From contig CANXME010002591.1 in the NCBI GenBank assembly GCA_948144175.1, positions 1,236,501 through 1,300,500 on the forward strand: a stretch of 64,000 nucleotides of DNA, in the 5' to 3' direction. Of this stretch, positions 1-64,000 are shown piece by piece. The notes under the pieces are model-generated. The model worked only from the letters and a program-made list of their open reading frames with translations. It was not told where the DNA came from and did not search any database. The translations under genes were made by a program, and so were the position numbers. Source of the stretch: Closterium sp. NIES-65. Its lineage: Eukaryota > Streptophyta > Zygnematophyceae > Desmidiales > Closteriaceae. The stretch's first letter is position 1. Every line of letters begins with the position of its first letter.

Positions 1-2538
1 AGGTGTGAACCAGAGAGGTGAGGAGGAAAGGAGAGGAGGCAGGGAGGATGGCACTGGGGTAGATGCTACTCCTGCCAGCACACCGCCACCCACTCCCATC
101 GCCATTGCCGCCGCCGCCGCTGCAGCAGCAGCAGCAGCGGCAGATGCACCCCCTCCTGCAGCTGCTCCCCCTCCTCCTCCCCCGTCCACCCCTCCGTCCC
201 CTTGCCCCCTCATCAGCCCGCCAGCAATCCAGGCAGTAGACCCTCCCTCCCCCCGCCCCACCACCATGGCAGGAGCTTGAGTGGCCACAGCAGCAAGCAC
301 AGCATCACAAAGCAGCCCCTCCCGCCCTGCCAGCACAGCAGGGAGGCTCAGCCACACGCCTGCTGCAGCCAACCCCCCGCCTGCTGCCAAACCACCCGCG
401 TCTGCACCAGAGGGGTTACCAGACGCACCACCACCTGCTACCCCTCCTCCTCCTCCTGCGCCTCCTGCTGCTGCTGCTCCTGCAGCTGCTGCGGAGGGAT
501 CTGTGGGGTCTAGTCCGTGCTCGGCCTTTCCACCTGCGGCTCCTGTCAGGGCTGTGTCGCGGACTTGAGGGATGGGAGGCAGGCCGAGGAGCGAGCAGGA
601 CCCGTCCAGATCACCCACACTGCCGTTGCGATGTGCTGGGAGTGAATGCACCGCTGCTGCACTGCCTCCGCCGCCGCTGCTGCCAGACTCACCTCTCGGC
701 CTCATTGCCCCAGCACCACCACCACCACCCCCAGCACTGCTACCAGCAGCAGCAGGGGAGGAGCAAGCAGTGGCGTGTAGACGAGAAAAGGGCCACGAGG
801 CAGAGGCGAGAGCAGCAGGGGAGAGCAGGAGGAGCAGGGGCAGGGGGGGTTCTGCAGCGCCGCGGTAGGAGAGCGCGTGCATGGCCTGGCCAGCAAGGGC
901 AGAGAGCAAGCGAGGGTCGTGGCAGATGAGCTCTGCTATTGCTGGCTCTAACACTGCCCTGAGAGGCAGTCTAGCTGCCAGACACCCCACCCCGCTGCTG
1001 CTGCTGCTGCTGCCGCCACTGCCGGCGCTGCCGCTGCCGGTGTTGATATTGGTGGTGGTGGTGGTGGTGTTTGTGATGGTTGTGACGGTTGAATTGGCTG
1101 TGGTTGTGGGAGTGGCACTAGCTGCGGTTGTTTGCGTGGGAGCGGCAGCGGCAGAAGGGCCAGCAGCAGGAGCGCCAAGTGCTGCTGCGAGCACTGAAGC
1201 TCCCATGGAGGGAGAGGCGCGGAAGGAGGAGCGCAGGAGCAGCAGCAGGAGCAGGTGGTAGAGGGGAGAGGGACTCCCGGGAGGGGAGGCGGAGCGGGAG
1301 GAGGAAGAGGAAGAGAGGGTGGAAGAGGGAGTAGAGGGCAACTGGGTGGGGGATAATGGAGCGGAGAAGGAGGAGGCAGGGGCAGAGGTGGAGGAAGGGG
1401 TGGAGGAGCGGGAGGAGGAGCGGAGCTTGAGGTCAGAGACAAAGGAGAGGAAGAGGGCCATGGGTAGGGGGAGCGTGGGACTTGTGGCCGGGTCTGATGG
1501 CAGGGCAAGGCGCATATAGAAAGGAAGGGGGGAGGGGATAGTAGTGACAAACAAGGGAGGTTGTGAGACAGGTTCGAAAAAAGGGGGAAGGGTAAGATTA
1601 ACAAGACGGGAGTGCCATGGCAAGGGAATGTGAAGGATGGAGTGCAGAAAGGGAGATGGAGTGCATGCACGTGGGGTGGGTCGCCCCATGCAATCCCACC
1701 ATTACCCCCAAGCTCCGCCAGGAGCCCAGCCCAAAGCCCAACCCCAGCCCAAAGCCCAACCCCAGCCCAAAGCCCAGCCGTATGTTGACGCACCTGTGAC
1801 GGGAGGCGTGTAGAGACCCATATCAAGCAGCCCGATCCTCAAGTGGTTGAGAGCGGTGCGGAGGGAAGAGGCGGGGATGGCGGCTTGGGGCCAGTCCGGG
1901 TGGGCGGAGAGGGGAATGGTGATGTGCGCCGAGGCGAGGGAGGAGGAGAGGCAGGTCGCCACGGCTGCTGCTGCTGGGGGTGCCAGAGCCACTAGGTTGG
2001 ATAGAGCTGCGGGGGGAATTGGAGACAGGAGAAGGGAGAGCGGGAGGAGGGGAGGGGGAAGAAGAGGGGAGGGGGAAGAAGGGAAGAGGGGGGGGAGAGA
2101 GGGAGATAAGGAGGGAGAGAGGGGAGAGAAACGGGAGGAGATGGGGGGAAAGGAGGGGGGGGTAGAGAGTGGAGATGGAGAGAGAGAGAAAGAGAGAGCG
2201 TGCAGAGGAGGCTAGCTCGCTTTGTGTGTGACTGCACGAGTACCCTCTCACAGCATGTCTTTCCATCCAATGCGAGCTAGTGGCGGCGGTCTATCCATCC
2301 ATTCACCAGACCAGACTGGCAGGCTCACCACTGGTGGCGATTTTGGGGGCAAGCTTCCCCGCAACCACAGCCTGCAGAATGGCCTCCACTGCAGCCGGTG
2401 CAGCCCGCACCACCACCCACCCTGTCAGCCCTCCCATCGCACCCCCCTCCCTGGCCCCACCACCACCACCACCACCACCAGCAGCCCCACCAGCTTCGCC
2501 ACCACCACCGCCTCCTCCTCCTCCTCCTCCTGCTGCTG

Positions 2539-2575
<37 letters not shown>

Positions 2576-3001
2576 TGCTGCTCCCTCTCCTGCGGCACCG
2601 CCCTGGGTGGTGTGTGCTATGCCCATGGCCCCCGGCACCACCCGTCGCAGCACCTCCCATAAGTCATGAGCACTGCACGCATTGTAGGGCACTTGAGAAG
2701 ACTGCACGGGTGCTGGTGGTTGTGTAGTGCGGTGTGGTGTGAGAGTGGTGGCGGTAGTGGGGGTAGAGGTGGGGGTGGGAGAGGTGGTGGTGGTGGTGGT
2801 GGTTGGGAATGTGTTAGGGTGAGCTGGGTTGTCCAGGGTGAGGAGAGAAAGGGCGTGCGGGAGAGAAGCAGGATTTACTAGAGGTATAATAGGCGCTGCT
2901 GCTGGTGCTGCAGATGCTTCTGCTGCCGCTGCACCATTGCTCAACAACCCTACGCCACCACCATCGCCACCACCACCATGACCAGCACCAGCACCAGCAC
3001 C

Positions 3002-3042
<41 letters not shown>

Positions 3043-3376
3043 CAGCACCATCATTAACGGATGCTGCCTCTCTGTTAGCCATACACAGCAACAACTCCAG
3101 CGACACGTGGCATGCTCCCAAGAACGGTTGACTCAAAGCACCCCCCCCATACGCTCTGGGTCCACAAGCGGGTGCATATAATGAGGAGGGGAGAACAGAG
3201 GAGAGAGCCAAGGGATGGGAGGAGGGATGGGTTGAAGGCGGAGGGAAGGGGGAGGAACGGGAGAGTGGTATTCTCGAAAGTGGTTCGAGAGACTCCTGCA
3301 CCAGCAAGAGCAGCACAGCTGCCCGGGAAAAGATGTTGTGGCTGCCTGGCAAAAGCGCAGTGGGTGTGTGTGCAGG

Positions 3377-3424
<48 letters not shown>

Positions 3425-6400
3425 TGCTGCTGGTGCTGTTGGGTCACGGTCCGCAGATTGGATGGGCAGGCAGCCAAAGGCCTCTGTGAGAGGCAGTAGC
3501 GCCGCTGCTACTCGGGGGAGCTGGTGGCGTGGTGGGGGAGGGGAGACGGGGTGAGCGGGCGATTTGGAAATGGAAGGCGGGTGACGGGATGGGAGGGGAG
3601 GGAAGCGAGGGAGTTGCGGGGGTGTAAGGGTGAAGGGAAGGGGAACTGGCATTTATAATGTCATGTGTTTGCTTATGGAAGGTGGTGTGGGGACATGAGG
3701 AGAGGGGGAGCATAGGAAAAAAGATGTGGGAAGTGTGGCAGGGGCCAAGAGGAGCAGAATTTTTTAGAGTCGACTCAAAACTAGAGTCGACTCAAAAGAA
3801 GATGGGGGAAGTGGCAGGGGCCAAGAGGAGCAGAAATGGCAGGGAAACCGAGACGGCAGGCATGGCATGGGATGGCATGGCAGGGAAACCCGCCTGGCCG
3901 TGCAGTCGGAGCACATGAGTAGCGGATCGCCCCAGCAGCCCTGCCAGCAGGCGATCCAGAGACGACATGGCAATGCCTGACGCTGCTGTTGCCACTGCTG
4001 CCGCCGCCGGTGCCGCCGGTGCTGCTGCTTCTCCCCCCCCGACTCCTGCTGAGGCTGGTGTAGTTGCGGAAGGCGCGTGGGCAGCAGGGGGAGGCGGGGA
4101 GGAGAGGCGAGGGGAGTCGGAGAAGAAAGGAGGCAGGGCGGCAGGTGTAGTAGAGGGGTAGACCTGCGACGCAGCTACCATGGCTGAGCGGGAGAGAGAG
4201 GAGAGGAGGTGCGTCACTAGGGATGCTGCTAGCTCCTGCGAGGGGAGGAGGGGAGGATGGGAGGTGCGGGGAAAATGAGTGGGGAGACAAAAAGAGGGGA
4301 AGTAGGAGAATGCTTCAGTGGAAAGAGAATCTTTGACCCTCTTTGACCCTCTTTGACCCCAGCTCAGCCTTCTGCTCTTCCTCAGCCCGCTATTCCTCCC
4401 TGAGCCCCGTTTCCCCCCATCGGCGCCCTCACCTCACCCTTTCTCCTTCCCTCACCGCTCACTCATCCCCCTCCTCCTCCTCTGCACCAGCGCACCTGCA
4501 GGTGCCAGCTGAGGCGCAGAGTGGCGCCGCAGAGCACAGACGCTGCAGCGGGCGCCCACGAGGACTCCGACGCTGCCAGGTGGAACGCCAGCAGCAGCTC
4601 CTCCTGACTGCCGGGGGTCGTGAGGGGGGAGAGGAGGGGAGACGGAAGAATATTGAGGTGCCTCAAAAAGCGCCCACAGGGACTCCGATGCTGCCAGGTG
4701 AAACGCCAGCAGCAGCTCCTCCTGACCGCCGGGGGTATTAGGGGAGAGAATGGGAGAGGGGGAGAGAGGAGGGGAGAGGAGGGGAGAGGAAGGGAGAGGT
4801 GGGGAGAGGAGGGTAGAGGAGGGGAGAGGAAGGGAGAGGAGGGGAGAGGACAGGAATGGTTAGGAGACGAGAGGAGAGTGCTTCACAGCAACCACTTTGT
4901 CGCACCAAGCGAGCTAGATCACAGCATACCAATAAGGCAGGAGTGTTTCAAGAGGATTCTAAATATAGAACTGAGACGTCTATGTGTTTCAAGAGAACTT
5001 TGAAAATACACACAGCTCGCCTATCTAGAGCCCGGCTGTGCCCTTCTAAGCGCTTGGTATCCGAGGCGCTGCAAGAGAGCCTACCTAGTGGCTGGGTGTG
5101 CCGAGAGGGAGGCAAAGAGCGGGAGCGAGAGAGGGCCATTGGCAGTGAAGTGAGACCACGCAGCCGATCCCCCCATGGGGGACTGGGCAGCAGCAGCCGA
5201 GGAGGCCAGGGGAGCAGAGGCAGCACCCCCAACGGCAGCGGCAGCAGATGAGGTGGAGGGCTGGGAGCAGAGGCGGAGGAGGGGGAGGCCTGAGGAGAGG
5301 AGCGGCAGGAGGGTGAAAGCGGTGGCGGAAGGGATGAGGCCGCGACGGTAGCATGCCTCCACTGTGAAATGCCAGATGGTGAGCTCTGTAATGGGTAGAG
5401 AAGGGCGGGAGGATGACAGGGTGGATGGTGTTGGGGGGAAGGGAGAAGAAGGGGGCTTGGTCTTTGCAGTGTCTCTGAAGCTGGGATGACGTCCTGGCGG
5501 CAGCATGCCTCCACTGTGTGAAATGCCAGATGGTGCGCTCCACAGGTGGGGGAAGGGGGAAGATGAGAGGGTGGGGGAGGGAGAGGGGTGGGAAGTGTGA
5601 CGAAGAGGAATAAGGAGTGGCCAGGAGGGAGAGCGGGGCGGGGAGGTGGGAAGTTGGGAGGGTGGGAAGATGGGAGGTAGGAACTTGGGATGTGGGACGG
5701 AAAGGACGTGAGAGAAAGGAGAAAGAGGGAGAGAGCAACGACGGTACAGGAGCGAGTGTATGAGCACATGTGCACACGCACATGCATGTGTGCAGGAGCG
5801 CATGCACGCAAGCAGCAACAGACCTTCAGCTGAGGCGCCGAGAGCAGAGGCAGTGGCATGGGGGACAGCAAGGGGCGAGCCAGCAAGGAAGACTGGCAGG
5901 TGCAGGTGCCGGAACACACGCACTGACCCCAGCGCCCCCACCAGCCCCTCCTGCACCGCTGCCTGTGCCTTATCCACCGCTGCCGCTGCCGCCGCTGCTG
6001 CCGCCGCTGCTGCCGCTGCTGCTGATGATGATGATGATGCAAGGGTGGCGGCGGTGCTGATGGCATGGGGATCGCTGCTTGCAGCCGCGGTTGCAAAAGG
6101 CAATCCCTCCTCCTGGTCCTCATCCTCTTCCCCTTCATCCCCTGCCTCCTCCCTCCCCTCCAGTTCCATCCCCTCGTAATCCAATGTCATCACATCCTCT
6201 TCCTCCTCCTCATCCTCCTCCTCCTCATCCTTCCCTCCACCCCTCCCATCCCCCCCTTCCCCCTCCGCCATCCCGTCCATCCCCTGCCACGACCGTTTCC
6301 TCTTCCCTTGTACCATTCCTCCCTTTCCTGCACCTCTTTTTCGACCACCTGCTCCCCCTAACTGCCCCACAGCCCTACCATCCCTCCCCTTTCCTCTCTT

Positions 6401-9400
6401 CCGCCTGGCTGCACCCATGCCGCCTCCTCCTCCTCCTTCCCCCATGCGCACCTTCTTCTCACACAGCTGCAGCAAGCTGGCAACGGCCATAGGGCCCAGG
6501 CACAGGCAGAGGGACAAGCGCCCATCCTCGTCTGATAAGTCGTAGGGGGTGGGCGGGGAGGGCGAAGCAGGAGAAAGGGGAGAGGTCGTCGCAGCAGCAG
6601 CAGCAGAACAAGGGTCTTGGGATGTGAGGGAGGGAGCAGATGGAGAGGAGGAGGAGGATGAAGGGCCGGCAGGGATGGAGCTTGCCTGGGGGGATGGGGA
6701 GGGAGGGAGGGCGGGAGGGAGGGAGGGCAGGAGAGAGGATGAGAGCGATGCAAAAGAGAAAAAAGAGGATGCGCGTAGGATGCCAATTTGAGCACATGGA
6801 AAGAGAGAGGCAAACGAAGGGCGACTAGCCAGAGAGAGGTAGCTACAGAGGAAGAGTAAGCGGGAAGGAGACGGCGAGAGTGGCGCAGGGCGTTACAACT
6901 GAATTGGTAATGCAACTGAATCATAAGACAATGTTAAAGCGAGGGCACACACGGAACAGGTGTGTGATGTGACGGGGGGAGGGCGTGTGGCAGACGGGCG
7001 GGCGGGCGGGCACGTAGGCAGGCAGGAAGGGGTGTTGTTACGGACAGAGGAGGGGGAGCGAGCGACGAGGCGGAAGAGGGAGAGGAAGAGGTGCAGCAGG
7101 CACTCGTGCCATGACGCCCCATGCACCTGCTTCACTGTCAGCAGCACCTCTGATGAACGTGGGGGAAAGGGGGAGAAGGGGAAAAGTGAGAGAGGGGAGT
7201 AAGGGGATGGGGGGGAATGACTGGAAAACAGGGGGTGGAAGCAAGAACGAGCAGTAGGAGAGGAACGGACGAGGATATGAGAAAACATCACTCTATTTTC
7301 CCCTCTCTCACTACTTGACAGATATCCTTCCTTCCAACATCCCTACCATATCCCTCATACATCCCTTCAGCCCTCCTGTCCTCCCCACTGCACCCCCGTA
7401 TCACATTCTCTCTCCACCTCACCCCGTTCCCACTCCCAACCACTCCCACTCCTTACCCCCCTCCCTTCTCTCCACCACCCACCAGCAATACTCTCGGGCA
7501 GAGCCCTAGAGCCGTCATCACTCCAGCAGCACCCCACCAGCAGAGGAGGCGCCAGCACACCCGCACCACTGGCCTCACCACCGCTGCTGCTTGCAGGGCT
7601 GCGGGCGGCTATGGTGGTGGGCGCGGCAGGGACTCTCTTGCTGGTGACGAAGGCCTCTAGAAGCAGATCCAGGGCCTGCCAGGGCGATGGGGATGGCAGT
7701 GCTGCACAGGGCGACGCTGGTAATGCCCGTGATGGCTGCTGCTGCTGCTGTGCACGTGCTGCTGCTGCTGCTGCTGCTGCTGCTGATGCAGTAGCTGCTG
7801 CTGGTGATTGGGAGGATGCTGCTGCTGCTGGTGGTGCTGATGGTAGTCGTTTTCGTGGTGCTGTTGCTGCGCTCATGGATTGCAAGAGGAGCGGCAGGAG
7901 GGAAGTAGAGGAGGACTGGAGGAGAGTGGAGCTGGGACGGGCACTTAAAGAGCTTCTTGCTCCGCCCCTTGCAGACACTGCCGCCACAGCCGCCGCTGCT
8001 GCAGCTGCTGCTGCTGCTGCTGCTCTTGTTGCTGCGGGTGATGCTGCTGCTGCGCTGACAACAGCTGAGCCTGCACCAGAAGCGCCCTCCCTTAACCCCC
8101 CTCCAAGGAGGCCCTGCCCCACACCAGCAGCAGTGCCACTCCCTGCCGCCTTGCTGCCCTCCATTCCACCACCTCTCCCTTCCCGCGCTTCCTTTCCCAG
8201 TGCTCTTCCCCGCCGCACCAGCGTTTGAACCTTGCATGCTCGTGCCAGCAGTAGCGAGGCAGAGGCGGATTCAGAAGCAGGGAAGAGGTGCAGTGTGAAG
8301 GGTGGGAGGGCGAAGTAGGAAGGGAGGGAAGGTGGAGGAGTGGCGGGTGGCGGGGAAAGGAGGGAGTGGTGGGGAATGGCAGGGGAAGAAGAGATGGTGG
8401 AAGCTAGACGGTTGGTGAGGGAGGTGAGGGAGAGGAAGCGGTTAAACATAAGAGGCCTGCAGTGGATGGGATGGGATGGGATGAGGAAGAGGAAGAGGAA
8501 CAACGCGTGGAATTTTTGAGACGTCCCAAGAAAGGAAGCCGTTGGGATGGGATGAGTTTTAATTGTGGGGAAGAGGAATGACAGGGGGAATGGGAGAGGC
8601 GAGAGGGGGGGAGCGGGAGATGGGGACGGGGCCGCGGGTGGAGTTTATTGGAGCATTTGGGGGTCATGAGCTGAGTATTTTGATATGGTAGGGCGGCTTG
8701 CGAATGAACCTTTGATGATTGAAACATGCGGAGGGGGAGGAGGAGCTGTGCTAGCATGGCTGTGCTGCACGGTCTATTGCTGCACGGTCTATTGCTGCAC
8801 GGTCTATTGCTGCATGGTCTATTGCTGTTCCTGGAGAAGGTGGGTTTCAAGTCCTGAGTGTAAGTTTTCTGGTTGAGCGTGGAAAAGTAGGTAGGCAGGG
8901 AGGGACTAGTGCCGTTGTGGAAGCGTCTGCATATGTGTCAGTGTCACGGTATGTCTCTCTGAAGGAGAGAGGGGCCTGAATCCCCCAACCTGCGTTTCCT
9001 TTGCAGACGAGATACAGGTACAGATAGATACCCGCCCGCACCGCAAACACGAACATAGCACGAGCAGGGATGCAGTGGGAGAGAGAGGAGGGGAGGGGAG
9101 GGGAGGGGAGGGGAGAAGAGGGGAGGGGAGAAGAGGGGAGGGGAGCAGGAAGAAAGAGTGGGTGCAAGGGGAGAGGCGTACATGTGAGAGGGCGCAACTT
9201 GCAGCAGGCAGATGCTCCACTGAGTCTCTTGCAGCAGGGCCGCCAGCACATGCAGTGACAGCAGCACGTTCTCTCTCACGGACCCCCACTGCGCCTCCCC
9301 CCACCTGCTCACATCCACCACTGCATTCTCCTCCCTCGCTCTGCCACCACCAGCAGCACCAACACCAGTGCCAGCAGCAGTAGCAGCCGCAGCAGCACCA

Positions 9401-11371
9401 GGCGGATTGATGGTGGTGGCGCCAGGCGCAGTAGAAACATGTCCGCCAGCTGCAGTTGCAGCAGCTGCAGTTGCAGCAGCAGCTGCTGCAGCAGCAGGAG
9501 CATCTGCAGGAGCAGCAGCAGCAGCAGCAGCAGCATCTGCAGGAGCATCTGCAGGAGCATCTGCAGGAGCGCAAGCAGCATCACCTACACCATCAACCGC
9601 CATAGCTGTCACACCATCCCCTCCACCATCACCAATGCCACCACCATCACCAATGCCACCACCACCACCCGCACCAGTCCCATGTAGTGCCAATCCCTGA
9701 CCAGCCCCACCTGCTCCCTCACTCCGCAACCCTTCCAATCCGTCCACCCTCTCACCGCCACCACCATCACCCTCTCCTGCTGCCGCCTTCCCTCCCTGCT
9801 GCTCCCCACCAGCTATGCTGCGCAGCTTGCGGCCAGACAGGTCGTCTAGCACAGCCCGTAGCAGCGAGCTCGCGAGCCAGAGCGCAAAGCGCCCTACTAG
9901 GTCGGATAAGCTGCCCCTGCCGCTGCCACTACCCCTGCCCCTGCTGCTGCTGTGGCGCTTGGTGAGTGAGTGCGGAGGAGGAGAGAGGGCGGAGGAGAGG
10001 TAGGAGTGGAATCTGGGTGTGTATTAGGGGGTAGTGGTGGGGGGAGGAGAAGAGTGGGAGTGAGTATGTGTTGACACGCTAGTGGAGTGGAGTGAGATGA
10101 GGTGGGGCATGAGCGATGAGAAGGAATGACAGTGACAGGAGTTGAGAAGGAAACGACATTAGGTTGAGTTGGAGGAGTGCGCGGGTGCTGTGGATAGAGA
10201 GGAGGAACGAGACGAAATGCAATGGGGATGGGGCTATCAGAGAGAGGTTTAAGAGGAGGAGGAGGAGGAGGAGAATCAGGAGGGGAGGAGCAGGCTTACA
10301 GGGGCAAGGGCGGCCATTGAGAGGGGGCCCAGAGGAGAGGAGGGGAGTCGGAGAGGAGCGAGAGGAAGCGATGGAAGGATGATGGGCGCCGCCAGCGATG
10401 CTGAATGGTGCTGTGCGGTGGGGTGGGGAGAAGGAGAAGCACAGATGGCACCCACACACAGGCGGTCACACCCACTCACGCATGCGCACACACACACACA
10501 CACAGACACACACACACACACACACGCACACACAAAACGCGTGCAGTCATGAGAGCCGAGTACACGACATTAGCACATGACAAACCGCGTGGCCAAAGCA
10601 AAGGAACTCGCTACGAGGAGCAGAATACGGCCCAGAGAGGAACGAACGAACGGCCCAGGAGCAGCAACCAACACTTGTGGAAGGACACATGTCAGCCAGC
10701 CACGTGAAATGGCACACGTGTGAGGGTGGGCAGTGGGCAGTGGGCAGTGGGCAGTGGGCAGTGGGCAGTGGGCAGTGGGCAGTGGGCAGTGGTCACTTCA
10801 CTGGTGTGGTGTACCTGCGAGCGAGGAGTGCGACGATGTGCAGCGGCACCACCAGATGGCACGCCATGCCATGCTCCACGTACTGCCATACCCGCGCCTC
10901 CTCCTCCTCCGCTCGCGACCTCTCTCTCTCCCTCTCCTCCTCCTCTTCCTCCTCTTCTCCCTCGTCGTTCCGCTTTTCTCCCCGTTTCCCATCTCTCCAC
11001 CTCTCCTCCGCTCCCCAACTCCTCCGCTGCACGGCTCGCCCTTCCTCCCCGCCATTTGCGCTTATCCGCTCTCTTTCCGTACCACTTCCGCCGACTCCGC
11101 CCGTTCCGCCGCCGTCCGCTCCCCTCGTTCCCCCCGCCGGGCCCGCGGAAGCTCGCGGGGCAGCGTTGCGCGCAGCGCTGTCTGCGCAGAGGCTCAGCGC
11201 TTCCGCCAGTGCTTCCGCTAGGTCGAGTGACGGCAGCGGGTGGCCCCGTGATTTGAGGGCCAGCGACACGTCAGCACCCCATGTGAGCGACGAGGCGCGA
11301 GACGCGGCGGCGCGTCTGGTGATGACCAGCAGAACGCGTGCGATAGAGGCCGGCTGGCTGGGACCGCCCAT
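1..11371 (-). CDS. MED33: MED33/REF4-like Mediator subunit (multi-exon, 3' end beyond window)
   Basis: Plant-specific Mediator tail subunit 33 links transcription factors to RNA polymerase II in the nucleus; in Arabidopsis (REF4/RFR1) it represses phenylpropanoid genes. Minus-strand exons match remembered MED33 landmarks in the right order. Exon 1 is 11371-10815 (ATG at 11371, then LKSRGHPLPSLDLAEAL and VWQYVEHGMACHLVVPLHIV). Next come a probable exon near 10400-10295 (FHRFLSLLSD), about 9955-9200 (LVGRFALWLASSLLRAVLDD), about 8300-7500, 7160-7050 (VKQVHGASWHECLLHLFLSL), 6545-5840 (DGRLSLCLCLGPMAVASLLQ), 5390-5090 (IWHFTVEACYRRGLIPSA), 4620-4495 (AAASVLCGATLRLSWHLQ), 4250-3900, 3520-3300 (LLPLTEAFGCLPIQ), 3140-2300 and about 1530-1 (TLPLPMALFLSFVSDLKL). 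The family is about 1300 aa; this copy is inflated by poly-Ala and Gly runs from CTG repeats. The first exon matching the family's N terminus fixes the start. Identity is fairly sure; exon edges after exon 1 are approximate. Confidence 0.82.
1700..1782. repeat. 18-bp minisatellite (CCCAGCCCAAAGCCCAAC)
   Basis: About three to four head-to-tail copies of an 18-bp unit lie between MED33 exonic segments. Both strands stay open through it, which explains the repetitive short reading frames there. It has no coding role I can support. Confidence 0.7.
2519..2592. repeat. CTG/CTC trinucleotide run in MED33 exon (poly-Ala)
   Basis: Uninterrupted CTG and CTC triplets, read on the minus strand as Ala/Gly homopolymers within the MED33 frame. 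Similar CTG runs lie at about 3378-3425 and 7738-7800. They lengthen the protein without touching the conserved blocks, so they are probably polymorphic. Confidence 0.75.
3717..3836. repeat. Tandem duplication with two GAGTCGACTC palindromes at the junction
   Basis: Left copy (about 3717-3760) and right copy (about 3793-3836) share GGCAGGGGCCAAGAGGAG and flanks. Between them lie two T/A-flanked 10-bp palindromes, GAGTCGACTC at 3767-3776 and 3784-3793. The locus lies in a MED33 intron or poorly conserved segment. It is one of several loci with the same architecture. Confidence 0.75.
4552..4747. repeat. Duplicated MED33 exon segment with GAGGTGCCTC palindrome at the junction
   Basis: The exon piece at 4552-4630 is repeated at 4670-4747 with few substitutions; both carry the minus-strand coding for QEELLLAFHLAASES. 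The junction at 4652-4669 is a T/A-flanked near-palindrome, GAGGTGCCTC (4655-4664). The 4552 copy continues into the conserved CGATLRLSWHLQ block and is probably the functional one; the other looks like a dead copy. Confidence 0.8.
4943..5010. repeat. Short tandem duplication around a GAGACGTCTA palindrome
   Basis: GTGTTTCAAGAG plus A/T-rich tail occurs at 4943-4968 and again at 4984-5010. The intervening bases contain GAGACGTCT (4973-4981), matching the palindrome family at the other duplication junctions. Confidence 0.6.
5345..5545. repeat. Tandem duplication of MED33 VEAC exon segment
   Basis: GCATGCCTCCACTGTG...AAATGCCAGATGGTG occurs at about 5352-5382 and again at about 5503-5535. On the minus strand they read IWHFTVEACYRRGLIPSA and a diverged HTVEACCRQDVIPAS. 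The lower-coordinate copy continues into the conserved downstream sequence, so the other is probably a non-functional duplicate. No clear palindrome is seen at this junction. Confidence 0.65.
8461..8562. repeat. GGGAT-rich duplication around a TTTTTGAGACGTCCCAA palindrome
   Basis: GGGATGGGATGAG-type sequence lies on both sides of a near-palindrome centred on GAGACGTCCC (8518-8527), with T's before and A-rich sequence after. The duplicated flanks are simple sequence, so this is a weaker member of the set. Confidence 0.5.
8760..8828. repeat. 15-bp minisatellite (TTGCTGCACGGTCTA)
   Basis: Four head-to-tail copies of a 15-bp unit in a MED33 intron or poorly conserved segment; one copy differs by a single base (CATGG for CACGG). 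Confidence 0.8.
10488..10526. repeat. (CA)n microsatellite
   Basis: An almost pure CA run with one AGAC interruption and a terminal CGCACACA, in the non-coding part of the MED33 5' region between exon 1 and the next exon. Confidence 0.9.
10727..10792. repeat. 7-bp minisatellite (GGGCAGT)
   Basis: About nine perfect GGGCAGT copies inside MED33 intron 1, just downstream of the exon 1 splice donor at 10814 on the minus strand. Confidence 0.9.
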
Positions 11372-11816
11372 GACGCCGACGAATGCCGCGTATGGACTCT
11401 CAATGGCGGAACGGAAAGCGAAGCGCAAGAAGAGGAATGAAAAGCGGAAACAATGTTCTCACTGGCGTTGATGATGGAATGGTAGGAATCTGGCGGAATG
11501 TGATGGGATGTCGGTGTGGTGTGGTGTGGTGTGGAGGTGGATACTGCCAACAAAGCCATTCTGAAGCTCCGAAAGTTGGAGGGAAAAACTGATGTGCTCG
11601 GAAACCTTGTATCGCGGATTTGTATCGTGAGAGTGTTCAGAAGGAATCATTCCTGAAAGCACTCTAGAAAAGACATGATATACACGATACAACTGTACAC
11701 CTCTACAGCTGATAGCATGATACTCATCCAATTAATGAGTCGTTCTTCCATATCTACAAACCATGTACTTTATGCGATATTATGATATATCCTCCGATGC
11801 ATCATCCTTTTCATCA
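11372..11816. other. Intergenic region between MED33 start and DUF1295 gene end
   Basis: About 445 bp containing the MED33 5' leader and promoter and the 3' flank of the DUF1295 gene. A (GGTGT)n stretch lies near 11515-11533. I see no further gene. Confidence 0.5.
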
Positions 11817-13322
11817 TTACTCCGCCTTGCTTTGCTTGCCCGCAAACCACGGCACCCACACTGACGTCCGTGCACAATATGCTTCAAACAACGCCTGCCG
11901 CTCCACCTTACCCCTCATCCTCTTCTCCACCAGCACCGTCACCGCAACCATGCAGAGCGAATTCACCACCGTGCCCACGACCGTCCAACCCTTCCCCGCA
12001 TTCCACCCAAACAGCGCCAGCGCCCACCAGAAAAGCTGCTCTCCGAAATAATTCGGGTGGCGGGAGTAGCGCCAGATGCCCGAGTCAAGCAGCAGAACCG
12101 GGGGCTTGCCTGCGGCTCTCAGGCGTTCGTTGTTAGTCATGAAAGCATGTAGTTGAGTGTCGGCTACTGTTGCAGTGAGGATGCCTGTGAGGGCGAGAGC
12201 GGCTGCGAGGAGGTCGAGAGGGGAGAAGGGAGTGGAGGAGGCGTGCACTGCGTAGAGAGGCAGGGTGAGACCCACCAGGAGGACCTATGGTGGTGGGACA
12301 GAGGGAGGAAATGGTGCAGTGGAGAATGGGAAGGAGGACAATGAGAAGGGAAGGATCGGAAGGAGAAGGGATGGAAAGCTGAACCAAATGAGGGTAGCAA
12401 GGAAAGGTACCATCTAACTCAACCTCCAACTCACAGCCAGAGCGATAAAGAGCGCAAACAGAACTGTACTGCCCAGCGACTCACGTGTTGGAAGACATAG
12501 ACGAGCAGGAAGGAGAGCCACCACCAGTGGCGGCCGTACTGCCTGCGCATGTCGCTGAACCGCCAGTCCTCCCGCCATCCCCACCGCCACCGCTCGCGCC
12601 GCAGGTACGAGTGCGTGAGGCGCGCGCTCCACAGCAGCACCAGCGCGCGCACGAGCAACGCGCGCGCACGGCAGGCGGAGGCGGCGGGATGCGCGGCGTA
12701 GAACTCGAGGATGAGCGGCGGGATGAAGGTCCAGTACGGGTCGATCAACTGGCAGAGAGGGAAGAAGGGCGGAGGGAGGAAGGGAGGAGGGAAGGGGAGG
12801 AGTGGGGTAGGAAGGATGGGATGGAGTTGGACGGAAGACGGGAAGTGAGGAATGTATGGGGCTGAAAAGTGTTCACTCGGAAAAGGCTTAAGAGGTGACG
12901 TAAATAGGACTCTTTCGATGAGTGCGGAAGCTGGAGACGGGATGGACAACCGTACGTGACACGCGGCGAGCACGCACCCACGTGGAGCCTTGCAACAGGC
13001 TGATGATCCAGAACAGAAGGTCCACATTCGCCGCAAACAGCGCGCACACGCACCCGATTGGCCGTCGAACTCCCCACGCCACCACGCGCCACCACCACTC
13101 CGGGCTCCTCCCGCCGGTCGCATCAGCGGCGGCGGCGGCGACGGCGGTGAAGTCGATGTTGGGAGGCGAGGTGGAGTGGGAGAATGTGGCGGGTGGGAGG
13201 TATTTTGAATCGGCGATGAATCTGTGCGATATGAGGAGCGACGGAAGAACGACAGCTAGTGCGAGGACGAAATTGGCGACGCTCTTGTGCAGTGGGTAAT
13301 GCGTGTCGGGAGAACCCGCCAT
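11817..13322 (-). CDS. DUF1295 / steroid 5-alpha-reductase-like membrane protein (3 exons)
   Basis: Exons are 13322-12978, 12748-12485 and 12284-11817, all phase 0 with GT-AG junctions, giving 358 aa. Several hydrophobic helices fit an integral membrane protein. Family landmarks run in order: LLFWIISLLQGSTW joined to LIDPYWTFIPPLI, SARLTHSYLRRERW, REDWRFSDMRRQYGRHWWW, QH joined to VLLVGLTLPLYAVH, then YSRHPNYFGEQLFWW and ARTSVWVPWF near the C terminus. This is the plant DUF1295 family, related to 3-oxo-5-alpha-steroid 4-dehydrogenases and isoprenylcysteine methyltransferases through the RHPNYFGE motif. The substrate is not known from sequence. The gene is divergent from the MsrB gene and ends 446 bp from the MED33 start codon. 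Confidence 0.9.
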
Positions 13323-13813
13323 GGTCGTGTGCGGAGGCGAATGTGTGGATAAGGTGATGAATTTGATTTTGCTCGAATGGAAAATGTGCTTGTGGTTCAG
13401 TCAAAAAAATGTGGCTATGTACGTATGTCTCCAATTTCACGTGGCAGGTTTCAACTCAGACGTTGCGTGTTTTATGTACCCAGCAATTGCAGCTTACACA
13501 GTATATCGAGGACCTTATTTGAGGAGGATTTGAAGCTCCTCATTCAATTTTTGACACGTCATACACACTTTCGTCACCTGTATGGTTCTCGAGCGCCACG
13601 TCATTTCGCGTTTTACAGTACCTCACCCACACACATGCATCGATTTCCTTACAATACACATCCCCCAATCTACACTTCAGCAGCTAAATTCGCCCCCAGA
13701 AGCGTCTCTGTGAGTGTTTCTCACAAGATATCTTGCCTCGAGAATACCTACCGACACTCAGTAGTACTGCACATTCCTGGTCTTCTCTGCACCTCGTGTT
13801 GCGCCCGTTAATC
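13323..13813. promoter_or_regulatory. Putative shared (divergent) promoter region
   Basis: The 491 bp separate two divergently oriented start codons, at 13322 (-) and 13814 (+). It must hold the 5' leaders and promoters of both genes. It is clearly less GC-rich than the flanking coding sequence. I could not identify a convincing TATA box or other site. Confidence 0.45.
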
Positions 13814-15315
13814 ATGGCCACGATATCAATTGCCTCTTCTTCTCTAGCTCTAACTCAGTCCGCCTCCCTCGTCGATCGCTCCACTCCCGCTCACTCGCTC
13901 GCGTCGTCGCAGCAAAAATCGAGGGGCATCGCAGTAAGCGTCGCCGTGTGTCACATGGGGCAATCGGGAAGTCGTGCGGGCGTCGCTGTCGCCGCATCCC
14001 GCGGCGAGGAAGGTACGAGTAGCTGCAGCATTAAGCGTCCGTTCCTGATTATTCAATACAACAGGAAACGGAAACGAGAACTTTGACTGAAACGGAAACG
14101 GAACGGAAATGGTAACCACACAAGCGGGTGCGTGTAGACCGGGACAAAACCAGATTTTGTTCCCACTTCGAATTATTCACTCTGTATCCTCGTCGCGCCC
14201 TGGCCCGCAAATCTCTCTCATGCTCTCCCCGCCTCTCGCACCTCTCCTCCCACTCTCACTCTTCCGACTCCTCTCTGGCATGGTGTGTCCCCCGTGGCGG
14301 CGCAGTGAAGGCGGTGCAGGTGGATAAGGCGGAGCTGCGGAAGCGGCTGTCGCAGCAGGAGTACCACGTGACGCAGGAGAAGGGCACGGAGCGCGCCTTC
14401 ACCGGGTGAGCTGTGAGCTAGCGCCGCGCACCCCTGTGCCTGCGGTTTCATGTCTCAGGAGGATGGCTTGCATGTATGGTGTGGCTTGCGTCTTTCACAA
14501 CCATGCGAAAGGAAACCTTTTTCTACAATTTGCCCCCTCGACTGCTGCTGCTGTGTCGTGAGCAGCAAGTACTGGGATGACAAGCGCAAGGGCACGTACC
14601 ACTGCATCTGCTGCGACACCCCGCTCTTCAGGTGCCCCCGCCTCGCTCCCGTGCCCCACCTTTTTAATCACCCCTACTGTCTCCTTCCCCATCTTCCTCC
14701 TACACCCCCCCCCCCCCCCTCTCCCCCGCTCCCGCCCACCTCCTCTCTCCCTTACCCCGCTCGTTGTTATCGCACTGCATTCACTCTCCTCGGTGCACCT
14801 TACCCCTAATCTTCCATTCCCTCCTTGATCCTCCTTTGCTTTTTGTCTGATTTCCTATTTTCTGTGTCATTCCGCTGTGTTTACTACCTGAATCTTACGC
14901 CGCCCTTTTCCTGACTCCTGTCCCCCTGGTCAGTTCAAGCACCAAGTTTGACAGTGGCACGGGGTGGCCATCATTCTACGACCAGATAGGCAGCAACGTG
15001 AAGCAGGAGACGGACTGGTCCATCCCCTTCATGCCACGTGTGGAGGTGCTCTGTGCTGCCTGTAACGCTCACCTTGGCCACGTGTTCCCAGATGGCCCTC
15101 CTCCCACCCGTCAACGATACTGCATTAACAGGTAACAAAATATAATCCTCATTTCACTCTTTTTGGCTGCCTCTGCCAATACCACTCTTATTTGCTACTT
15201 TCAATGCACATTAGATCTTTGATCCTACACATACTAACACTTTCCTCCTGTTGCCTACTGCCGCTGTCACCTGCTGCTATACAGTGCATCGCTTCGTCTG
15301 GATGCAAGTGCGTAG
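13814..15315 (+). CDS. MSRB: Peptide methionine-R-sulfoxide reductase, plastid-type MsrB (5 exons)
   Basis: MsrB reduces methionine-R-sulfoxide in oxidised proteins. Exons 13814-14012, 14306-14405, 14566-14631, 14934-15131 and 15285-15315 join in frame to 197 aa. Residues 1-66 are Ser/Ala-rich and poor in acidic residues, like a chloroplast transit peptide. The mature part has two zinc CxxC motifs (C113/C116 in [12 protein letters not shown]162/C165 in [12 protein letters not shown]), the signature DSGTGWPSF (128-136) and catalytic C185 in RYCINSASL. The usual resolving cysteine position in that signature is Thr131, so this is a 1-Cys enzyme like Arabidopsis MSRB1; such enzymes are known to need glutaredoxin-type or special thioredoxin reductants. 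The ATG chosen is the first that gives a transit peptide in frame with the core. Confidence 0.95.
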
Positions 15316-16897
15316 TGTGACGAAGTTTTTGACAGCCAGGGTACCATTTGTTTCGTAGCGTTGGAACGATAAGCTAGTCCCATCTACAACGAAGTGGAAC
15401 GATATACAAAAAATGTGTAATTCGACTCACCGTCTCGAACCGATCTCTTTGTCAGTACATCCATTGTCAGATTCTTGAGGCTCGGTTGATCCAGCTTACA
15501 GAAAAGCCTGAAATAGGATGGTGAGGACTGGTTCAGCAAACTGACCAGCCTTAAGGTCTTTGCTTAGTCATTAAGGTGGTTTAGAAGACCTGGACTAAAA
15601 TAATATTCCATATAGTACTTGTATTTTCAGAATGCTCGTTTCAATGTCTACATAACTCTATTTTGTTCTGGCTGGTGTACCTGCTCGGAGGAACCATTTT
15701 TGGCGATCAGATCAGCACAATTCTTCGCGGATCAGAGGGGCCAGTGGGTGTCAGAAGTAATTCTTCTTGGCCAAATCAGCAACGAGTAACAGCAGAGGTG
15801 CGATAAAGGGAGCTTTCGCAATCTTCGCGCATTTTACCCAGCCCTTAGTCATAGCCAGACAAGAGTCAGAAAGTGGATCAGCCAAACCTCAAGATCTCAA
15901 CCGCAGCTGCTTGCCTAGATTCTTTATCCACGGCTGGGATTCACTTCGCTCCTATTGGTTGGAACAAGAGCTCCGAATTCAAACCATTGGTCTTGCCGCG
16001 TTCCAATCTGACACGATGATTCTGCGGCTCCGGATGAGAGGGCAATCGACGGTTCCTAGGTCACGGAGTCCAACGTTCACCAGCGAAATCCCGCAGCTCC
16101 CGCCTTTGTCAACGGAATCTCGCTGGAAAAAAGTCGGTGTCGTTTGTCTTGCGTAGCCGGTGAGGTGTCGGTGTCTTTTTCTTCCCTGACCGGCAAGGGA
16201 TTCATGTGCCACGCGGACGATTTTCAACCAGTCACCGATGTGGACTCTCGAATCTCCCTGTTATGGACAAAAAAAAAAAGGCTGACCGGACCAACCATTC
16301 GCATCCATCGTCACTTTTCCTCGCGACCCAACACAGCCGATTAGCCTGTAGACCAATGCGGAGCTTGCTAGGGTTGCCGTGACGAAACACGCAGAAGGTC
16401 CGAACCTACGGCTGAGATCTGAGTTACCGAGAGAGTTCCAGACACTTCAGTGATTCTGGACGGTAGATCTGAAAAGTGTTGGTGTAAGGAGAGGAGAGGA
16501 GAGGCAGTTGGTGACCCCTCCGCCTCATTCCAGCGTCACTGTCGTCTATCGCCTCATTCTCGCCTGAGCCTCGGATTTCACAGCGCGTTCGCCTCTTGCT
16601 CTTATTTTTTCACGCTCACCATCTTCTGCTCGCTTTCTTAGAGCTGCTGCATCTGCGAAAAGGAGAGCCGCTAGCGATGCTCGTTCGCAACACATGCTGA
16701 GGCCTTCTGCTTCAGGTCTGGCTTTATTGTAGAATCTTAGGCATTCGCAATACAAGCTGGAGTCATTCTGCTTCAAATCTGGCTTTTATGGGAGCTTCGT
16801 TACGGGAGGAGAAAATCGGGTGTTGGCGTTATGAAGGCTGGAAGCGTGTGCGTGTACGTGACCAGCAGCTTTGGCGATTTCTGCGATCACGATTCAC
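15316..16897. other. Intergenic stretch, no gene recognised
   Basis: Holds the MsrB 3' flank and about 1.4 kb of moderately AT-rich sequence. Short open frames exist (for example 15767-16156, plus strand) but show no recognisable domain. I see no RNA gene or repeat. Confidence 0.4.
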
Positions 16898-17617
16898 CAT
16901 GGAAGAGCAAGTGCGGGGATGGCGATTCTTGAATACAAGGTAAATTTGAGTGCCTGTGCTTATTTTTCTCGTATCCGCGTCTCAATTGATCCCGCTAGCA
17001 GTCTAGGTTTCTTAAATTCTTGCATCAGTTAATCCTCCATCCTTCTTTGCGTCACATATCAGTTAATGGTGTGATATGCTTTCGTTTTAGCACACGCGAT
17101 TTTGTTCTGTGGCGCGCCTGACGTGACGACTGCATGCTGGTTGCAATTTGCATGTTCGGTCCGTCCGAGGCGAAATGTCACTCCAACCACCCACGCCATC
17201 TGGGTGTCCGTGCAATTTCGGCGAGTATGTGCGAGTTCAGGTATTCCCGAAAGCCACACCCATTCAATTTCGCAAATCGATTTCCCGATTTGTTTTCTGT
17301 TTGCCACGTGTCTCAATTTCGCTTTTCCGGAAAACGTGTTCACCAATCAAATCAGTTGTCACGTTGCAGAATCCCGTTTCTATTCCGCGAGCAGATTCCG
17401 AAATTAAGTTTCATTCGCATATTGATTTAGTATCGCAGTACGTTTCGCGAGCTACTTCCCTGACGCACGCTGTAACCGCGTCTCTCCACCCGCCACTGCA
17501 GGCCGCCGTGCGCCACGCCAGGCCGCCGTGCGCCACGCCGTTCCCACCCCCCGGGACGGGTGCGAAGCTGCTGGGCGCCTCAACCACTCTCGCCACCTGC
17601 GATTTCGGCCGCACACG

Positions 17618-17692
17618 CAGCGCTCTCTGCTCCTCCCACCCCACACGCAGCGCTCTCTGCTCCTCCCACCCCACACGCAGCGCTCTCTGCTG
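17618..17692. repeat. 27-bp minisatellite (CACACGCAGCGCTCTCTGC...)
   Basis: Three copies of a unit containing CACGCAGCGCTCTCTGCT and CCTCCCACCC, immediately upstream of the first copy of the larger duplication. Confidence 0.85.
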
Positions 17693-17730
17693 GGTGCCTC
17701 AAGCACTCTGCAGCTGCTGCTCCACGCGGG

Positions 17731-18451
17731 GACATGGAGTGCACAGGCAGCAGCTGCTCTCCCCCCAACCCACCCACAGCTAAGCTAAGTACCCCGCCCT
17801 GCCTCGCTCCTCGTACTTGTGTTGGCTTTCACGTCTCGCTTGCATGATACATCAAACTCCCTTCTTTACTGCCGTCTGTCGCACTCAAGAGACCTCCCTC
17901 CCCCAAGGTAGCAAGGTAGCAGGTACGTGCTCAGGTATTTGGTTTAGTGAGTTTCAACTGGTATGAGGTCTCTTGGGTGTGCCACTGCAGCAGTCAATTC
18001 ATTCTCACATCATATCTTCTCTCTCTGCTCTCACTTCACTCACTTGTCCTTGGTTCTTTCCTCACTGCCCTCCCCACTCCTCGATTCCCGTCCTCTCCTC
18101 CCTTCTCTCTGTCCTGATCTCCTATCTCTCGTCCCAGCAGGTTGCTCACACGGGAGTGGCAGTGGCGGGGGACATGGAGTGCACAGGCAGCAGCTGCTCT
18201 CCACCCAACCCACCCACAGCTAAGTACCCCGCCCTTCCTGTCTTCTCCCAACCCTCGCACTCTGTTGCTTTGCTTGTCATGCTTGCACCATGCATTACAC
18301 TCCCTTTTTCACTGCTCGTTGTCACACCCATTAGACCTCCCTCCCCCAAGGTAGTACGCATCTTTTTTCTTGGAACAGCCTCAGGTATTTGTTTAGTTTG
18401 GTTCAGCTGGTACGAGGTCTCTTGGGTGTGCCACTGCAGCAGTCCATTCAT
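17731..18451. repeat. Diverged direct duplication, two copies of about 270-280 bp
   Basis: Copy A (about 17731-18001) and copy B (about 18171-18451) begin with GACATGGAGTGCACAGGCAG, share the Pro-rich CCAACCCACCCACAGCTAAG, AGACCTCCCTCCCCCAAGGTAG and GAGGTCTCTTGGGTGTGCCA in the same order, and differ by many substitutions and small indels. The 170 bp between them are unrelated. An older segmental duplication. Confidence 0.85.
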
Positions 18452-19789
18452 GCACGCATCATGCTTGCGCTTGCTGCACCCTTCACATTGTTACCCCTAG
18501 CCGCTTACTCACTTGTCTTCAGTTCTCTCCTTGCAGGTGGAGGGGAGGGGCGTAGGGGTCAACACCGCCACTCCCCCGCACCCCTCCCCTTGTGGCCGTG
18601 CAGGTGGCAGTGGTGGGAGGGGAGGGGGGCAGCACTCCACTCCGCTGCGATGGGATGGGAGAGTATTGGGATGGGGTCGTCTGGAACAAGGTGAGCCTCT
18701 TCTCCCTCGTGCGCTCATGCTGCTGCTTGGTTTTCTCCCCATGCTCACTTGCCGTTTTTGCTCCCTTGGTTCCTTGTAGCTTGTGCCTACTCTTCTTCCC
18801 ATTCTCACTGCTGTCCCTTGATCCCCTGCCTACCCCTGCCTTGCTCCCTCCCTCCAAGTACATTGAAGGCTGTAGCAGAACAGCACGGGGCAGCAGCAGG
18901 GCAGCAGCGGAGGGGAGGGGAAGGGCAGCGGTATCAGCAGGGGAAGCAGAGTAGCAGACCGGCAGCAGCAGTAGCAGCAGCAGAAGCGGCAGTAGCAGCA
19001 GTGGGGGGAGGGGGGCTAGACTAGGCTAGATGTAGCTGCGCGCGAGGTATGGTACAAGGTAAGGTATGGTAACAGGTGTGGTATGGTTACAGGTGAGGTA
19101 GCTGATCCCCTCCTCTCTCACCCCCCCCTGTTCTCCCTGCAGGCTGAAGGTGGGAGCACTGGAGCAAGGGCGGGAGAGTTGAGTCCACCCTCTCTCTCAC
19201 CTCCCCCTCTCTCCCTTTTCCCTTCCCTCCCGGCAGCACTCTGCCTGGACAACAGAGGAGTCTCTCCCTCCCCTAATCCCCCCTTCTCTCTCCACTTCCC
19301 AGCAGCCTCAGCATCATGGCGCTCTGCACGGCTAAGGTAGGCAGAGGTAAGTACGCATGGGGGTGAAGTGTGGGGAGGGAGGGTGGGGGCATGGGAGCAA
19401 GCGTGGAGTTCACTGCCTTAGGGGCAGCATCCTCTGGGGTTGTGACTTGTGAGTCGGGGTGTGGTGGGTGGAATCTGTGCGGCACGGCACTCGGTGCTCA
19501 AGTAACTAACCTGACGTTAAGGCTTAATGGGCACCGTCAGAGCCGACCGGCCGGCGGCTCTGGTTCGCGTCAGCTCTAGCTACGTCAGGGATGGGATTTG
19601 AGTCTTGGGCTGGAAGCTATTTTCCACTGCCACACCTCGCCCTTCAAGGCACAGCCCCTAAAGGTGCTGCTTCCGAAGGGGAGTGGGCTGTCTGCTGCTC
19701 CTACTGCTGGCAGGTAAGGTGGGGAGGGGACGGGTGGGCTGTGTGGTGATGGTGGTGATGGTGGTGAGAGGCAGTGGGGTTGGCGGTGG

Positions 19790-20335
19790 CATATGATGAG
19801 CCATATGGCACTGATGCCACCCTTAAGCATGGAAGCATGATGCCCATGCTTGGTTAATTGGGGGCACATGATGAGTTGCACTGATGCCACCCTTAAGCAT
19901 GGAAGCATGATGCTCATGCTTGGTTAATTGGGAGAACATGATGAGTTGCACTGATGCCACCCTTAAGCATGGAAGCATGATGCTCATGCTTGGCTAATTG
20001 GGGGCACATGATGAGTTGCACTGATGCCACCCTTAAGCATGGAAGCATGATGCTCATGCTTGGTTGGTTGGGGGCACATGATGAGTTGCACTGATGCCAC
20101 CCTTAAGCATGGAAGCATGATGCTCATGCTTGGTTGGTTGGGGGCACATGATGATTTGCACTGATGCCACCCTTAAGCATGGAAGCATGATGCTCATGCT
20201 TGGTTAATTGGGGGCAAATGATGAGTTGCACTGATGCCACCCTTAAGCATGGAAGCATGATGCTCATGCTTGGTTAATTGGGGGCACATGATGAGTTGCA
20301 CTGATGCCACCCGTGCATGGAAGCTTGATGCTCGT
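19790..20335. repeat. 70-bp satellite with an internal hairpin, 7-8 copies
   Basis: The unit runs CACATGATGAGTTGCACTGA ... TTGGTTAATTGGGGG; successive TTGCACTGATG starts lie at 19876, 19946, 20016, 20086, 20156, 20226 and 20296, exactly 70 bp apart. Each copy holds AAGCATG...CATGCTT, a 7-bp inverted repeat. Copies differ at few positions, so amplification is recent; a decayed copy follows at about 20404-20470. Confidence 0.95.
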
Positions 20336-20340
20336 GAGTG

Positions 20341-21550
20341 GGTGAAAGGAGCTCAGTCCCCTTGGGTGGGTGAGAGCAAGTGAAAGGGGCTGAGTCCCCT
20401 TGGGTGGCACATGATGAGCCGCATGGCACTGATGCCACCTGTTGCATGAGAGATTGATGCTTATGCTTGAAATTATTCTGAGTGGTGAGGGTTAGAGCTG
20501 ACAGCGGTGAGAGTGAGTGAGTGGTGGGGGGATATTTGTGAGAATGGGAGGTGAGAGTGAGAGCAGAGAGGGTGGTGAGGTTGAGTGGTTTGAGTGGTGA
20601 GGTTGGAGGGGTGAGAGTGTGGTGAGATTGAGTGGTCAGAATGGTAAGAGGGTGGTGATACTGAGTGGCGAGAGTGAGTGGTTACAGTGAGTAGTGAGAG
20701 TGTAGTGAGAGTGGGTGGTGAGATACTGGTGATGTTCAGTGAGTGGTGGGATTGCAGCGAGAGTGGGTGGTTAGAGTGGCAAGTGGTGCACCAGTGTGCG
20801 GTATACCGAGATGTCTTAGTGGCAGCCGTGTGCATGCATGATTACATCAAGCATGCATGTTTGCATTTGTGCATAAGTGTGTGTATGCGTGCAGTGTGCA
20901 TGAATTTGCACATGTGCGAGTGTACATGGTACCAGCCTCCCATATACCGTATCTCAGTTTTATCATGAGGTTCTGAAAAGGCCAATTTTCTGGAATGTAT
21001 GGCCAATTTTAGGACACTATTGAATGGCCCAGATTTAAGATGTGAATCCGTGGTGAGAGTGAGAGGAAAGAGGGTGGTGACGATGAGTGGATTGAGTGGT
21101 GAGTTTTGAGTGGTGAGAGTGTGGTGAGATTGAGTGGCCAGAATGGTATGAGTGTGGTGACACTGAGTAGTGAAAGTGAGTGGTGACGAAGAGTTGTGGA
21201 TGGGTATAGTGAGGTGGTTAGATAGAGTGAGTGGTGAGATGAAGCAGTGTGGCATGATGCAGTGCGGTTGCATGGAGAGTGGTATGATTCTGTGTTGCTT
21301 GTTACTGCGTGACATAATGGGGTGTGCCACTGTATGGCATGGTGTGGCATGTCAGTTTGTGGCATGGTATGGTGTGGCATGACACTAGTTGGCATAGCAT
21401 GGTGTGGCATGTCATTTTGTGGCATGGCAAGGTGTGGCATGTACTTTTGTGGCATGGCATGATTTGGGATGTGATTTTGTGGCATGGCATGGTGTGGCAT
21501 GTCATTTTAAGGCATGGTATGGTGTGGGATGATATCATGCCATATCCAGG
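20341..21550. repeat. Degenerate GT-rich simple repeats
   Basis: 20480-21200 is dominated by irregular GAGTGGTGAGAGTG units. 21320-21530 has about seven copies of a 30-bp unit with GGCATGGTGTGGCATGTCA. Long stop-free frames in it are repeat artefacts. No gene seen. Confidence 0.8.
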
Positions 21551-21902
21551 CTGGCAGTATCTGGAGGACAGCGGAGCATGATGGAAGGCAAGGAGTACAG
21601 TGTGGGAAGGAAGGGGAGGAAGTGGGTTTGCGTAGTGGAGGTATGCCTTGCGGCAAGCATGGCTGCCTCACCTACCATGCCCTTACGATGCATTGCCCGC
21701 GGAGGGAAGAGGGAAGAGGGTTTAGGTTGGGAAGTTGAGGTGTGCCATGGAACAAGCATGGTTGTGCGAAATGAGTGTAGATGTCGTGCTCTATGTACAT
21801 TTTTGTAAGATATACCTAGATATAAAAAAATGTGTGTTCATTTTATAAGCTTGCAAGATGTGAGATAAAAAGTTTTTGCTTAAAACAAGGTGTGAGATGT
21901 GT

Positions 21903-21990
21903 GTTCTCCACCACAAATTATTATCAAAATGTCATTTTGTAGCCTTGGCGCGTGATTATGGAGAGTGTACTTCAAGTATTCCGGATTCAT
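21903..21990. repeat. 88-bp flank duplication X, left copy (of gypsy element)
   Basis: GTTCTCCACCACAAATTATT...GGATTCAT, matching 35100-35187 over 88 bp with about ten mismatches and no gap. It directly precedes the truncated 5' LTR, while the other copy directly follows the 3' LTR. Confidence 0.85.
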
Positions 21991-21991
21991 A

Positions 21992-22297
21992 CCTTACGGA
22001 GCCGGACTACATCGTGTACAGCAACAGCCGTTGTTCGCCCGTTACTACTAACGGGACTTCGCCAACTTTGCGCGCACTGTTTTGCCAAACCTCGCACTGC
22101 TGGCCCGGCCGTGTCCGCCTACGCTTCGGGACTAGCCCGAGCCTCGCTGCCAGCGTAGCACTAGCTAGCTCGCACGCACCGCATTACCGTTTGCATGTTT
22201 CGCGTATAAATGTTCGCTCATGCCTTCGCTCACATCTTTGTACTCGTTTGACACCTTAGTGCAATCCTCGCTACCTCGATCCATTGCACCCGTAACA
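21992..22297 (+). repeat. Gypsy 5' LTR (first ~22 bp missing)
   Basis: Matches the 3' LTR from CCTTACGGAGCC through TATAAA (22205-22210) to CCCGTAACA. It lacks the TGTAAGGAATTTTCTCGGCATT start seen at 34797 and has about 21 extra bases near 22070. Its end abuts the primer binding site. Confidence 0.9.
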
Positions 22298-22313
22298 CTT
22301 GGTATCAGAGCCT
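22298..22313 (+). promoter_or_regulatory. Gypsy primer binding site (tRNA-iMet type)
   Basis: TTGGTATCAGAGCC directly follows the 5' LTR; TGGTATCAGAGC is the usual complement of the initiator Met tRNA 3' end used to prime minus-strand synthesis. Confidence 0.85.
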
Positions 22314-22473
22314 CTTTCCTTTTCGGACCGCGCATCTCCTCACCCAGGAAAATCAACTTTTGACTTTTCACTCGAAGGGACTCACGCACCTTAGCACCGC
22401 TGTCCTCGCGTTCTCTCGTAAACGCGTGCAGCCACGACTGCGCCTAGACTAAGACGAACCGACACCCTTCGAA

Positions 22474-23646
22474 ATGGCTGAGCATATCGATATCACGACT
22501 CTCACGCAGGAGCACTTGAACGATCTGCTGCAACAAATCCGCGAGAGCGCCGAGGAAATCGCGACGCTGACGGCAGAACGCTCGTCCCTGCAAAATGATC
22601 TCACACGAGCACAACAAGCACAATCTCAAGCACCTGGCACTCCGGAACAGCCCGCACCAAAAGCATCACAACACGGAAGTGTGGGGCGACCCGCGAGCAC
22701 GGCCAGTGATGGCGGCGTCGTCCGCCCCGACGGAGACGACGACCACGGCACGACACACCCCGAAGCGACGAATGCGGCCTGAGGCCAGCCACGCGTCACA
22801 ATTTCGGCACCAACCGACGGTTCGGCACTGCCGTCACCGATGCCGCTGAAGCCGCACCGTCCGCCATGCTTCGATCCCAGTTAAAGGGGTGGTCCTACCG
22901 TTCAGGCGTGGTTGTTCACGATGAATGTATTTTTCGACGCCAACTACGTCTCGGAGGATACGGTGAAAATCCGCTACGCCGTGTCGCTGCTGCGAGGACC
23001 CGCCATGGATTGGTGGCGCGTCATCGTCATGAAGCCGATGGACTACGCGACACTACCAACACGGAATGGACAAACCGGACCATAGGCCCTGTTGTATTAC
23101 GTGGAGGTGCCCCAGTATCGCACGTGGGACGCGTGGTGCGCAGGTCTGCGCGCTCGTTTCGAGCCAATCGCGGCTTCGATCGCGGCGCGACAGAAGCTCC
23201 GCACTTGGCGCCAACTCGGTTCCGTCCAAGACTATACGAGCGGATTTCTGGCGCTACGCGAGCAGGTGGGATATATGCACGAGAGCGAGCGCATCGACCG
23301 CTACATCAGCGGCCTGAAGCTGGACATCGCTCAGGAAATCCAGCTTCGCGGCGTCACCGATTTTCAAGAAATTCTCGATATGGCAGAGAAACTCGACTTC
23401 TTCCGCCGACCGAGACCGGGGTCCTACGGAAGCAGCCATTGGGGACATCGGTCTCGTGGGACGAACGAGAGCGCTACGACACGTGCCGTCGCCGCGAATG
23501 CCACTGCCGCAACGTTCAAAGGGCGCTGTTTTGCGTGCAATCGGCCGGGACATACCAAGAGCGAATGCCCGGAAAACGCTAAGGGAAAGGGGGAAGTTGA
23601 GCAGAAGAAACAGACCAAGCAGCAGGGAAACGCTGAGAGTCAGTAG
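22474..23646 (+). pseudogene. gag: Gypsy gag with in-frame stops
   Basis: One frame carries the whole Gag: an N terminus with a Glu/Gln-rich coiled segment (LTQEHLNDLLQQIRESAEE), a capsid-like middle (RYAVSLLRGPAMDWWRVI, then TWDAWCAGLRARFEP and YISGLKLDIAQEIQLRG) and a CCHC zinc knuckle (CFACNRPGHTKSEC, about 23532). Three stop codons interrupt it, at 22783, 22882 and 23083, all in frame, so these are nonsense mutations rather than frameshifts. Confidence 0.85.
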
Positions 23647-23696
23647 CAGACGCTGACAGGTCACGCCGCTCGCCCGACCCAACTGGCCCTCGCCGA

Positions 23697-24340
23697 GTGA
23701 TTGTGCCGATTCACGCAATCGACCACACCCGGCCGAATAAGGAGGGTACTACAATAGACAGCCCCATACTGCTTAGTGGGAAAATCGGGACTGATTTGGT
23801 TAAAATATTCGTAGACGGAGGGGCCAGCCACAGCCTTATCAACACTGCCACAGCACGAAAACTGCGACTGCCACTGGACAGATGTTTACCTGAAATCGAC
23901 GCAAGACTGGTAGACGACACGCCGCTGGCGATACGGGAACGCGTAGACCGGGTTCGGATTCGATGCGGGGGTAACTTCACGTTTAGCCAGGAAATGCTCA
24001 CAACGACCCTCGACGGAACCGATATTTTACTCGGGCGTGATTGGTTGCGACGACACAATCCGCGAATCGACAGGACGACGGGTGACTACACCGTGCGAGT
24101 GAACGGTAACAACATCGCCCTATCTCGCTTGGGCTCGCCTGAGTCTTCGTCGGTGCGTGTCAATGGGATCACGATAAAACGCGCCGTAGCGACAGGAGCT
24201 GTCGTGTACGCGGTCGACATACGGGAAGGCGACGCAGCAGACAAAGGAGGGGATTTACAAAAACTGCTGACCGACATACCGTGTGATCTGGCAGCACTGT
24301 TGAAGCATTACAGTGACATCTTCTCGGACGACTTACCGGC
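23697..24340 (+). pseudogene. pol: Gypsy protease and start of reverse transcriptase (cut by copia insertion)
   Basis: A retroviral-type aspartic protease: the active-site motif is VDGGASHSLI instead of the common DSGA, followed by the second conserved element TDILLGRDWL. The frame then enters the RT linker (ALLKHYSDIFSDDLPAG) and is cut at about 24341 by copia sequence. The remainder resumes at 31989 with CTGCCACCTCAG (LPPQRLHDHRIELDPGA). Confidence 0.85.
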
Positions 24341-24428
24341 GGGTCGCTAAAAAAAAAGGATCGCGCGCCTCGGGGCGCGCTTCGGTGGGCCCTAGGCGAA
24401 GTTCCCACAGGGAACCCGCTCTATACCA
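24341..24428 (-). repeat. Extra copy of copia 5' leader outside its 3' LTR
   Basis: GGGTCGCTAAAAAAAAAGG up to the primer-site region, apparently identical to 31771-31858, the leader following the 5' LTR. An element normally ends at its LTR, so this is leader sequence beyond the 3' LTR, joined directly to gypsy pol. It contains the GCGCGCC-CCGA-GGCGCGC hairpin (24363-24380). Confidence 0.9.
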
Positions 24429-24558
24429 TGTGAAAGGAATGAACAGGAATGAATTGACTAAGTCAGAGTTGGGTACAAATACAACCCTAGCAAACTGTAC
24501 CCCATATGTGCTACCCCACTATAGCCTACAAACATGCATCAGCTATAATAATCTGACA
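24429..24558 (-). repeat. Copia 3' LTR
   Basis: 130 bp, no difference seen from 31859-31988. On the minus strand it begins TGTCAGATTATTATAGC and ends CATTCCTTTCACA. Confidence 0.93.
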
Positions 24559-24762
24559 CACCCCCATAGGCAAAGTGGGGGAGAACAAGGGGTCACAAGA
24601 CCAGTCAAGTAAAGCAAAGAAAGCTCAGGGTGGATCACAAAGTCACCACACAGTCCGAGCACAAGAGCAAGGCCAGAGGCCAGTTCACATGCAAGAGTAC
24701 AGACATATATATAAAACTAGACAAGCAAGAGCAGGTATATATATGTCAAAGTACAAGTAAGG

Positions 24763-27700
24763 TCAAGAAGAGAGCAAGTGTGGCAAGACAGGTACAAGAC
24801 CCAGCTGGGTACAAAAGCGCTGATGGTCGCAAGGCGCAAGTGCCTTGGTGAACACATCAGCAGTGTTGGCCTCAGAGGCCACGTAAGCAAGTCGCAACTG
24901 ACCACGCTGCTGCAGCTCACGAGCAAGGAAGTAGCGGAGAGCAATGTGCTTCGTTCTGTGCTCCAAGCGCTGCTCTCGACACAAGGCCAACATGGCCTTG
25001 TTGTCTACGTACAGCACTGGAGGAGAACGAGGCAGCTCTCCAAGGTCAGTCAGCAGGTAGGTGAGCCAGCGAAGCTCCTGTGCAGCCATGGCCCCGGCGT
25101 AGATCTCAGCCTCACAACTGGAGCCGAGAACCGAAGACGAGCGAGTAGACCGCCACGAGACAGAGCCGGAACCAAGGCTGAAGGTGTAACCCTGTGACGA
25201 CCGCTGCGTAGCCTGGTCGTCAGCCCAAGAAGCGTCTGCGTGCCCAGTAAGGACCACTGGACTCCGCCCTCCAAGCACTAGCCCCATGCCCGACGTACTG
25301 CACAGGTAGCGCAATACCCTCTTCGCTGCAGCCATGTGCTCTGGTCGGTGTCTCCCTGGAGCAACATAGCGTGCAAGGATGCTCAGAGGGTATGCAAGGT
25401 CAGGTCGTGTGCAGGTCATCAGGTACATGAGGCAGCCAACAAGCTCTGCATACGGACCACTCGACTCTACGGACTCATCCGAAGGCAGAGCTGAGAGTGA
25501 GTGGCGAGTAGGCAGAGGAGTGGCCTGAGGCGAGGAGTACGTGAAGCCGAAGCGCTGAAGGACCTGCTGCACCATGTGTGACTGAGTCAGGGTAATGGTG
25601 CGGCGTGCTCTGTCCCGAGTGATCTGCAAGCCAAGGTAGCTGCGCAGTTCACCCAGGTCTGTGCACGTGTGTCTCTTCAGCAGCTCGGACTTCACGTAGG
25701 CGAGTCCAGCAGTGTCCGCTGTGGCAAAGACCAAGTCGTCGACGTACACGAGGATGTAGAACGGCGGCAGGGAAGTGTCGGTGCGAAGAAACAGCGACGG
25801 GTCAGCAGTAGAAGGAGCAAACCCAAGAGCCGCAAGCGTAGTCCTCAGTGTGTCGTGCCACTCACGCGGTGCCTGGCGGAGACCGTAGACTGGCTGTCGG
25901 AGGCTCCACTGGGTGCCAGGAGGGAAAGTCCCAGTGAAGCCAGGCGGACGGCGCAGCCAGATCTCCTCGTGCAGGCTACCCTGCAGGAACGCAGTGCTGA
26001 AGTCGAGAGAGTGAAGCTCGTAGTCGCGCTGAGCGGCAATGTGCAGCAGCACCCGAAGAGTGGTCATCTTCGGGGTGGGAGAGAAGGTCTGAAAGTAGTC
26101 AACTCCCTGCCGCTGACTGAAGCCACGAGCCACGTAACGCGCCTTGAAGACAGGCGGTGAGCCCGGCGGCCGCTTCACCCTGAAGATCCACATGCCACTG
26201 ACGATGTTCGCCCCAGGAGGGGGAACCGCGTCAACGTAGGTGCCTGTGGACTTCCAGGAAGCCATCTCTGCATCCATAGCTGCCTGCCACTGAGAGGAGT
26301 AGGGACCCTCTACGGCCTCCGCGTAAGAACGCGGAGTCGGGATGTCTAGTGCATCCGGGTCTCCCTCAGGGGCTAGCAGTACAGACGCGAGGCGAGGTGA
26401 AGCAGCGGCTAGACACTGGAACTCCTCCTGCCTGTCCTCTAGGACGTCCGTGCCAAGGGCACACTCACCCCCGACGGACGGAGGACAGGCGGACTCAGAC
26501 TCAGCGACAAGACGAGCAGCGTAGTCTAGACGACAGCGCGCAGCAAAGTCGACAAGCTCAGTGACAAGGGCAGACGCAGCAGACGACTCGAAGGAAGGGT
26601 CAGTGACAGCAGTAGCAAGGAGACGCGTGACAGTAGGACTGGCAGCACGAAGAGAGTCCGACTCCGGGTCGGCAAGAGCAGGAAGAGAGGAAGCAGGAGG
26701 AGAAGGCAAAGGGGCACGCAGAGGAGCAGTGGACGGACGCAGTGACATCCGGTGCGTGCCAGGGACAGGAGGAGGACGCTGACGCGACCCGCGACCACTA
26801 GCGCGCTCAGTACGAACAGGGGACGCAGGACGAGACGCAGGCTCACGACGCTCAGTAAGGCCTCCAGTCGGACCAGCGTAGGGAGAAGGAGCAGGCAAAG
26901 GGGAGGCAGGCTCGAGCTGTGGCTGTGACCGGACAGGCTGCGGACCCTCTAAGGGAGGAGGAGGAGCAAGACCAAGAACCTGCTCCAGGAGCGGAACGAA
27001 GTACGGTCGAGACCGCGCGGCGACGCCAGAAACAGCAGGAACAGAACCAGCAGCTCCGGCCGGAGCACCCACTCCAGCAGCACCTCCAGCAGAACCACCA
27101 GAAGCTCCAGAACCTCCAGCAGCAGCAACAGGAGCACCGTCAGTCGGACCACCAACCGCAGGCTCAGCGCCAACGTCCTCAGCAGGACCAGCTCCAGGAG
27201 AACCCTCAGACCCAGCAGCTCCAGCACCCACAGGACGAGCACCGCCAGGTCGCGTGGCAGCAGCGCCCTCCGCAGCCGAAGAACCACCAGAACCAGCGGC
27301 ACGCCTCCAGCGCCGGGCAAACCACTCACGCAGCTCCTGTGGAGAGAGCGGCTCCCGGCGAGACAAAGCACCCCCAGGCACAGCACCTCCAGGCTCGGCA
27401 CCTCCAGGCTCAGCACCCCCAGGCTCAGCACCCCCAGGCTCAGTAGCCCCAGACACAGCACCCCCAGGCACAGCACCCCCAGGCTCAGCACCCCCAGGCA
27501 CAGCACCCCCAGGCTCAGCACCCCCAGGCTCAGCACCCCCAGACTCCGCACCCCTAGGCTCAGCACCCCCAGGCTCAGCACCCCTAGACTCCGCACCCCC
27601 AGGCTCAGCTCCCGCAGCAGCACCAGAGTCACCAGTGACCTCGACAGGCTCGACCGCGTCTACCTGAGACACACCTGAAGGGGCAGGACCCTGAGGGGGG

Positions 27701-30700
27701 AGGGGGACTACTGGGGGGGGACCTGGTACCAAGAAGAGCGGGGGTGGGGGGAGGGACGGAGTGCGGTAGGGGAAGAGGCGGTAGTAGGGTACCGACTCGT
27801 CGAACGTGACGTCCTGGGAGGACAGAACACGTCGAGAGGTGGGGTGGTAAAACTGCCACCCAGGGGCGTCGGGGGGGAACCCGAGGAAGACGCAGGGAGA
27901 AGCACGAGGGGACAGCTTGTCCGCAGACAGGTCGCGAACAAACGCCCGAGATCCCCAGACCCGGAACGCCGACGCATCGCCAACCTTCCCCGTCCACAAC
28001 AGAGCTGGGGAGGTCTCCGGTCGAGAGACCCTGGGGTGGAGGTTGATCTGGTGCGCAGCGTACCTGACCGCAAACGGCCACAGAAAATGGGGAGCAGCCG
28101 CATGCATCATGGACGTACGAGCGACGTCCATGACCATGCCAATGCGGCGCTCAGCGATCCCATTCTGCTGTGGTGAGTCCGGAAGCGTGAAGGTCTGACG
28201 GATGCCTCGCACACGACAGTAGGCACTCAGGAGGGCAGAGGAGAACTCTCCGCCTCTGTCCGAGTGCAGACGCAAGACAGGGAAGTCAGAGCCAAAGCTT
28301 CTCCGAAGCTGAAGACGAGCTGCGCGGATCCAGTCGATCAACACCTGAGTGACCTCACCCTTGCTGCGCAAGGGGAAGACTGTGGTGTAACGCGAGTAGT
28401 CGTCAACCACCAGCAGGAAGTAGCGCTCCTGACCCTGTCCACGGACGCGGGCTGGGCCCCACACGTCCATGTGAAGCGTCTGCAACGGGGCCTCTGTCGG
28501 AGGAAACTGGGAGGAGTGAGGGGCAGCACGCTGGCGCCCCTCGACACAGGGGACACAGGCAGGGCCAGGGCCCGGAGGAAGGGGAGGGAGGGACCGGGGA
28601 AGACCAGACACAAGGACCCGCGAGGCCATGCCTCTGAGCCGAAGCAGAGAGGGGTGGCCAAGGCGGTGGTGCCAGAGGAGGGTCTCGTGAGACAGACGAC
28701 GACACGAACAAGGGGCAGACTCAGGACCAGACCTGGACGCTGCAGCAAACACCTGACCAGACGAAGGGGCCCTACCAGACGCAGTACCTGGAGGAGAAGC
28801 AGTGGTCAGTGTGTACAGGCTCGACCCCGGCCGACGTGTAAACGTAGCCAGGTGGCGACCTGTATCCGCCTCCGTGCAGTGGGTCACCCGCTGACGAGCA
28901 GGGGTGAACTGGTGGACACCTGCATCCTGGAGGTCAGCACCACTCACCAAGTTCGTCGAGAACAAGGGGAGGTAGAGACCAGTCAGGGTGCCAGAGGGGG
29001 CCGCCGGACACGGGAGGACAGTGGAGAAGCGAGACAGGACAGGCCCCCCAGAGGGGTCCGCCAGGGACACCGCAACAGGCCGACTCAGCGGCGTGAGAGT
29101 GGTGCGGTCCCTAAAGAAGGAGCGAGACGCTCCAGAGTCAAGGGTGAAGGTGTGAGAGGCCGAAGCCGACACAGTACCTGAGAGGGCGGACTCACCAGTA
29201 CCTGAAAGCACAGACGCACTGGCACCCAGAGCAGCAGCCTCACTAGTACCTGACGCGGCAGTACCAATGCCCGGGTCGGGCGGGAAACACCGGTAACAGT
29301 CATCCTCATCACTACCAGTCACAGCATACATAGCAGAGAGAATAGCATCAAAATCAAGATCATAAATAGCTACACCAGCCCTAGACAGCTCTCCCCAGCG
29401 GGGGATCTCAGCGGCCTCCGGAAACTGCTGACGCCAGGCGTCGGTCAGGCGGCCAAAGCAGCGACGGGCTGTGTGGGCGCCTCCACACCTCTCCCCTGCA
29501 CGGTCACCAGTGCGAAGAACGTAGGGGCAGGGACCAAGCGCACCACCGCGCTGACGCTGCAAGTACCACTCACGGAGCTGCTGAGGGCCGGGGACGGTGC
29601 GAGAGCGCTGCTGCTGCTGCGGCTGCTGCTGCGGCTGCTGCTGCTGCTGCTGCTGGCGCTGACCACCCCCAGAGCTGCTCCGCTGGGACGAGCCACTCCG
29701 ACCCCCTCCTCCACCGCCACCCCCGCCTCCACCGCCACCCCCGTCGCCACCGCCACCTCCCCCACCAGGACCGTCGCTCCCATCGCTCCCACCGCCTCCT
29801 CCGCTACCACCTCCGCCGCCACCTCCGCCTCCACCGCCGCCACTACTACCTCCACTCCCGCCACCACCCCCCCCGCCACCCCCACTCCCCCCTCCACCCC
29901 CACCGCCTCCTCCACCGCCCCCTCTGGCTCCACCCGCTCCCTTGCCCCCCTTGCCCTTGCCAGTGCGGCGTCTGCCACTGGGGGCAGACGCCGCGCCGAC
30001 CGACTCAAAACCAACGAGGTCGGCCGCAGCAGCAGAGGCGACAGAGGGCAGCAGGGGGGAGGGACCACACCCCTCAAAGATGGGGGTGCGAGGGTCACCC
30101 CGAGAGGCCCCTACAGCGACAATACTCTTCTCAGCCGCTAGCAGGGACTCCTCAAGGAGGTCGACAGTGAGAGTGGTGGGACAGACAGAGAGAAACTGGT
30201 CCCTAACGACACGAAGGGACTCAGGGAGACGGGTGACGAGAAAGTAGAGAGTGATGTACATGGGAGGAGGGTTCGCAGCGCGGAACTCAGCAGGAAGGGC
30301 AGCGCGGTAGCGGGTGTCACTAGCGCGGAGGTGGGTAACGAGGTCAGCGACAGTGGGAAAGGAAGCGAGGTCAGGGAAGAGAAACGGTAGCATGAGGCGG
30401 CTAAGGGTAGCGGAGGAAGGGGAGGAGTAGCGCGCAACTACAGCGTCGTACAAGGCCTGAGCGGTCTTGCACTGACTAAAGTGGGCACGCTCAGAGGAAG
30501 GGAGGTGGCGACGCACAGCAAGACGTGCAGCAGCATCGCGGGTCGCCCACTTGGAGCGAACGGCAGAGTCAGCATCAGCAGGCGGGGCAGGGACAGCGCC
30601 AGAGACAAAGTCAAAGAGAGAGACCTCATCTACCGCATCACACAGTAAGTACAGCTGCAGGTCCTCGATCCAGACGGCAAAGTCAATGGCCCTCCCCTCA

Positions 30701-30732
30701 GCGTCAAAAGTGAGAACATTGGGGGTGGCCAT
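24763..30732 (-). CDS. Copia Gag-Pol polyprotein
   Basis: Single open frame, 1989 aa from the ATG at 30732 (MATPNVLTFDAEGRAIDF). It copies element RNA into DNA and integrates it. Domains by residue: UBN2/Gag-like 1-250; a Gly/Gln-rich disordered linker about 265-380; a Cys/His cluster (CPYVLRTGDRAGERCGGAH) instead of a classic CCHC knuckle; protease DSGA about 532; GAG-pre-integrase with H and CVPC about 680-720; integrase core HMDVWGP (755), HSDRGGE (823), NGIAERR (857); a degenerate GGAEPGGAEPGG repeat about 1040-1125; reverse transcriptase with YVDDLVF about 1665; RNase H with ADASWADD about 1837. The copia order (integrase before RT) is clear and no stop occurs. Confidence 0.96.
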   Translation of the reverse strand: MATPNVLTFDAEGRAIDFAVWIEDLQLYLLCDAVDEVSLFDFVSGAVPAPPADADSAVRSKWATRDAAARLAVRRHLPSSERAHFSQCKTAQALYDAVVARYSSPSSATLSRLMLPFLFPDLASFPTVADLVTHLRASDTRYRAALPAEFRAANPPPMYITLYFLVTRLPESLRVVRDQFLSVCPTTLTVDLLEESLLAAEKSIVAVGASRGDPRTPIFEGCGPSPLLPSVASAAAADLVGFESVGAASAPSGRRRTGKGKGGKGAGGARGGGGGGGGGGGGSGGGGGGGGGSGGSSGGGGGGGGGGGGSGGGGGSDGSDGPGGGGGGGDGGGGGGGGGGGGGGRSGSSQRSSSGGGQRQQQQQQQPQQQPQQQQRSRTVPGPQQLREWYLQRQRGGALGPCPYVLRTGDRAGERCGGAHTARRCFGRLTDAWRQQFPEAAEIPRWGELSRAGVAIYDLDFDAILSAMYAVTGSDEDDCYRCFPPDPGIGTAASGTSEAAALGASASVLSGTGESALSGTVSASASHTFTLDSGASRSFFRDRTTLTPLSRPVAVSLADPSGGPVLSRFSTVLPCPAAPSGTLTGLYLPLFSTNLVSGADLQDAGVHQFTPARQRVTHCTEADTGRHLATFTRRPGSSLYTLTTASPPGTASGRAPSSGQVFAAASRSGPESAPCSCRRLSHETLLWHHRLGHPSLLRLRGMASRVLVSGLPRSLPPLPPGPGPACVPCVEGRQRAAPHSSQFPPTEAPLQTLHMDVWGPARVRGQGQERYFLLVVDDYSRYTTVFPLRSKGEVTQVLIDWIRAARLQLRRSFGSDFPVLRLHSDRGGEFSSALLSAYCRVRGIRQTFTLPDSPQQNGIAERRIGMVMDVARTSMMHAAAPHFLWPFAVRYAAHQINLHPRVSRPETSPALLWTGKVGDASAFRVWGSRAFVRDLSADKLSPRASPCVFLGFPPDAPGWQFYHPTSRRVLSSQDVTFDESVPYYRLFPYRTPSLPPPPLFLVPGPPPVVPLPPQGPAPSGVSQVDAVEPVEVTGDSGAAAGAEPGGAESRGAEPGGAEPRGAESGGAEPGGAEPGGAVPGGAEPGGAVPGGAVSGATEPGGAEPGGAEPGGAEPGGAVPGGALSRREPLSPQELREWFARRWRRAAGSGGSSAAEGAAATRPGGARPVGAGAAGSEGSPGAGPAEDVGAEPAVGGPTDGAPVAAAGGSGASGGSAGGAAGVGAPAGAAGSVPAVSGVAARSRPYFVPLLEQVLGLAPPPPLEGPQPVRSQPQLEPASPLPAPSPYAGPTGGLTERREPASRPASPVRTERASGRGSRQRPPPVPGTHRMSLRPSTAPLRAPLPSPPASSLPALADPESDSLRAASPTVTRLLATAVTDPSFESSAASALVTELVDFAARCRLDYAARLVAESESACPPSVGGECALGTDVLEDRQEEFQCLAAASPRLASVLLAPEGDPDALDIPTPRSYAEAVEGPYSSQWQAAMDAEMASWKSTGTYVDAVPPPGANIVSGMWIFRVKRPPGSPPVFKARYVARGFSQRQGVDYFQTFSPTPKMTTLRVLLHIAAQRDYELHSLDFSTAFLQGSLHEEIWLRRPPGFTGTFPPGTQWSLRQPVYGLRQAPREWHDTLRTTLAALGFAPSTADPSLFLRTDTSLPPFYILVYVDDLVFATADTAGLAYVKSELLKRHTCTDLGELRSYLGLQITRDRARRTITLTQSHMVQQVLQRFGFTYSSPQATPLPTRHSLSALPSDESVESSGPYAELVGCLMYLMTCTRPDLAYPLSILARYVAPGRHRPEHMAAAKRVLRYLCSTSGMGLVLGGRSPVVLTGHADASWADDQATQRSSQGYTFSLGSGSVSWRSTRSSSVLGSSCEAEIYAGAMAAQELRWLTYLLTDLGELPRSPPVLYVDNKAMLALCREQRLEHRTKHIALRYFLARELQQRGQLRLAYVASEANTADVFTKALAPCDHQRFCTQLGLVPVLPHLLSS
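27360..27612. repeat. 15/30-bp coding repeat (GGAEPGGAEP) in copia Pol
   Basis: Tandem CCCCCAGGCTCAGCA units read as Gly-Gly-Ala-Glu-Pro repeats between integrase and RT. They keep frame, so length changes are tolerated; probably a flexible linker. Confidence 0.85.
29690..29940. repeat. Gly-rich coding simple sequence in copia Gag
   Basis: CC(A/G/T)CC-type triplets, read on the minus strand as long Gly runs with Ser, following the Gag domain; likely disordered. Confidence 0.8.
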
Positions 30733-30753
30733 GGCAGCAGCTGAAAGTCTCAC

Positions 30754-31858
30754 CGGGATGGGAGAGTCGGGTAGGTCAGCAGCAGGCGGCTCGGGCTGCT
30801 CGGGCGGCTAGGGCGGCTCGGGCGGCTCGGGCGACTCGGGCGGCTCGGGCGGCTCGGGCGGCTCGGGCGGCTCAGGTACCGGGCGGCTCGGCTGCTGCTG
30901 GGCGGTTCGGCTGCTGCTGGGCGGTTCGGCTGCTGCTGGGCGGCTCGGCTGCTGCTGGGCGGCTCGGCTGCTGCTGGGCGGCTCGGCTGCTGCTGGGCGG
31001 CTCGGCTGCTGTTGGGCCGCTCGGCTGCTGCTGGGCGGCTCGGCTGCTGCTGGGCGGCTCGGCTGCTGCTGGGCGGCTCGGCTGCTGTTGGGCCGCTCGG
31101 CTGCAGTGTAGTGGCGGGGCCGGGACAAGGGACAGCGGGGCCGTCAGGGTGCAGCGGTGGGGCCGAGACAGGGGACGGCGGGGCCGTCAGGGTGCAGTGG
31201 CGGAGACGGGACAGGCGCAGTGGCGGGGCCGCAGGGTGCAGCGGCGGGCCGTCAGGATGCAGCGGAGGGCCGCTGGAAGCACCCGCGGCTGAGCAGGCTG
31301 CGGGGCCGCGTCGTAGGAGGCGGCAGGGCCGCGGCTGAGCAGGCGGCAGAGGCCGCGTCGTAGAGGGCGGCGGGGCCGCGGCTGAGCAGGCGGCGGAGGC
31401 CGCGTCGTAGCGGGCGGCGGGGTCGCGGCTGAGCAGGCGGCGGAGGCCGCGGCGTCTGCAGGCGGCGGAGGCCGCGTCGTAGAGGGCGGCGGGGCCGCGG
31501 CTGAGCAGGCGGCGGGGCCGCGTCTTAGCAGGCGGCGGGGCCGCGTCTTAGCAGGCGGCGGGGCCGCGTCTTAGCAGGCGGCGGGGCCGCGTCCGAGTAG
31601 GCGGCGGGGCCGCGACTGGGTGGCGGGGCCGCGTCTTAGTGGCGGGGCCGCAACTTAGTGGCGGGGCCGCGACGTAAGGGCGGGGCCGCGACGTAAGGGC
31701 GGGGCCGCGACTGGACGGCGGGGCCGCGAACGAAGGGCGGCGGGGCCGTAGGGGAAGGGCGACTCGGGGGGGGTCGCTAAAAAAAAAGGATCGCGCGCCT
31801 CGGGGCGCGCTTCGGTGGGCCCTAGGCGAAGTTCCCACAGGGAACCCGCTCTATACCA
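30754..31858 (-). other. Copia long GC-rich leader with minisatellites
   Basis: Between 5' LTR and ORF lie about 1.1 kb with no gene: an 18-bp GGCTCGGCTGCTGCTGGG repeat (about 30870-31110), GCGGCGGGGCCGCG-type repeats (about 31320-31740) and, next to the LTR, hairpins GCGCGCC-CCGA-GGCGCGC (31793-31810) and GTTCCC-ACA-GGGAAC (31831-31845). Candidate site for packaging or translation control; function is inferred only from position and structure. Confidence 0.7.
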
Positions 31859-31988
31859 TGTGAAAGGAATGAACAGGAATGAATTGACTAAGTCAGAGTT
31901 GGGTACAAATACAACCCTAGCAAACTGTACCCCATATGTGCTACCCCACTATAGCCTACAAACATGCATCAGCTATAATAATCTGACA
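31859..31988 (-). repeat. Copia 5' LTR
   Basis: 130 bp, same sequence as the 3' LTR; its outer end (31988) abuts gypsy pol sequence GACTGCCACCTCAG. Confidence 0.93.
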
Positions 31989-34147
31989 GACTGCCACCTC
32001 AGCGACTGCACGACCACAGAATAGAACTAGACCCGGGGGCATAGCTGCCAGTACAGCGATAATTTGGACTGGCCCAACCCGAACTGGACGAACTGAGGAA
32101 GTAGCTCGATTACTTGGTATAAAGAATTCATTTGCCCTAGTTCGTCGCCCTTCGCAGCACGATACTATTCACACCGAAAAAAGACGGGGGATTTCGCATG
32201 TCTATAGATTACAGAGCACTGAACAGGGTTACCATCAAATCCCGTTACCCCATCCCGCGAGCCGACGAACTGATCGATCAACTGCGCACAGCCCGGGTTT
32301 TCTCGAAAATCGACCTTCGAGGGGGTTACCACCGGATTCGCGTCAATCCGCCCGACTGCCCTAAGACCGCATTTCGCACACGCTACGGATCCTTCGAATA
32401 TACCGTCATGCCCTTCGGACTGACCAACGCCCCCGCCACCTTTCAAATGACCATGAACGAGGCTTTCCGCCCGCTCTTAGATAAGTGCATCATAGTCTAT
32501 CTGGACGACATACTGATTTACAGCCCTGACAGAACATAGCACCTACAGGACATCGATGCAGTTTTTAAAATAATGAGTGAGAACCGCCTACTGACAAAAG
32601 CGTCTAAGTGTGAGTTTTTACAGGACCGACTGGAGTTTTTGGGACATGTTATTTCAGCTGCAGGAGTGGAAATAGACCCGAAGAAAATCGCGACGATTCA
32701 AGCCTGGCACGCGCCGACCAACTTGACCGAGTTGCAGAGCTTTTTGGGGTTCGTCAACTACGTGCGCCGGTTCGTCCCCGACATGGCGAAGCTGACTGCC
32801 CTGCTGACCGACCTGCTGAGGAAGGGGGTTGAGTACACATGGGGGGAGAAAGAGCAAGCTGCCTTCTCGGCCCTCAAAAATATTTTGTGCTCACCGCCCG
32901 TGCTTCACATTGCAGATCCACACCGTCCGTTCGAGCTCGTCACTGACGCAAGTGACATTGCTGTGGGAGCAGTACTGTTGCAGGATTTCGGGAACGGCCT
33001 CCAGCCAATCGCGTACGAGTCCCGCAAGCTGCACCCGCCCAAACGCAACTACCCGATACACGACCGCGAAATGTTGGCGATCGTGCACGCGTTCAAGGTT
33101 TGGCGGTGTTACCTGACGGGCGCCGACGTGACAGTACGGACAGACCACCGATCACTACAGTACCTGCGCGCCCAACCAAATCTCAATCCGCGACAGATTC
33201 GCTGGTTGGACTATCTCGAGTCCAACTTCCACTACACGGTTACGTACAAAAAAGGCGCCTCCAACATCGCCGACGCACTCACCTGCCCTACCGCCCAACT
33301 CCATGCCATCCTACTCGCCCAAACCAACCCGCTTTTAACAGGCCTATTCACCCACAGATACCGCACCGACCCATTTTTCACGACCGGAAATTCACGGCAA
33401 CTGGCAGAAGCTAAAGGAGTTTATTATGTAAAAACAGGCACCAACCGCATCTGGGTACCCGCGTACTCGCTACTGAGGGAGCTGCTACTGCAGGAGGCAC
33501 ACGACCGAATTACCTTGGGACATTTTGGGGTAGAAAAAACGCGAGAGCTACTGCAGTGGTATTACTACTGGGCGGAGCTGTTGACCGACGTGCAGCAGCA
33601 CGTGGGCTCGTGTCCCACGTGTCAGGTGATGAAGAGCTCGAGGAAGCGGAAGGCGGGTCAATTGCAGCCGATACCACCGTCCGAGTGCGCCTGGCAGCAA
33701 GTTACCATGGACTTTGTTACAGGGTTACCTTCGAACCCTGTGGGTAACGACGCGGTGATGGTCGTCGTTGACAGGTTGACGAAGATGGCACACTTCGCTG
33801 CGTACAAAAAGTCGATCTCAATTGAGGAGACCGCTCGCCTGTTCATCGCAACCGTTGTTCGCCTGCACGGGATACCAGCAGCGATTATCAGCGACAGGGA
33901 CGCGAAGTTCACCAGCAACTTCTGGAAGAACCTCTGGGAGCAGTTCGGGACACGGCTACAGTTCAGCTCGTCGTACCACCCTGAGACCGACGGTCAAACG
34001 GAGCGGACGAATCAGACGATGGAGCAGTTGATTCGTGCCACGTGCGACGACCCCACGAATTGGGAGCAGCAGCTGCCGCTGATCGAGTTCGCGTACAACA
34101 ACGCCACGTCAGCGACGACGCAGCAGTCCCCCTTCTATCTGAACTAA
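31989..34147 (+). pseudogene. pol: Gypsy reverse transcriptase, RNase H and integrase
   Basis: Resumes the pol frame split by copia. [45 protein letters not shown] (about 32510). After an in-frame TAG at 32537 the same frame continues with the RT connection, RNase H (LVTDASDIAVGAVLLQ; YPIHDREMLAIVHAF) and integrase: zinc-binding H/H then CPTC, and a D,D,E core (MDFVTG; ISDRDAKF; TDGQTERTN). A TAA stops it at 34145. The linker at 31989-32190 also has stops, so the enzyme is dead. Confidence 0.9.
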
Positions 34148-34760
34148 GGGCAAAACCTTACAGTGCCCATGACGTCGAGTCCGGACAACCCAACACCACA
34201 TGCACAGGAATTCGCCGAAATTCTGCAAGCTGCCCGCACCAGAGCCGCAGAAGCAATTAAACATCATCACTAAGCGCAATGCTGAACCCCACCGCCGCCC
34301 AGTCACATACGAGTCAGGGGATTACGTACTGCTCGACACGCAAAATCAGCGACTGCCCGACGTACCGAAACTTCGACCGCGCTACTGTGGCCCATTCCAA
34401 ATCAGCCACATGATTACGCCAGTAACCGCGCACCTACTGTTACCGACCGACTGGTACATCAGCCCATCGTTCCACGTCAGCCTACTTCGCCCATACATCC
34501 CAACCACCAGCCAATTGCCTCGCCACCGCCCGCATTCCATGACTCGCCCTGCATCAGAGCCGATCATCGAGCTCGAAAAAATCCGGAGCCATTGAATCCG
34601 CCACCCCACGGGAATAAGGAGGATTGAATTCCTCGTTCGCTGGAAGGACCGCACGCCAACTGAAGATAGGTGGGTGCCCCTGGCCAACATCGAAAACCAC
34701 CCTGCCCTGCAAGTGTACCTGAGGAGCCGGGGATTCCGCGATATATACGCACTCGCGTAG
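34148..34760 (+). pseudogene. pol: Gypsy integrase C terminus with chromodomain-like end
   Basis: Continues the integrase after the stop at 34145, but the frame changes near 34250. The first part reads HAQEFAEILQAARTRAAEAI, the second DYVLLDTQNQRLPDVPKLRP then FHVSLLRPYIP. After a stop near 34594 comes EFLVRWKDRTPTEDRWVP, the typical chromodomain ending of chromoviruses, a domain known to direct integration to certain chromatin marks. Confidence 0.8.
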
Positions 34761-34796
34761 CGGAGAGGGCTTCTTGAGGGGGGGGGGGGGGGGTAG

Positions 34797-35099
34797 TGTA
34801 AGGAATTTTCTCGGCATTCCTTACGGAGCCGGACTACATGGCGTACAGCAACAGCCGTTGTTCGCCCGTTACTACTAACGGGACTTCGCCAACTTCGCGC
34901 TGCTGGCCCGGCCGTGTCGGCCTACGCTTCGGGACTAGCCCGAGCCTCGCTGCCAGCGTAGCACTAGCTAGTTCGCACGCACCGCATTACCGTTTGCATG
35001 TTTCGCGTATAAATGTTCGCTCATGCCTTCGCTCACATCTTTGTACTCGTTTGACACCTAAGTGCAATCCTCGCCACCTCGATCCTTGCACCCGTAATA
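34797..35099 (+). repeat. Gypsy 3' LTR
   Basis: Begins TGTAAGGAATTTTCTCGGCA after a run of 16 or more G (polypurine tract) and ends CCCGTAATA. It holds a TATA box at 35008-35013. The first bases form an inverted repeat, GTAAGGAA...TTCCTTAC. Confidence 0.9.
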
Positions 35100-35187
35100 G
35101 TTCTCCACCACAAATTATTAGCAAATGGTTGAATTGTAGCCTTGGCGCGTGATTACGAAGAGTGTACTTCAAGTATTCTGGATTCAT
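35100..35187. repeat. 88-bp flank duplication X, right copy
   Basis: Counterpart of 21903-21990, directly after the 3' LTR. The level of mismatch suggests the duplication is about as old as the gypsy insertion. Confidence 0.85.
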
Positions 35188-35416
35188 TCCACGAGAGCGT
35201 ATTTCAGTCGGCACAACCTGACTGACTGACCACGTAAAGCAAAACCCCAGGTTTCCCCATTTGGATCAGGGCAAACGTGTGGTTTTGTAGCAGTTTTCGG
35301 CTTTCCCGGCGCTACGAGGGAAGCCATAGCCTGTCTTGAGCTCTCCGTTGAGTTCTATTGACGGAAGGAGATCCCTCAATCTCGGTCTTGCTGCTCGTTC
35401 GAACGTTACGCCCGCC

Positions 35417-38400
35417 ATGGGGAAATCAGAGAACCCGCGGGTGTTTTTCGACATATCAATGAGCGGGAACAAGGCTCAACGTGTTGTGATGGAGGTGCGG
35501 TGAACGTTTTCAAATTTCGCTCCTCGTATTGCTCGCCGCTTGTTGCAAATCTCCTTGCTGTCATCCTTTTATCGGGTCCAGATTTCTGGGTCGATTTGAA
35601 AGTCACCTCATTTTTTTCCTGGCTCTCGATCAGTGATCCTTTCCCATGCATTTTCCCATTCGCGGCCATCGCGGTAACTCTCTCTGAGCGCTTGACCGAC
35701 ATTGGGCTCCATTAACCCTCCGCTACCTCGCAGCTATTCGCGGATGTGGTTCCGCGTACAGCGGAGAACTTCAGAGCGCTTTGCACGGGTACGCCCGTTT
35801 CTACTTTTCGAAGAGCTGGTTTGATGCTCGCTAAAGCAGTTCGATTGCCGCATTGCACGGATACCAGCTGTCACGTTCGTGAAACTGCGCACTTTTTTCC
35901 CTCCCCACCCTCCCTCCCCACTACTTCTTCCCCTCCTTTCCTTTTTTTTTTTCGTATTTATCAAACTCCGCCATGGCGAATCGTTATTATGACGTCCGTT
36001 ATTGCATTTAAATGATTATCACTATTATTCGCATGAACGCGCGTGGCAGGGGAGATGGGAGAGGGCAAGTTCACGCGCAAACCGCTCCATTTCAAGGGCA
36101 CCGTCTTCCACCGCGTCATACCGGGCTTCATGGCGCAGGTGCATTTTCTCTCTTTTCCCCCCTCCTTTCTAGGCGTTTCATATCTTAATCTTGCGCCTCA
36201 TCCTTTTGAGGCGCCTAAACAAAATGTCGCTCGTGCATTCGCTCTCCCTCCCTCCCTCCGTATACATTCTCATTCCCGCCCCCTTCTCCCAACCTGTCTA
36301 CCGTATCATCCCGTTCTGTGTCCTGTTCTCGGTTCTCGCGCGTGCCACCTCCCTTGCTTCGCCCGGACTTTTCGACAGCTAATCCCTCCTCTCCCCCCTC
36401 CTCCATTTCCCCTCTCGCATTCCCCCCCGGGCCTCTCTGTGCCTACGCCGTCGGGGCTTCTCAGGGTGGCGATTTCAGCAACAAGGACGGTACGTCCTTC
36501 CCGTTCTCCTTTCCACCCCTGCTCATGATTCTTATCCCCCTCTCCGCCTTGGCGTTAATTCGCCGCTGCCCGAGCACTTCACTGTTCCCTGTTCGGATCG
36601 CCGCACCACTCCACTGTTCACTGATCACGTGCTCATTGAGTTTTGGGGCCGCCATTGTTTCCTTTCCTGTGACTGTGACCCTTCAATGTTTTCTCTATCG
36701 TTCCTTCCGCCATTGCTTTTCCCCGGTCCCCTCCCCAAAACCCCTCCACTCTCTTACACATGCGCGCACGCACACTCGCCACTGTGAAAACAACCGGCGG
36801 TGGTCCAGGCACGGGAGGAGAGAGCATTTATGGCGGCAAGTTCGCAGGTCAGACCGACCGACCACATGCCTCCCTCATTGCATCCCTGGCTTTGTTACGC
36901 CCCTTTGAATATGCCCAGCTTCTTGCTGTAATCCCGCGCACCATATACCCGCGCACCATATACCCGCGCACCGTGCCTTGCCCTGTGCCGTTGTCTCAGC
37001 GAACGAGCTCTATCCATGTCACGTTCTCATGCGTCTACTGCGTGCATTCCATTCCTTCAGTCTCACTCGTTCTCTGCCTCAGCCCCCCCACCCCACCCCG
37101 TTCCCCCCCCAATTCTCTCCCATCCGCTCTCCTACCCTCCTCAACCTTTCCTCCACTCCTCCTGCTCCCCTCTCCAAGCGCATTCCATTCCACCCAAACC
37201 CCCGTCCCCCACTCCCCCATCCTGCCCGTGCGTGCTGTGTCCCCGTTCTCCCACCCACCCACCTCACGCGAACGGCAGACGAGAGCTTCAAGCTGCCGCA
37301 CGCGGCAGCGGGGACGCTATCCATGGCTAACGCGGGTCCCAACACGAACGGCAGCCAGTTCTTCCTCACCTTCAAAGCCACTCCGCACCTCGACGGGTGC
37401 GTTGTAGACCGGGGGAAGGGGGAGCGAGGGGGGGAGAGAGAAGGAAAGTGAGAGAGTGAGGGGGAGAGGCTGGGAAATTGAGAGTAGTGAGAGACGGACG
37501 GGGAGGAGTTGGGGAGCGGGGAGGAGAGCTGTGGCACGTCTGAAACTGAATCTGTTTAGCCTGACCGTTTCCCAGCCCACCAGCACCATCCCGCTGTTCT
37601 TGATTTGCGTTCTTGCCCCTCTTCCCCCGTCGCTCCTCTTCCCTCTTTCTCCAACGTTTCCCTCCTCCGCCCCTTCCCCCCCTCACCCACCGCTAGCGTC
37701 CCCCGTTTTCCAAGCCCCTCCCTCCCCCGTCCCACCCCCACCCCACCATCTTTCCCCCCTCCCTCGCGTGCGCAGCGAGCACGTGGTGTTCGGGCGAGTG
37801 GTGGAGGGAATGGAGGTGGTGGAAATCCCGCCCACACGGCTTTTGAGGCGCCTCAAAAGTGGTGGAGGGAATGGACGTGGTGGAAAGCCAGCCCACACGG
37901 TTGAGGAGTGCCTTGCTCCTCCACTTCCTCACCGCTCATCCCCCTCGCTCCACTTCCCTCCCCTTTCCTTTTCCTTCCCCAATACCCCCTCCTCTCCCCC
38001 AATCCCCCCCTTGGCCCCTCCATCTCTCCCACTTTCCCTCTTCCCGCTCTCCTCTCCACCTTCCCGCCCTTTGCCTCTGTAGCAAGCACGTGGTGTTTGG
38101 GCGAGTGGTGGAGGGAATGGAGGTGGTGCGCGCCATGGAGAGCCAGCCCACGGGGGACAGGGACCGCCCCGTGTTCCCCATCAAGATCACCAAGTGCGGC
38201 CAGCTGCCTGCTGCTGCTGTTGCTGCTAGCGGCGGGAAGAGCGGGAAGAAGGCGCGAGGAGAGGAGAAGGAGAAGGGCGAGGAGGAGGACGAGGAGGAGG
38301 AAGAGGGTGGGAAGGGAGGGAAGGGCGGGAAGAGCGGGAAAGGGAAGGAGAAAGAGAAGGAGAAGAGGAAGGAGGAGAAAGGGAAGAAGCGGCGACGGGG

Positions 38401-41400
38401 AGAGAGTTCTGAGGAAGAGAGTGAGGAGGAGGAAGAGGACGAGGAGGACGAGGAGGAGGAAGAGGAGGAGAAGGGGCGTAGCAAGGGAAAGAAGAAGAAG
38501 GGCGGTGGGAAGGGAGGTGGCAGTAAGGGAAAGGGCAAGAAGGCAAAGAAGGGAAAGCAGGGGATGAAGAAGAAGCGTGGGAAGGACGGTGGGAAGCGTG
38601 GGAGTAAGAGGAGGAGAAAGGATGAGTGGAGCAGTGACGAGAGCAGTGAAAGTGACTCTGACGAGTCGTCTTCTTCTGATTCTGATGCTAGTTCGGACTC
38701 CCGAAGCAGCTCGTCAGGCTCGGAAGGCTCATCGGATAGCCGAAGCTCAGAGTCAGGCTCGGAGTCTGACAGCAGCAGCTCTGATGGGAGTGAGAGGAAG
38801 AGGAAAAAGGGAAAGGGGAAGAGGGTTGGGAAGGGGAAGGCTCGTGGAAAGGGGTCTGGTAAGAAGGAAGATGAAAGGAAGGGGAAGGGATCTGTGAAGG
38901 GCAAGGGGAACGACGGAGGGGAGAAAATTAAGGGCAAAGGGAAGCATGGGAGTGGGAGGAAGGATGACGGTTACTGGGAGGTGAATGAGGACGAGGAAGG
39001 GAAGGGGAAGGGGAAGGATAAGGAGAAGGGGGAGGGGAAGGGGAGGGAGAAGGAAAAGGAGAAGGGGAAGAAGGCGAGGAAGGACGAGGAGATGGGAGAT
39101 GGCAAAGAGGAGGAACTGAAGGTGCAGGGGTCGAAGGGTAAACGGCAAGAGGAGGATGAGAGTGAGGATGAGCAGAGAAAGGGGAAGGGGCAAGGTCGGG
39201 GAAAGGAGGAGGAGGGGAAGAAGGGAACGAAGCAGGTCCAGGAGAAGGGCAGAGGCAAAGGGGAGAAGGAAGGGCGAGGAGGAAAGGGCAAGGGAGGGAG
39301 CACGAGCAAGGGGAAGAAGAAGAGGTATGAGAGGTGGGAATGGAAGGTGAATACCTCTTGAGGCGCTGTAATAGAAGTGGTAGGTTAGGTGGGATGGGAA
39401 GGTGAAGGAATGCGGTGGTGAATGCTTTGACGCACACTCTGTATTTGTATAGTATGGCATTGCCAGGTAGGCTGTCTGTCAGGTTTTGTGTCAGGTGGGT
39501 CGTGGTCAGGAATGGGTGCTCTTTCTCTTGGCGTTTGATGAAGCCTGGCTGTTGCCAGGAGGGTCGCACTGGCAATCAGAGAGTCGCACGCACGCACGCG
39601 CGCGCGCCGACTGCTCTTGGTGTGCTGCAAGCAGGGTAGCCGAACTAGGCCCACAACGTGGTCGTTCGTCGGTCGCTCTACTGGCAGTTAGAGTCACACG
39701 CACTGTGCACGCTGTCTGGTTCTTGGTTTGCATATGTGCGTCTGAGTAGCAGCAAGCCGGCTTCTTGGCTAGTCTGAGGTGCGCTCTCAAGTGCTGTGGT
39801 TAGATCTGTCTGAGGGAAAGTAAGCTGGGCTTGTGGGGTGGTGGTGTGTGTGTGTCTGTGGCGCTTTAGAGGCAATGCTCAGAGTGCTCTCTCAGGTGCT
39901 GATACCGCGGAGTTGTGCCTCTCTGTGTGGTGTTGTGTGTTGCTGTGTGGTGCTGTGTTGTGCTGTGTTGTGCTGTGTGTTGCTGTGTGGTGCTGTGTGG
40001 TGCTGTGTGGTGCTGTGTGGTGCTGTGTGATGCTGTGTGATGCTGTGTGTTGCTGTGTGGTGCTGTGTGTTGCTGTGTGGTGCTGTGTGGTGCTGTGTGG
40101 TGTTGTGTGGTGCTGTGTGGTGCTGTGTGTTGCTGTGTGGTGCTGTGTGGTGCTGTGTGTTGCTGTGTGGTGCTGTGTGTTGCTGTGTGGTGCTGTGTGG
40201 TTCTGTGTGTTGCCGTATGGTGCTGTGTGGTGCTGTGTGGCGCTGTGTGTTGCTGTGTTGCAGTAAGTACTCGGACGAGGAGGAGTCAGACAGTGGTGCA
40301 TCCAGATCATCTAGCGAGAGCAGCAGCAGCAGCAGCAGCAGTGAGGACGAGGAGGAAGAGAGGCCGTCTCGCAAGGGCAAGGGTGAGTCAAAAGGCAGCA
40401 AAAGAAGTGGGGGTAGGGTCGGATAAGAGATTATGGTTGTTTGAGACGTCATGAAGCACCGGATTGTGCAGGATTTAGGGTGTGCGGATGGGGAGGGGAG
40501 GGGGAGGGGAAGGGAGGGAGAGGGGAAGGGGAAGAAAGGGGGGGAGGGGGAGGGGAAGAAAGGGGGGGAGGGGGAGGGGAAGAAAGGGGGGGAGGGGGAG
40601 GGGAAGAAAGGGGGGGAGAGGGAGGGGAAGAAAGGGGGGGAGGGGTAGGGGAAGCAAGGGGGGGAGAGGGAGGGGAAGAAAGGGGGGGAGGGGGATGGGG
40701 ATGGGGATGGGGATGGGGATGGGGATGGGAGGGGAAGAGTGGGGGTAAGCATGGGAATGAAGAGGTTGCCAGTTGCACGGTTTGCACTGTTTGCAGTGTT
40801 TGCAGTGTTTGCACTGTGAACTACCTGCTCTGCTGCTAGTAGTTGCTTCCTCATCTCTAGCTCCCTGGCTTTAATTGTGCGCTTCTGATTGCTTTCTTGC
40901 CATACATTGTGTTGCGGACTGTGGTGTACTGTGTGATGATTTGCTGTGCGGTGCTGTGTGGTGCGTTTCTGTGCTGTGCTGGTATTTGGTTCCACTGGAC
41001 TGGCTGCTGGTGTGCAGGGAAGGGCCACGGGGTCAAAAAGGTTGAGCAGGAGTCGGGAAAGCGAGACGGGAAGGAGAAGGGTGACAAGGGAAAGAGCAGT
41101 CAGAAGAATCGAGCAGAGAGGAAGCAGAGCAGTGGCGGGCGCAAACCCCAGGCACAAGAGATGGAGGCAGAGCGTGAGACAGAGCGTGAGGAGGAAGGTG
41201 GGAAAAGGAAGGCCAGAAAGCTCTCAGGAAAGGTTGATTCGGACGCAAGGGAAGATGGAGTCGGTGATCGGGGGGATGAGGGAAGGGCAGAGGCGAGGCG
41301 AGAGGAGGCGGGTAGCGATTACGATAGCGATAGGCCAAGAGGGAGAGCTGGGAGAGAGGATAAGGACGCTGCTGGTGAGAAGAAGGCAAGGAGGAAGGGG

Positions 41401-44400
41401 AGTGAGAGGATGAAAGGGGATGGTGGGAAGGAAGATGTTGTGGAGAAAGGGGTTGTGGAGGAGGGTGGAGCGGAGCAGGAAGGAGGTGTGGTGGAAGAGA
41501 GGCGTGAAAAGGTGAGGGTGGAGGGAGGAGGCAAGGGGAGGCGGGGATCTGGTAGAGGGAAAGCTGAGTATAACGAGGAGGAGGAGGAGAAGGAGAAGGA
41601 GAAGAAGGGGGGGGACCAGGTGGAGGAAGAGGATTGGGGTGGGGATGTGGATAGGATGGCAATGGAGACAGACAGGGGCGTGGGTGGAGGAGGAGATGGA
41701 GGACAGGGAGGGAAGGCGAGCAGGGGAGATGGTGCAGGCAGAGGGAGGCTGCTGAAGGGAAGCAGCGGCGCAAGAAGCAGGTCACGTTCCCGCTCTCCTC
41801 ATCGTTCCCCCGCTCCCCAGCGATACCGCTCCCCCGCCCGTTCCCGCTCTCCCCTCCGCTCCTGTTCTCCCCGGAAGTACCGCTCCCCTCCTCACTCCCG
41901 CTCGCCTTCCCGTTCCCCGACCCCTCCTCCACGCAAGCACGCTGCTGGGAGTGTGCATGACAGGCTGGGTGGGAGGCTGGGTGCAGCCCCTGCTGCTGCA
42001 GCGGCTGCTGTTGTCGCTGCAGCTGCTGCTGCTGCCGCTGCTGACACTGCCGCTGCTCTCCCAGCAGGAGTAATCCCGCCAGTTGAGACACTTACCCCTG
42101 CCTCAGCCGCAAGTGGTGATGCTGCTGCTGCTGCTGCTCCTGCTTATGGTGGTGATGCTGGGGGTGGTGGAGGTCCGTTGCGGGTGCGCAAGGGCAGGGG
42201 GTTTTCGCAGCAGTTTGCGTTTGCTCGCAAGTACCGAACTCCGTCCCCCTCCCCTGAGCCGCTCCCCCCTGCAAGGTTCAGAGGCAGGGGCTATGGGGGC
42301 GGGTATGGGGAGGGCGGAAGGGGGGATGGCTACAGCAGAGGGAGGCTTTATGGCCGCAGGTGAGAAGGGACCGTGTTGACAGGTGGTCTTTTTTTCTTGA
42401 CAAGTAGCATGTGCCATGCTGCATGTGTGCATGGTGCGACGTGGTCGTTTCTTAACATGCGCTGTGCGAAGATGTATAGTGGAGCTCCTTGACATGCGAA
42501 ATGAGCTCTACTCATTGCTGAATGAACCCTGAATGTGTGCTGAATGTGTGTTGAATGTGTGCTGAATGTGTGCTGAATGTGTGCTGAATGTGTGCTGAAT
42601 GTGTGCTGAATGTGTGCTGAATGTGTGTTGAATGTGTGCTGAATGTGTGCTGAATGTGTGTTGAATGTGTGCTGAATGTGTGCTGAATGTGTGCTGAATG
42701 TGTGCTGAATGTGTGCTGAATGTGTGCTGAATGTTTGCTGAATGTGTGCTGAATGTGTGCTGAATGTGTGCTGAATGTTTGCTGAATGTGTGCTGAATGT
42801 TTGCTGAATGTGTGCTGAATGTGTGCTGAATGTGTGCTGAATGTGTGTTGAATGTGTGCTGAATGCGTGCTGAATGTGTGCTGAATGCGTGCTGAATGTG
42901 TGCTGAATGTGTGCTGAATGTGTGCTGAATGTGTGTTGAATGTGTGCTGAATGTGTGCTGAATGCGTGCTGAATGCGTGCTGAATGCGTGCTGAATGTGT
43001 GCTGAATGTGTGCTGAATGTGTGCTGAATGTTTGCTGAATGTGTGCTGAATGTGTGCTGAATGTTTGCTGAATGTTTGCTGAATGTTTGCTGAATGTGTG
43101 TTGAATGTGTGCTGAATGTGTGCTGAATGTGTGCTGAATGTGTGCTGAATGTGTGCTGAATGTGTGCTGAATGTGTGCTGAATGTGTGCTGAATGTGTGC
43201 TGAATGTGTGCTGAATGTGTGCTGAATGTGTGCTGAATGTGTGCTGAATGTGTGCTGAATGTGTGCTGAATGTGTGTTGAATGTGTGCTGAATGTGTGCT
43301 GAATGTGTGCTGAATGTGTGCTGAATGTGTGCTGAATGTGTGTTGAATGTGTGCTGAATGTGTGTTGAATGTGTGCTGAATGTGTGCTGAATGTGTGCTG
43401 AATGTGTGCTGAATGTGTGTTGAATGTGTGTTGAATGTGTGCTGAATGTGTGCTGAATGTGATCCAAGCCTCCCTACTACTATCCCTTCCTTCCCTTCTC
43501 TCCCCACCATGGCAAGGGAGTATGACGATGGCAGGGGAGGGAGTGGCAGGGGATGGGGAAGTGGAGGGGGACGGTACCGGGACCGTAGCGACAGCCCTCC
43601 GCCCCGCAGGAGAAGCCCTGATTGGTCGAGAAGCCCGCCGAGAAGAAGGGGGCGAGGACGGGGCAGGTGAGAGGCTTAGGCCCCGGTTTTCACTCGGTGA
43701 ATAAGAAGTGCAGGAGGTGCAGGAGGTGCAGGGGGTGCAGGAAGCGCAGGAAGTGCACTGTACCCCCCTGATTGCTCCTTGCTTGGATCCACATATGGCT
43801 CACTGAGCGAGCGTTGTTTGATAGCTGCATGCATGTGATTTTGGTCACTGGGTTCACCTTGTCTAGGTGCATAACTATCTGTCGGTTGTGTGCTGTTTCG
43901 CTGCCTGCTCGCTCGCATCATCCCATAACGTCCCTCCCACCCTCATGTTCTTCCGACTGTAATATTCCCCCCACCCTAACGTCCCTCCCACCCTAACGTC
44001 CCTCCCACCTCCCACCCTAACGTCCCTCCCACCCTAACGTCCCTCCCTCCCTAGCGTCCCTCCCACCCTATCGTCCCTCCCACCCTAACCTCCCTCCCAC
44101 CCTAACGTCCCTCCCACCCTAACGTCCCTCCCACCCTAACGTCCCTCCCACCCTAACGTCCCTCCCACCCTAACGTTCCCCTTATCAGGTACCAGTCTCC
44201 TTCCAGCCGTAGCACCTCATACAGCCGTAGCCGCAGCCGCACCCGCAGCCGAAGCCGCAGCCGCAGCTACACGCCTCCCCGTGCACGCACCACCACCGCC
44301 ACACGTGCCCGCTCCCCCAGCCTCTCTCTCTCGCCCCCTCCCCGTCGCTCTGCCCGCGACAAGCTCACCACCCGCAATGCCAGCCCCCACATGGCACCAG

Positions 44401-44765
44401 CTGAGGCTGCTGCTGACAGTGGGGGTGGTGGGGGTGGTGGTGGTGGTCTGACCACTGTGAGGCGGGCATGTGGCACTGCAGGATTGGATGGGGAGCAGGG
44501 AGGGGGTGGTGGTGGCAGGGGCGGCGAGGGGTCCGTAGCGGCAGCAGCAACTGCAGGAAATGCAGGAGGAGATGCAGGAGTGGGGACAGTAGCTTCCCCG
44601 TCTCCTGTGGGAATGAGGTCTCCCAAGGAGACCAGTGGAGGTGGTTCTGGCTTGGGGAATGCTGCTGATGCAGGTGCTGATGGTGAGCGGTCAGTGCGAC
44701 TAGGTGGCAGGGAGGGTAGGCTGAGGAGGCAGAGGGAGGATGATGAGGAGGAGGAGAGCGATTGA
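35417..44765 (+). CDS. SR-type cyclophilin peptidyl-prolyl isomerase (11 exons, 1277 aa)
   Basis: Exons: 35417-35494, 35734-35788, 36050-36138, 36465-36489, 36809-36847, 37279-37396, 38083-39324, 40264-40382, 41018-42359, 43517-43666, 44189-44765; all have GT-AG junctions and join in frame. Residues 1 to about 175 are a cyclophilin domain with catalytic R66, F71, M72 and Q74 in [24 protein letters not shown], and [15 protein letters not shown]. The cyclosporin-contact Trp is His (H132, ATPHLDG), as in other SR cyclophilins. The tail is Lys/Glu-rich, then Ser/Asp-rich, then RS dipeptides ([13 protein letters not shown]) and a Gly-rich end. This is the architecture of plant CYP63/CYP95 and animal PPIG: nuclear-speckle proteins interacting with SR splicing factors. 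Introns are full of minisatellites and dead exon copies. Confidence 0.93.
37776..37905 (+). repeat. Dead partial copies of cyclophilin exon 7 around a 20-bp perfect palindrome
   Basis: 37776-37839 copies the start of exon 7 ([15 protein letters not shown]) with an intact CAG acceptor; 37858-37901 repeats its second half. Between them is CTTTTGAGGCGCCTCAAAAG (37840-37859), a perfect 20-bp palindrome. The second copy is followed by TTGAGGAGTGCCTTG, a decayed similar palindrome. The exon at 38083 continues into the conserved end of the domain ([13 protein letters not shown]), so the upstream copies are probably unused. Confidence 0.85.
39331..39406. repeat. Short duplication around a TTGAGGCGCT palindrome, start of cyclophilin intron 7
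   Basis: GAGGTGGGAATGGAAGGTGAA (39331) recurs as TAGGTGGGATGGGAAGGTGAA (39386). Between them is CTTGAGGCGCTGTAA, a diverged member of the GAG-N-CG-N'-CTC palindrome set. It lies just downstream of the splice donor at 39325. Confidence 0.6.
39925..40262. repeat. TGCTGTGTGG minisatellite in cyclophilin intron 7
   Basis: Roughly 33 copies of a 10-bp unit run up to the splice acceptor at 40262-40263. The long minus- and plus-strand frames in it are artefacts. Confidence 0.95.
40410..40490. repeat. Diverged duplication around TTTGAGACGTCATGAA, cyclophilin intron 8
   Basis: CGGATAAGAGATTATGGTTGT (40420) and CGGATTGTGCAGGATTTAGG (40460) look like diverged copies flanking GAGACGTC (40443-40450). 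The weakest of the palindrome-duplication loci. Confidence 0.4.
40493..40735. repeat. Polypurine minisatellite (GGGGAGGGGGAGGGGAAGAAA) in cyclophilin intron 8
   Basis: Nearly pure G/A on the plus strand: about seven 20-21-bp units, then GGGGAT repeats. G-tract spacing would allow G-quadruplex or triplex structures. Confidence 0.9.
42528..43462. repeat. 11-bp minisatellite (TGAATGTGTGC), about 85 copies, cyclophilin intron 9
   Basis: An uninterrupted 0.93-kb array of an 11-bp unit with C/T and G/T variants. Three units make 33 bp, so minus-strand frames stay open and read as an 11-residue His-rich repeat; I treat that as an artefact. Confidence 0.97.
43935..44178. repeat. 17-bp minisatellite (CCTCCCACCCTAACGTC), cyclophilin intron 10
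   Basis: About 14 copies of a 17-bp unit, with a few shortened ones, ending just before the splice acceptor of the last exon. CCCTAA occurs once per unit but the period is not telomeric. Confidence 0.92.
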
Positions 44766-45264
44766 TCGTCTGCTTTGTGGCTGCTCTGGTGCCTTGTGCT
44801 GGTTTGTTCAAGTGGGGTGGCTTCATCCTTCCAACCAGCTAGAATCCGTGTTTCCACCTTGCTTCCAGATTTTAAGTATCTACAGGATCAGAGTTTCACC
44901 AGGGGGAAATCGATACCGTAACTGAAGAGTTACCTAGTAGTAACATAGGATGTGTCCTTTTAGCCCTGCTGTGGTTCATGCAGGGTTACTATCCGTTTGT
45001 TATCCGCCTTGACGTGAAGGGGCATAAAATACGGAGCAAACCCGGCACTATGGCAATCGCACAAAGAATACACAGAGAATTGCTGGCAAAATACAAGCAG
45101 GCAACGGCAGCTTTTACTGTACACTGTGGCTCTTCAGCCATCATTGCACAGCTTGGGTGTGCTATGACAAGGCCTTATGTCTTATCTCTCTGAGATGTGG
45201 TGCTGGACTACCATAGCTGCTTTGTGGGCTGGGCTGTTTGAAGATTCTCGCAAAACCATTGATG
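44766..45264. other. Cyclophilin 3' flank, no gene recognised
   Basis: A short frame at 44978-45193 (starting MQGYYPFVIRLDVKG) has normal-looking composition but no recognisable domain; it may be 3' UTR or an unrecognised small gene. The YR element's end repeat starts at 45265. Confidence 0.4.
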
Positions 45265-45318
45265 GTGAAAGTGTACTTAGGCTGACTGGCAAAGGCAGCG
45301 TTATCATTTCATATGGGT
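45265..45318 (-). repeat. YR element repeat B2 (54 bp)
   Basis: GTGAAAGTGTACTTAGGCTG ... CATATGGGT, identical to B1 at 45576-45629; outer 3' end of the element. Confidence 0.9.
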
Positions 45319-45384
45319 TGTAGTACATCGTTCTCGTCTTATATATGTCTACATAACAGCATACACAAATGGGTGGGCGGGTGG

Positions 45385-45572
45385 GAAATTAGAACTACAA
45401 TTTTGAAAATGAAAACGTGGGTGGGGACGAATGTCCCCACGTCCCTCTTTTGCAGGCAAAAGAGGGTGAGTAGCGCTTCGGCGCTACCTTTGCTGTGTTG
45501 GCCACGTACCCCTTTTCACAATACAAAATTTTAGAAAGTGTTACATTTCATTACACTTTCAAAAATTATCAT
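45385..45572 (-). repeat. YR element repeat A2 (188 bp) with stem-loops
   Basis: Direct copy of A1. Contains perfect inverted repeats GTGGGGAC-GAAT-GTCCCCAC (about 45420-45440), CCTCTTTTGC-AG-GCAAAAGAGG (about 45443-45464), GTAGCGC-TTCG-GCGCTAC (about 45471-45488) and GAAAGTGT...ACACTTTC (about 45535-45560). Confidence 0.92.
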
Positions 45573-45575
45573 ATT

Positions 45576-45629
45576 GTGAAAGTGTACTTAGGCTGACTGG
45601 CAAAGGCAGCGTTATCATTTCATATGGGT
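45576..45629 (-). repeat. YR element repeat B1 (54 bp)
   Basis: Identical to B2. With A2 it forms an inverted repeat across the A/B junction (ACACTTTC ... GAAAGTGT), where site-specific recombination would be expected in this class. Confidence 0.9.
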
Positions 45630-46649
45630 CTTCTGAGGCAAGTGCAGTCGGGGCTGCCGATGGCGTTCGATGGATAGCTGATGCGTAGCGGGCGAGGGAG
45701 CCGTCGAAGGATCCTGCAATTGCGTAGAGAGGGAGATGAGATGATCCTGCGCGATTGTAACGTACATCTCCTTCGCGCTGTCGCTGCCCCATCGGCCCAT
45801 GCGTTTGAAGAGCCGGTCAGGAACTCCGAGGCTCGCCGCTGCAGTGGCTGCGCCTTTGCGGAATGAGTGGGTTCCGATGTGCGCGACATCCAGTCCAGCT
45901 TGCCTGCCGGCTGCGAGGCACCAGTTTCTGATCGTAACGTAGGATGGCGATTTGTCGTTCGGTGTGGCTTGTGAGTTCTTTGGGAAAACCCTTATCAGCG
46001 GTCCATGGGGCACCTTTGTGAGGCCTGCGATGTGTATGAATGCGCGCGTGCACCTCACCGGGCAGTATGGGCCTGGAATTGCCGCCACGGGGATCCAAAC
46101 TCCCCTCCCCTCCTGGTCTGTCTTGGAGTGCGGAATGAGCAGCCACATTGCCTTCTCCTCGAACTGTACGTCATTCCATTGGAGCGAGACGAGGTTGGAG
46201 TAGCGCAAGAATGCCGAAAACATGAGAAGAGGAATCAATCCTTTCTGGTATTCCGCAGGAATTGATGATTCGAGGAAGGGACGAGCCATGTCGTGCACTT
46301 GATGGAGAGATATGGGCTCTTTGGTTCTTGTAGGGCGGGGACCATGTCTCTTGGCGAACTCCCGCACTTGCAGGGTGAGTGGGCCGGCGGTAGGGGAGGT
46401 TTCGCCTGTCATGCGGTGGGCAAAGGCTACTGCCGAACACGTGAGGTTGATCGCGGAGAGAGTTGCTTTGTTGTTGAGCGCATGGATGAGATACAGCGCT
46501 AGCGTCAGGTCGGTTGCCGGGAGGAACTCGAGCTTAACTTGGGTACAGAAGGTGCGAAATCTCTGCCAATAAGGTTGGTACGTCTCGATTGTAGATGGTG
46601 CGCGAACGTGGCTAATTACGTGCAGCAATTGTTGCTTTAGTTTGGCCAA
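45615..46649 (-). CDS. Tyrosine recombinase (integrase) of YR element
   Basis: 344 residues from a non-ATG start codon (TTG); a true start may lie on a spliced or frameshifted transcript, since the frame stays open upstream to near the end of the RT ORF. Catalytic set of the phage-integrase superfamily: R149 (FSAFLRYSNL), K176 region (PHSKTDQEG), H261-x-x-R264 (THSFRKGAA), W287 in the second His position (GRWGS) and Y296 (KEMYVTI). The N-terminal part has the SAM-like DNA-binding fold region (TIETYQPYWQRFRTFC). It would join a circular cDNA to the genome. All key residues are present and the frame is intact. Confidence 0.92.
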   Translation of the reverse strand: MAKLKQQLLHVISHVRAPSTIETYQPYWQRFRTFCTQVKLEFLPATDLTLALYLIHALNNKATLSAINLTCSAVAFAHRMTGETSPTAGPLTLQVREFAKRHGPRPTRTKEPISLHQVHDMARPFLESSIPAEYQKGLIPLLMFSAFLRYSNLVSLQWNDVQFEEKAMWLLIPHSKTDQEGRGVWIPVAAIPGPYCPVRCTRAFIHIAGLTKVPHGPLIRVFPKNSQATPNDKSPSYVTIRNWCLAAGRQAGLDVAHIGTHSFRKGAATAAASLGVPDRLFKRMGRWGSDSAKEMYVTIAQDHLISLSTQLQDPSTAPSPATHQLSIERHRQPRLHLPQKTHMK

Positions 46650-46681
46650 AAGTCCTGAAATGACACATTGAAATATTGTTA

Positions 46682-48718
46682 TTAGACTGTATAGTTTATA
46701 CGCAAAGCAATGATTGGGCTATGAGGCAATCCGAGACCAGAGAATGCAGCTGTGTGTGAACCTGCCCAAAGGCATTGACTGCCTTGGGCAAGGGAAAGGT
46801 GCTCGACTACTGCTGGAGCCCACGATTGAGTGGACGGTTGAAGAAGCGGCCACCATGACGCTCCGGTCCACTGGGGAACGACGAGCGTGAGTTCTGTCTG
46901 CGTCAGTTCCGCGTGGCGGAGTGTAGCGGGAATTAAGTGTGGAGGCGGGAAGGCAAAGCATCGCTCGCCTTTCCACGAGATGGAAAATGCGTCGACGGCG
47001 AATGCGTCGGGGTGCGGTATCTTGGAGCATAAGCGCTGAACGTGATTGTTCCGAACGTTAGCAAAGAGATCAATTGTGTGAGGCCCCCAGCGTCGTTCCA
47101 AGAGGCGAAACCAAGGTGCATGTAGGGAGTAGTCGTCAAAATCTTGCATCTTGGATAGGTCATCCGCATGGGCGTTGAGCTCCCTCGGAATCCATTCGAT
47201 CGCGAGGCGTGTTGTGTTGCCGAGGCAGAACTGGACGATCGCTTGGCATGTCGACGTAAGATCCGCCTGACGGGATCCCCCCTTGCGCAAGATAAACATG
47301 ACTGCCTGGTTGTCCACCCGGACGAGGACGTGAGCACCCACGATTTGGGTTGCGAACGTCCGCAGTGCCCAGAGCACTCCCTCGAGCTCTCGCCGCGTAC
47401 TAGATGTGGGGAGAAGCCCTTGTGGCATGCACTCGCTTGCCTCGCATGATGTACTTGGGAACTTGGCCAAGGTGGCACCCCAGCTGTGCGCGCTCGCGTC
47501 GACGTGTATCACTGCATCAAAACGCTGACTATGGTGGAATGGGGCGCCATTGAAACGATCAAAGTGCATTGTCCAAAACGGCAGCTCCTCGGTCGCTCCT
47601 GGTGACAATAAAACCTTTGAGTTCCATGACCATGCGGAGTCGATCAAGTGGAGCAGCTCATGGCTGAAGGCCCGCGCCGTCGTGCCCAGCGCGAGCGACA
47701 TGGAGCTGAGAAATCCAGTGATCCGGGCTATCTTGCGAATCGGCACTTGACGACCCGATTGCCCGTTTTGTATAAGTAGGTGGAGCTCCTGCAGTAGTTG
47801 TTCGCGCCGATCCTTTCCGACCAGGAACATCCCTCGTTCTGTGTCAAGCTCCATCCCTAAAAAGCGCAAGTGGTGTGCGGGATGCAGGTGTGATTTCTTA
47901 GAATTTATCACGAATCCTGCCGCCTTCAAGTCGTGGAGAACTTCGACGCACGTCGAACGGGCTTGCACCTCGGAGTTGCAGAGGAATAGTAGATCGTCCA
48001 CGTATGGTATTACGCGCACTCCGCGCGCGCGCCATCTCTTGACTAGTTGCTTAATAAGCTGGGTGAAGATGAACGGGGCTGTTGCCAGGCCGAAAGGTAA
48101 GGATGTGAAGCAATAGAATTTTCCGCCCAATTGAAAGCCCAAAAACTTCCAGCATGATGGGTGGATTTCGACGTGGTGGTAGCCTGACTTGAGATCGATT
48201 GTGAACATCCAGTCGTGTGGGCGAATGATTTCCGCGACCCGACTCAAGCCTTCGTACTTGAACTTGGGAACTTGGAGGTGAGCGTTGACCTTCCGCAGGT
48301 CAAGGATGAGCCGGCATTTGTCTCGTTGCTCCACAACATTGAGCGGGCTGATGCACGTCAGTGCGGCTTTCGACGAGACATGCATCGCGGCGCCTGACGC
48401 GATGAGGTCGCTAACCGTGTCTTGGGTGAATGACATGTGTGCTTGAACACCTGCGTGATTGGGCGCTTCGAAGGGGAGAGGCTCTGCGCCCTTCCATGGT
48501 AGCCAGTACCCTTTGGCAATGATGGAGAGGATAAGACTGCTGTCGCACCATGATAGCCACCAATGGAGGCTGTTGCGCAATCGCATTCGCATGATGGACA
48601 CCATGTTGTCCGTTATTGCGTGCTCGTATGGGTCCCAATGAGCACTCCGCCACTCGCCTTCCACTTCTGCAATTAATGGGCAACCGAGGTTGTGTGGGTG
48701 GGGGGGGACCAGGGCCAA
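46682..48718 (-). CDS. Reverse transcriptase-RNase H of YR element
   Basis: 678 residues, intact. RT blocks: CRLILDLRKVNAHL, WMFTIDLKSGYHHVEI, FTSLPFGLATAPFIFTQL, VIPYVDDLLFLC (catalytic YVDD), then the thumb (LRFLGMELDTERG). RNase H follows: VIHVDASAHSWGATLA, RRELEGVLWALRTF, VLVRVDNQAVMFIL. This RT type, with LDLRKVN and DLKSGYHH, is the DIRS-order type and differs from gypsy or copia. It lies upstream of the recombinase in a different frame, as in other DIRS-order elements. Confidence 0.92.
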   Translation of the reverse strand: MALVPPHPHNLGCPLIAEVEGEWRSAHWDPYEHAITDNMVSIMRMRLRNSLHWWLSWCDSSLILSIIAKGYWLPWKGAEPLPFEAPNHAGVQAHMSFTQDTVSDLIASGAAMHVSSKAALTCISPLNVVEQRDKCRLILDLRKVNAHLQVPKFKYEGLSRVAEIIRPHDWMFTIDLKSGYHHVEIHPSCWKFLGFQLGGKFYCFTSLPFGLATAPFIFTQLIKQLVKRWRARGVRVIPYVDDLLFLCNSEVQARSTCVEVLHDLKAAGFVINSKKSHLHPAHHLRFLGMELDTERGMFLVGKDRREQLLQELHLLIQNGQSGRQVPIRKIARITGFLSSMSLALGTTARAFSHELLHLIDSAWSWNSKVLLSPGATEELPFWTMHFDRFNGAPFHHSQRFDAVIHVDASAHSWGATLAKFPSTSCEASECMPQGLLPTSSTRRELEGVLWALRTFATQIVGAHVLVRVDNQAVMFILRKGGSRQADLTSTCQAIVQFCLGNTTRLAIEWIPRELNAHADDLSKMQDFDDYSLHAPWFRLLERRWGPHTIDLFANVRNNHVQRLCSKIPHPDAFAVDAFSISWKGERCFAFPPPHLIPATLRHAELTQTELTLVVPQWTGASWWPLLQPSTQSWAPAVVEHLSLAQGSQCLWAGSHTAAFSGLGLPHSPIIALRINYTV

Positions 48719-48974
48719 GGTCGATTAGACACGAGATAATACGGGACACTTCGTCGGGCAAACTATGTCGCTTGTCTTCTACCGCCGTCGTGCCTCCCCG
48801 CACTCCCGGGGTTTTTTTTTTCTTCTTCTTTTTTCTTTGCTTGCGCATTCATCAGCTTTAATACCCTTGCAAGGTTTTTTTTTTTTTTTTTTTTTAACAT
48901 TGCCTTACAACGAGATCGGCGCATTTGCGTCACTTGGTCCCACGACCTTGTTCATCACGATGTCGTCGTGATAG

Positions 48975-49403
<429 letters not shown>

Positions 49404-49533
49404 TGTCAGAATATTATCTTATTGTTCTAGCCTGTAGTGGGGTGCTCTATAGCGAGTACAACCCTTCTAGGGTTTGCTATTTGTATCCTCATTCTTGCTA
49501 GTTCAATCCTCTTTCTTCCTTTAAACTTTGACA
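49404..49533 (+). repeat. 5' LTR of non-autonomous copia derivative
   Basis: 130 bp; ends TTTGACA, directly followed by the primer binding site. Preceded by target duplication CTTCT. Confidence 0.95.
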
Positions 49534-49611
49534 TGCTATCAGAGCAGGTCGATCCCCTTGGATCGATCCTGTGGGTGGGTTTCCACCTCGCTTCCGCTGC
49601 TACCTTTCCTT

Positions 49612-49751
49612 CCCGCCGTGCGCCCCGAGGCGCGCGGCGGTTTTTTCTTCCCGCCGTGCGCCCCGAGGCGCGCGGCGGTTTTCTGCCCGCCGTGCGCCCC
49701 GGGGCGCGCGGCGGTTCTTTGCCCGCTGTGCGCCACGGGGCGCGCGGCGGG
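49612..49751 (+). repeat. Four tandem leader hairpins (CCGCCG-TGCGCC-CCGA-GGCGCG-CGGCGG)
   Basis: About 29-bp inverted-repeat units at roughly 49612, 49650, 49686 and 49723, each able to form a long GC stem with a 4-6-base loop (CCGA in the first two, CCGG and CACGG in the others). The autonomous copia has one related hairpin with the same CCGA loop at 31793-31810. Confidence 0.8.
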
Positions 49752-50830
49752 CGTCTGCTCTACGCCGCGGCCCCGCCCTACGTCGCGGCCCTGCCCGACC
49801 GTCGCGGCCCCACCCTACGTCGCGGCCCTGCCCCTCGTTGCGGCCCCGCCCTGTGTCGCGGCCCCGCCCCTCGAAGCGGCCCTGCCCGACCGTCGCGGCC
49901 CCGCCCTACGTTGCGGCCCTGCCCGACCGTCGCGGCCCCGCCCCTCGTCGCGGCCCCGCCCCTCGTCGCGGCCCCGCCCTACGTCGCGGCCCCGCCCTGT
50001 GTCGCGGCCCCGCCCCTCGAAGCGGCCCCGCCCTACCTGTCGCGGCCCCGCCCTGACCGTCGCGGCCCCGCCACTCGTTGCGGCCCCGTCCCTTGTCGCG
50101 GCTCCGCCCTCCGATCAGGTCCGTGGTGGGCCCTTTCCTCCACACCCCCTCCCCCCCCCCCTCCCTCCCATTTCCCGTCGTCTGTCGAGGCGACCTGAGG
50201 GGCGAGCTGTGGGGTGGCGGGTATGGGGGTGGTCGGTGTGCCTTCCTCCCTTTCTCCTCCTCCTCCTTCGTCTCCCACTGCTGCAGCTGTCGCTGAGGGG
50301 GGTGGTTGTGTGGGAGACTGGGTTTAGGGTTTCAGGGGGATGTGTGGGAGTAGAGCTAGTGGTGTAGCAGTGGGTGTGTATTAGGGGGGTGGGACTGTGT
50401 GCGGGAGGATGAGCGGAGGTTGCCAGTTTGTCGTCAGCAGCACCTGTAGTCCGGGGCGCTGTCCCGGTAGCCCAGTCGTAGCCAGCTGTGCCAGCCGCCC
50501 GTGGGTCCGTTGCCCGTCCGCCGCTATTTGAGCCGCGGGGCCTGTTACTCCTGTAGTCCGGGCGCTGTCCGGTAGCCGCTGTGCCAGTCTGCCTCCTGTT
50601 GCCCGTGTGTCTGCAGCTTCAGCCGTCGCCTCCCGTCTCCTCTCCCCTCACTCTCCCTCCTCCTCCTCACTTGCCCGTTGTGACTACCACTAGCTTTGCT
50701 TATAATTGTAAACTCTAAACTATTTCTTCTTGAACTTGTGCTCAGAATGTGTGGTGACATTGTGATCCACCCTGAGCTTGTTTTGCTTTGCCTGCTCTGC
50801 TGATTACACCCCACTTTGGCTATGGGGGTG

Positions 50831-50960
50831 TGTCAGAATATTATCTTATTGTTCTAGCCTGTAGTGGGGTGCTCTATAGCGAGTACAACCCTTCTAGGGT
50901 TTGCTATTTGTATCCTCATTCTTGCTAGTTCAATCCTCTTTCTTCCTTTAAACTTTGACA
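50831..50960 (+). repeat. 3' LTR of non-autonomous copia derivative
   Basis: 130 bp, same as the 5' LTR by eye; followed by target duplication CTTCT at 50961-50965. Confidence 0.95.
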
Positions 50961-51105
50961 CTTCTCTCGGTCCTTGCTTTGTCTTGCACTCCTGGCCAAT
51001 TCCTCCTCCGTGGCTGCCTTCCTCAAGAGGGGGCTGATGTTTTATTTGTTGTGCCATTTGTCTTCTCGTTTCGTGTTGGCTCCCTTTCTCTCTCTCCATT
51101 GTTCG

Positions 51106-51145
51106 TTTTTTTTTTTTTTTTTTTCAATAACAACAATCTTTTATT
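51106..51145 (-). terminator. AATAAA signal and A19 tract downstream of YR gag
   Basis: On the minus strand AATAAA (51145-51140) is followed 15 bases later by 19 A's (51124-51106). It looks like the genomic imprint of a polyadenylated 3' end located after the gag stop codon. Confidence 0.6.
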
Positions 51146-51324
51146 AATCCACACAAAGGCATACAAGCCAAGCCTACACCATAACCAGCCCCTACGGCTG
51201 CCATCTTGCCCTGGCCCCCATGGCCTATCCTACTCCCCAAGGCTCCTAACCAGCCTACGCACCACCGGTGCATCCACCTACGCCCCCCGGCATAGTGGCA
51301 AGGGGCGCCGCCCCATGGGTCCTC

Positions 51325-52695
51325 TCACACCACGGGTGCGGGACCTTGTGCGCCACGCCCTCCCATAGGGCAATTATTTGCCATATGGCCGGGCTGGCCG
51401 CAACGGAAACACACCCCCTTGAAGCGGGGCTCGTGGCAGCCCGCGGGTGGCATGCCTTTGCTTTCTGGTTCACCGTCTCGAGGGGGAAGGCGGCCTCCGC
51501 GGGCGAAGCCGGTACGTGCACGCTTGAGGGCCGCCACGTCGGCTACCGCGAGCTTGTACGAGCGGGATGTGAGCACGCTCTTGGCTTGGTACAGCTGGAA
51601 CCGATCCGCCGCTTCGAAACCGGCCTCATCCGCCACCAAGAGCACCTCGAAGCGTTTGTTGATCAACGTGTCGATTTGCTCCACGTTGGAGAGCGCGCCC
51701 TCGACGTCGCCGTTTTGGAGCTTGAACTCGACGTGCCTCAGGTGAGCTTGAATTGCAGAGAACACCTCCGCCTGGTCACGCACTCCCTTGCGCATGAAGG
51801 TAGTAGCTGCGGGTGAAGGGTTGAGGGGGGGAAGGGGAGGTGCGGGTGCGAGAATGCGACGACGGGCAAGGTTGTCGGGGGCCTCACCGTCTTCATTTTC
51901 TGAGTCGTCGCTGTCGTCGGGGATACGGGCTTGGGTTGGTGCCGGAGCTGGGGCGGGAGCAGGAGCAGCGTTGTTGGTGCGAGCGATTTTGGTGGAGCGG
52001 GGAGCCGCGACAGGTTCCTTCTGCTTTTCGATTTTAGCTTACGCAGAAATTTCTTCAGCTGATGTAGCTGCAGTCGACGGTGCGTGCTGCTGCAATAACG
52101 AGAGCAGCGCCTGCAGTTGCTGCGCGGTCAAAGGGGTGGGGGCGGCGTTGACCGGGGTGACGTCAGCGGAGGGTGCCGCGCGCTGGCGTTTCTGGGTCGT
52201 CGGCCCGGATGGACCCGCGTCAGCGCCGGTCAAGACGACCGCCGCGTCAGCGGCGGTCGTCGTCTTCTGCGCAGCACGCGCGTGCCTGCCAGGCACGCGC
52301 TCTTCAGCAGCAGCCACGCGCGACTGTACAACAGTCGCGCGTTCCTCAGGGGGGGTCCGAAGGGTGCCTCCGAGCAGGAGGTCGACCGCCGAGGGTCCCT
52401 CGCTTGAAATTTCCTCGGCGGGACGTTTTCCGCCGCGACGATCCGTTGTCCCGGCCGGAGTCGAGGTTTCCGCCGCGTTACCGGGGCTAGAATTATTCGA
52501 ATTGTCGCGGTTAAGTGCCGTGTTGACCGGAGCCATCGTTGCGAGGTTGCGCTTAAGGATGTCGTTAAGGAGCGTTGACGGGGCAGTGAAGCGCGGAAGC
52601 GACTGAGTCTTCGCCAGTGTGGACGAGAACGAAATTAGAACTATAATTTTGAAAATGAAAACGTGGGTGGGGACGAATGTCCCCACGTCCCTCAT
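51325..52695 (-). pseudogene. gag: YR element Gag with one in-frame stop
   Basis: The frame opens in repeat A1; the likely start is MAPVNTALNRD near 52534, an Ala/Pro/Thr-rich disordered N terminus. A TAA near 52039 interrupts it, but the same frame continues with acidic IPDDSDDSENEDGE, a helical segment (VFSAIQAHLRHVEFKLQNG, INKRFEVLLVADEAGF) and a CCHC zinc knuckle (CFRCGQPGHMANNC, about 51380) before the stop at 51325. A single nonsense mutation, or a recoded stop, separates the halves. Confidence 0.85.
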
Positions 52696-52818
52696 TTGTA
52701 GGCAAAAGAGGGTGAGCAGCGCTTCGGCGCTACCTTTGCTGTGTTGGCCACGTACCCCTTTTCACAATACAAAATTTTAGAAAGTGTTACATTTCATTAC
52801 ACTTTCAAAAATTATCAT
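52631..52818 (-). repeat. YR element repeat A1 (188 bp)
   Basis: Outer 5' end of the element and direct copy of A2. The first stem-loop is preserved; the second and third have mismatches (CCTCATTTGTAGGCAAAAGAGG; GCAGCGC-TTCG-GCGCTAC). Confidence 0.92.
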
Positions 52819-54674
52819 TTTGATTACCATTGTTTGCATGCTCTCCCACCCTCCCCCTCCCCCCCCTTTTTCCACCCTCCCATCCCCTCATCCAACATCC
52901 CAAAACGCATCTCCCATCCCTCATCCCCCTCCGGGGGGGGTGAGGGCCTTCAACCACCCATATGAGATGAGGATCTCCATCGGTTTTATGTACTAATAAA
53001 CTTTCGTACACTGATATATCATAGTTCTGGGCAAGTGCTACTTCCCCACTACTGAACCACCATTCCCGCATTGTTTTTGTCACTATGTTTATTATTGTTG
53101 ATGCAAAAAAGGTGCAATGCTACCAAGTAAGCTAAGTAGCCCTCACCATATTTGTTTGTGGTCCATTGTTGTCTGCTTTTACATTGCCAATAATACAATA
53201 GAGGCATGGAAAACCACATATATATAAATATTTTTTATGCAAGCTCTTTTCAACAGTGACATTCATAATGTACGGTCTTGCTTGGTTTCTGGATGCTACA
53301 AAAGCTAAGAGTGCATATGTTAACTGTATACTCTGAGCGGTGTACTTATTAGCTCCATTGTCTCTGTTACATAACGTAAGCAAGCAGGACGCCTTCCAGA
53401 TAGTGCAAGCAGTGGTTAGCTTGGTGTTTTCTGCTGACGTGGCGAGAAAGCTTTCGATTGGAGCTGTTGTTCAGCTTTCGATTCAAAGTTTAGAAAACAC
53501 CTGACATGGCCGGTCAGGTCCGGTTGGCTACGCGGACAGTATCCAGACGTTGGGCATTGAGGAGAACTTGCGCGAACACAACTTGCGCGTGTGACCAGAG
53601 TCATTTTCACAATGGCGGAGAAGTTGCAGTTTGCGGTTTGGTCTGCGCAAGGGACAAGGTTCCGACAACACCAGTCTGGCGCAGCACTATCTGGGCTGCA
53701 ATGTGGGTTGTTTGAAACGAGTGCATAGGGGAGGGACATAGTTGCACGTTCCTGAGATGCCCCCCACTGTTATTTTCGCCAAGGCATTGGCCTGAAAGCG
53801 ATCGTTTCGACCAGCCACGTTGTGAACAGTGCACTGACCGCACTGATTCGCGTGAAACGAAGGTTTCAGCCGACCCACCTGAGCGGTGGTGGTGGAGTCA
53901 GAGCCACAAAAAGACGCAAGGTATGTTTTCAATCTCCCTCGCGGAGTGCGGATCAGATAGTACAATGATCAGAAATCGAAGCGCAGGATATTCCGACTTC
54001 ACCTGGCGAACTCGAGGATGCTGTTGAGCGTCGTAGAAGAATCGTAAGGCTGTCAAAATCTCACCTGAAACGGTCGCAATTGTTTCGCGAACTTCACATG
54101 AACGGAACGGCCTGCTTCCAACATTTCCGTAGTTTTCACCTGAGTTGAGGGGCCCCCAGCTTTCCCGCTCGTCTCCTCCTCTGCCTCATCCACCTCTGGC
54201 ATTCCACCCTCTTCGTCGCCCCAGTAATGGCTGATGCATCGTGCCAGTCTCGTGACTGCTGCCTTGTGCTCCTCAGCAAAACCACTTCGCTGTGATGTCG
54301 TAGCCTCTGTTCCTGCAACAGAACGCCTACGCTCATCCCAGAAGGATCGCTTTCACCAAGGAATTAGAGCCTGGCTGGCTCCGAATACAATGACCTAGGT
54401 TTGACTACCAACCGCTGATCGATCATGGAGGACTTTCTGTAGTTCAACGTAGAGACCGTAGTTTAGGAGTGGCTGTTCTCGTTCGCCGTGCTTGTTGGTT
54501 GGAGGCTGGTAGCGTTTCGAAGGAGAGGAGGCTTTACAGGGTTAGCGGGAGCAGCAGGTCAACTCGTCCTCTGTCCGAACCCATTCCGAGAGATCCGTTA
54601 ATTCCGGCTTAATTTTCCCCGTTGATAACTACCTCACTCTCGCCAGACCTACCCCACCCTAGAATAATCACGCC
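52819..54674. other. Intergenic region, no gene recognised
   Basis: AT-rich to mixed sequence with only short frames lacking recognisable domains. A C-rich stretch lies at 52845-52930. The last few hundred bases must hold the promoter and leader of the glycosyltransferase gene. Confidence 0.45.
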
Positions 54675-56289
54675 ATGGCGCGCCGTTCAGGAACACCGTA
54701 CGGGCGTTTGATGAACAAACTCCGAAGCCCGGCTCAGATCATTCTCACTTTCATCATCGGCTTCGCCATTCCCTTTTTCTTCTACGTCTTTCTCGACTCC
54801 TCTTTCGATGTTGACATCGCGCCGTATTGCTACGTGTTCGTTGTCTTCATGCTCGTGTCCACGGCTTTCGTCGTGTGGGTGGAGTGCTTCCTCGCCGTGT
54901 TCATCAAGAATGACCCGCCCGAGCAGCCCGCATCTCCCTACCCCCCTGCTTCCGCTATCATCGCTGCGTATCTGCCGAATGAGAAAGACACCATCCTGGA
55001 AACCATCGAAGCCTTCCTAAACATTGAATACCCCGCACCGCTACAGGTGCGTCTGAACGGCCTTGATTTTTGTGTTTTGGATGTTCTTTATGCCTTGATC
55101 GAGCAGCTGATTTTGCTTGTCTTGCTTTTGAACAAACGATTTCTTCCCCGCCTGAGTTTATTATTGCCAGTTAAATTAACCACCTCTTCCTTGTGCCGTC
55201 TTCACTTGCCCTTCCGACACTCAGGTCATATTGGCCTACAATACGCCGAAAGACATGCCCGAAATGGAAACCATCCTTGCCGAAATGGGTCAGCAAAGAC
55301 CCGACCGCTTTCTGCCGTACCGCGTCGTCCACTCGCGCTCAAAGGCGGAGAACGTGAACGCGGCCGTGAAGCTCGTCCGGGGAGAGTTTGTTGGCGTCTT
55401 TGACGCGGATCACTGCCCGTCGCACGACTCGTTCATGCGCGCGTGGAAGTGGCTCAGCAACGGCTATGACATCGTGCAGGGCCACTGCATCGTTCGCAAC
55501 GGCGAAGACAACCTTGTCGCTAAGCTCGTCGCAGTCGAGTTCGAGACCATCTATGGCATCGGCCATCCCGGCTCTGCTGCCGTTCACAACTTCGGTTTCT
55601 TCGGCGGCTCTAACGGCTTCTGGAAGTCGGGCCTTCTCGCGCAAATCGGCATGGATGCCGCCATGCTTACGGAAGATATCGACTCGTCCATCCGCGTGCT
55701 GCTCGCCGGAGGGAAAATCAAGTCCGACCCCGGTCTCATGTCGTCTGAACTCGCCACCACCACGCTTCGTCAAATATGGAATCAAAGGCTGCGATGGGCG
55801 CAGGGATGGTTCCAAGTGTCGCTCAGGCACTTTACGGCCGTGATGACCTCGCGAAACCTGTCGCTGTGGCAGAAGGTCGGCATGTTCCACCTGTTCGTGT
55901 GGCGTGAGGTGTACCCGTGGGTCTCGTTGCAGATCCTCCCTCTGCTCGCGTTCCTCGCGTACAAGATGGACGGCTTCGGCTCGATCAACTGGCTCGATTC
56001 GTTCTACCTTGCCACGACGCTCTTCACCTTCTCGTGCGGGCCCGCGCAAGTCGTCGCCGCGTACTTTGTTTCCGCGAAGAGCATTCGGAAGCGGTCGTTG
56101 TGGTGGTGGATGTACATTGTCTTCTCCATGATGTTCTACACCGAATTCAAAAACGTCATCGCGCGAGTGGCGCACATTAAGGAGTTTATGAGGGAAAAGG
56201 CCTGGATGGTCACGCCACGGATACTCTCCCGACGAAGGCGGACAAGCGGTAAAGGCGGCAAGAAGGGAGTCGTGGTGGTTGTAAGATGA
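54675..56289 (+). CDS. Membrane glycosyltransferase family 2 (2 exons, 478 aa)
   Basis: Exons 54675-55046 and 55225-56289, phase 0. A processive-type GT2: two N-terminal membrane helices (about residues 22-42 and 50-75), cytosolic GT-A domain with ASAIIAAYLPNEKDTILET, nucleotide-sugar DxD (DADH, 184-187), catalytic TEDID (273-277) and acceptor-site QRLRW (311-315), then several C-terminal membrane helices and a basic tail (SRRRRTSGKGGKK). These motifs are shared by cellulose, chitin and hyaluronan synthases and bacterial BcsA-like enzymes. It is much shorter than plant CesA, without the zinc finger or plant-conserved inserts, so probably a CSL-like or bacterial-type synthase. Product not predictable. 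Confidence 0.9.
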
Positions 56290-57679
56290 GACTCATTGAT
56301 TTCATCATGCTTCGCTTCTTCCTTCCAACCATGCACGGTTGGAAGGAGGGGTCGGAGCGGGTCTTGGGGTACGGGGGGCCATGTGCCCATTTGTACTTGA
56401 TATGGGTTAGGCAGCAGCAATCCCTGCCGCCATGGGCAGTTGTATTCCCATCCTAAGCTCTTCAGCGCTCAGGCAGCATTACACGTCGTCCGCTATCTGT
56501 GTTTGTATTCGACCCCCCCTCCATTTCGAGCGAAGCACAAGCAAGTGCCCAGGCGAGCCGGTCTTGCCATGCTGCCTAATGTTTCGAGATGTAACTGGAT
56601 TTTATTCAATTGATATTTTTTATTTCAAGTTTTTGATGTATTTTGGTGGTACTGTCTTAATCAAACAACACCCATATCCGTGACTTACTAGCTAGATCTA
56701 ACATCGGTCGTTGTCGCGGGTGCCATTTTTAGTTTTCCAGGTGATTCTAGCATCCGCGACTTTTCGTGGTAACCTGAGTTTGCTAAAAACTTTCGCTTCG
56801 ATGAAGATAGCGAATACGCATATCAGGCCCTTCGTATTATCTACGTGTTGGCGACGGTTTCTTTTCCGGCAAATGGATTGTTGCCACATCGGACTTACAA
56901 AGGACGTTTCGGTTGCAGCTTTCCCTTCATCGTTCCCACAGTCGAAGGAAAACATCTTCAGCTTGGCAGCTTCCTTCGCAGAGGCTGGCGAAAGTAGATC
57001 GAAGCGCATTAGGAAGATAAATCAGCGCGGTTCGATCATACTTCCTCCTACCCACCACCATCCATCCATCTCGCCCATTCAGTAAAATCCTTCATTTATT
57101 TCGGTGAGAAGCAGCACACATCGGAGAAACTGAAACGACCTCGTGTTGTGAGAGGCCAAAACCGATCGCAATTCCCGCTCCAAGTTCCCACCCACCTGTA
57201 AAAACAAAACAATGGCACAAGCGACCATACGGTACCACCATCGCCCGGCAGGCCGCCTGCATGCAGAAGAACTGAATCACCCACGCATGCACACAGAGAT
57301 CCAGACAAGTTTTGTAGTGTTCGATTATTCGAATCCTCCTTTCCCGTCCTGCTCTATTTGAAGTGCAAGCGACTCTTCCCGTGCTCCACGCAAAACTAGT
57401 ACCGTGTGGCATGCTCCGTCCAGATAGCTTTCACGGCGATGATCTTTTGCACGCGATTGTCGTGGGATGGAAGTACACCATAACGTTGAGTATCACTGGC
57501 TCTAACACGTCGCAGAGAGCGTTAACTATCTGTTCGAAACCAAGCATGTCTTCAAGGTCGCGTCCAAAGCAGAAGGAAACGCTGAGTATGTTCTTAACTT
57601 CTGTGTGGTTTTGACGAGTCCTGTTCGCAGTCACTCAAACACCTCTTCATGCAGCACCGCGATTAAAGCGCTTAGAAAG
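56290..57679. other. Intergenic region, no gene recognised
   Basis: Glycosyltransferase 3' flank and upstream region of the next gene. The frame of the next gene is open for a short way upstream of its ATG, so an upstream exon or start inside this stretch is possible. Confidence 0.4.
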
Positions 57680-60600
57680 ATGATGAGCATCGAAGGTCCC
57701 CCGTCGACGCCGCACGCAATCACTCCTCGGAAGCTATTGGCAAAATTGCTCGACACTGATGGTGGGGCGCACGGGTACGCCGGAGCCATGGCCCCTGCTG
57801 CATCTCATCAAGCCGGTTTGAGTCGCGAGGACGCGCATCCTACCCCATACAGTTTCGAGCAACCCGAGCAGCTGCGGAATCAAGAGCGAGGTTATCACCA
57901 GCACCGAGATCGCCACGATCGCGCGGAGCAGCACCAGCTTTCCCGACTTCCGCACGCGAGCTCGCCGCGGCTCTCCCGCATGGACTCCGACTCCTCGCTC
58001 TTAACTCGTCGTGACTGCAGCATGGAGGGTTCCTCCATGGATCAGCCTCAGGCTGACAAGGCCTGCAGCGACGAGGACTTCGCGACCACCACTCCTGGGC
58101 ACCAGCCGGGCCGGCTCGAGCGGTTGAAGCGCGAGCTACGACAGCGGCAGCAGCAACCGCAGCAGCAACCGCAGCAGCAGCAGAAGCCAGCGCAGCTGCT
58201 GCTGCTTCGCCGCAACGCCGGAGCTTCGCTGAAGCCGCTGACCGTGAGAGCCGTGGGCGCGGCAGCAATTACAACTAGTGCTGGTAGCGTCGCGTCGTCC
58301 GCGGCGTGTCAGTGGAGCAGTCGCGATAACCTCTCCAAGGGAAGCTCGTCGTCGTCGTCGTCGTTGTCGGCCACGTCGGCCCTGGAGAGAAGCTCGCAGG
58401 AGGGGGACGACAAAGAGGAGGATGGTGCGCCGTCTCGTCCCAGCAGCCGCGGTAGTACCATCAGCATCAGCAGCATCAGTAGCGGCGGCGGTGGCAGCAG
58501 CTGCGGCCGTAGCGGTAGTGCAAGTAGCGGCAGCAGGAGGCTGACACCGTCTCAAAGCACGACGGCAACGACAGCGGCAGCGGCGGCGGCGGTGGCGGCG
58601 GCGGCATCGTTCTCTGCTTCTTCCGCTGCCACCTCCCCTGCCACCTCCCCGGCCACCCGCGCCACCACTCCCGCCGCCATCCCCGCGGGCACTGCCACTG
58701 GGGCGTCGCCATCGCCGGTCGCACGAGCAGCTGCTGGCGCGCGTCAGTTACGGCCGTCTAGCGCGGCTGATCCGAGCTCGCCCGCTCACCAGCCCAGCCC
58801 CGCCGCCCCCTCGCCGCGCGCCCGCGATAGTATACTACTCCGCGCTTCCCCGGGCACTTTCTCGCCGTTATCTCCGCGTTCCCCGCGGCATTCTCCCCAT
58901 CGCCCGGGGGTTTCCCCCTCCGCGGCGGAAAGCGGGGCGCGCGGAGCACCATCTGCGCCGGGGCACGCGCGCACACACTCGCGCTTCTCCCCCCACGCGC
59001 TGTCATGTTCCATGGACTCTGCGGGTACTATTAGTATGGACCCGGCTTCTACCGCCGCTGCTATTACTAGTACAACTTGTAGTGATTCTGCCTCAGGCGA
59101 TGCTCTGACTATTCATGCATCGATGGGCGATGGGCGCCTTGCCTATCAACCAACTCGAACTGGGCGTAGCGGCAACGGCGGCGGCAGCGGCGGCGGCGGG
59201 GGTGGGAATGGAAGCGGCGTTGGCGCAGGAGGCAGGCTGACTCGAGCACACAGCAGCATAGCCATCGGTATTGCGCAGGACGCTGCATCTTCATGTTCTC
59301 TTCTCAGCAGTGCTGCTGGTGATACCTCTCCTACCCTTCTCGGTACTACTAGTAACAGCAAGCATGCGGCGACGGCGGCTTCCGCTCTCGCTTTCGCCAA
59401 CGCGAGCAGCGGCGGTCGGTCTGCGGCTTTGCCGCGGGCGATGTCGATGGAACCGCTGCGGCTGGTAACGAGGGCGACTACTAACTCTCCGAAGCACGCG
59501 ATCGTGACGCATGCGAGGGGCAGTGCCGCTGCTGCTGATGATGCCGACAGTGGTGCTGCTTCTCCAGCTGCTTCTGCTGCTTCTGCTGCTTCTCTTGCTG
59601 CCTGTGATCTGCAGGGGTTTGCGAGCAGCAGTGGTGGTGGTGGTGAGGCAGGCAGATCGCAATTCGTTGTCCCAGCTGACACTCAAACCAATCGGAACAG
59701 TGCCATTTCCGTTGTACCCGGTACAAACTGCACCGTTTCTGGGTCAAACCGTCTTTCGAACAATTTGGTAACATTTCAACCCAGTCCGAGTAACAACTCG
59801 CTCCTCCTCACCCCCAAAAATACCCACTCGCCTCGCACTAGGTTCGCACCCCGGGTCCCCCGCAGCGCACCCTTTCCGCATCCTCAACCACATCCGCATG
59901 CGCACCCGATTGCGCACGCGCACGCGCAAGCACAAGCGTATGCGCTTTCTCATTCCTCCGCGCATGCGCAGCCGGGTTATCCTAACCCCGGCCGCCATCC
60001 CGCGCGCCCGCCCTCCCGCATCCCTCGCTCCGCGCCGCTCCCCGTTCCCGCCAACCACTCGCGTGGCCTTAACCACTCCGCCGGTTCACCGCCCCCTTTT
60101 GCGGGGCTTCCGGCGCGATGCGGGGAGGCCCACGCGCCGAGAAAGCCTGCTGGCGCAGCAGGGACAGCAGCAGCGGCGGCGGCGGCGGCGGGGGTATCCG
60201 CGGAGGGCTGGCGGAAGCTCCCGCTGCGGGGAATCGAGCGCGCGGCGAGCAGCGAAGCTGCATGGAGCCCGCGCGGGGAGATTCGCGCGGAAGGAGCGCC
60301 GAACGCGCGTGTGGGCGGGGGTTTCGGTGGGGGGATGGGCGCAGTGGCTGGGGGAGGGATCTCAAAGAGCTATAGCGGGAACTGGGGCGATTCTTATGGC
60401 AGACGGGGGGTGAGCAGCGGGAGAGCGGGGAGCATGAGCGCAACCAGCAGCCCGAGGGGTATTAGGAACCTAATTAAAGCCGTGGGAATGGCACGCAGTG
60501 ACAGTTTGGGGGCTTGTTTGAACAGTATAGGCAACTTGGGAGGGCATGTGGATGGTTCTTTGGATGGTAGTGGCGTGGGCGGCGGCATGGGTGGGAGTAT

Positions 60601-63600
60601 GAGCAGCGGTGGTGGGTTGGAGGGTATGCTTGGTGGTGGGAGGTGGATTGCAACTGGTAGTTGCCCTGTCACGCCACAGTTTGCCATCCGAGCCTTTGAT
60701 AGCCCACGTGGCAGGCCCCCATTGGCTCGGAATTTTGCCATTAGCCCCTCTCCGTCAAAGGAGGGGAGGGAGGAGAGCATTGGGGAAGGGGGTGGCGAGG
60801 GTGAGAGAGTGTTTGAGAGAGGGGGGGAGGAGGTGGGACAGAGGGAGGGGGGTGTGATGGGGAGGGCATGGGCGGTGGAAGAGGAGGAAAGGGAAGGGAG
60901 CAGGGAGGAGAGTGGAGGGGTTAGGATGCAGTTACTGCAGTGGAAGCAGGGGGAGAGTGGTGGTGTGGGAGCGGGTATGGGGCGATTGGTAGAGACACAG
61001 AAGCAAGAGAGGGTGGTGAGGAGGAGGGGAGGGGAGGGAGAAGAGCGAGAGGAAGAGGAAGAGGAGCAGGAGGAGGGTTCTGAGAGCAGCAAGAAGGTGC
61101 GGGAGGGTGACGAGGAGGAGGACGTGGAGTTTGTTGGAGTGGCCGCTGATGGTGGTGGTGCTCGTGACAAGCGTGGTGTGTATGGCAGGGGCAGAGGAAG
61201 CGACAGTGGCGAGACTGGCGACAGTGGCGAGACTGGCGACAGTGGCAAGAGCTACAGTATCTCCGACAGCAGCACCAGCACCCGCAACACTACCAGCAGC
61301 AGTAGAGGCGGCGGCGACACTGGCGGCGGCAGCAGCAGCAGTGTTCCTCCCGGCAGCAGCATAGCAGCGCGGGGGCGGTCCAAGTCGCTGGCATTGAGCT
61401 CCGTGGCAGCAGCAGCGCGGTGGAGAGCGCGTGCCATTGCCAGCGTGGTGGGGCATGCAGGCAGGCGCATGCACACACCCAACATACACACACACAGCGC
61501 TGAGACACCAGCAGGTAAGGTTGACGGTGAGGGTGGGGGGAGAGACTTGAGAGATGGGGGGAGAAGGGGCGAAGTGGACGAAAAGAGAGCGGGGATGGTA
61601 GGGGGAGGTGGAGGAAGAGTGAAGGGAGGAGCGGGACGAGAGGCTGTTGGTGGTGGAGGGGCGGGAGGTGATGGTGCAGCATTCGGAATGGATGAGTGTG
61701 GACTCGGGGGAAGGGGCGGAGGGGAAGGTGGAGGGGCATGGGCAAGGGGAGGTGGACGAGCAGTGGCAGGGGAGGTGAGTGAAGCGGGGGAGAAGGCATT
61801 GCAGGATAAGGTGAGCGGCAGCAGCGGCGGTGGCGGCAGCAGCAGCAGCAGTGGTGGGAAGAGCAGTGGTGGTGGGAGCAGCAGTGGTGGTGGCAGCAGG
61901 GGTGTGTGGATGGAGAGGTGGAAGGCAGCGGGGCAGGTAGAGCTGGTGGATAGCCCGCGGCAGATCAGAGCTGGTGCATGGAATGGCGCAGCAGGGGGGA
62001 GGGGAGGCGCGGGCAAGCGAGGAGGCACGGGAGGAGACGCGGGAGGGGATGTGGGAGAAGAAAGGGCGGGAGGATCCGGAGCAATAGGAGGAGAAGGAGG
62101 GAGAATTGGGGTATCTAGTGATGCTGGTGGGGGCCTAATGGAAGGCAGGGGACAGCTTGTGGGGAGGGCGGGCATGAGGATGGGGGATGGGAGGAGGAGG
62201 GCAGGTGGCGCGGTGGCAGGCAGGCAGGTGGCATTAGGAGCGAGAGATGGTGATGGAGGGGCTATGGGTGGCATTAGGACCCCCATCCATGAAAATGCAG
62301 TTGACGATGCAGGGGAACATGTGGGAGGTGCGGACCATGCGGTGATGCTTGTTGCAGCAAAGCTTCCTTCCATCAGTGGCTGCAGCAGCAGTGACAATGC
62401 TGCTTCTGCCAGTGAAGCAACTGTCGCCGCCGGCGCTGGCGCCCTTGCTGGTGGTGATAGTGGTGGTGTCGCCTCTTGCAGTGCCGATGCAGGAGTAAGA
62501 CACCACTATCCTGAATGGGCGAGCAGCATGCCAGGTGTGGATGATGTGACAGTTGTGCCTGTGGCGAGTGTGGGTGCAGCGTCAGCGGCAGCACTGGTTG
62601 GCACGGCACAGCATGCACCACACTGCGGCAGTGAGGCAGAACAGTCCGACCAATCCACCTCGCTGTTCATGCTGGAAGAAGGTGACTCAGTGGTGGTGGC
62701 AGGGGCAGGAGAAGGGGCAGGGGCAGGGGCAGGGGCAGGGGAGAACGAGAGGGCGAAGGAGGGAATGAAAGAGAGCGGGAGCAGGCATGTGATGACATCT
62801 CGAACGGGGTGGGGCATGGGTGGACGCATACGGTCGCACCCATCCCTCCCAGCATCACTGGCAGCATCACTCGTATCATCATCATCATCATCAGCGTTGT
62901 CATCGCCTCTTGCATCGTTGGTCTCTAGCGACCGTGTACCTTCATCATTATCTTTGTCGCCATCGGCAGCATCAGCATCAGCAGCAGAAGCATCACCAGC
63001 AGCAGCAGCAGCAACAGCAGCATTTCCATCATCATCATCATCACCATTATCATCATCAGCAGCATCGCCATCATCCTTCTCGACTGCTTCGTCATCGTCC
63101 CACCCGCAGCGCATGCTCCAAAAGGCACACTCGTTGATGCGCTCACGATCCAAACCCCCTGCTGCCGTGCCTGCCAGTGCTTCTGCTTCTGCTTCTGCTT
63201 CTGCTTCTGCTTCTGCTTCTGCTTCTTCCTCCACACCCCCCAGGAGTAATAGCTCCCTGCTGCACCTGCACTCGCTGCCCTCTGCTGCTCCCCTGCTGCA
63301 GTCTCACTCCCAAAAGTCACAGTCCCGGCAGTCGCCACATGGTGCAGTGCTGGGGGCGCACGAGCAGCAGGTGGCGTGTGAAGCAGCGGATTGCTTTGAT
63401 GCTGCAGCTGACATGGACGGTGCTGCTGCTTCTTCCCCTGATGCTGCTGCTGCTTCTGCTGCTGCTGCTGCTGTGAAGTCGAAGCAAAGGCGAGTTGGAA
63501 ATTTGAGAGAACGGGAGGTTATGAGTGGTGGAATGGAGAGAAGGGGCAAGGGGTGCCAGGGGGGGGAGACAGGGGAGCAGATGAGAGAGCATGGGGAAAG

Positions 63601-64000
63601 AGGGAAGGAAGAGGAGGGTTTGACGAAGCAGGGGAGGATGGGGCTGGGAGGGGGACATAAGGGGCGGAGTGCACGTGTGGGCGCGAGTGTGCTAGAGAAG
63701 ATTGGACGGTTGGGAGGAGTGGGAAGGGTGGGTTGGGGGAGGGTGGGCGAGGGGGTAGGCAAGGGCGGGAAGAAGGTGAAAGGGGTGAGTGAGAGGGAGG
63801 AGGAAGGGCTGTGTGGGGTTGTAAGTGGGAGTGCAGGTGCGGATAAAATGGAGGACGAACTAGAAGGAGCAGGAGAGGGAGAAGGAGAAAGAGAAAGAGC
63901 AGGGCAAGGGGTGGCTGAAGGGGCAGTGCAAGGGAGAATGGAAGGGAAGGGAGAGAGGAAGAGTGTGCGAGGAGGGTTAGGCGGGAGTGGCAGGAGAGAG
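57680..64000 (+). CDS. Giant low-complexity protein, at least 2107 codons, continues past window
   Basis: Starting at ATG 57680 (MMSIEGPPSTPHAITPRKL) every codon in this frame is sense to the last base. The N-terminal 150 residues are fairly normal (SSPRLSRMDSDSSLLTRRD, a Gln/Pro run). Later come Ser, Gly, Ala and acidic tracts: QQQ, Ser runs (58347-58362), poly-Gly, GETGDSGETGDS repeats (61200-61245), GAGAGAG (62700-62740) and (Ser-Ala)n (63180-63225). Islands of ordinary composition include RNLIKAVGMARSDSLGACLN (60462) and TPQFAIRAFDSPRGRPPLAR (60671). I recognise no domain; one could follow beyond the window. Basic and Ser-rich islands suggest a phosphoregulated disordered protein. Other exons are not excluded. 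Confidence 0.75.
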   Translation, partial: MMSIEGPPSTPHAITPRKLLAKLLDTDGGAHGYAGAMAPAASHQAGLSREDAHPTPYSFEQPEQLRNQERGYHQHRDRHDRAEQHQLSRLPHASSPRLSRMDSDSSLLTRRDCSMEGSSMDQPQADKACSDEDFATTTPGHQPGRLERLKRELRQRQQQPQQQPQQQQKPAQLLLLRRNAGASLKPLTVRAVGAAAITTSAGSVASSAACQWSSRDNLSKGSSSSSSSLSATSALERSSQEGDDKEEDGAPSRPSSRGSTISISSISSGGGGSSCGRSGSASSGSRRLTPSQSTTATTAAAAAAVAAAASFSASSAATSPATSPATRATTPAAIPAGTATGASPSPVARAAAGARQLRPSSAADPSSPAHQPSPAAPSPRARDSILLRASPGTFSPLSPRSPRHSPHRPGVSPSAAESGARGAPSAPGHARTHSRFSPHALSCSMDSAGTISMDPASTAAAITSTTCSDSASGDALTIHASMGDGRLAYQPTRTGRSGNGGGSGGGGGGNGSGVGAGGRLTRAHSSIAIGIAQDAASSCSLLSSAAGDTSPTLLGTTSNSKHAATAASALAFANASSGGRSAALPRAMSMEPLRLVTRATTNSPKHAIVTHARGSAAAADDADSGAASPAASAASAASLAACDLQGFASSSGGGGEAGRSQFVVPADTQTNRNSAISVVPGTNCTVSGSNRLSNNLVTFQPSPSNNSLLLTPKNTHSPRTRFAPRVPRSAPFPHPQPHPHAHPIAHAHAQAQAYALSHSSAHAQPGYPNPGRHPARPPSRIPRSAPLPVPANHSRGLNHSAGSPPPFAGLPARCGEAHAPRKPAGAAGTAAAAAAAAGVSAEGWRKLPLRGIERAASSEAAWSPRGEIRAEGAPNARVGGGFGGGMGAVAGGGISKSYSGNWGDSYGRRGVSSGRAGSMSATSSPRGIRNLIKAVGMARSDSLGACLNSIGNLGGHVDGSLDGSGVGGGMGGSMSSGGGLEGMLGGGRWIATGSCPVTPQFAIRAFDSPRGRPPLARNFAISPSPSKEGREESIGEGGGEGERVFERGGEEVGQREGGVMGRAWAVEEEEREGSREESGGVRMQLLQWKQGESGGVGAGMGRLVETQKQERVVRRRGGEGEEREEEEEEQEEGSESSKKVREGDEEEDVEFVGVAADGGGARDKRGVYGRGRGSDSGETGDSGETGDSGKSYSISDSSTSTRNTTSSSRGGGDTGGGSSSSVPPGSSIAARGRSKSLALSSVAAAARWRARAIASVVGHAGRRMHTPNIHTHSAETPAGKVDGEGGGRDLRDGGRRGEVDEKRAGMVGGGGGRVKGGAGREAVGGGGAGGDGAAFGMDECGLGGRGGGEGGGAWARGGGRAVAGEVSEAGEKALQDKVSGSSGGGGSSSSSGGKSSGGGSSSGGGSRGVWMERWKAAGQVELVDSPRQIRAGAWNGAAGGRGGAGKRGGTGGDAGGDVGEERAGGSGAIGGEGGRIGVSSDAGGGLMEGRGQLVGRAGMRMGDGRRRAGGAVAGRQVALGARDGDGGAMGGIRTPIHENAVDDAGEHVGGADHAVMLVAAKLPSISGCSSSDNAASASEATVAAGAGALAGGDSGGVASCSADAGVRHHYPEWASSMPGVDDVTVVPVASVGAASAAALVGTAQHAPHCGSEAEQSDQSTSLFMLEEGDSVVVAGAGEGAGAGAGAGENERAKEGMKESGSRHVMTSRTGWGMGGRIRSHPSLPASLAASLVSSSSSSALSSPLASLVSSDRVPSSLSLSPSAASASAAEASPAAAAATAAFPSSSSSPLSSSAASPSSFSTASSSSHPQRMLQKAHSLMRSRSKPPAAVPASASASASASASASASASSSTPPRSNSSLLHLHSLPSAAPLLQSHSQKSQSRQSPHGAVLGAHEQQVACEAADCFDAAADMDGAAASSPDAAAASAAAAAVKSKQRRVGNLREREVMSGGMERRGKGCQGGETGEQMREHGERGKEEEGLTKQGRMGLGGGHKGRSARVGASVLEKIGRLGGVGRVGWGRVGEGVGKGGKKVKGVSEREEEGLCGVVSGSAGADKMEDELEGAGEGEGERERAGQGVAEGAVQGRMEGKGERKSVRGGLGGSGRRE
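63177..63228. repeat. (TTCTGC)n coding microsatellite
   Basis: Eight to nine hexamer copies encoding Ser-Ala repeats in the giant reading frame; similar TCA runs (poly-Ser) lie at 62876-62892 and 63027-63044. Confidence 0.9.

Follow-up and report, generated by a model that had tools for sequence, protein, structure and literature searches.

The 64-kb window analysed here, a stretch of the Closterium genome, contains a cyclophilin gene, identified by a Pfam match, and a putative MED33 gene, of which three gene pieces were searched against Pfam with no match. An earlier, sequence-only reading had assigned both names and had described short palindromes in these genes, each lying exactly between two copies of a local direct duplication. 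The palindromes are present at the positions it named, and at three places the flank duplications are clear by eye. Two TCGA-type palindromes in tandem, TTTAGAGTCGACTCAAAA and ACTAGAGTCGACTCAAAA, occupy positions 3763–3797 (17-bp period, also reported by TRF) between a left target copy at 3721–3759 and a right copy at 3799–3835, which align over 39 columns with one mismatch and a 2-base gap (score 30.5). The decayed GCGC-type palindrome TATTGAGGTGCCTCAAAA (4651–4668, two mismatches) is flanked by copies at 4552–4645 and 4670–4760 (94 columns, score 59). As judged by eye from the translation, the left copy holds, on the minus strand, what appear to be a 3' splice site and the beginning of an exon of the putative MED33 gene; in the right copy the minus-strand splice AG reads CGG, not CAG. 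The perfect 20-bp GCGC-type palindrome CTTTTGAGGCGCCTCAAAAG (37840–37859) is directly abutted by copies at 37799–37839 and 37860–37900 (41 columns, three mismatches, score 33.5, gaps 0/0). An older, larger duplication of about 220 bp (37616–37835, aligned with 37932–38151) covers the end of intron 6 and the start of exon 7, and we infer that it arose from the same process as the palindrome inserts.

At two further sites the copies abut the palindrome and score low. The decayed GCGC-type palindrome TCTTGAGGCGCTGTAATA (39356–39373) lies between copies at 39319–39351 and 39374–39406 (33 columns, score 18.0), the left one extending across what appears to be the 5' splice site at the end of cyclophilin exon 7. 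The decayed ACGT-type palindrome ACTGAGACGTCT (4970–4981) is abutted by decayed 25-bp copies at 4943–4967 and 4984–5008, with a score of 12.5 that is within the null range. The flank duplication is weak around the ACGT-type palindrome TTTTGAGACGTCCCAAGA (8514–8531, two mismatches), pairing 8472–8511 with 8543–8589 through a 14-bp exact core with gaps of 26/13, and no convincing duplication was found around the decayed ACGT-type palindrome GTTTGAGACGTCATGAAG at 40439–40456 (score 9.5, gaps 75/41). One locus adds to the sites described earlier: a spacer at 36166–36221 with two decayed palindromes, TTTCTAGGCGTTTCATAT at 36166 (five mismatches) and TTTTGAGGCGCCTAAACA at 36204 (two mismatches). Its left copy, 36130–36165, extends across the apparent 5' splice site that follows exon 3 of the cyclophilin gene (our own exon numbering, from the translation) and aligns over 36 columns with a decayed right copy at 36224–36259 (score 13.5).

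The null distribution of flank scores in the window had a median of 8.5, a 90th percentile of 19 and a 95th percentile of 33.5. Only the site at 4651 is clearly above it, those at 37840 and 3763/3780 are near the 95th percentile, and the remaining sites score inside the null, so that their case rests on abutment. Because tandem arrays inflate this null, the window is a poor test by score alone, and the strong test is therefore genome-wide.

The whole 874-Mb assembly of this charophyte alga contains 24,964 exact copies of TTTTGAGNCGNCTCAAAA and none of the reversed-pattern control; for the any-core pattern TTTTGAGNNNNCTCAAAA the counts are 30,327 and 4. The palindromes are thus far commoner than chance, and their earlier description as a feature of two unlinked genes was an understatement. 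In the window itself, TTTTGAGNCGNCTCAAAA with up to two mismatches is found at 5 sites compared to 0.01 per shuffle, and 200 control palindromes with a permuted half-site gave a mean of 0.005 matches. The common four-base cores TCGA, ACGT, GCGC and AATT are self-complementary and flanked by TTTTGAG and CTCAAAA. Longer arms such as AGGTGAC/GTCACCT also occur, and the TCGA type reaches a total length of 32 bp. The earlier description, based on GAG..CG..CTC with a variable inner pair N/N', recognised neither the AATT core nor the longer arms and the arrays. N and N' pair in all 44 exact sites scored, a non-random sample (TCGA 22, ACGT 13, GCGC 9, CCGG 0), compared to 30 of the 128 matches that occur by chance in DNA of prokaryotes and viruses. 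Non-pairing inner bases appear in 33 of 100 listed rows, yet are confined to 4 of 52 loci; one large array on contig C1691 makes up 26 of the 100 rows. The 200 kb examined contain 73 perfect palindromes 14 bp or longer, 60 of which are family members, and many copies sit inside tandem arrays.

A sparse genome-wide list provided ten solitary-looking loci, nine of them independent. Eight of the nine have direct target copies on the two sides of the palindrome (seven by an automatic test, L171 by eye), with no flanking duplication at L174; by the same automatic test none of the 128 prokaryotic and viral chance matches has a duplication. A family mostly without duplicated flanks, the outcome that would have spoken against the earlier description, is therefore not what we observe. 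Among the 56 solitary sites of a sample chosen around listed matches (L148–L167), 28 failed the automatic test and the 28 measured gave duplication lengths of 16–117 bp (median 60.5), in a search limited to 140 bp. Because of the arrays, 253 of 2,000 random positions also pass this test. A tighter test detected a duplication at 29 of 48 family palindromes and at 1 of 18 unrelated palindromes in the same DNA. The two copies of a duplication differ by 0–24%, and hence they are not simple assembly joins; some duplications span splice junctions. No empty site was found among the paralogs of two sites and in the cyclophilin region. Near-identical paralogs of the two sites align along their entire length, so the insert is presumably present in them too, and the cyclophilin region has no long paralog among the matches listed. 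Short palindromes inserted between direct target copies thus form a genome-wide family, suggestive of a process of DNA-break repair or insertion that fits no class of mobile element known to us.

The centre of the palindrome is constant, while its outer ends vary, left and right being cut independently. Of 22 outer junctions from 11 sites, 17 are informative, and at 12 of these the target bases match the element in register, where 5.0 are expected (p = 0.0002, 5,000 shuffles), as scored with a consensus derived partly from the same sites. Of the 54 convergent half-site pairs no more than 12 bases apart in 264 kb, 53 have a spacing of exactly 4 bases (divergent, 1), and no longer element with these half-site ends was seen. 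Visual inspection of the 42 half-sites outside exact palindromes in this DNA suggests that 39 are decayed palindromes or tandem units. Three sites that we read carry 2–7 head-to-tail copies of the 17-mer AGGTGACTTTTGAGTCG on one side, meeting one inverted copy: L178 on C1643 (a partial and six full units), L179 on C975 (a partial and five units) and L167:9018 (two units). Direct flank copies are visible around all three runs. The listed runs are short, the two on contigs of known length are internal, and no TTTAGGG doublet occurs in 264 kb. At L162:2586–2637 the left target copy contains the left arm, of which the right arm is the inverse; if this is read as a snap-back, the added 3' end was able to prime synthesis. 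The arms at L157:2291, L158:2827 and L166:2615 are long, not local and unlike the TCGA-type consensus.

Of the origins suggested by the sequence-only reading, the one that agrees best with the constant centre, variable ends, microhomology, one-sided 17-mers and long duplications is a break-repair process adding a templated palindrome. We tentatively favour, at somewhat less than even confidence, the following mechanism, in which the ends of a staggered break are tagged, joined tip to tip and filled in. The cuts in the two strands would lie tens of bases from each other, so that the break has complementary 3' overhangs. Each 3' end would be extended by the same add-on (AGGTGACTTTTGAGTCG for the TCGA type, occasionally in several rounds), presumably copied from a putative small RNA by a telomerase-like reverse transcriptase. 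Synthesis would start at a variable point, because the target end may align anywhere on the template, and stop at a fixed one. The identical tips could then pair via their self-complementary last four bases (TCGA etc.) and be joined head to head, much as in telomere fusion, and filling in the single-stranded target overhangs would yield the direct duplication. Near genes, an insert may survive if the duplication carries a splice junction, one copy staying functional and the other decaying in the intron. The 17-mer runs could be slippage products, and microhomology between target and insert is likewise expected from ordinary end joining. The non-local, non-consensus arms noted above would require several templates; against this mechanism, neither template RNA nor enzyme was found.

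Several known systems share parts of this scheme. Patch-mediated tandem duplications, natural insertions in rice, were reportedly ascribed by Vaughn and Bennetzen in 2014 to nearby opposite-strand nicks. The Closterium inserts appear similar in involving tandem duplications in the plant lineage; we know of no conserved palindrome in the rice events. CST/Pol α-primase fills complementary 3' overhangs at breaks to give small tandem duplications (PMC8355091) of about overhang length, comparable to the Closterium flank copies, but the part of that source available to us describes no recurrent junction insert. According to Nergadze et al. 2007 (PMC2246262), telomerase inserts short repeats at double-strand breaks to give ITS and TERC-ITS loci. 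Mouse ITS loci show at least one base of microhomology in 77% of cases against less than 25% expected, TERC-ITS loci contain both retrotranscribed and complementary segments, and few loci have duplications (6 of 130 in rodents, 4 of 25 in primates). The Closterium inserts resemble ITS, as described there, in being short, possibly templated repeats at presumed breaks, with target microhomology above chance. The ITS repeat, however, is the telomere repeat, whereas the Closterium 17-mer is no canonical telomere repeat, and in Closterium duplications are usual and the inserts, in tens of thousands, are palindromic with four common core types. It is possible, though less likely than not, that a telomerase-like RNA-templated end-adding system operates apart from telomeres, with several template RNAs, and caps the 3' ends of internal breaks with short tags that have self-complementary tips; tagged ends would snap together, mending staggered breaks by miniature telomere-style fusions and leaving tens of thousands of tags and longer introns.

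A possible but not probable alternative is the capture of ready-made double-stranded DNA: breaks with long 3' overhangs would receive short fragments, palindromic or hairpin, by ligation, and fill-in of the overhangs would follow. Cruciforms, replication by-products or reverse-transcribed hairpin RNA could provide the fragments, and the family would spread through fragments supplied by existing copies. The independently trimmed look of both outer ends agrees with this, the microhomology suits end joining, and the differing, non-local arms are expected of pieces of longer palindromes. Capture alone, however, does not give one-sided 17-mer runs; one conserved core would have to be delivered in tens of thousands of cases while the arms differed, and no longer donor was seen in 264 kb, where the longest perfect family palindrome measures 52 bp.

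MITEs and TIR transposons have inverted repeats, subfamilies and direct target copies, with a fixed target duplication of 2–11 bp. The Closterium family shares this general look, and 171 half-sites of the one pattern listed genome-wide, AGGTGACTTTTGAGTCGA, lack a C directly after and could hide a rare parent element. A transposon family of which only the terminal inverted repeats remain (an extreme MITE, or excision scars or junctions), with an unusual transposase making long staggered cuts, is nevertheless unlikely. The outer ends are not fixed and left differs from right, the duplications are neither short nor of constant length, half-site spacings other than 4 bases are almost absent, lone half-sites mostly resemble decayed palindromes or tandem units, and neither an interior nor a longer relative was seen in 264 kb. 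The excision scar proposed earlier, like any fixed-end transposon, therefore fits poorly, and the term tiny mobile palindrome applies descriptively, to the copy number and the usual target duplication, but not to the ends. Non-LTR retrotransposons and SINEs insert with a constant 3' end (often poly-A) beside the target and truncation towards the 5' end; here the constant part is the centre and both outer ends vary.

Ordinary repeats or artefacts (chance palindromes in low-complexity introns, satellite arrays, linker or assembly junctions) are a very improbable source: many copies do lie in arrays and repeats inflate the window null, but the reversed-pattern control is zero, the ten listed loci also speak against an artefact, which would have to affect the assembly throughout the genome, the genomes published for this species complex were assembled from long PacBio or PromethION reads (PMC10407611), and abutting duplications are nearly absent from unrelated perfect palindromes in the same DNA.

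If templated end addition is correct, break repair or insertion of this kind would be recurrent, and most events would be marked by a recognisable tag together with a long duplication of the target. With tens of thousands of such scars in a single genome, the history of staggered breaks, otherwise largely invisible, could be read. Intron growth would have a natural account in duplicated splice junctions of which one copy decays, and the process might reveal reverse-transcriptase activity outside telomeres in algae nearest land plants.

Compound arrangements were also observed. At L175 three family copies are nested, and L176 is an array; the sole unrelated palindrome with an abutting duplication likewise lies within an array.

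An exact search of the assembly (874,075,685 bases in 2,400 contigs) for the palindrome composed of TTTTGAG, a four-base core N-CG-N' and CTCAAAA yielded 24,964 occurrences, compared with 0 for the reversed pattern, and thus bears out the proposal that this family is commoner than chance. With any four-base core allowed, 30,327 sites were found genome-wide versus 4 control matches. Twenty 10-kb stretches, taken around listed matches and therefore not representative of genome rates, contained 46 exact members and 26, 19 and 23 at one, two and three mismatches, respectively. For 30 permuted palindromes the same sample gave means of 0.07 at two and 0.4 at three mismatches and none closer. The family accounts for 60 of the 73 perfect palindromes of at least 14 bp in these stretches, with the cores TCGA (26), ACGT (18), GCGC (11) and AATT (5).

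The two inner bases around the central CG (N and N') were complementary in all 44 scored exact sites of the sample. Prokaryote and viral DNA gave 128 chance matches, 30 of them with complementary bases, which is the 1-in-4 expectation. Together with the shuffles, the permuted palindromes and the reversed-pattern control, these chance matches exclude a chance origin of the family. Among the matches listed, 33 of 100 had a non-pairing N/N', confined to 4 of 52 loci on contigs C1691 (26 rows), C1766 (5), C1649 and C2165. Judged by their flanks, these loci look like two paralogous pairs, and we read the non-pairing rows as mutated family copies amplified in arrays.

The T/A-flanked palindromes described for the window, C2293:1236501-1300500 of the assembly, are indeed present, and TTTTGAGNCGNCTCAAAA matched at five window sites with at most two mismatches (shuffles 0.01). 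The sequence-only reading had placed each of them exactly between two copies of a direct duplication, which holds for part of the sites. By eye, a clear duplication flanks 3763/3780, 4651 and 37840. The copies at 39356 and 4970 abut the palindrome but score low, those at 8514 are weak, and 40439 has none. An additional pair at 36166/36204 has a flank duplication score of 13.5. The site at 4651 (score 59) alone lies clearly above the 95th percentile of random window positions (33.5), since tandem arrays inflate the scores of random positions. Abutting duplications occur at nine of 126 near-palindromes in the window, namely three T/A-armed family members and six within tandem arrays.

For the flanks outside the window, ten solitary-looking loci were picked from a sparse genome-wide list, which was conditioned on GATC 8 bases downstream; 30 bases of each locus had been seen beforehand. 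Two of the ten are paralogs, leaving nine independent loci. Seven of these passed an automatic duplication test (score of at least 14, gaps of at most 40), versus 0 of the 128 prokaryote and viral chance matches. At locus L171 an abutting duplication can be recognized by eye, giving eight of nine in all; at L174, one of the nine, a flank duplication was not found. Three family copies are nested at L175, and L176 consists of an array. In a larger, non-random sample, from which sites in arrays or near locus ends were dropped (56 solitary members kept out of 122 sites), the test was passed by 28 of the 56. It was also passed by 253 of 2,000 random positions, because tandem arrays give high scores. 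The duplications of the 28 passing members are 16-117 bp long (median 60.5). At some failing members the duplication is visible by eye and was passed over by the aligner, and at several sites the local alignment picked an older nested duplication over the abutting one. With gaps limited to 25, 29 of 48 family palindromes passed versus 1 of 18 unrelated palindromes in the same DNA; ten further palindromes first counted as unrelated are shortened family members, of which four passed.

The centre of the insert is constant. In young inserts of the TCGA type the left arm extends outward from GAC up to AGGTGAC (or AGTTGAC), the right arm is the mirror image, and the end points differ between the sides: AGGTGAC left and G right at L155, AC left and GTC right at L154. 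The full 32-bp palindrome is found at L167:2257-2288. AATT-type arms include GAGTGAC (L166:4819) and GGTTGAT (L153:7095), and several ACGT-type inserts carry other, non-local arms. The 52-bp palindrome at L162:2586-2637, whose left arm lies inside the left target copy and whose right arm is its inverse, looks like a snap-back. Outer junctions were analyzed at 11 sites of the TCGA type, all with a good duplication (22 junctions, five of them set aside because the arm was unlike the consensus). At 12 of the 17 informative junctions at least one target base was in register with the element (shuffles 5.0, p = 0.0002; the consensus was drawn partly from the sites it scored), and at five of those at least two bases matched. 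In 264 kb, 53 of the 54 convergent half-site pairs within 12 bases of each other are separated by four bases exactly; a divergent pair was seen once.

Some inserts contain tandem runs of a 17-mer, AGGTGACTTTTGAGTCG. The string AGGTGACTTTTGAGTCGA without a following C occurs at 171 places genome-wide, and among the matches listed (~100 of 171) a 17-bp spacing is seen at some on C975, C1316, C1643 and C1051. The locus on C1643 (L178) comprises a partial unit (TTTTGAGTCG), six full units and, at the end, a single degenerate inverted unit; a 23-bp direct flank copy is visible at the edges of a 280-bp stretch. On C975 (L179), flank copies of ~42 and 46 bp, which differ by a 4-base gap, enclose a partial unit, five full ones and a single inverted one. 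Two units are present at L167:9018. Judging by the shortness of the runs listed, the 17-mer would not seem to be the telomere repeat.

Based on these observations we propose that each 3' end at a staggered break would be extended on a template, and that the two would then be joined tip to tip. For the TCGA type the template RNA would contain CGACUCAAAAGUCACCU. Such a process would be expected to keep the centre constant and the outer ends variable, to give alignment-like microhomology and now and then repeat addition, and to leave convergent half-sites with self-complementary tips. Filling in of complementary 3' overhangs is described as a source of small tandem duplications in mammalian cells (PMC8355091), and telomerase as inserting telomeric DNA into breaks with microhomology in rodents and primates (PMC2246262). 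We infer that a similar insertion at breaks may take place here from a non-telomeric template. Capture of hairpin fragments at breaks would account for most of these facts and is a serious, if somewhat less likely, alternative; it leaves the one-sided 17-mer runs unaccounted for. Excision scars or a parent transposon, also considered earlier, are disfavored, as half-sites with an interior are almost absent from 264 kb. Retroposition with a constant 3' end is ruled out by the constant part being the centre, and an assembly or linker artefact is rendered improbable by the divergence of the duplicate copies.

In a search for empty sites, paralogs of two sites match over their full length; for a third site no long paralog was among the matches listed, and the 20 stretches contained no clean empty site. 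A glycosyltransferase frame in the window shows 100% identity to a protein named Closterium sp. NIES-64. The published genomes of these Closterium strains are described as long-read assemblies from haploid-phase cells, and table 1 gives NIES-64 a size of 703 Mb and NIES-65 one of 876 Mb (PMC10407611). Queries with a glycosyltransferase and a Copia protein against viral contigs recovered no useful Closterium DNA. A literature search of open-licence PMC papers, judged by title and the start of the abstract, returned no fitting report of palindromic elements with target duplications, and six motif strings were absent from all 5.39 million papers.

Translations were inspected by eye to place the splice junctions; Pfam confirmed the cyclophilin gene alone (PF00160, E = 4.6e-51), and a Pfam search with three pieces of the putative MED33 gene gave no match. 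The cyclophilin duplications carry apparent 5' splice sites after exon 3 (36130-36165) and after exon 7 (39319-39351). An older, 220-bp duplication in this gene (37616-38151) includes the 3' splice site of intron 6 and the start of exon 7, with a pseudo-exon. Its spacer contains TTGAGGAGTGCCTTG, possibly a decayed palindrome. At 4651, in the putative MED33, an apparent 3' splice site is duplicated and its AG is lost in the second copy. A perfect 60-bp duplication spans a putative 5' splice site at L154:6299. We read the exon-edge insertions as surviving because one of the two copies leaves the exon intact. Beside the palindrome at L154:5950-7250, exon fragments, presumably resembling a cyclic-nucleotide-gated channel, are repeated several times; the left 250 bp are a repeated module also present on C117, C1829 and C1976.

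Units of target plus palindrome have expanded into arrays with periods of 37 and 53 on C6 and 42 on C10. Among the matches listed, a 77-bp unit with palindrome occurs three times at C1223:213357-213540 and nine times at C2093:103707-104352. These are apparently paralogous arrays differing in copy number, with an apparent recent expansion or contraction. Arrays with a 46-bp period and the non-pairing core TTTTGAGCCGTCTCAAAA were observed, among the matches listed, at C1691:545617-547302 (26) and C1766:269967-270180 (5). A distinct repeated hairpin lies at L166:5475-5556, where a T run follows the 44-bp palindrome CCTGTTCGGTTCGCCTCGAACGTGTTCGAGGCGAACCGAACAGG; dozens of its copies are among the genome-wide matches listed. 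Two larger elements were noted in the window. A frame for a tyrosine recombinase (Phage_integrase) and one for a reverse transcriptase/RNase H lie at positions 45615-48718, and by this domain content we take the element to be DIRS-like. Positions 24763-30753 encode an uninterrupted 1,996-aa polyprotein, presumably of the Copia type by its sequence, with one relative, a 47% identical fragment in L132 from a viral-contig collection.
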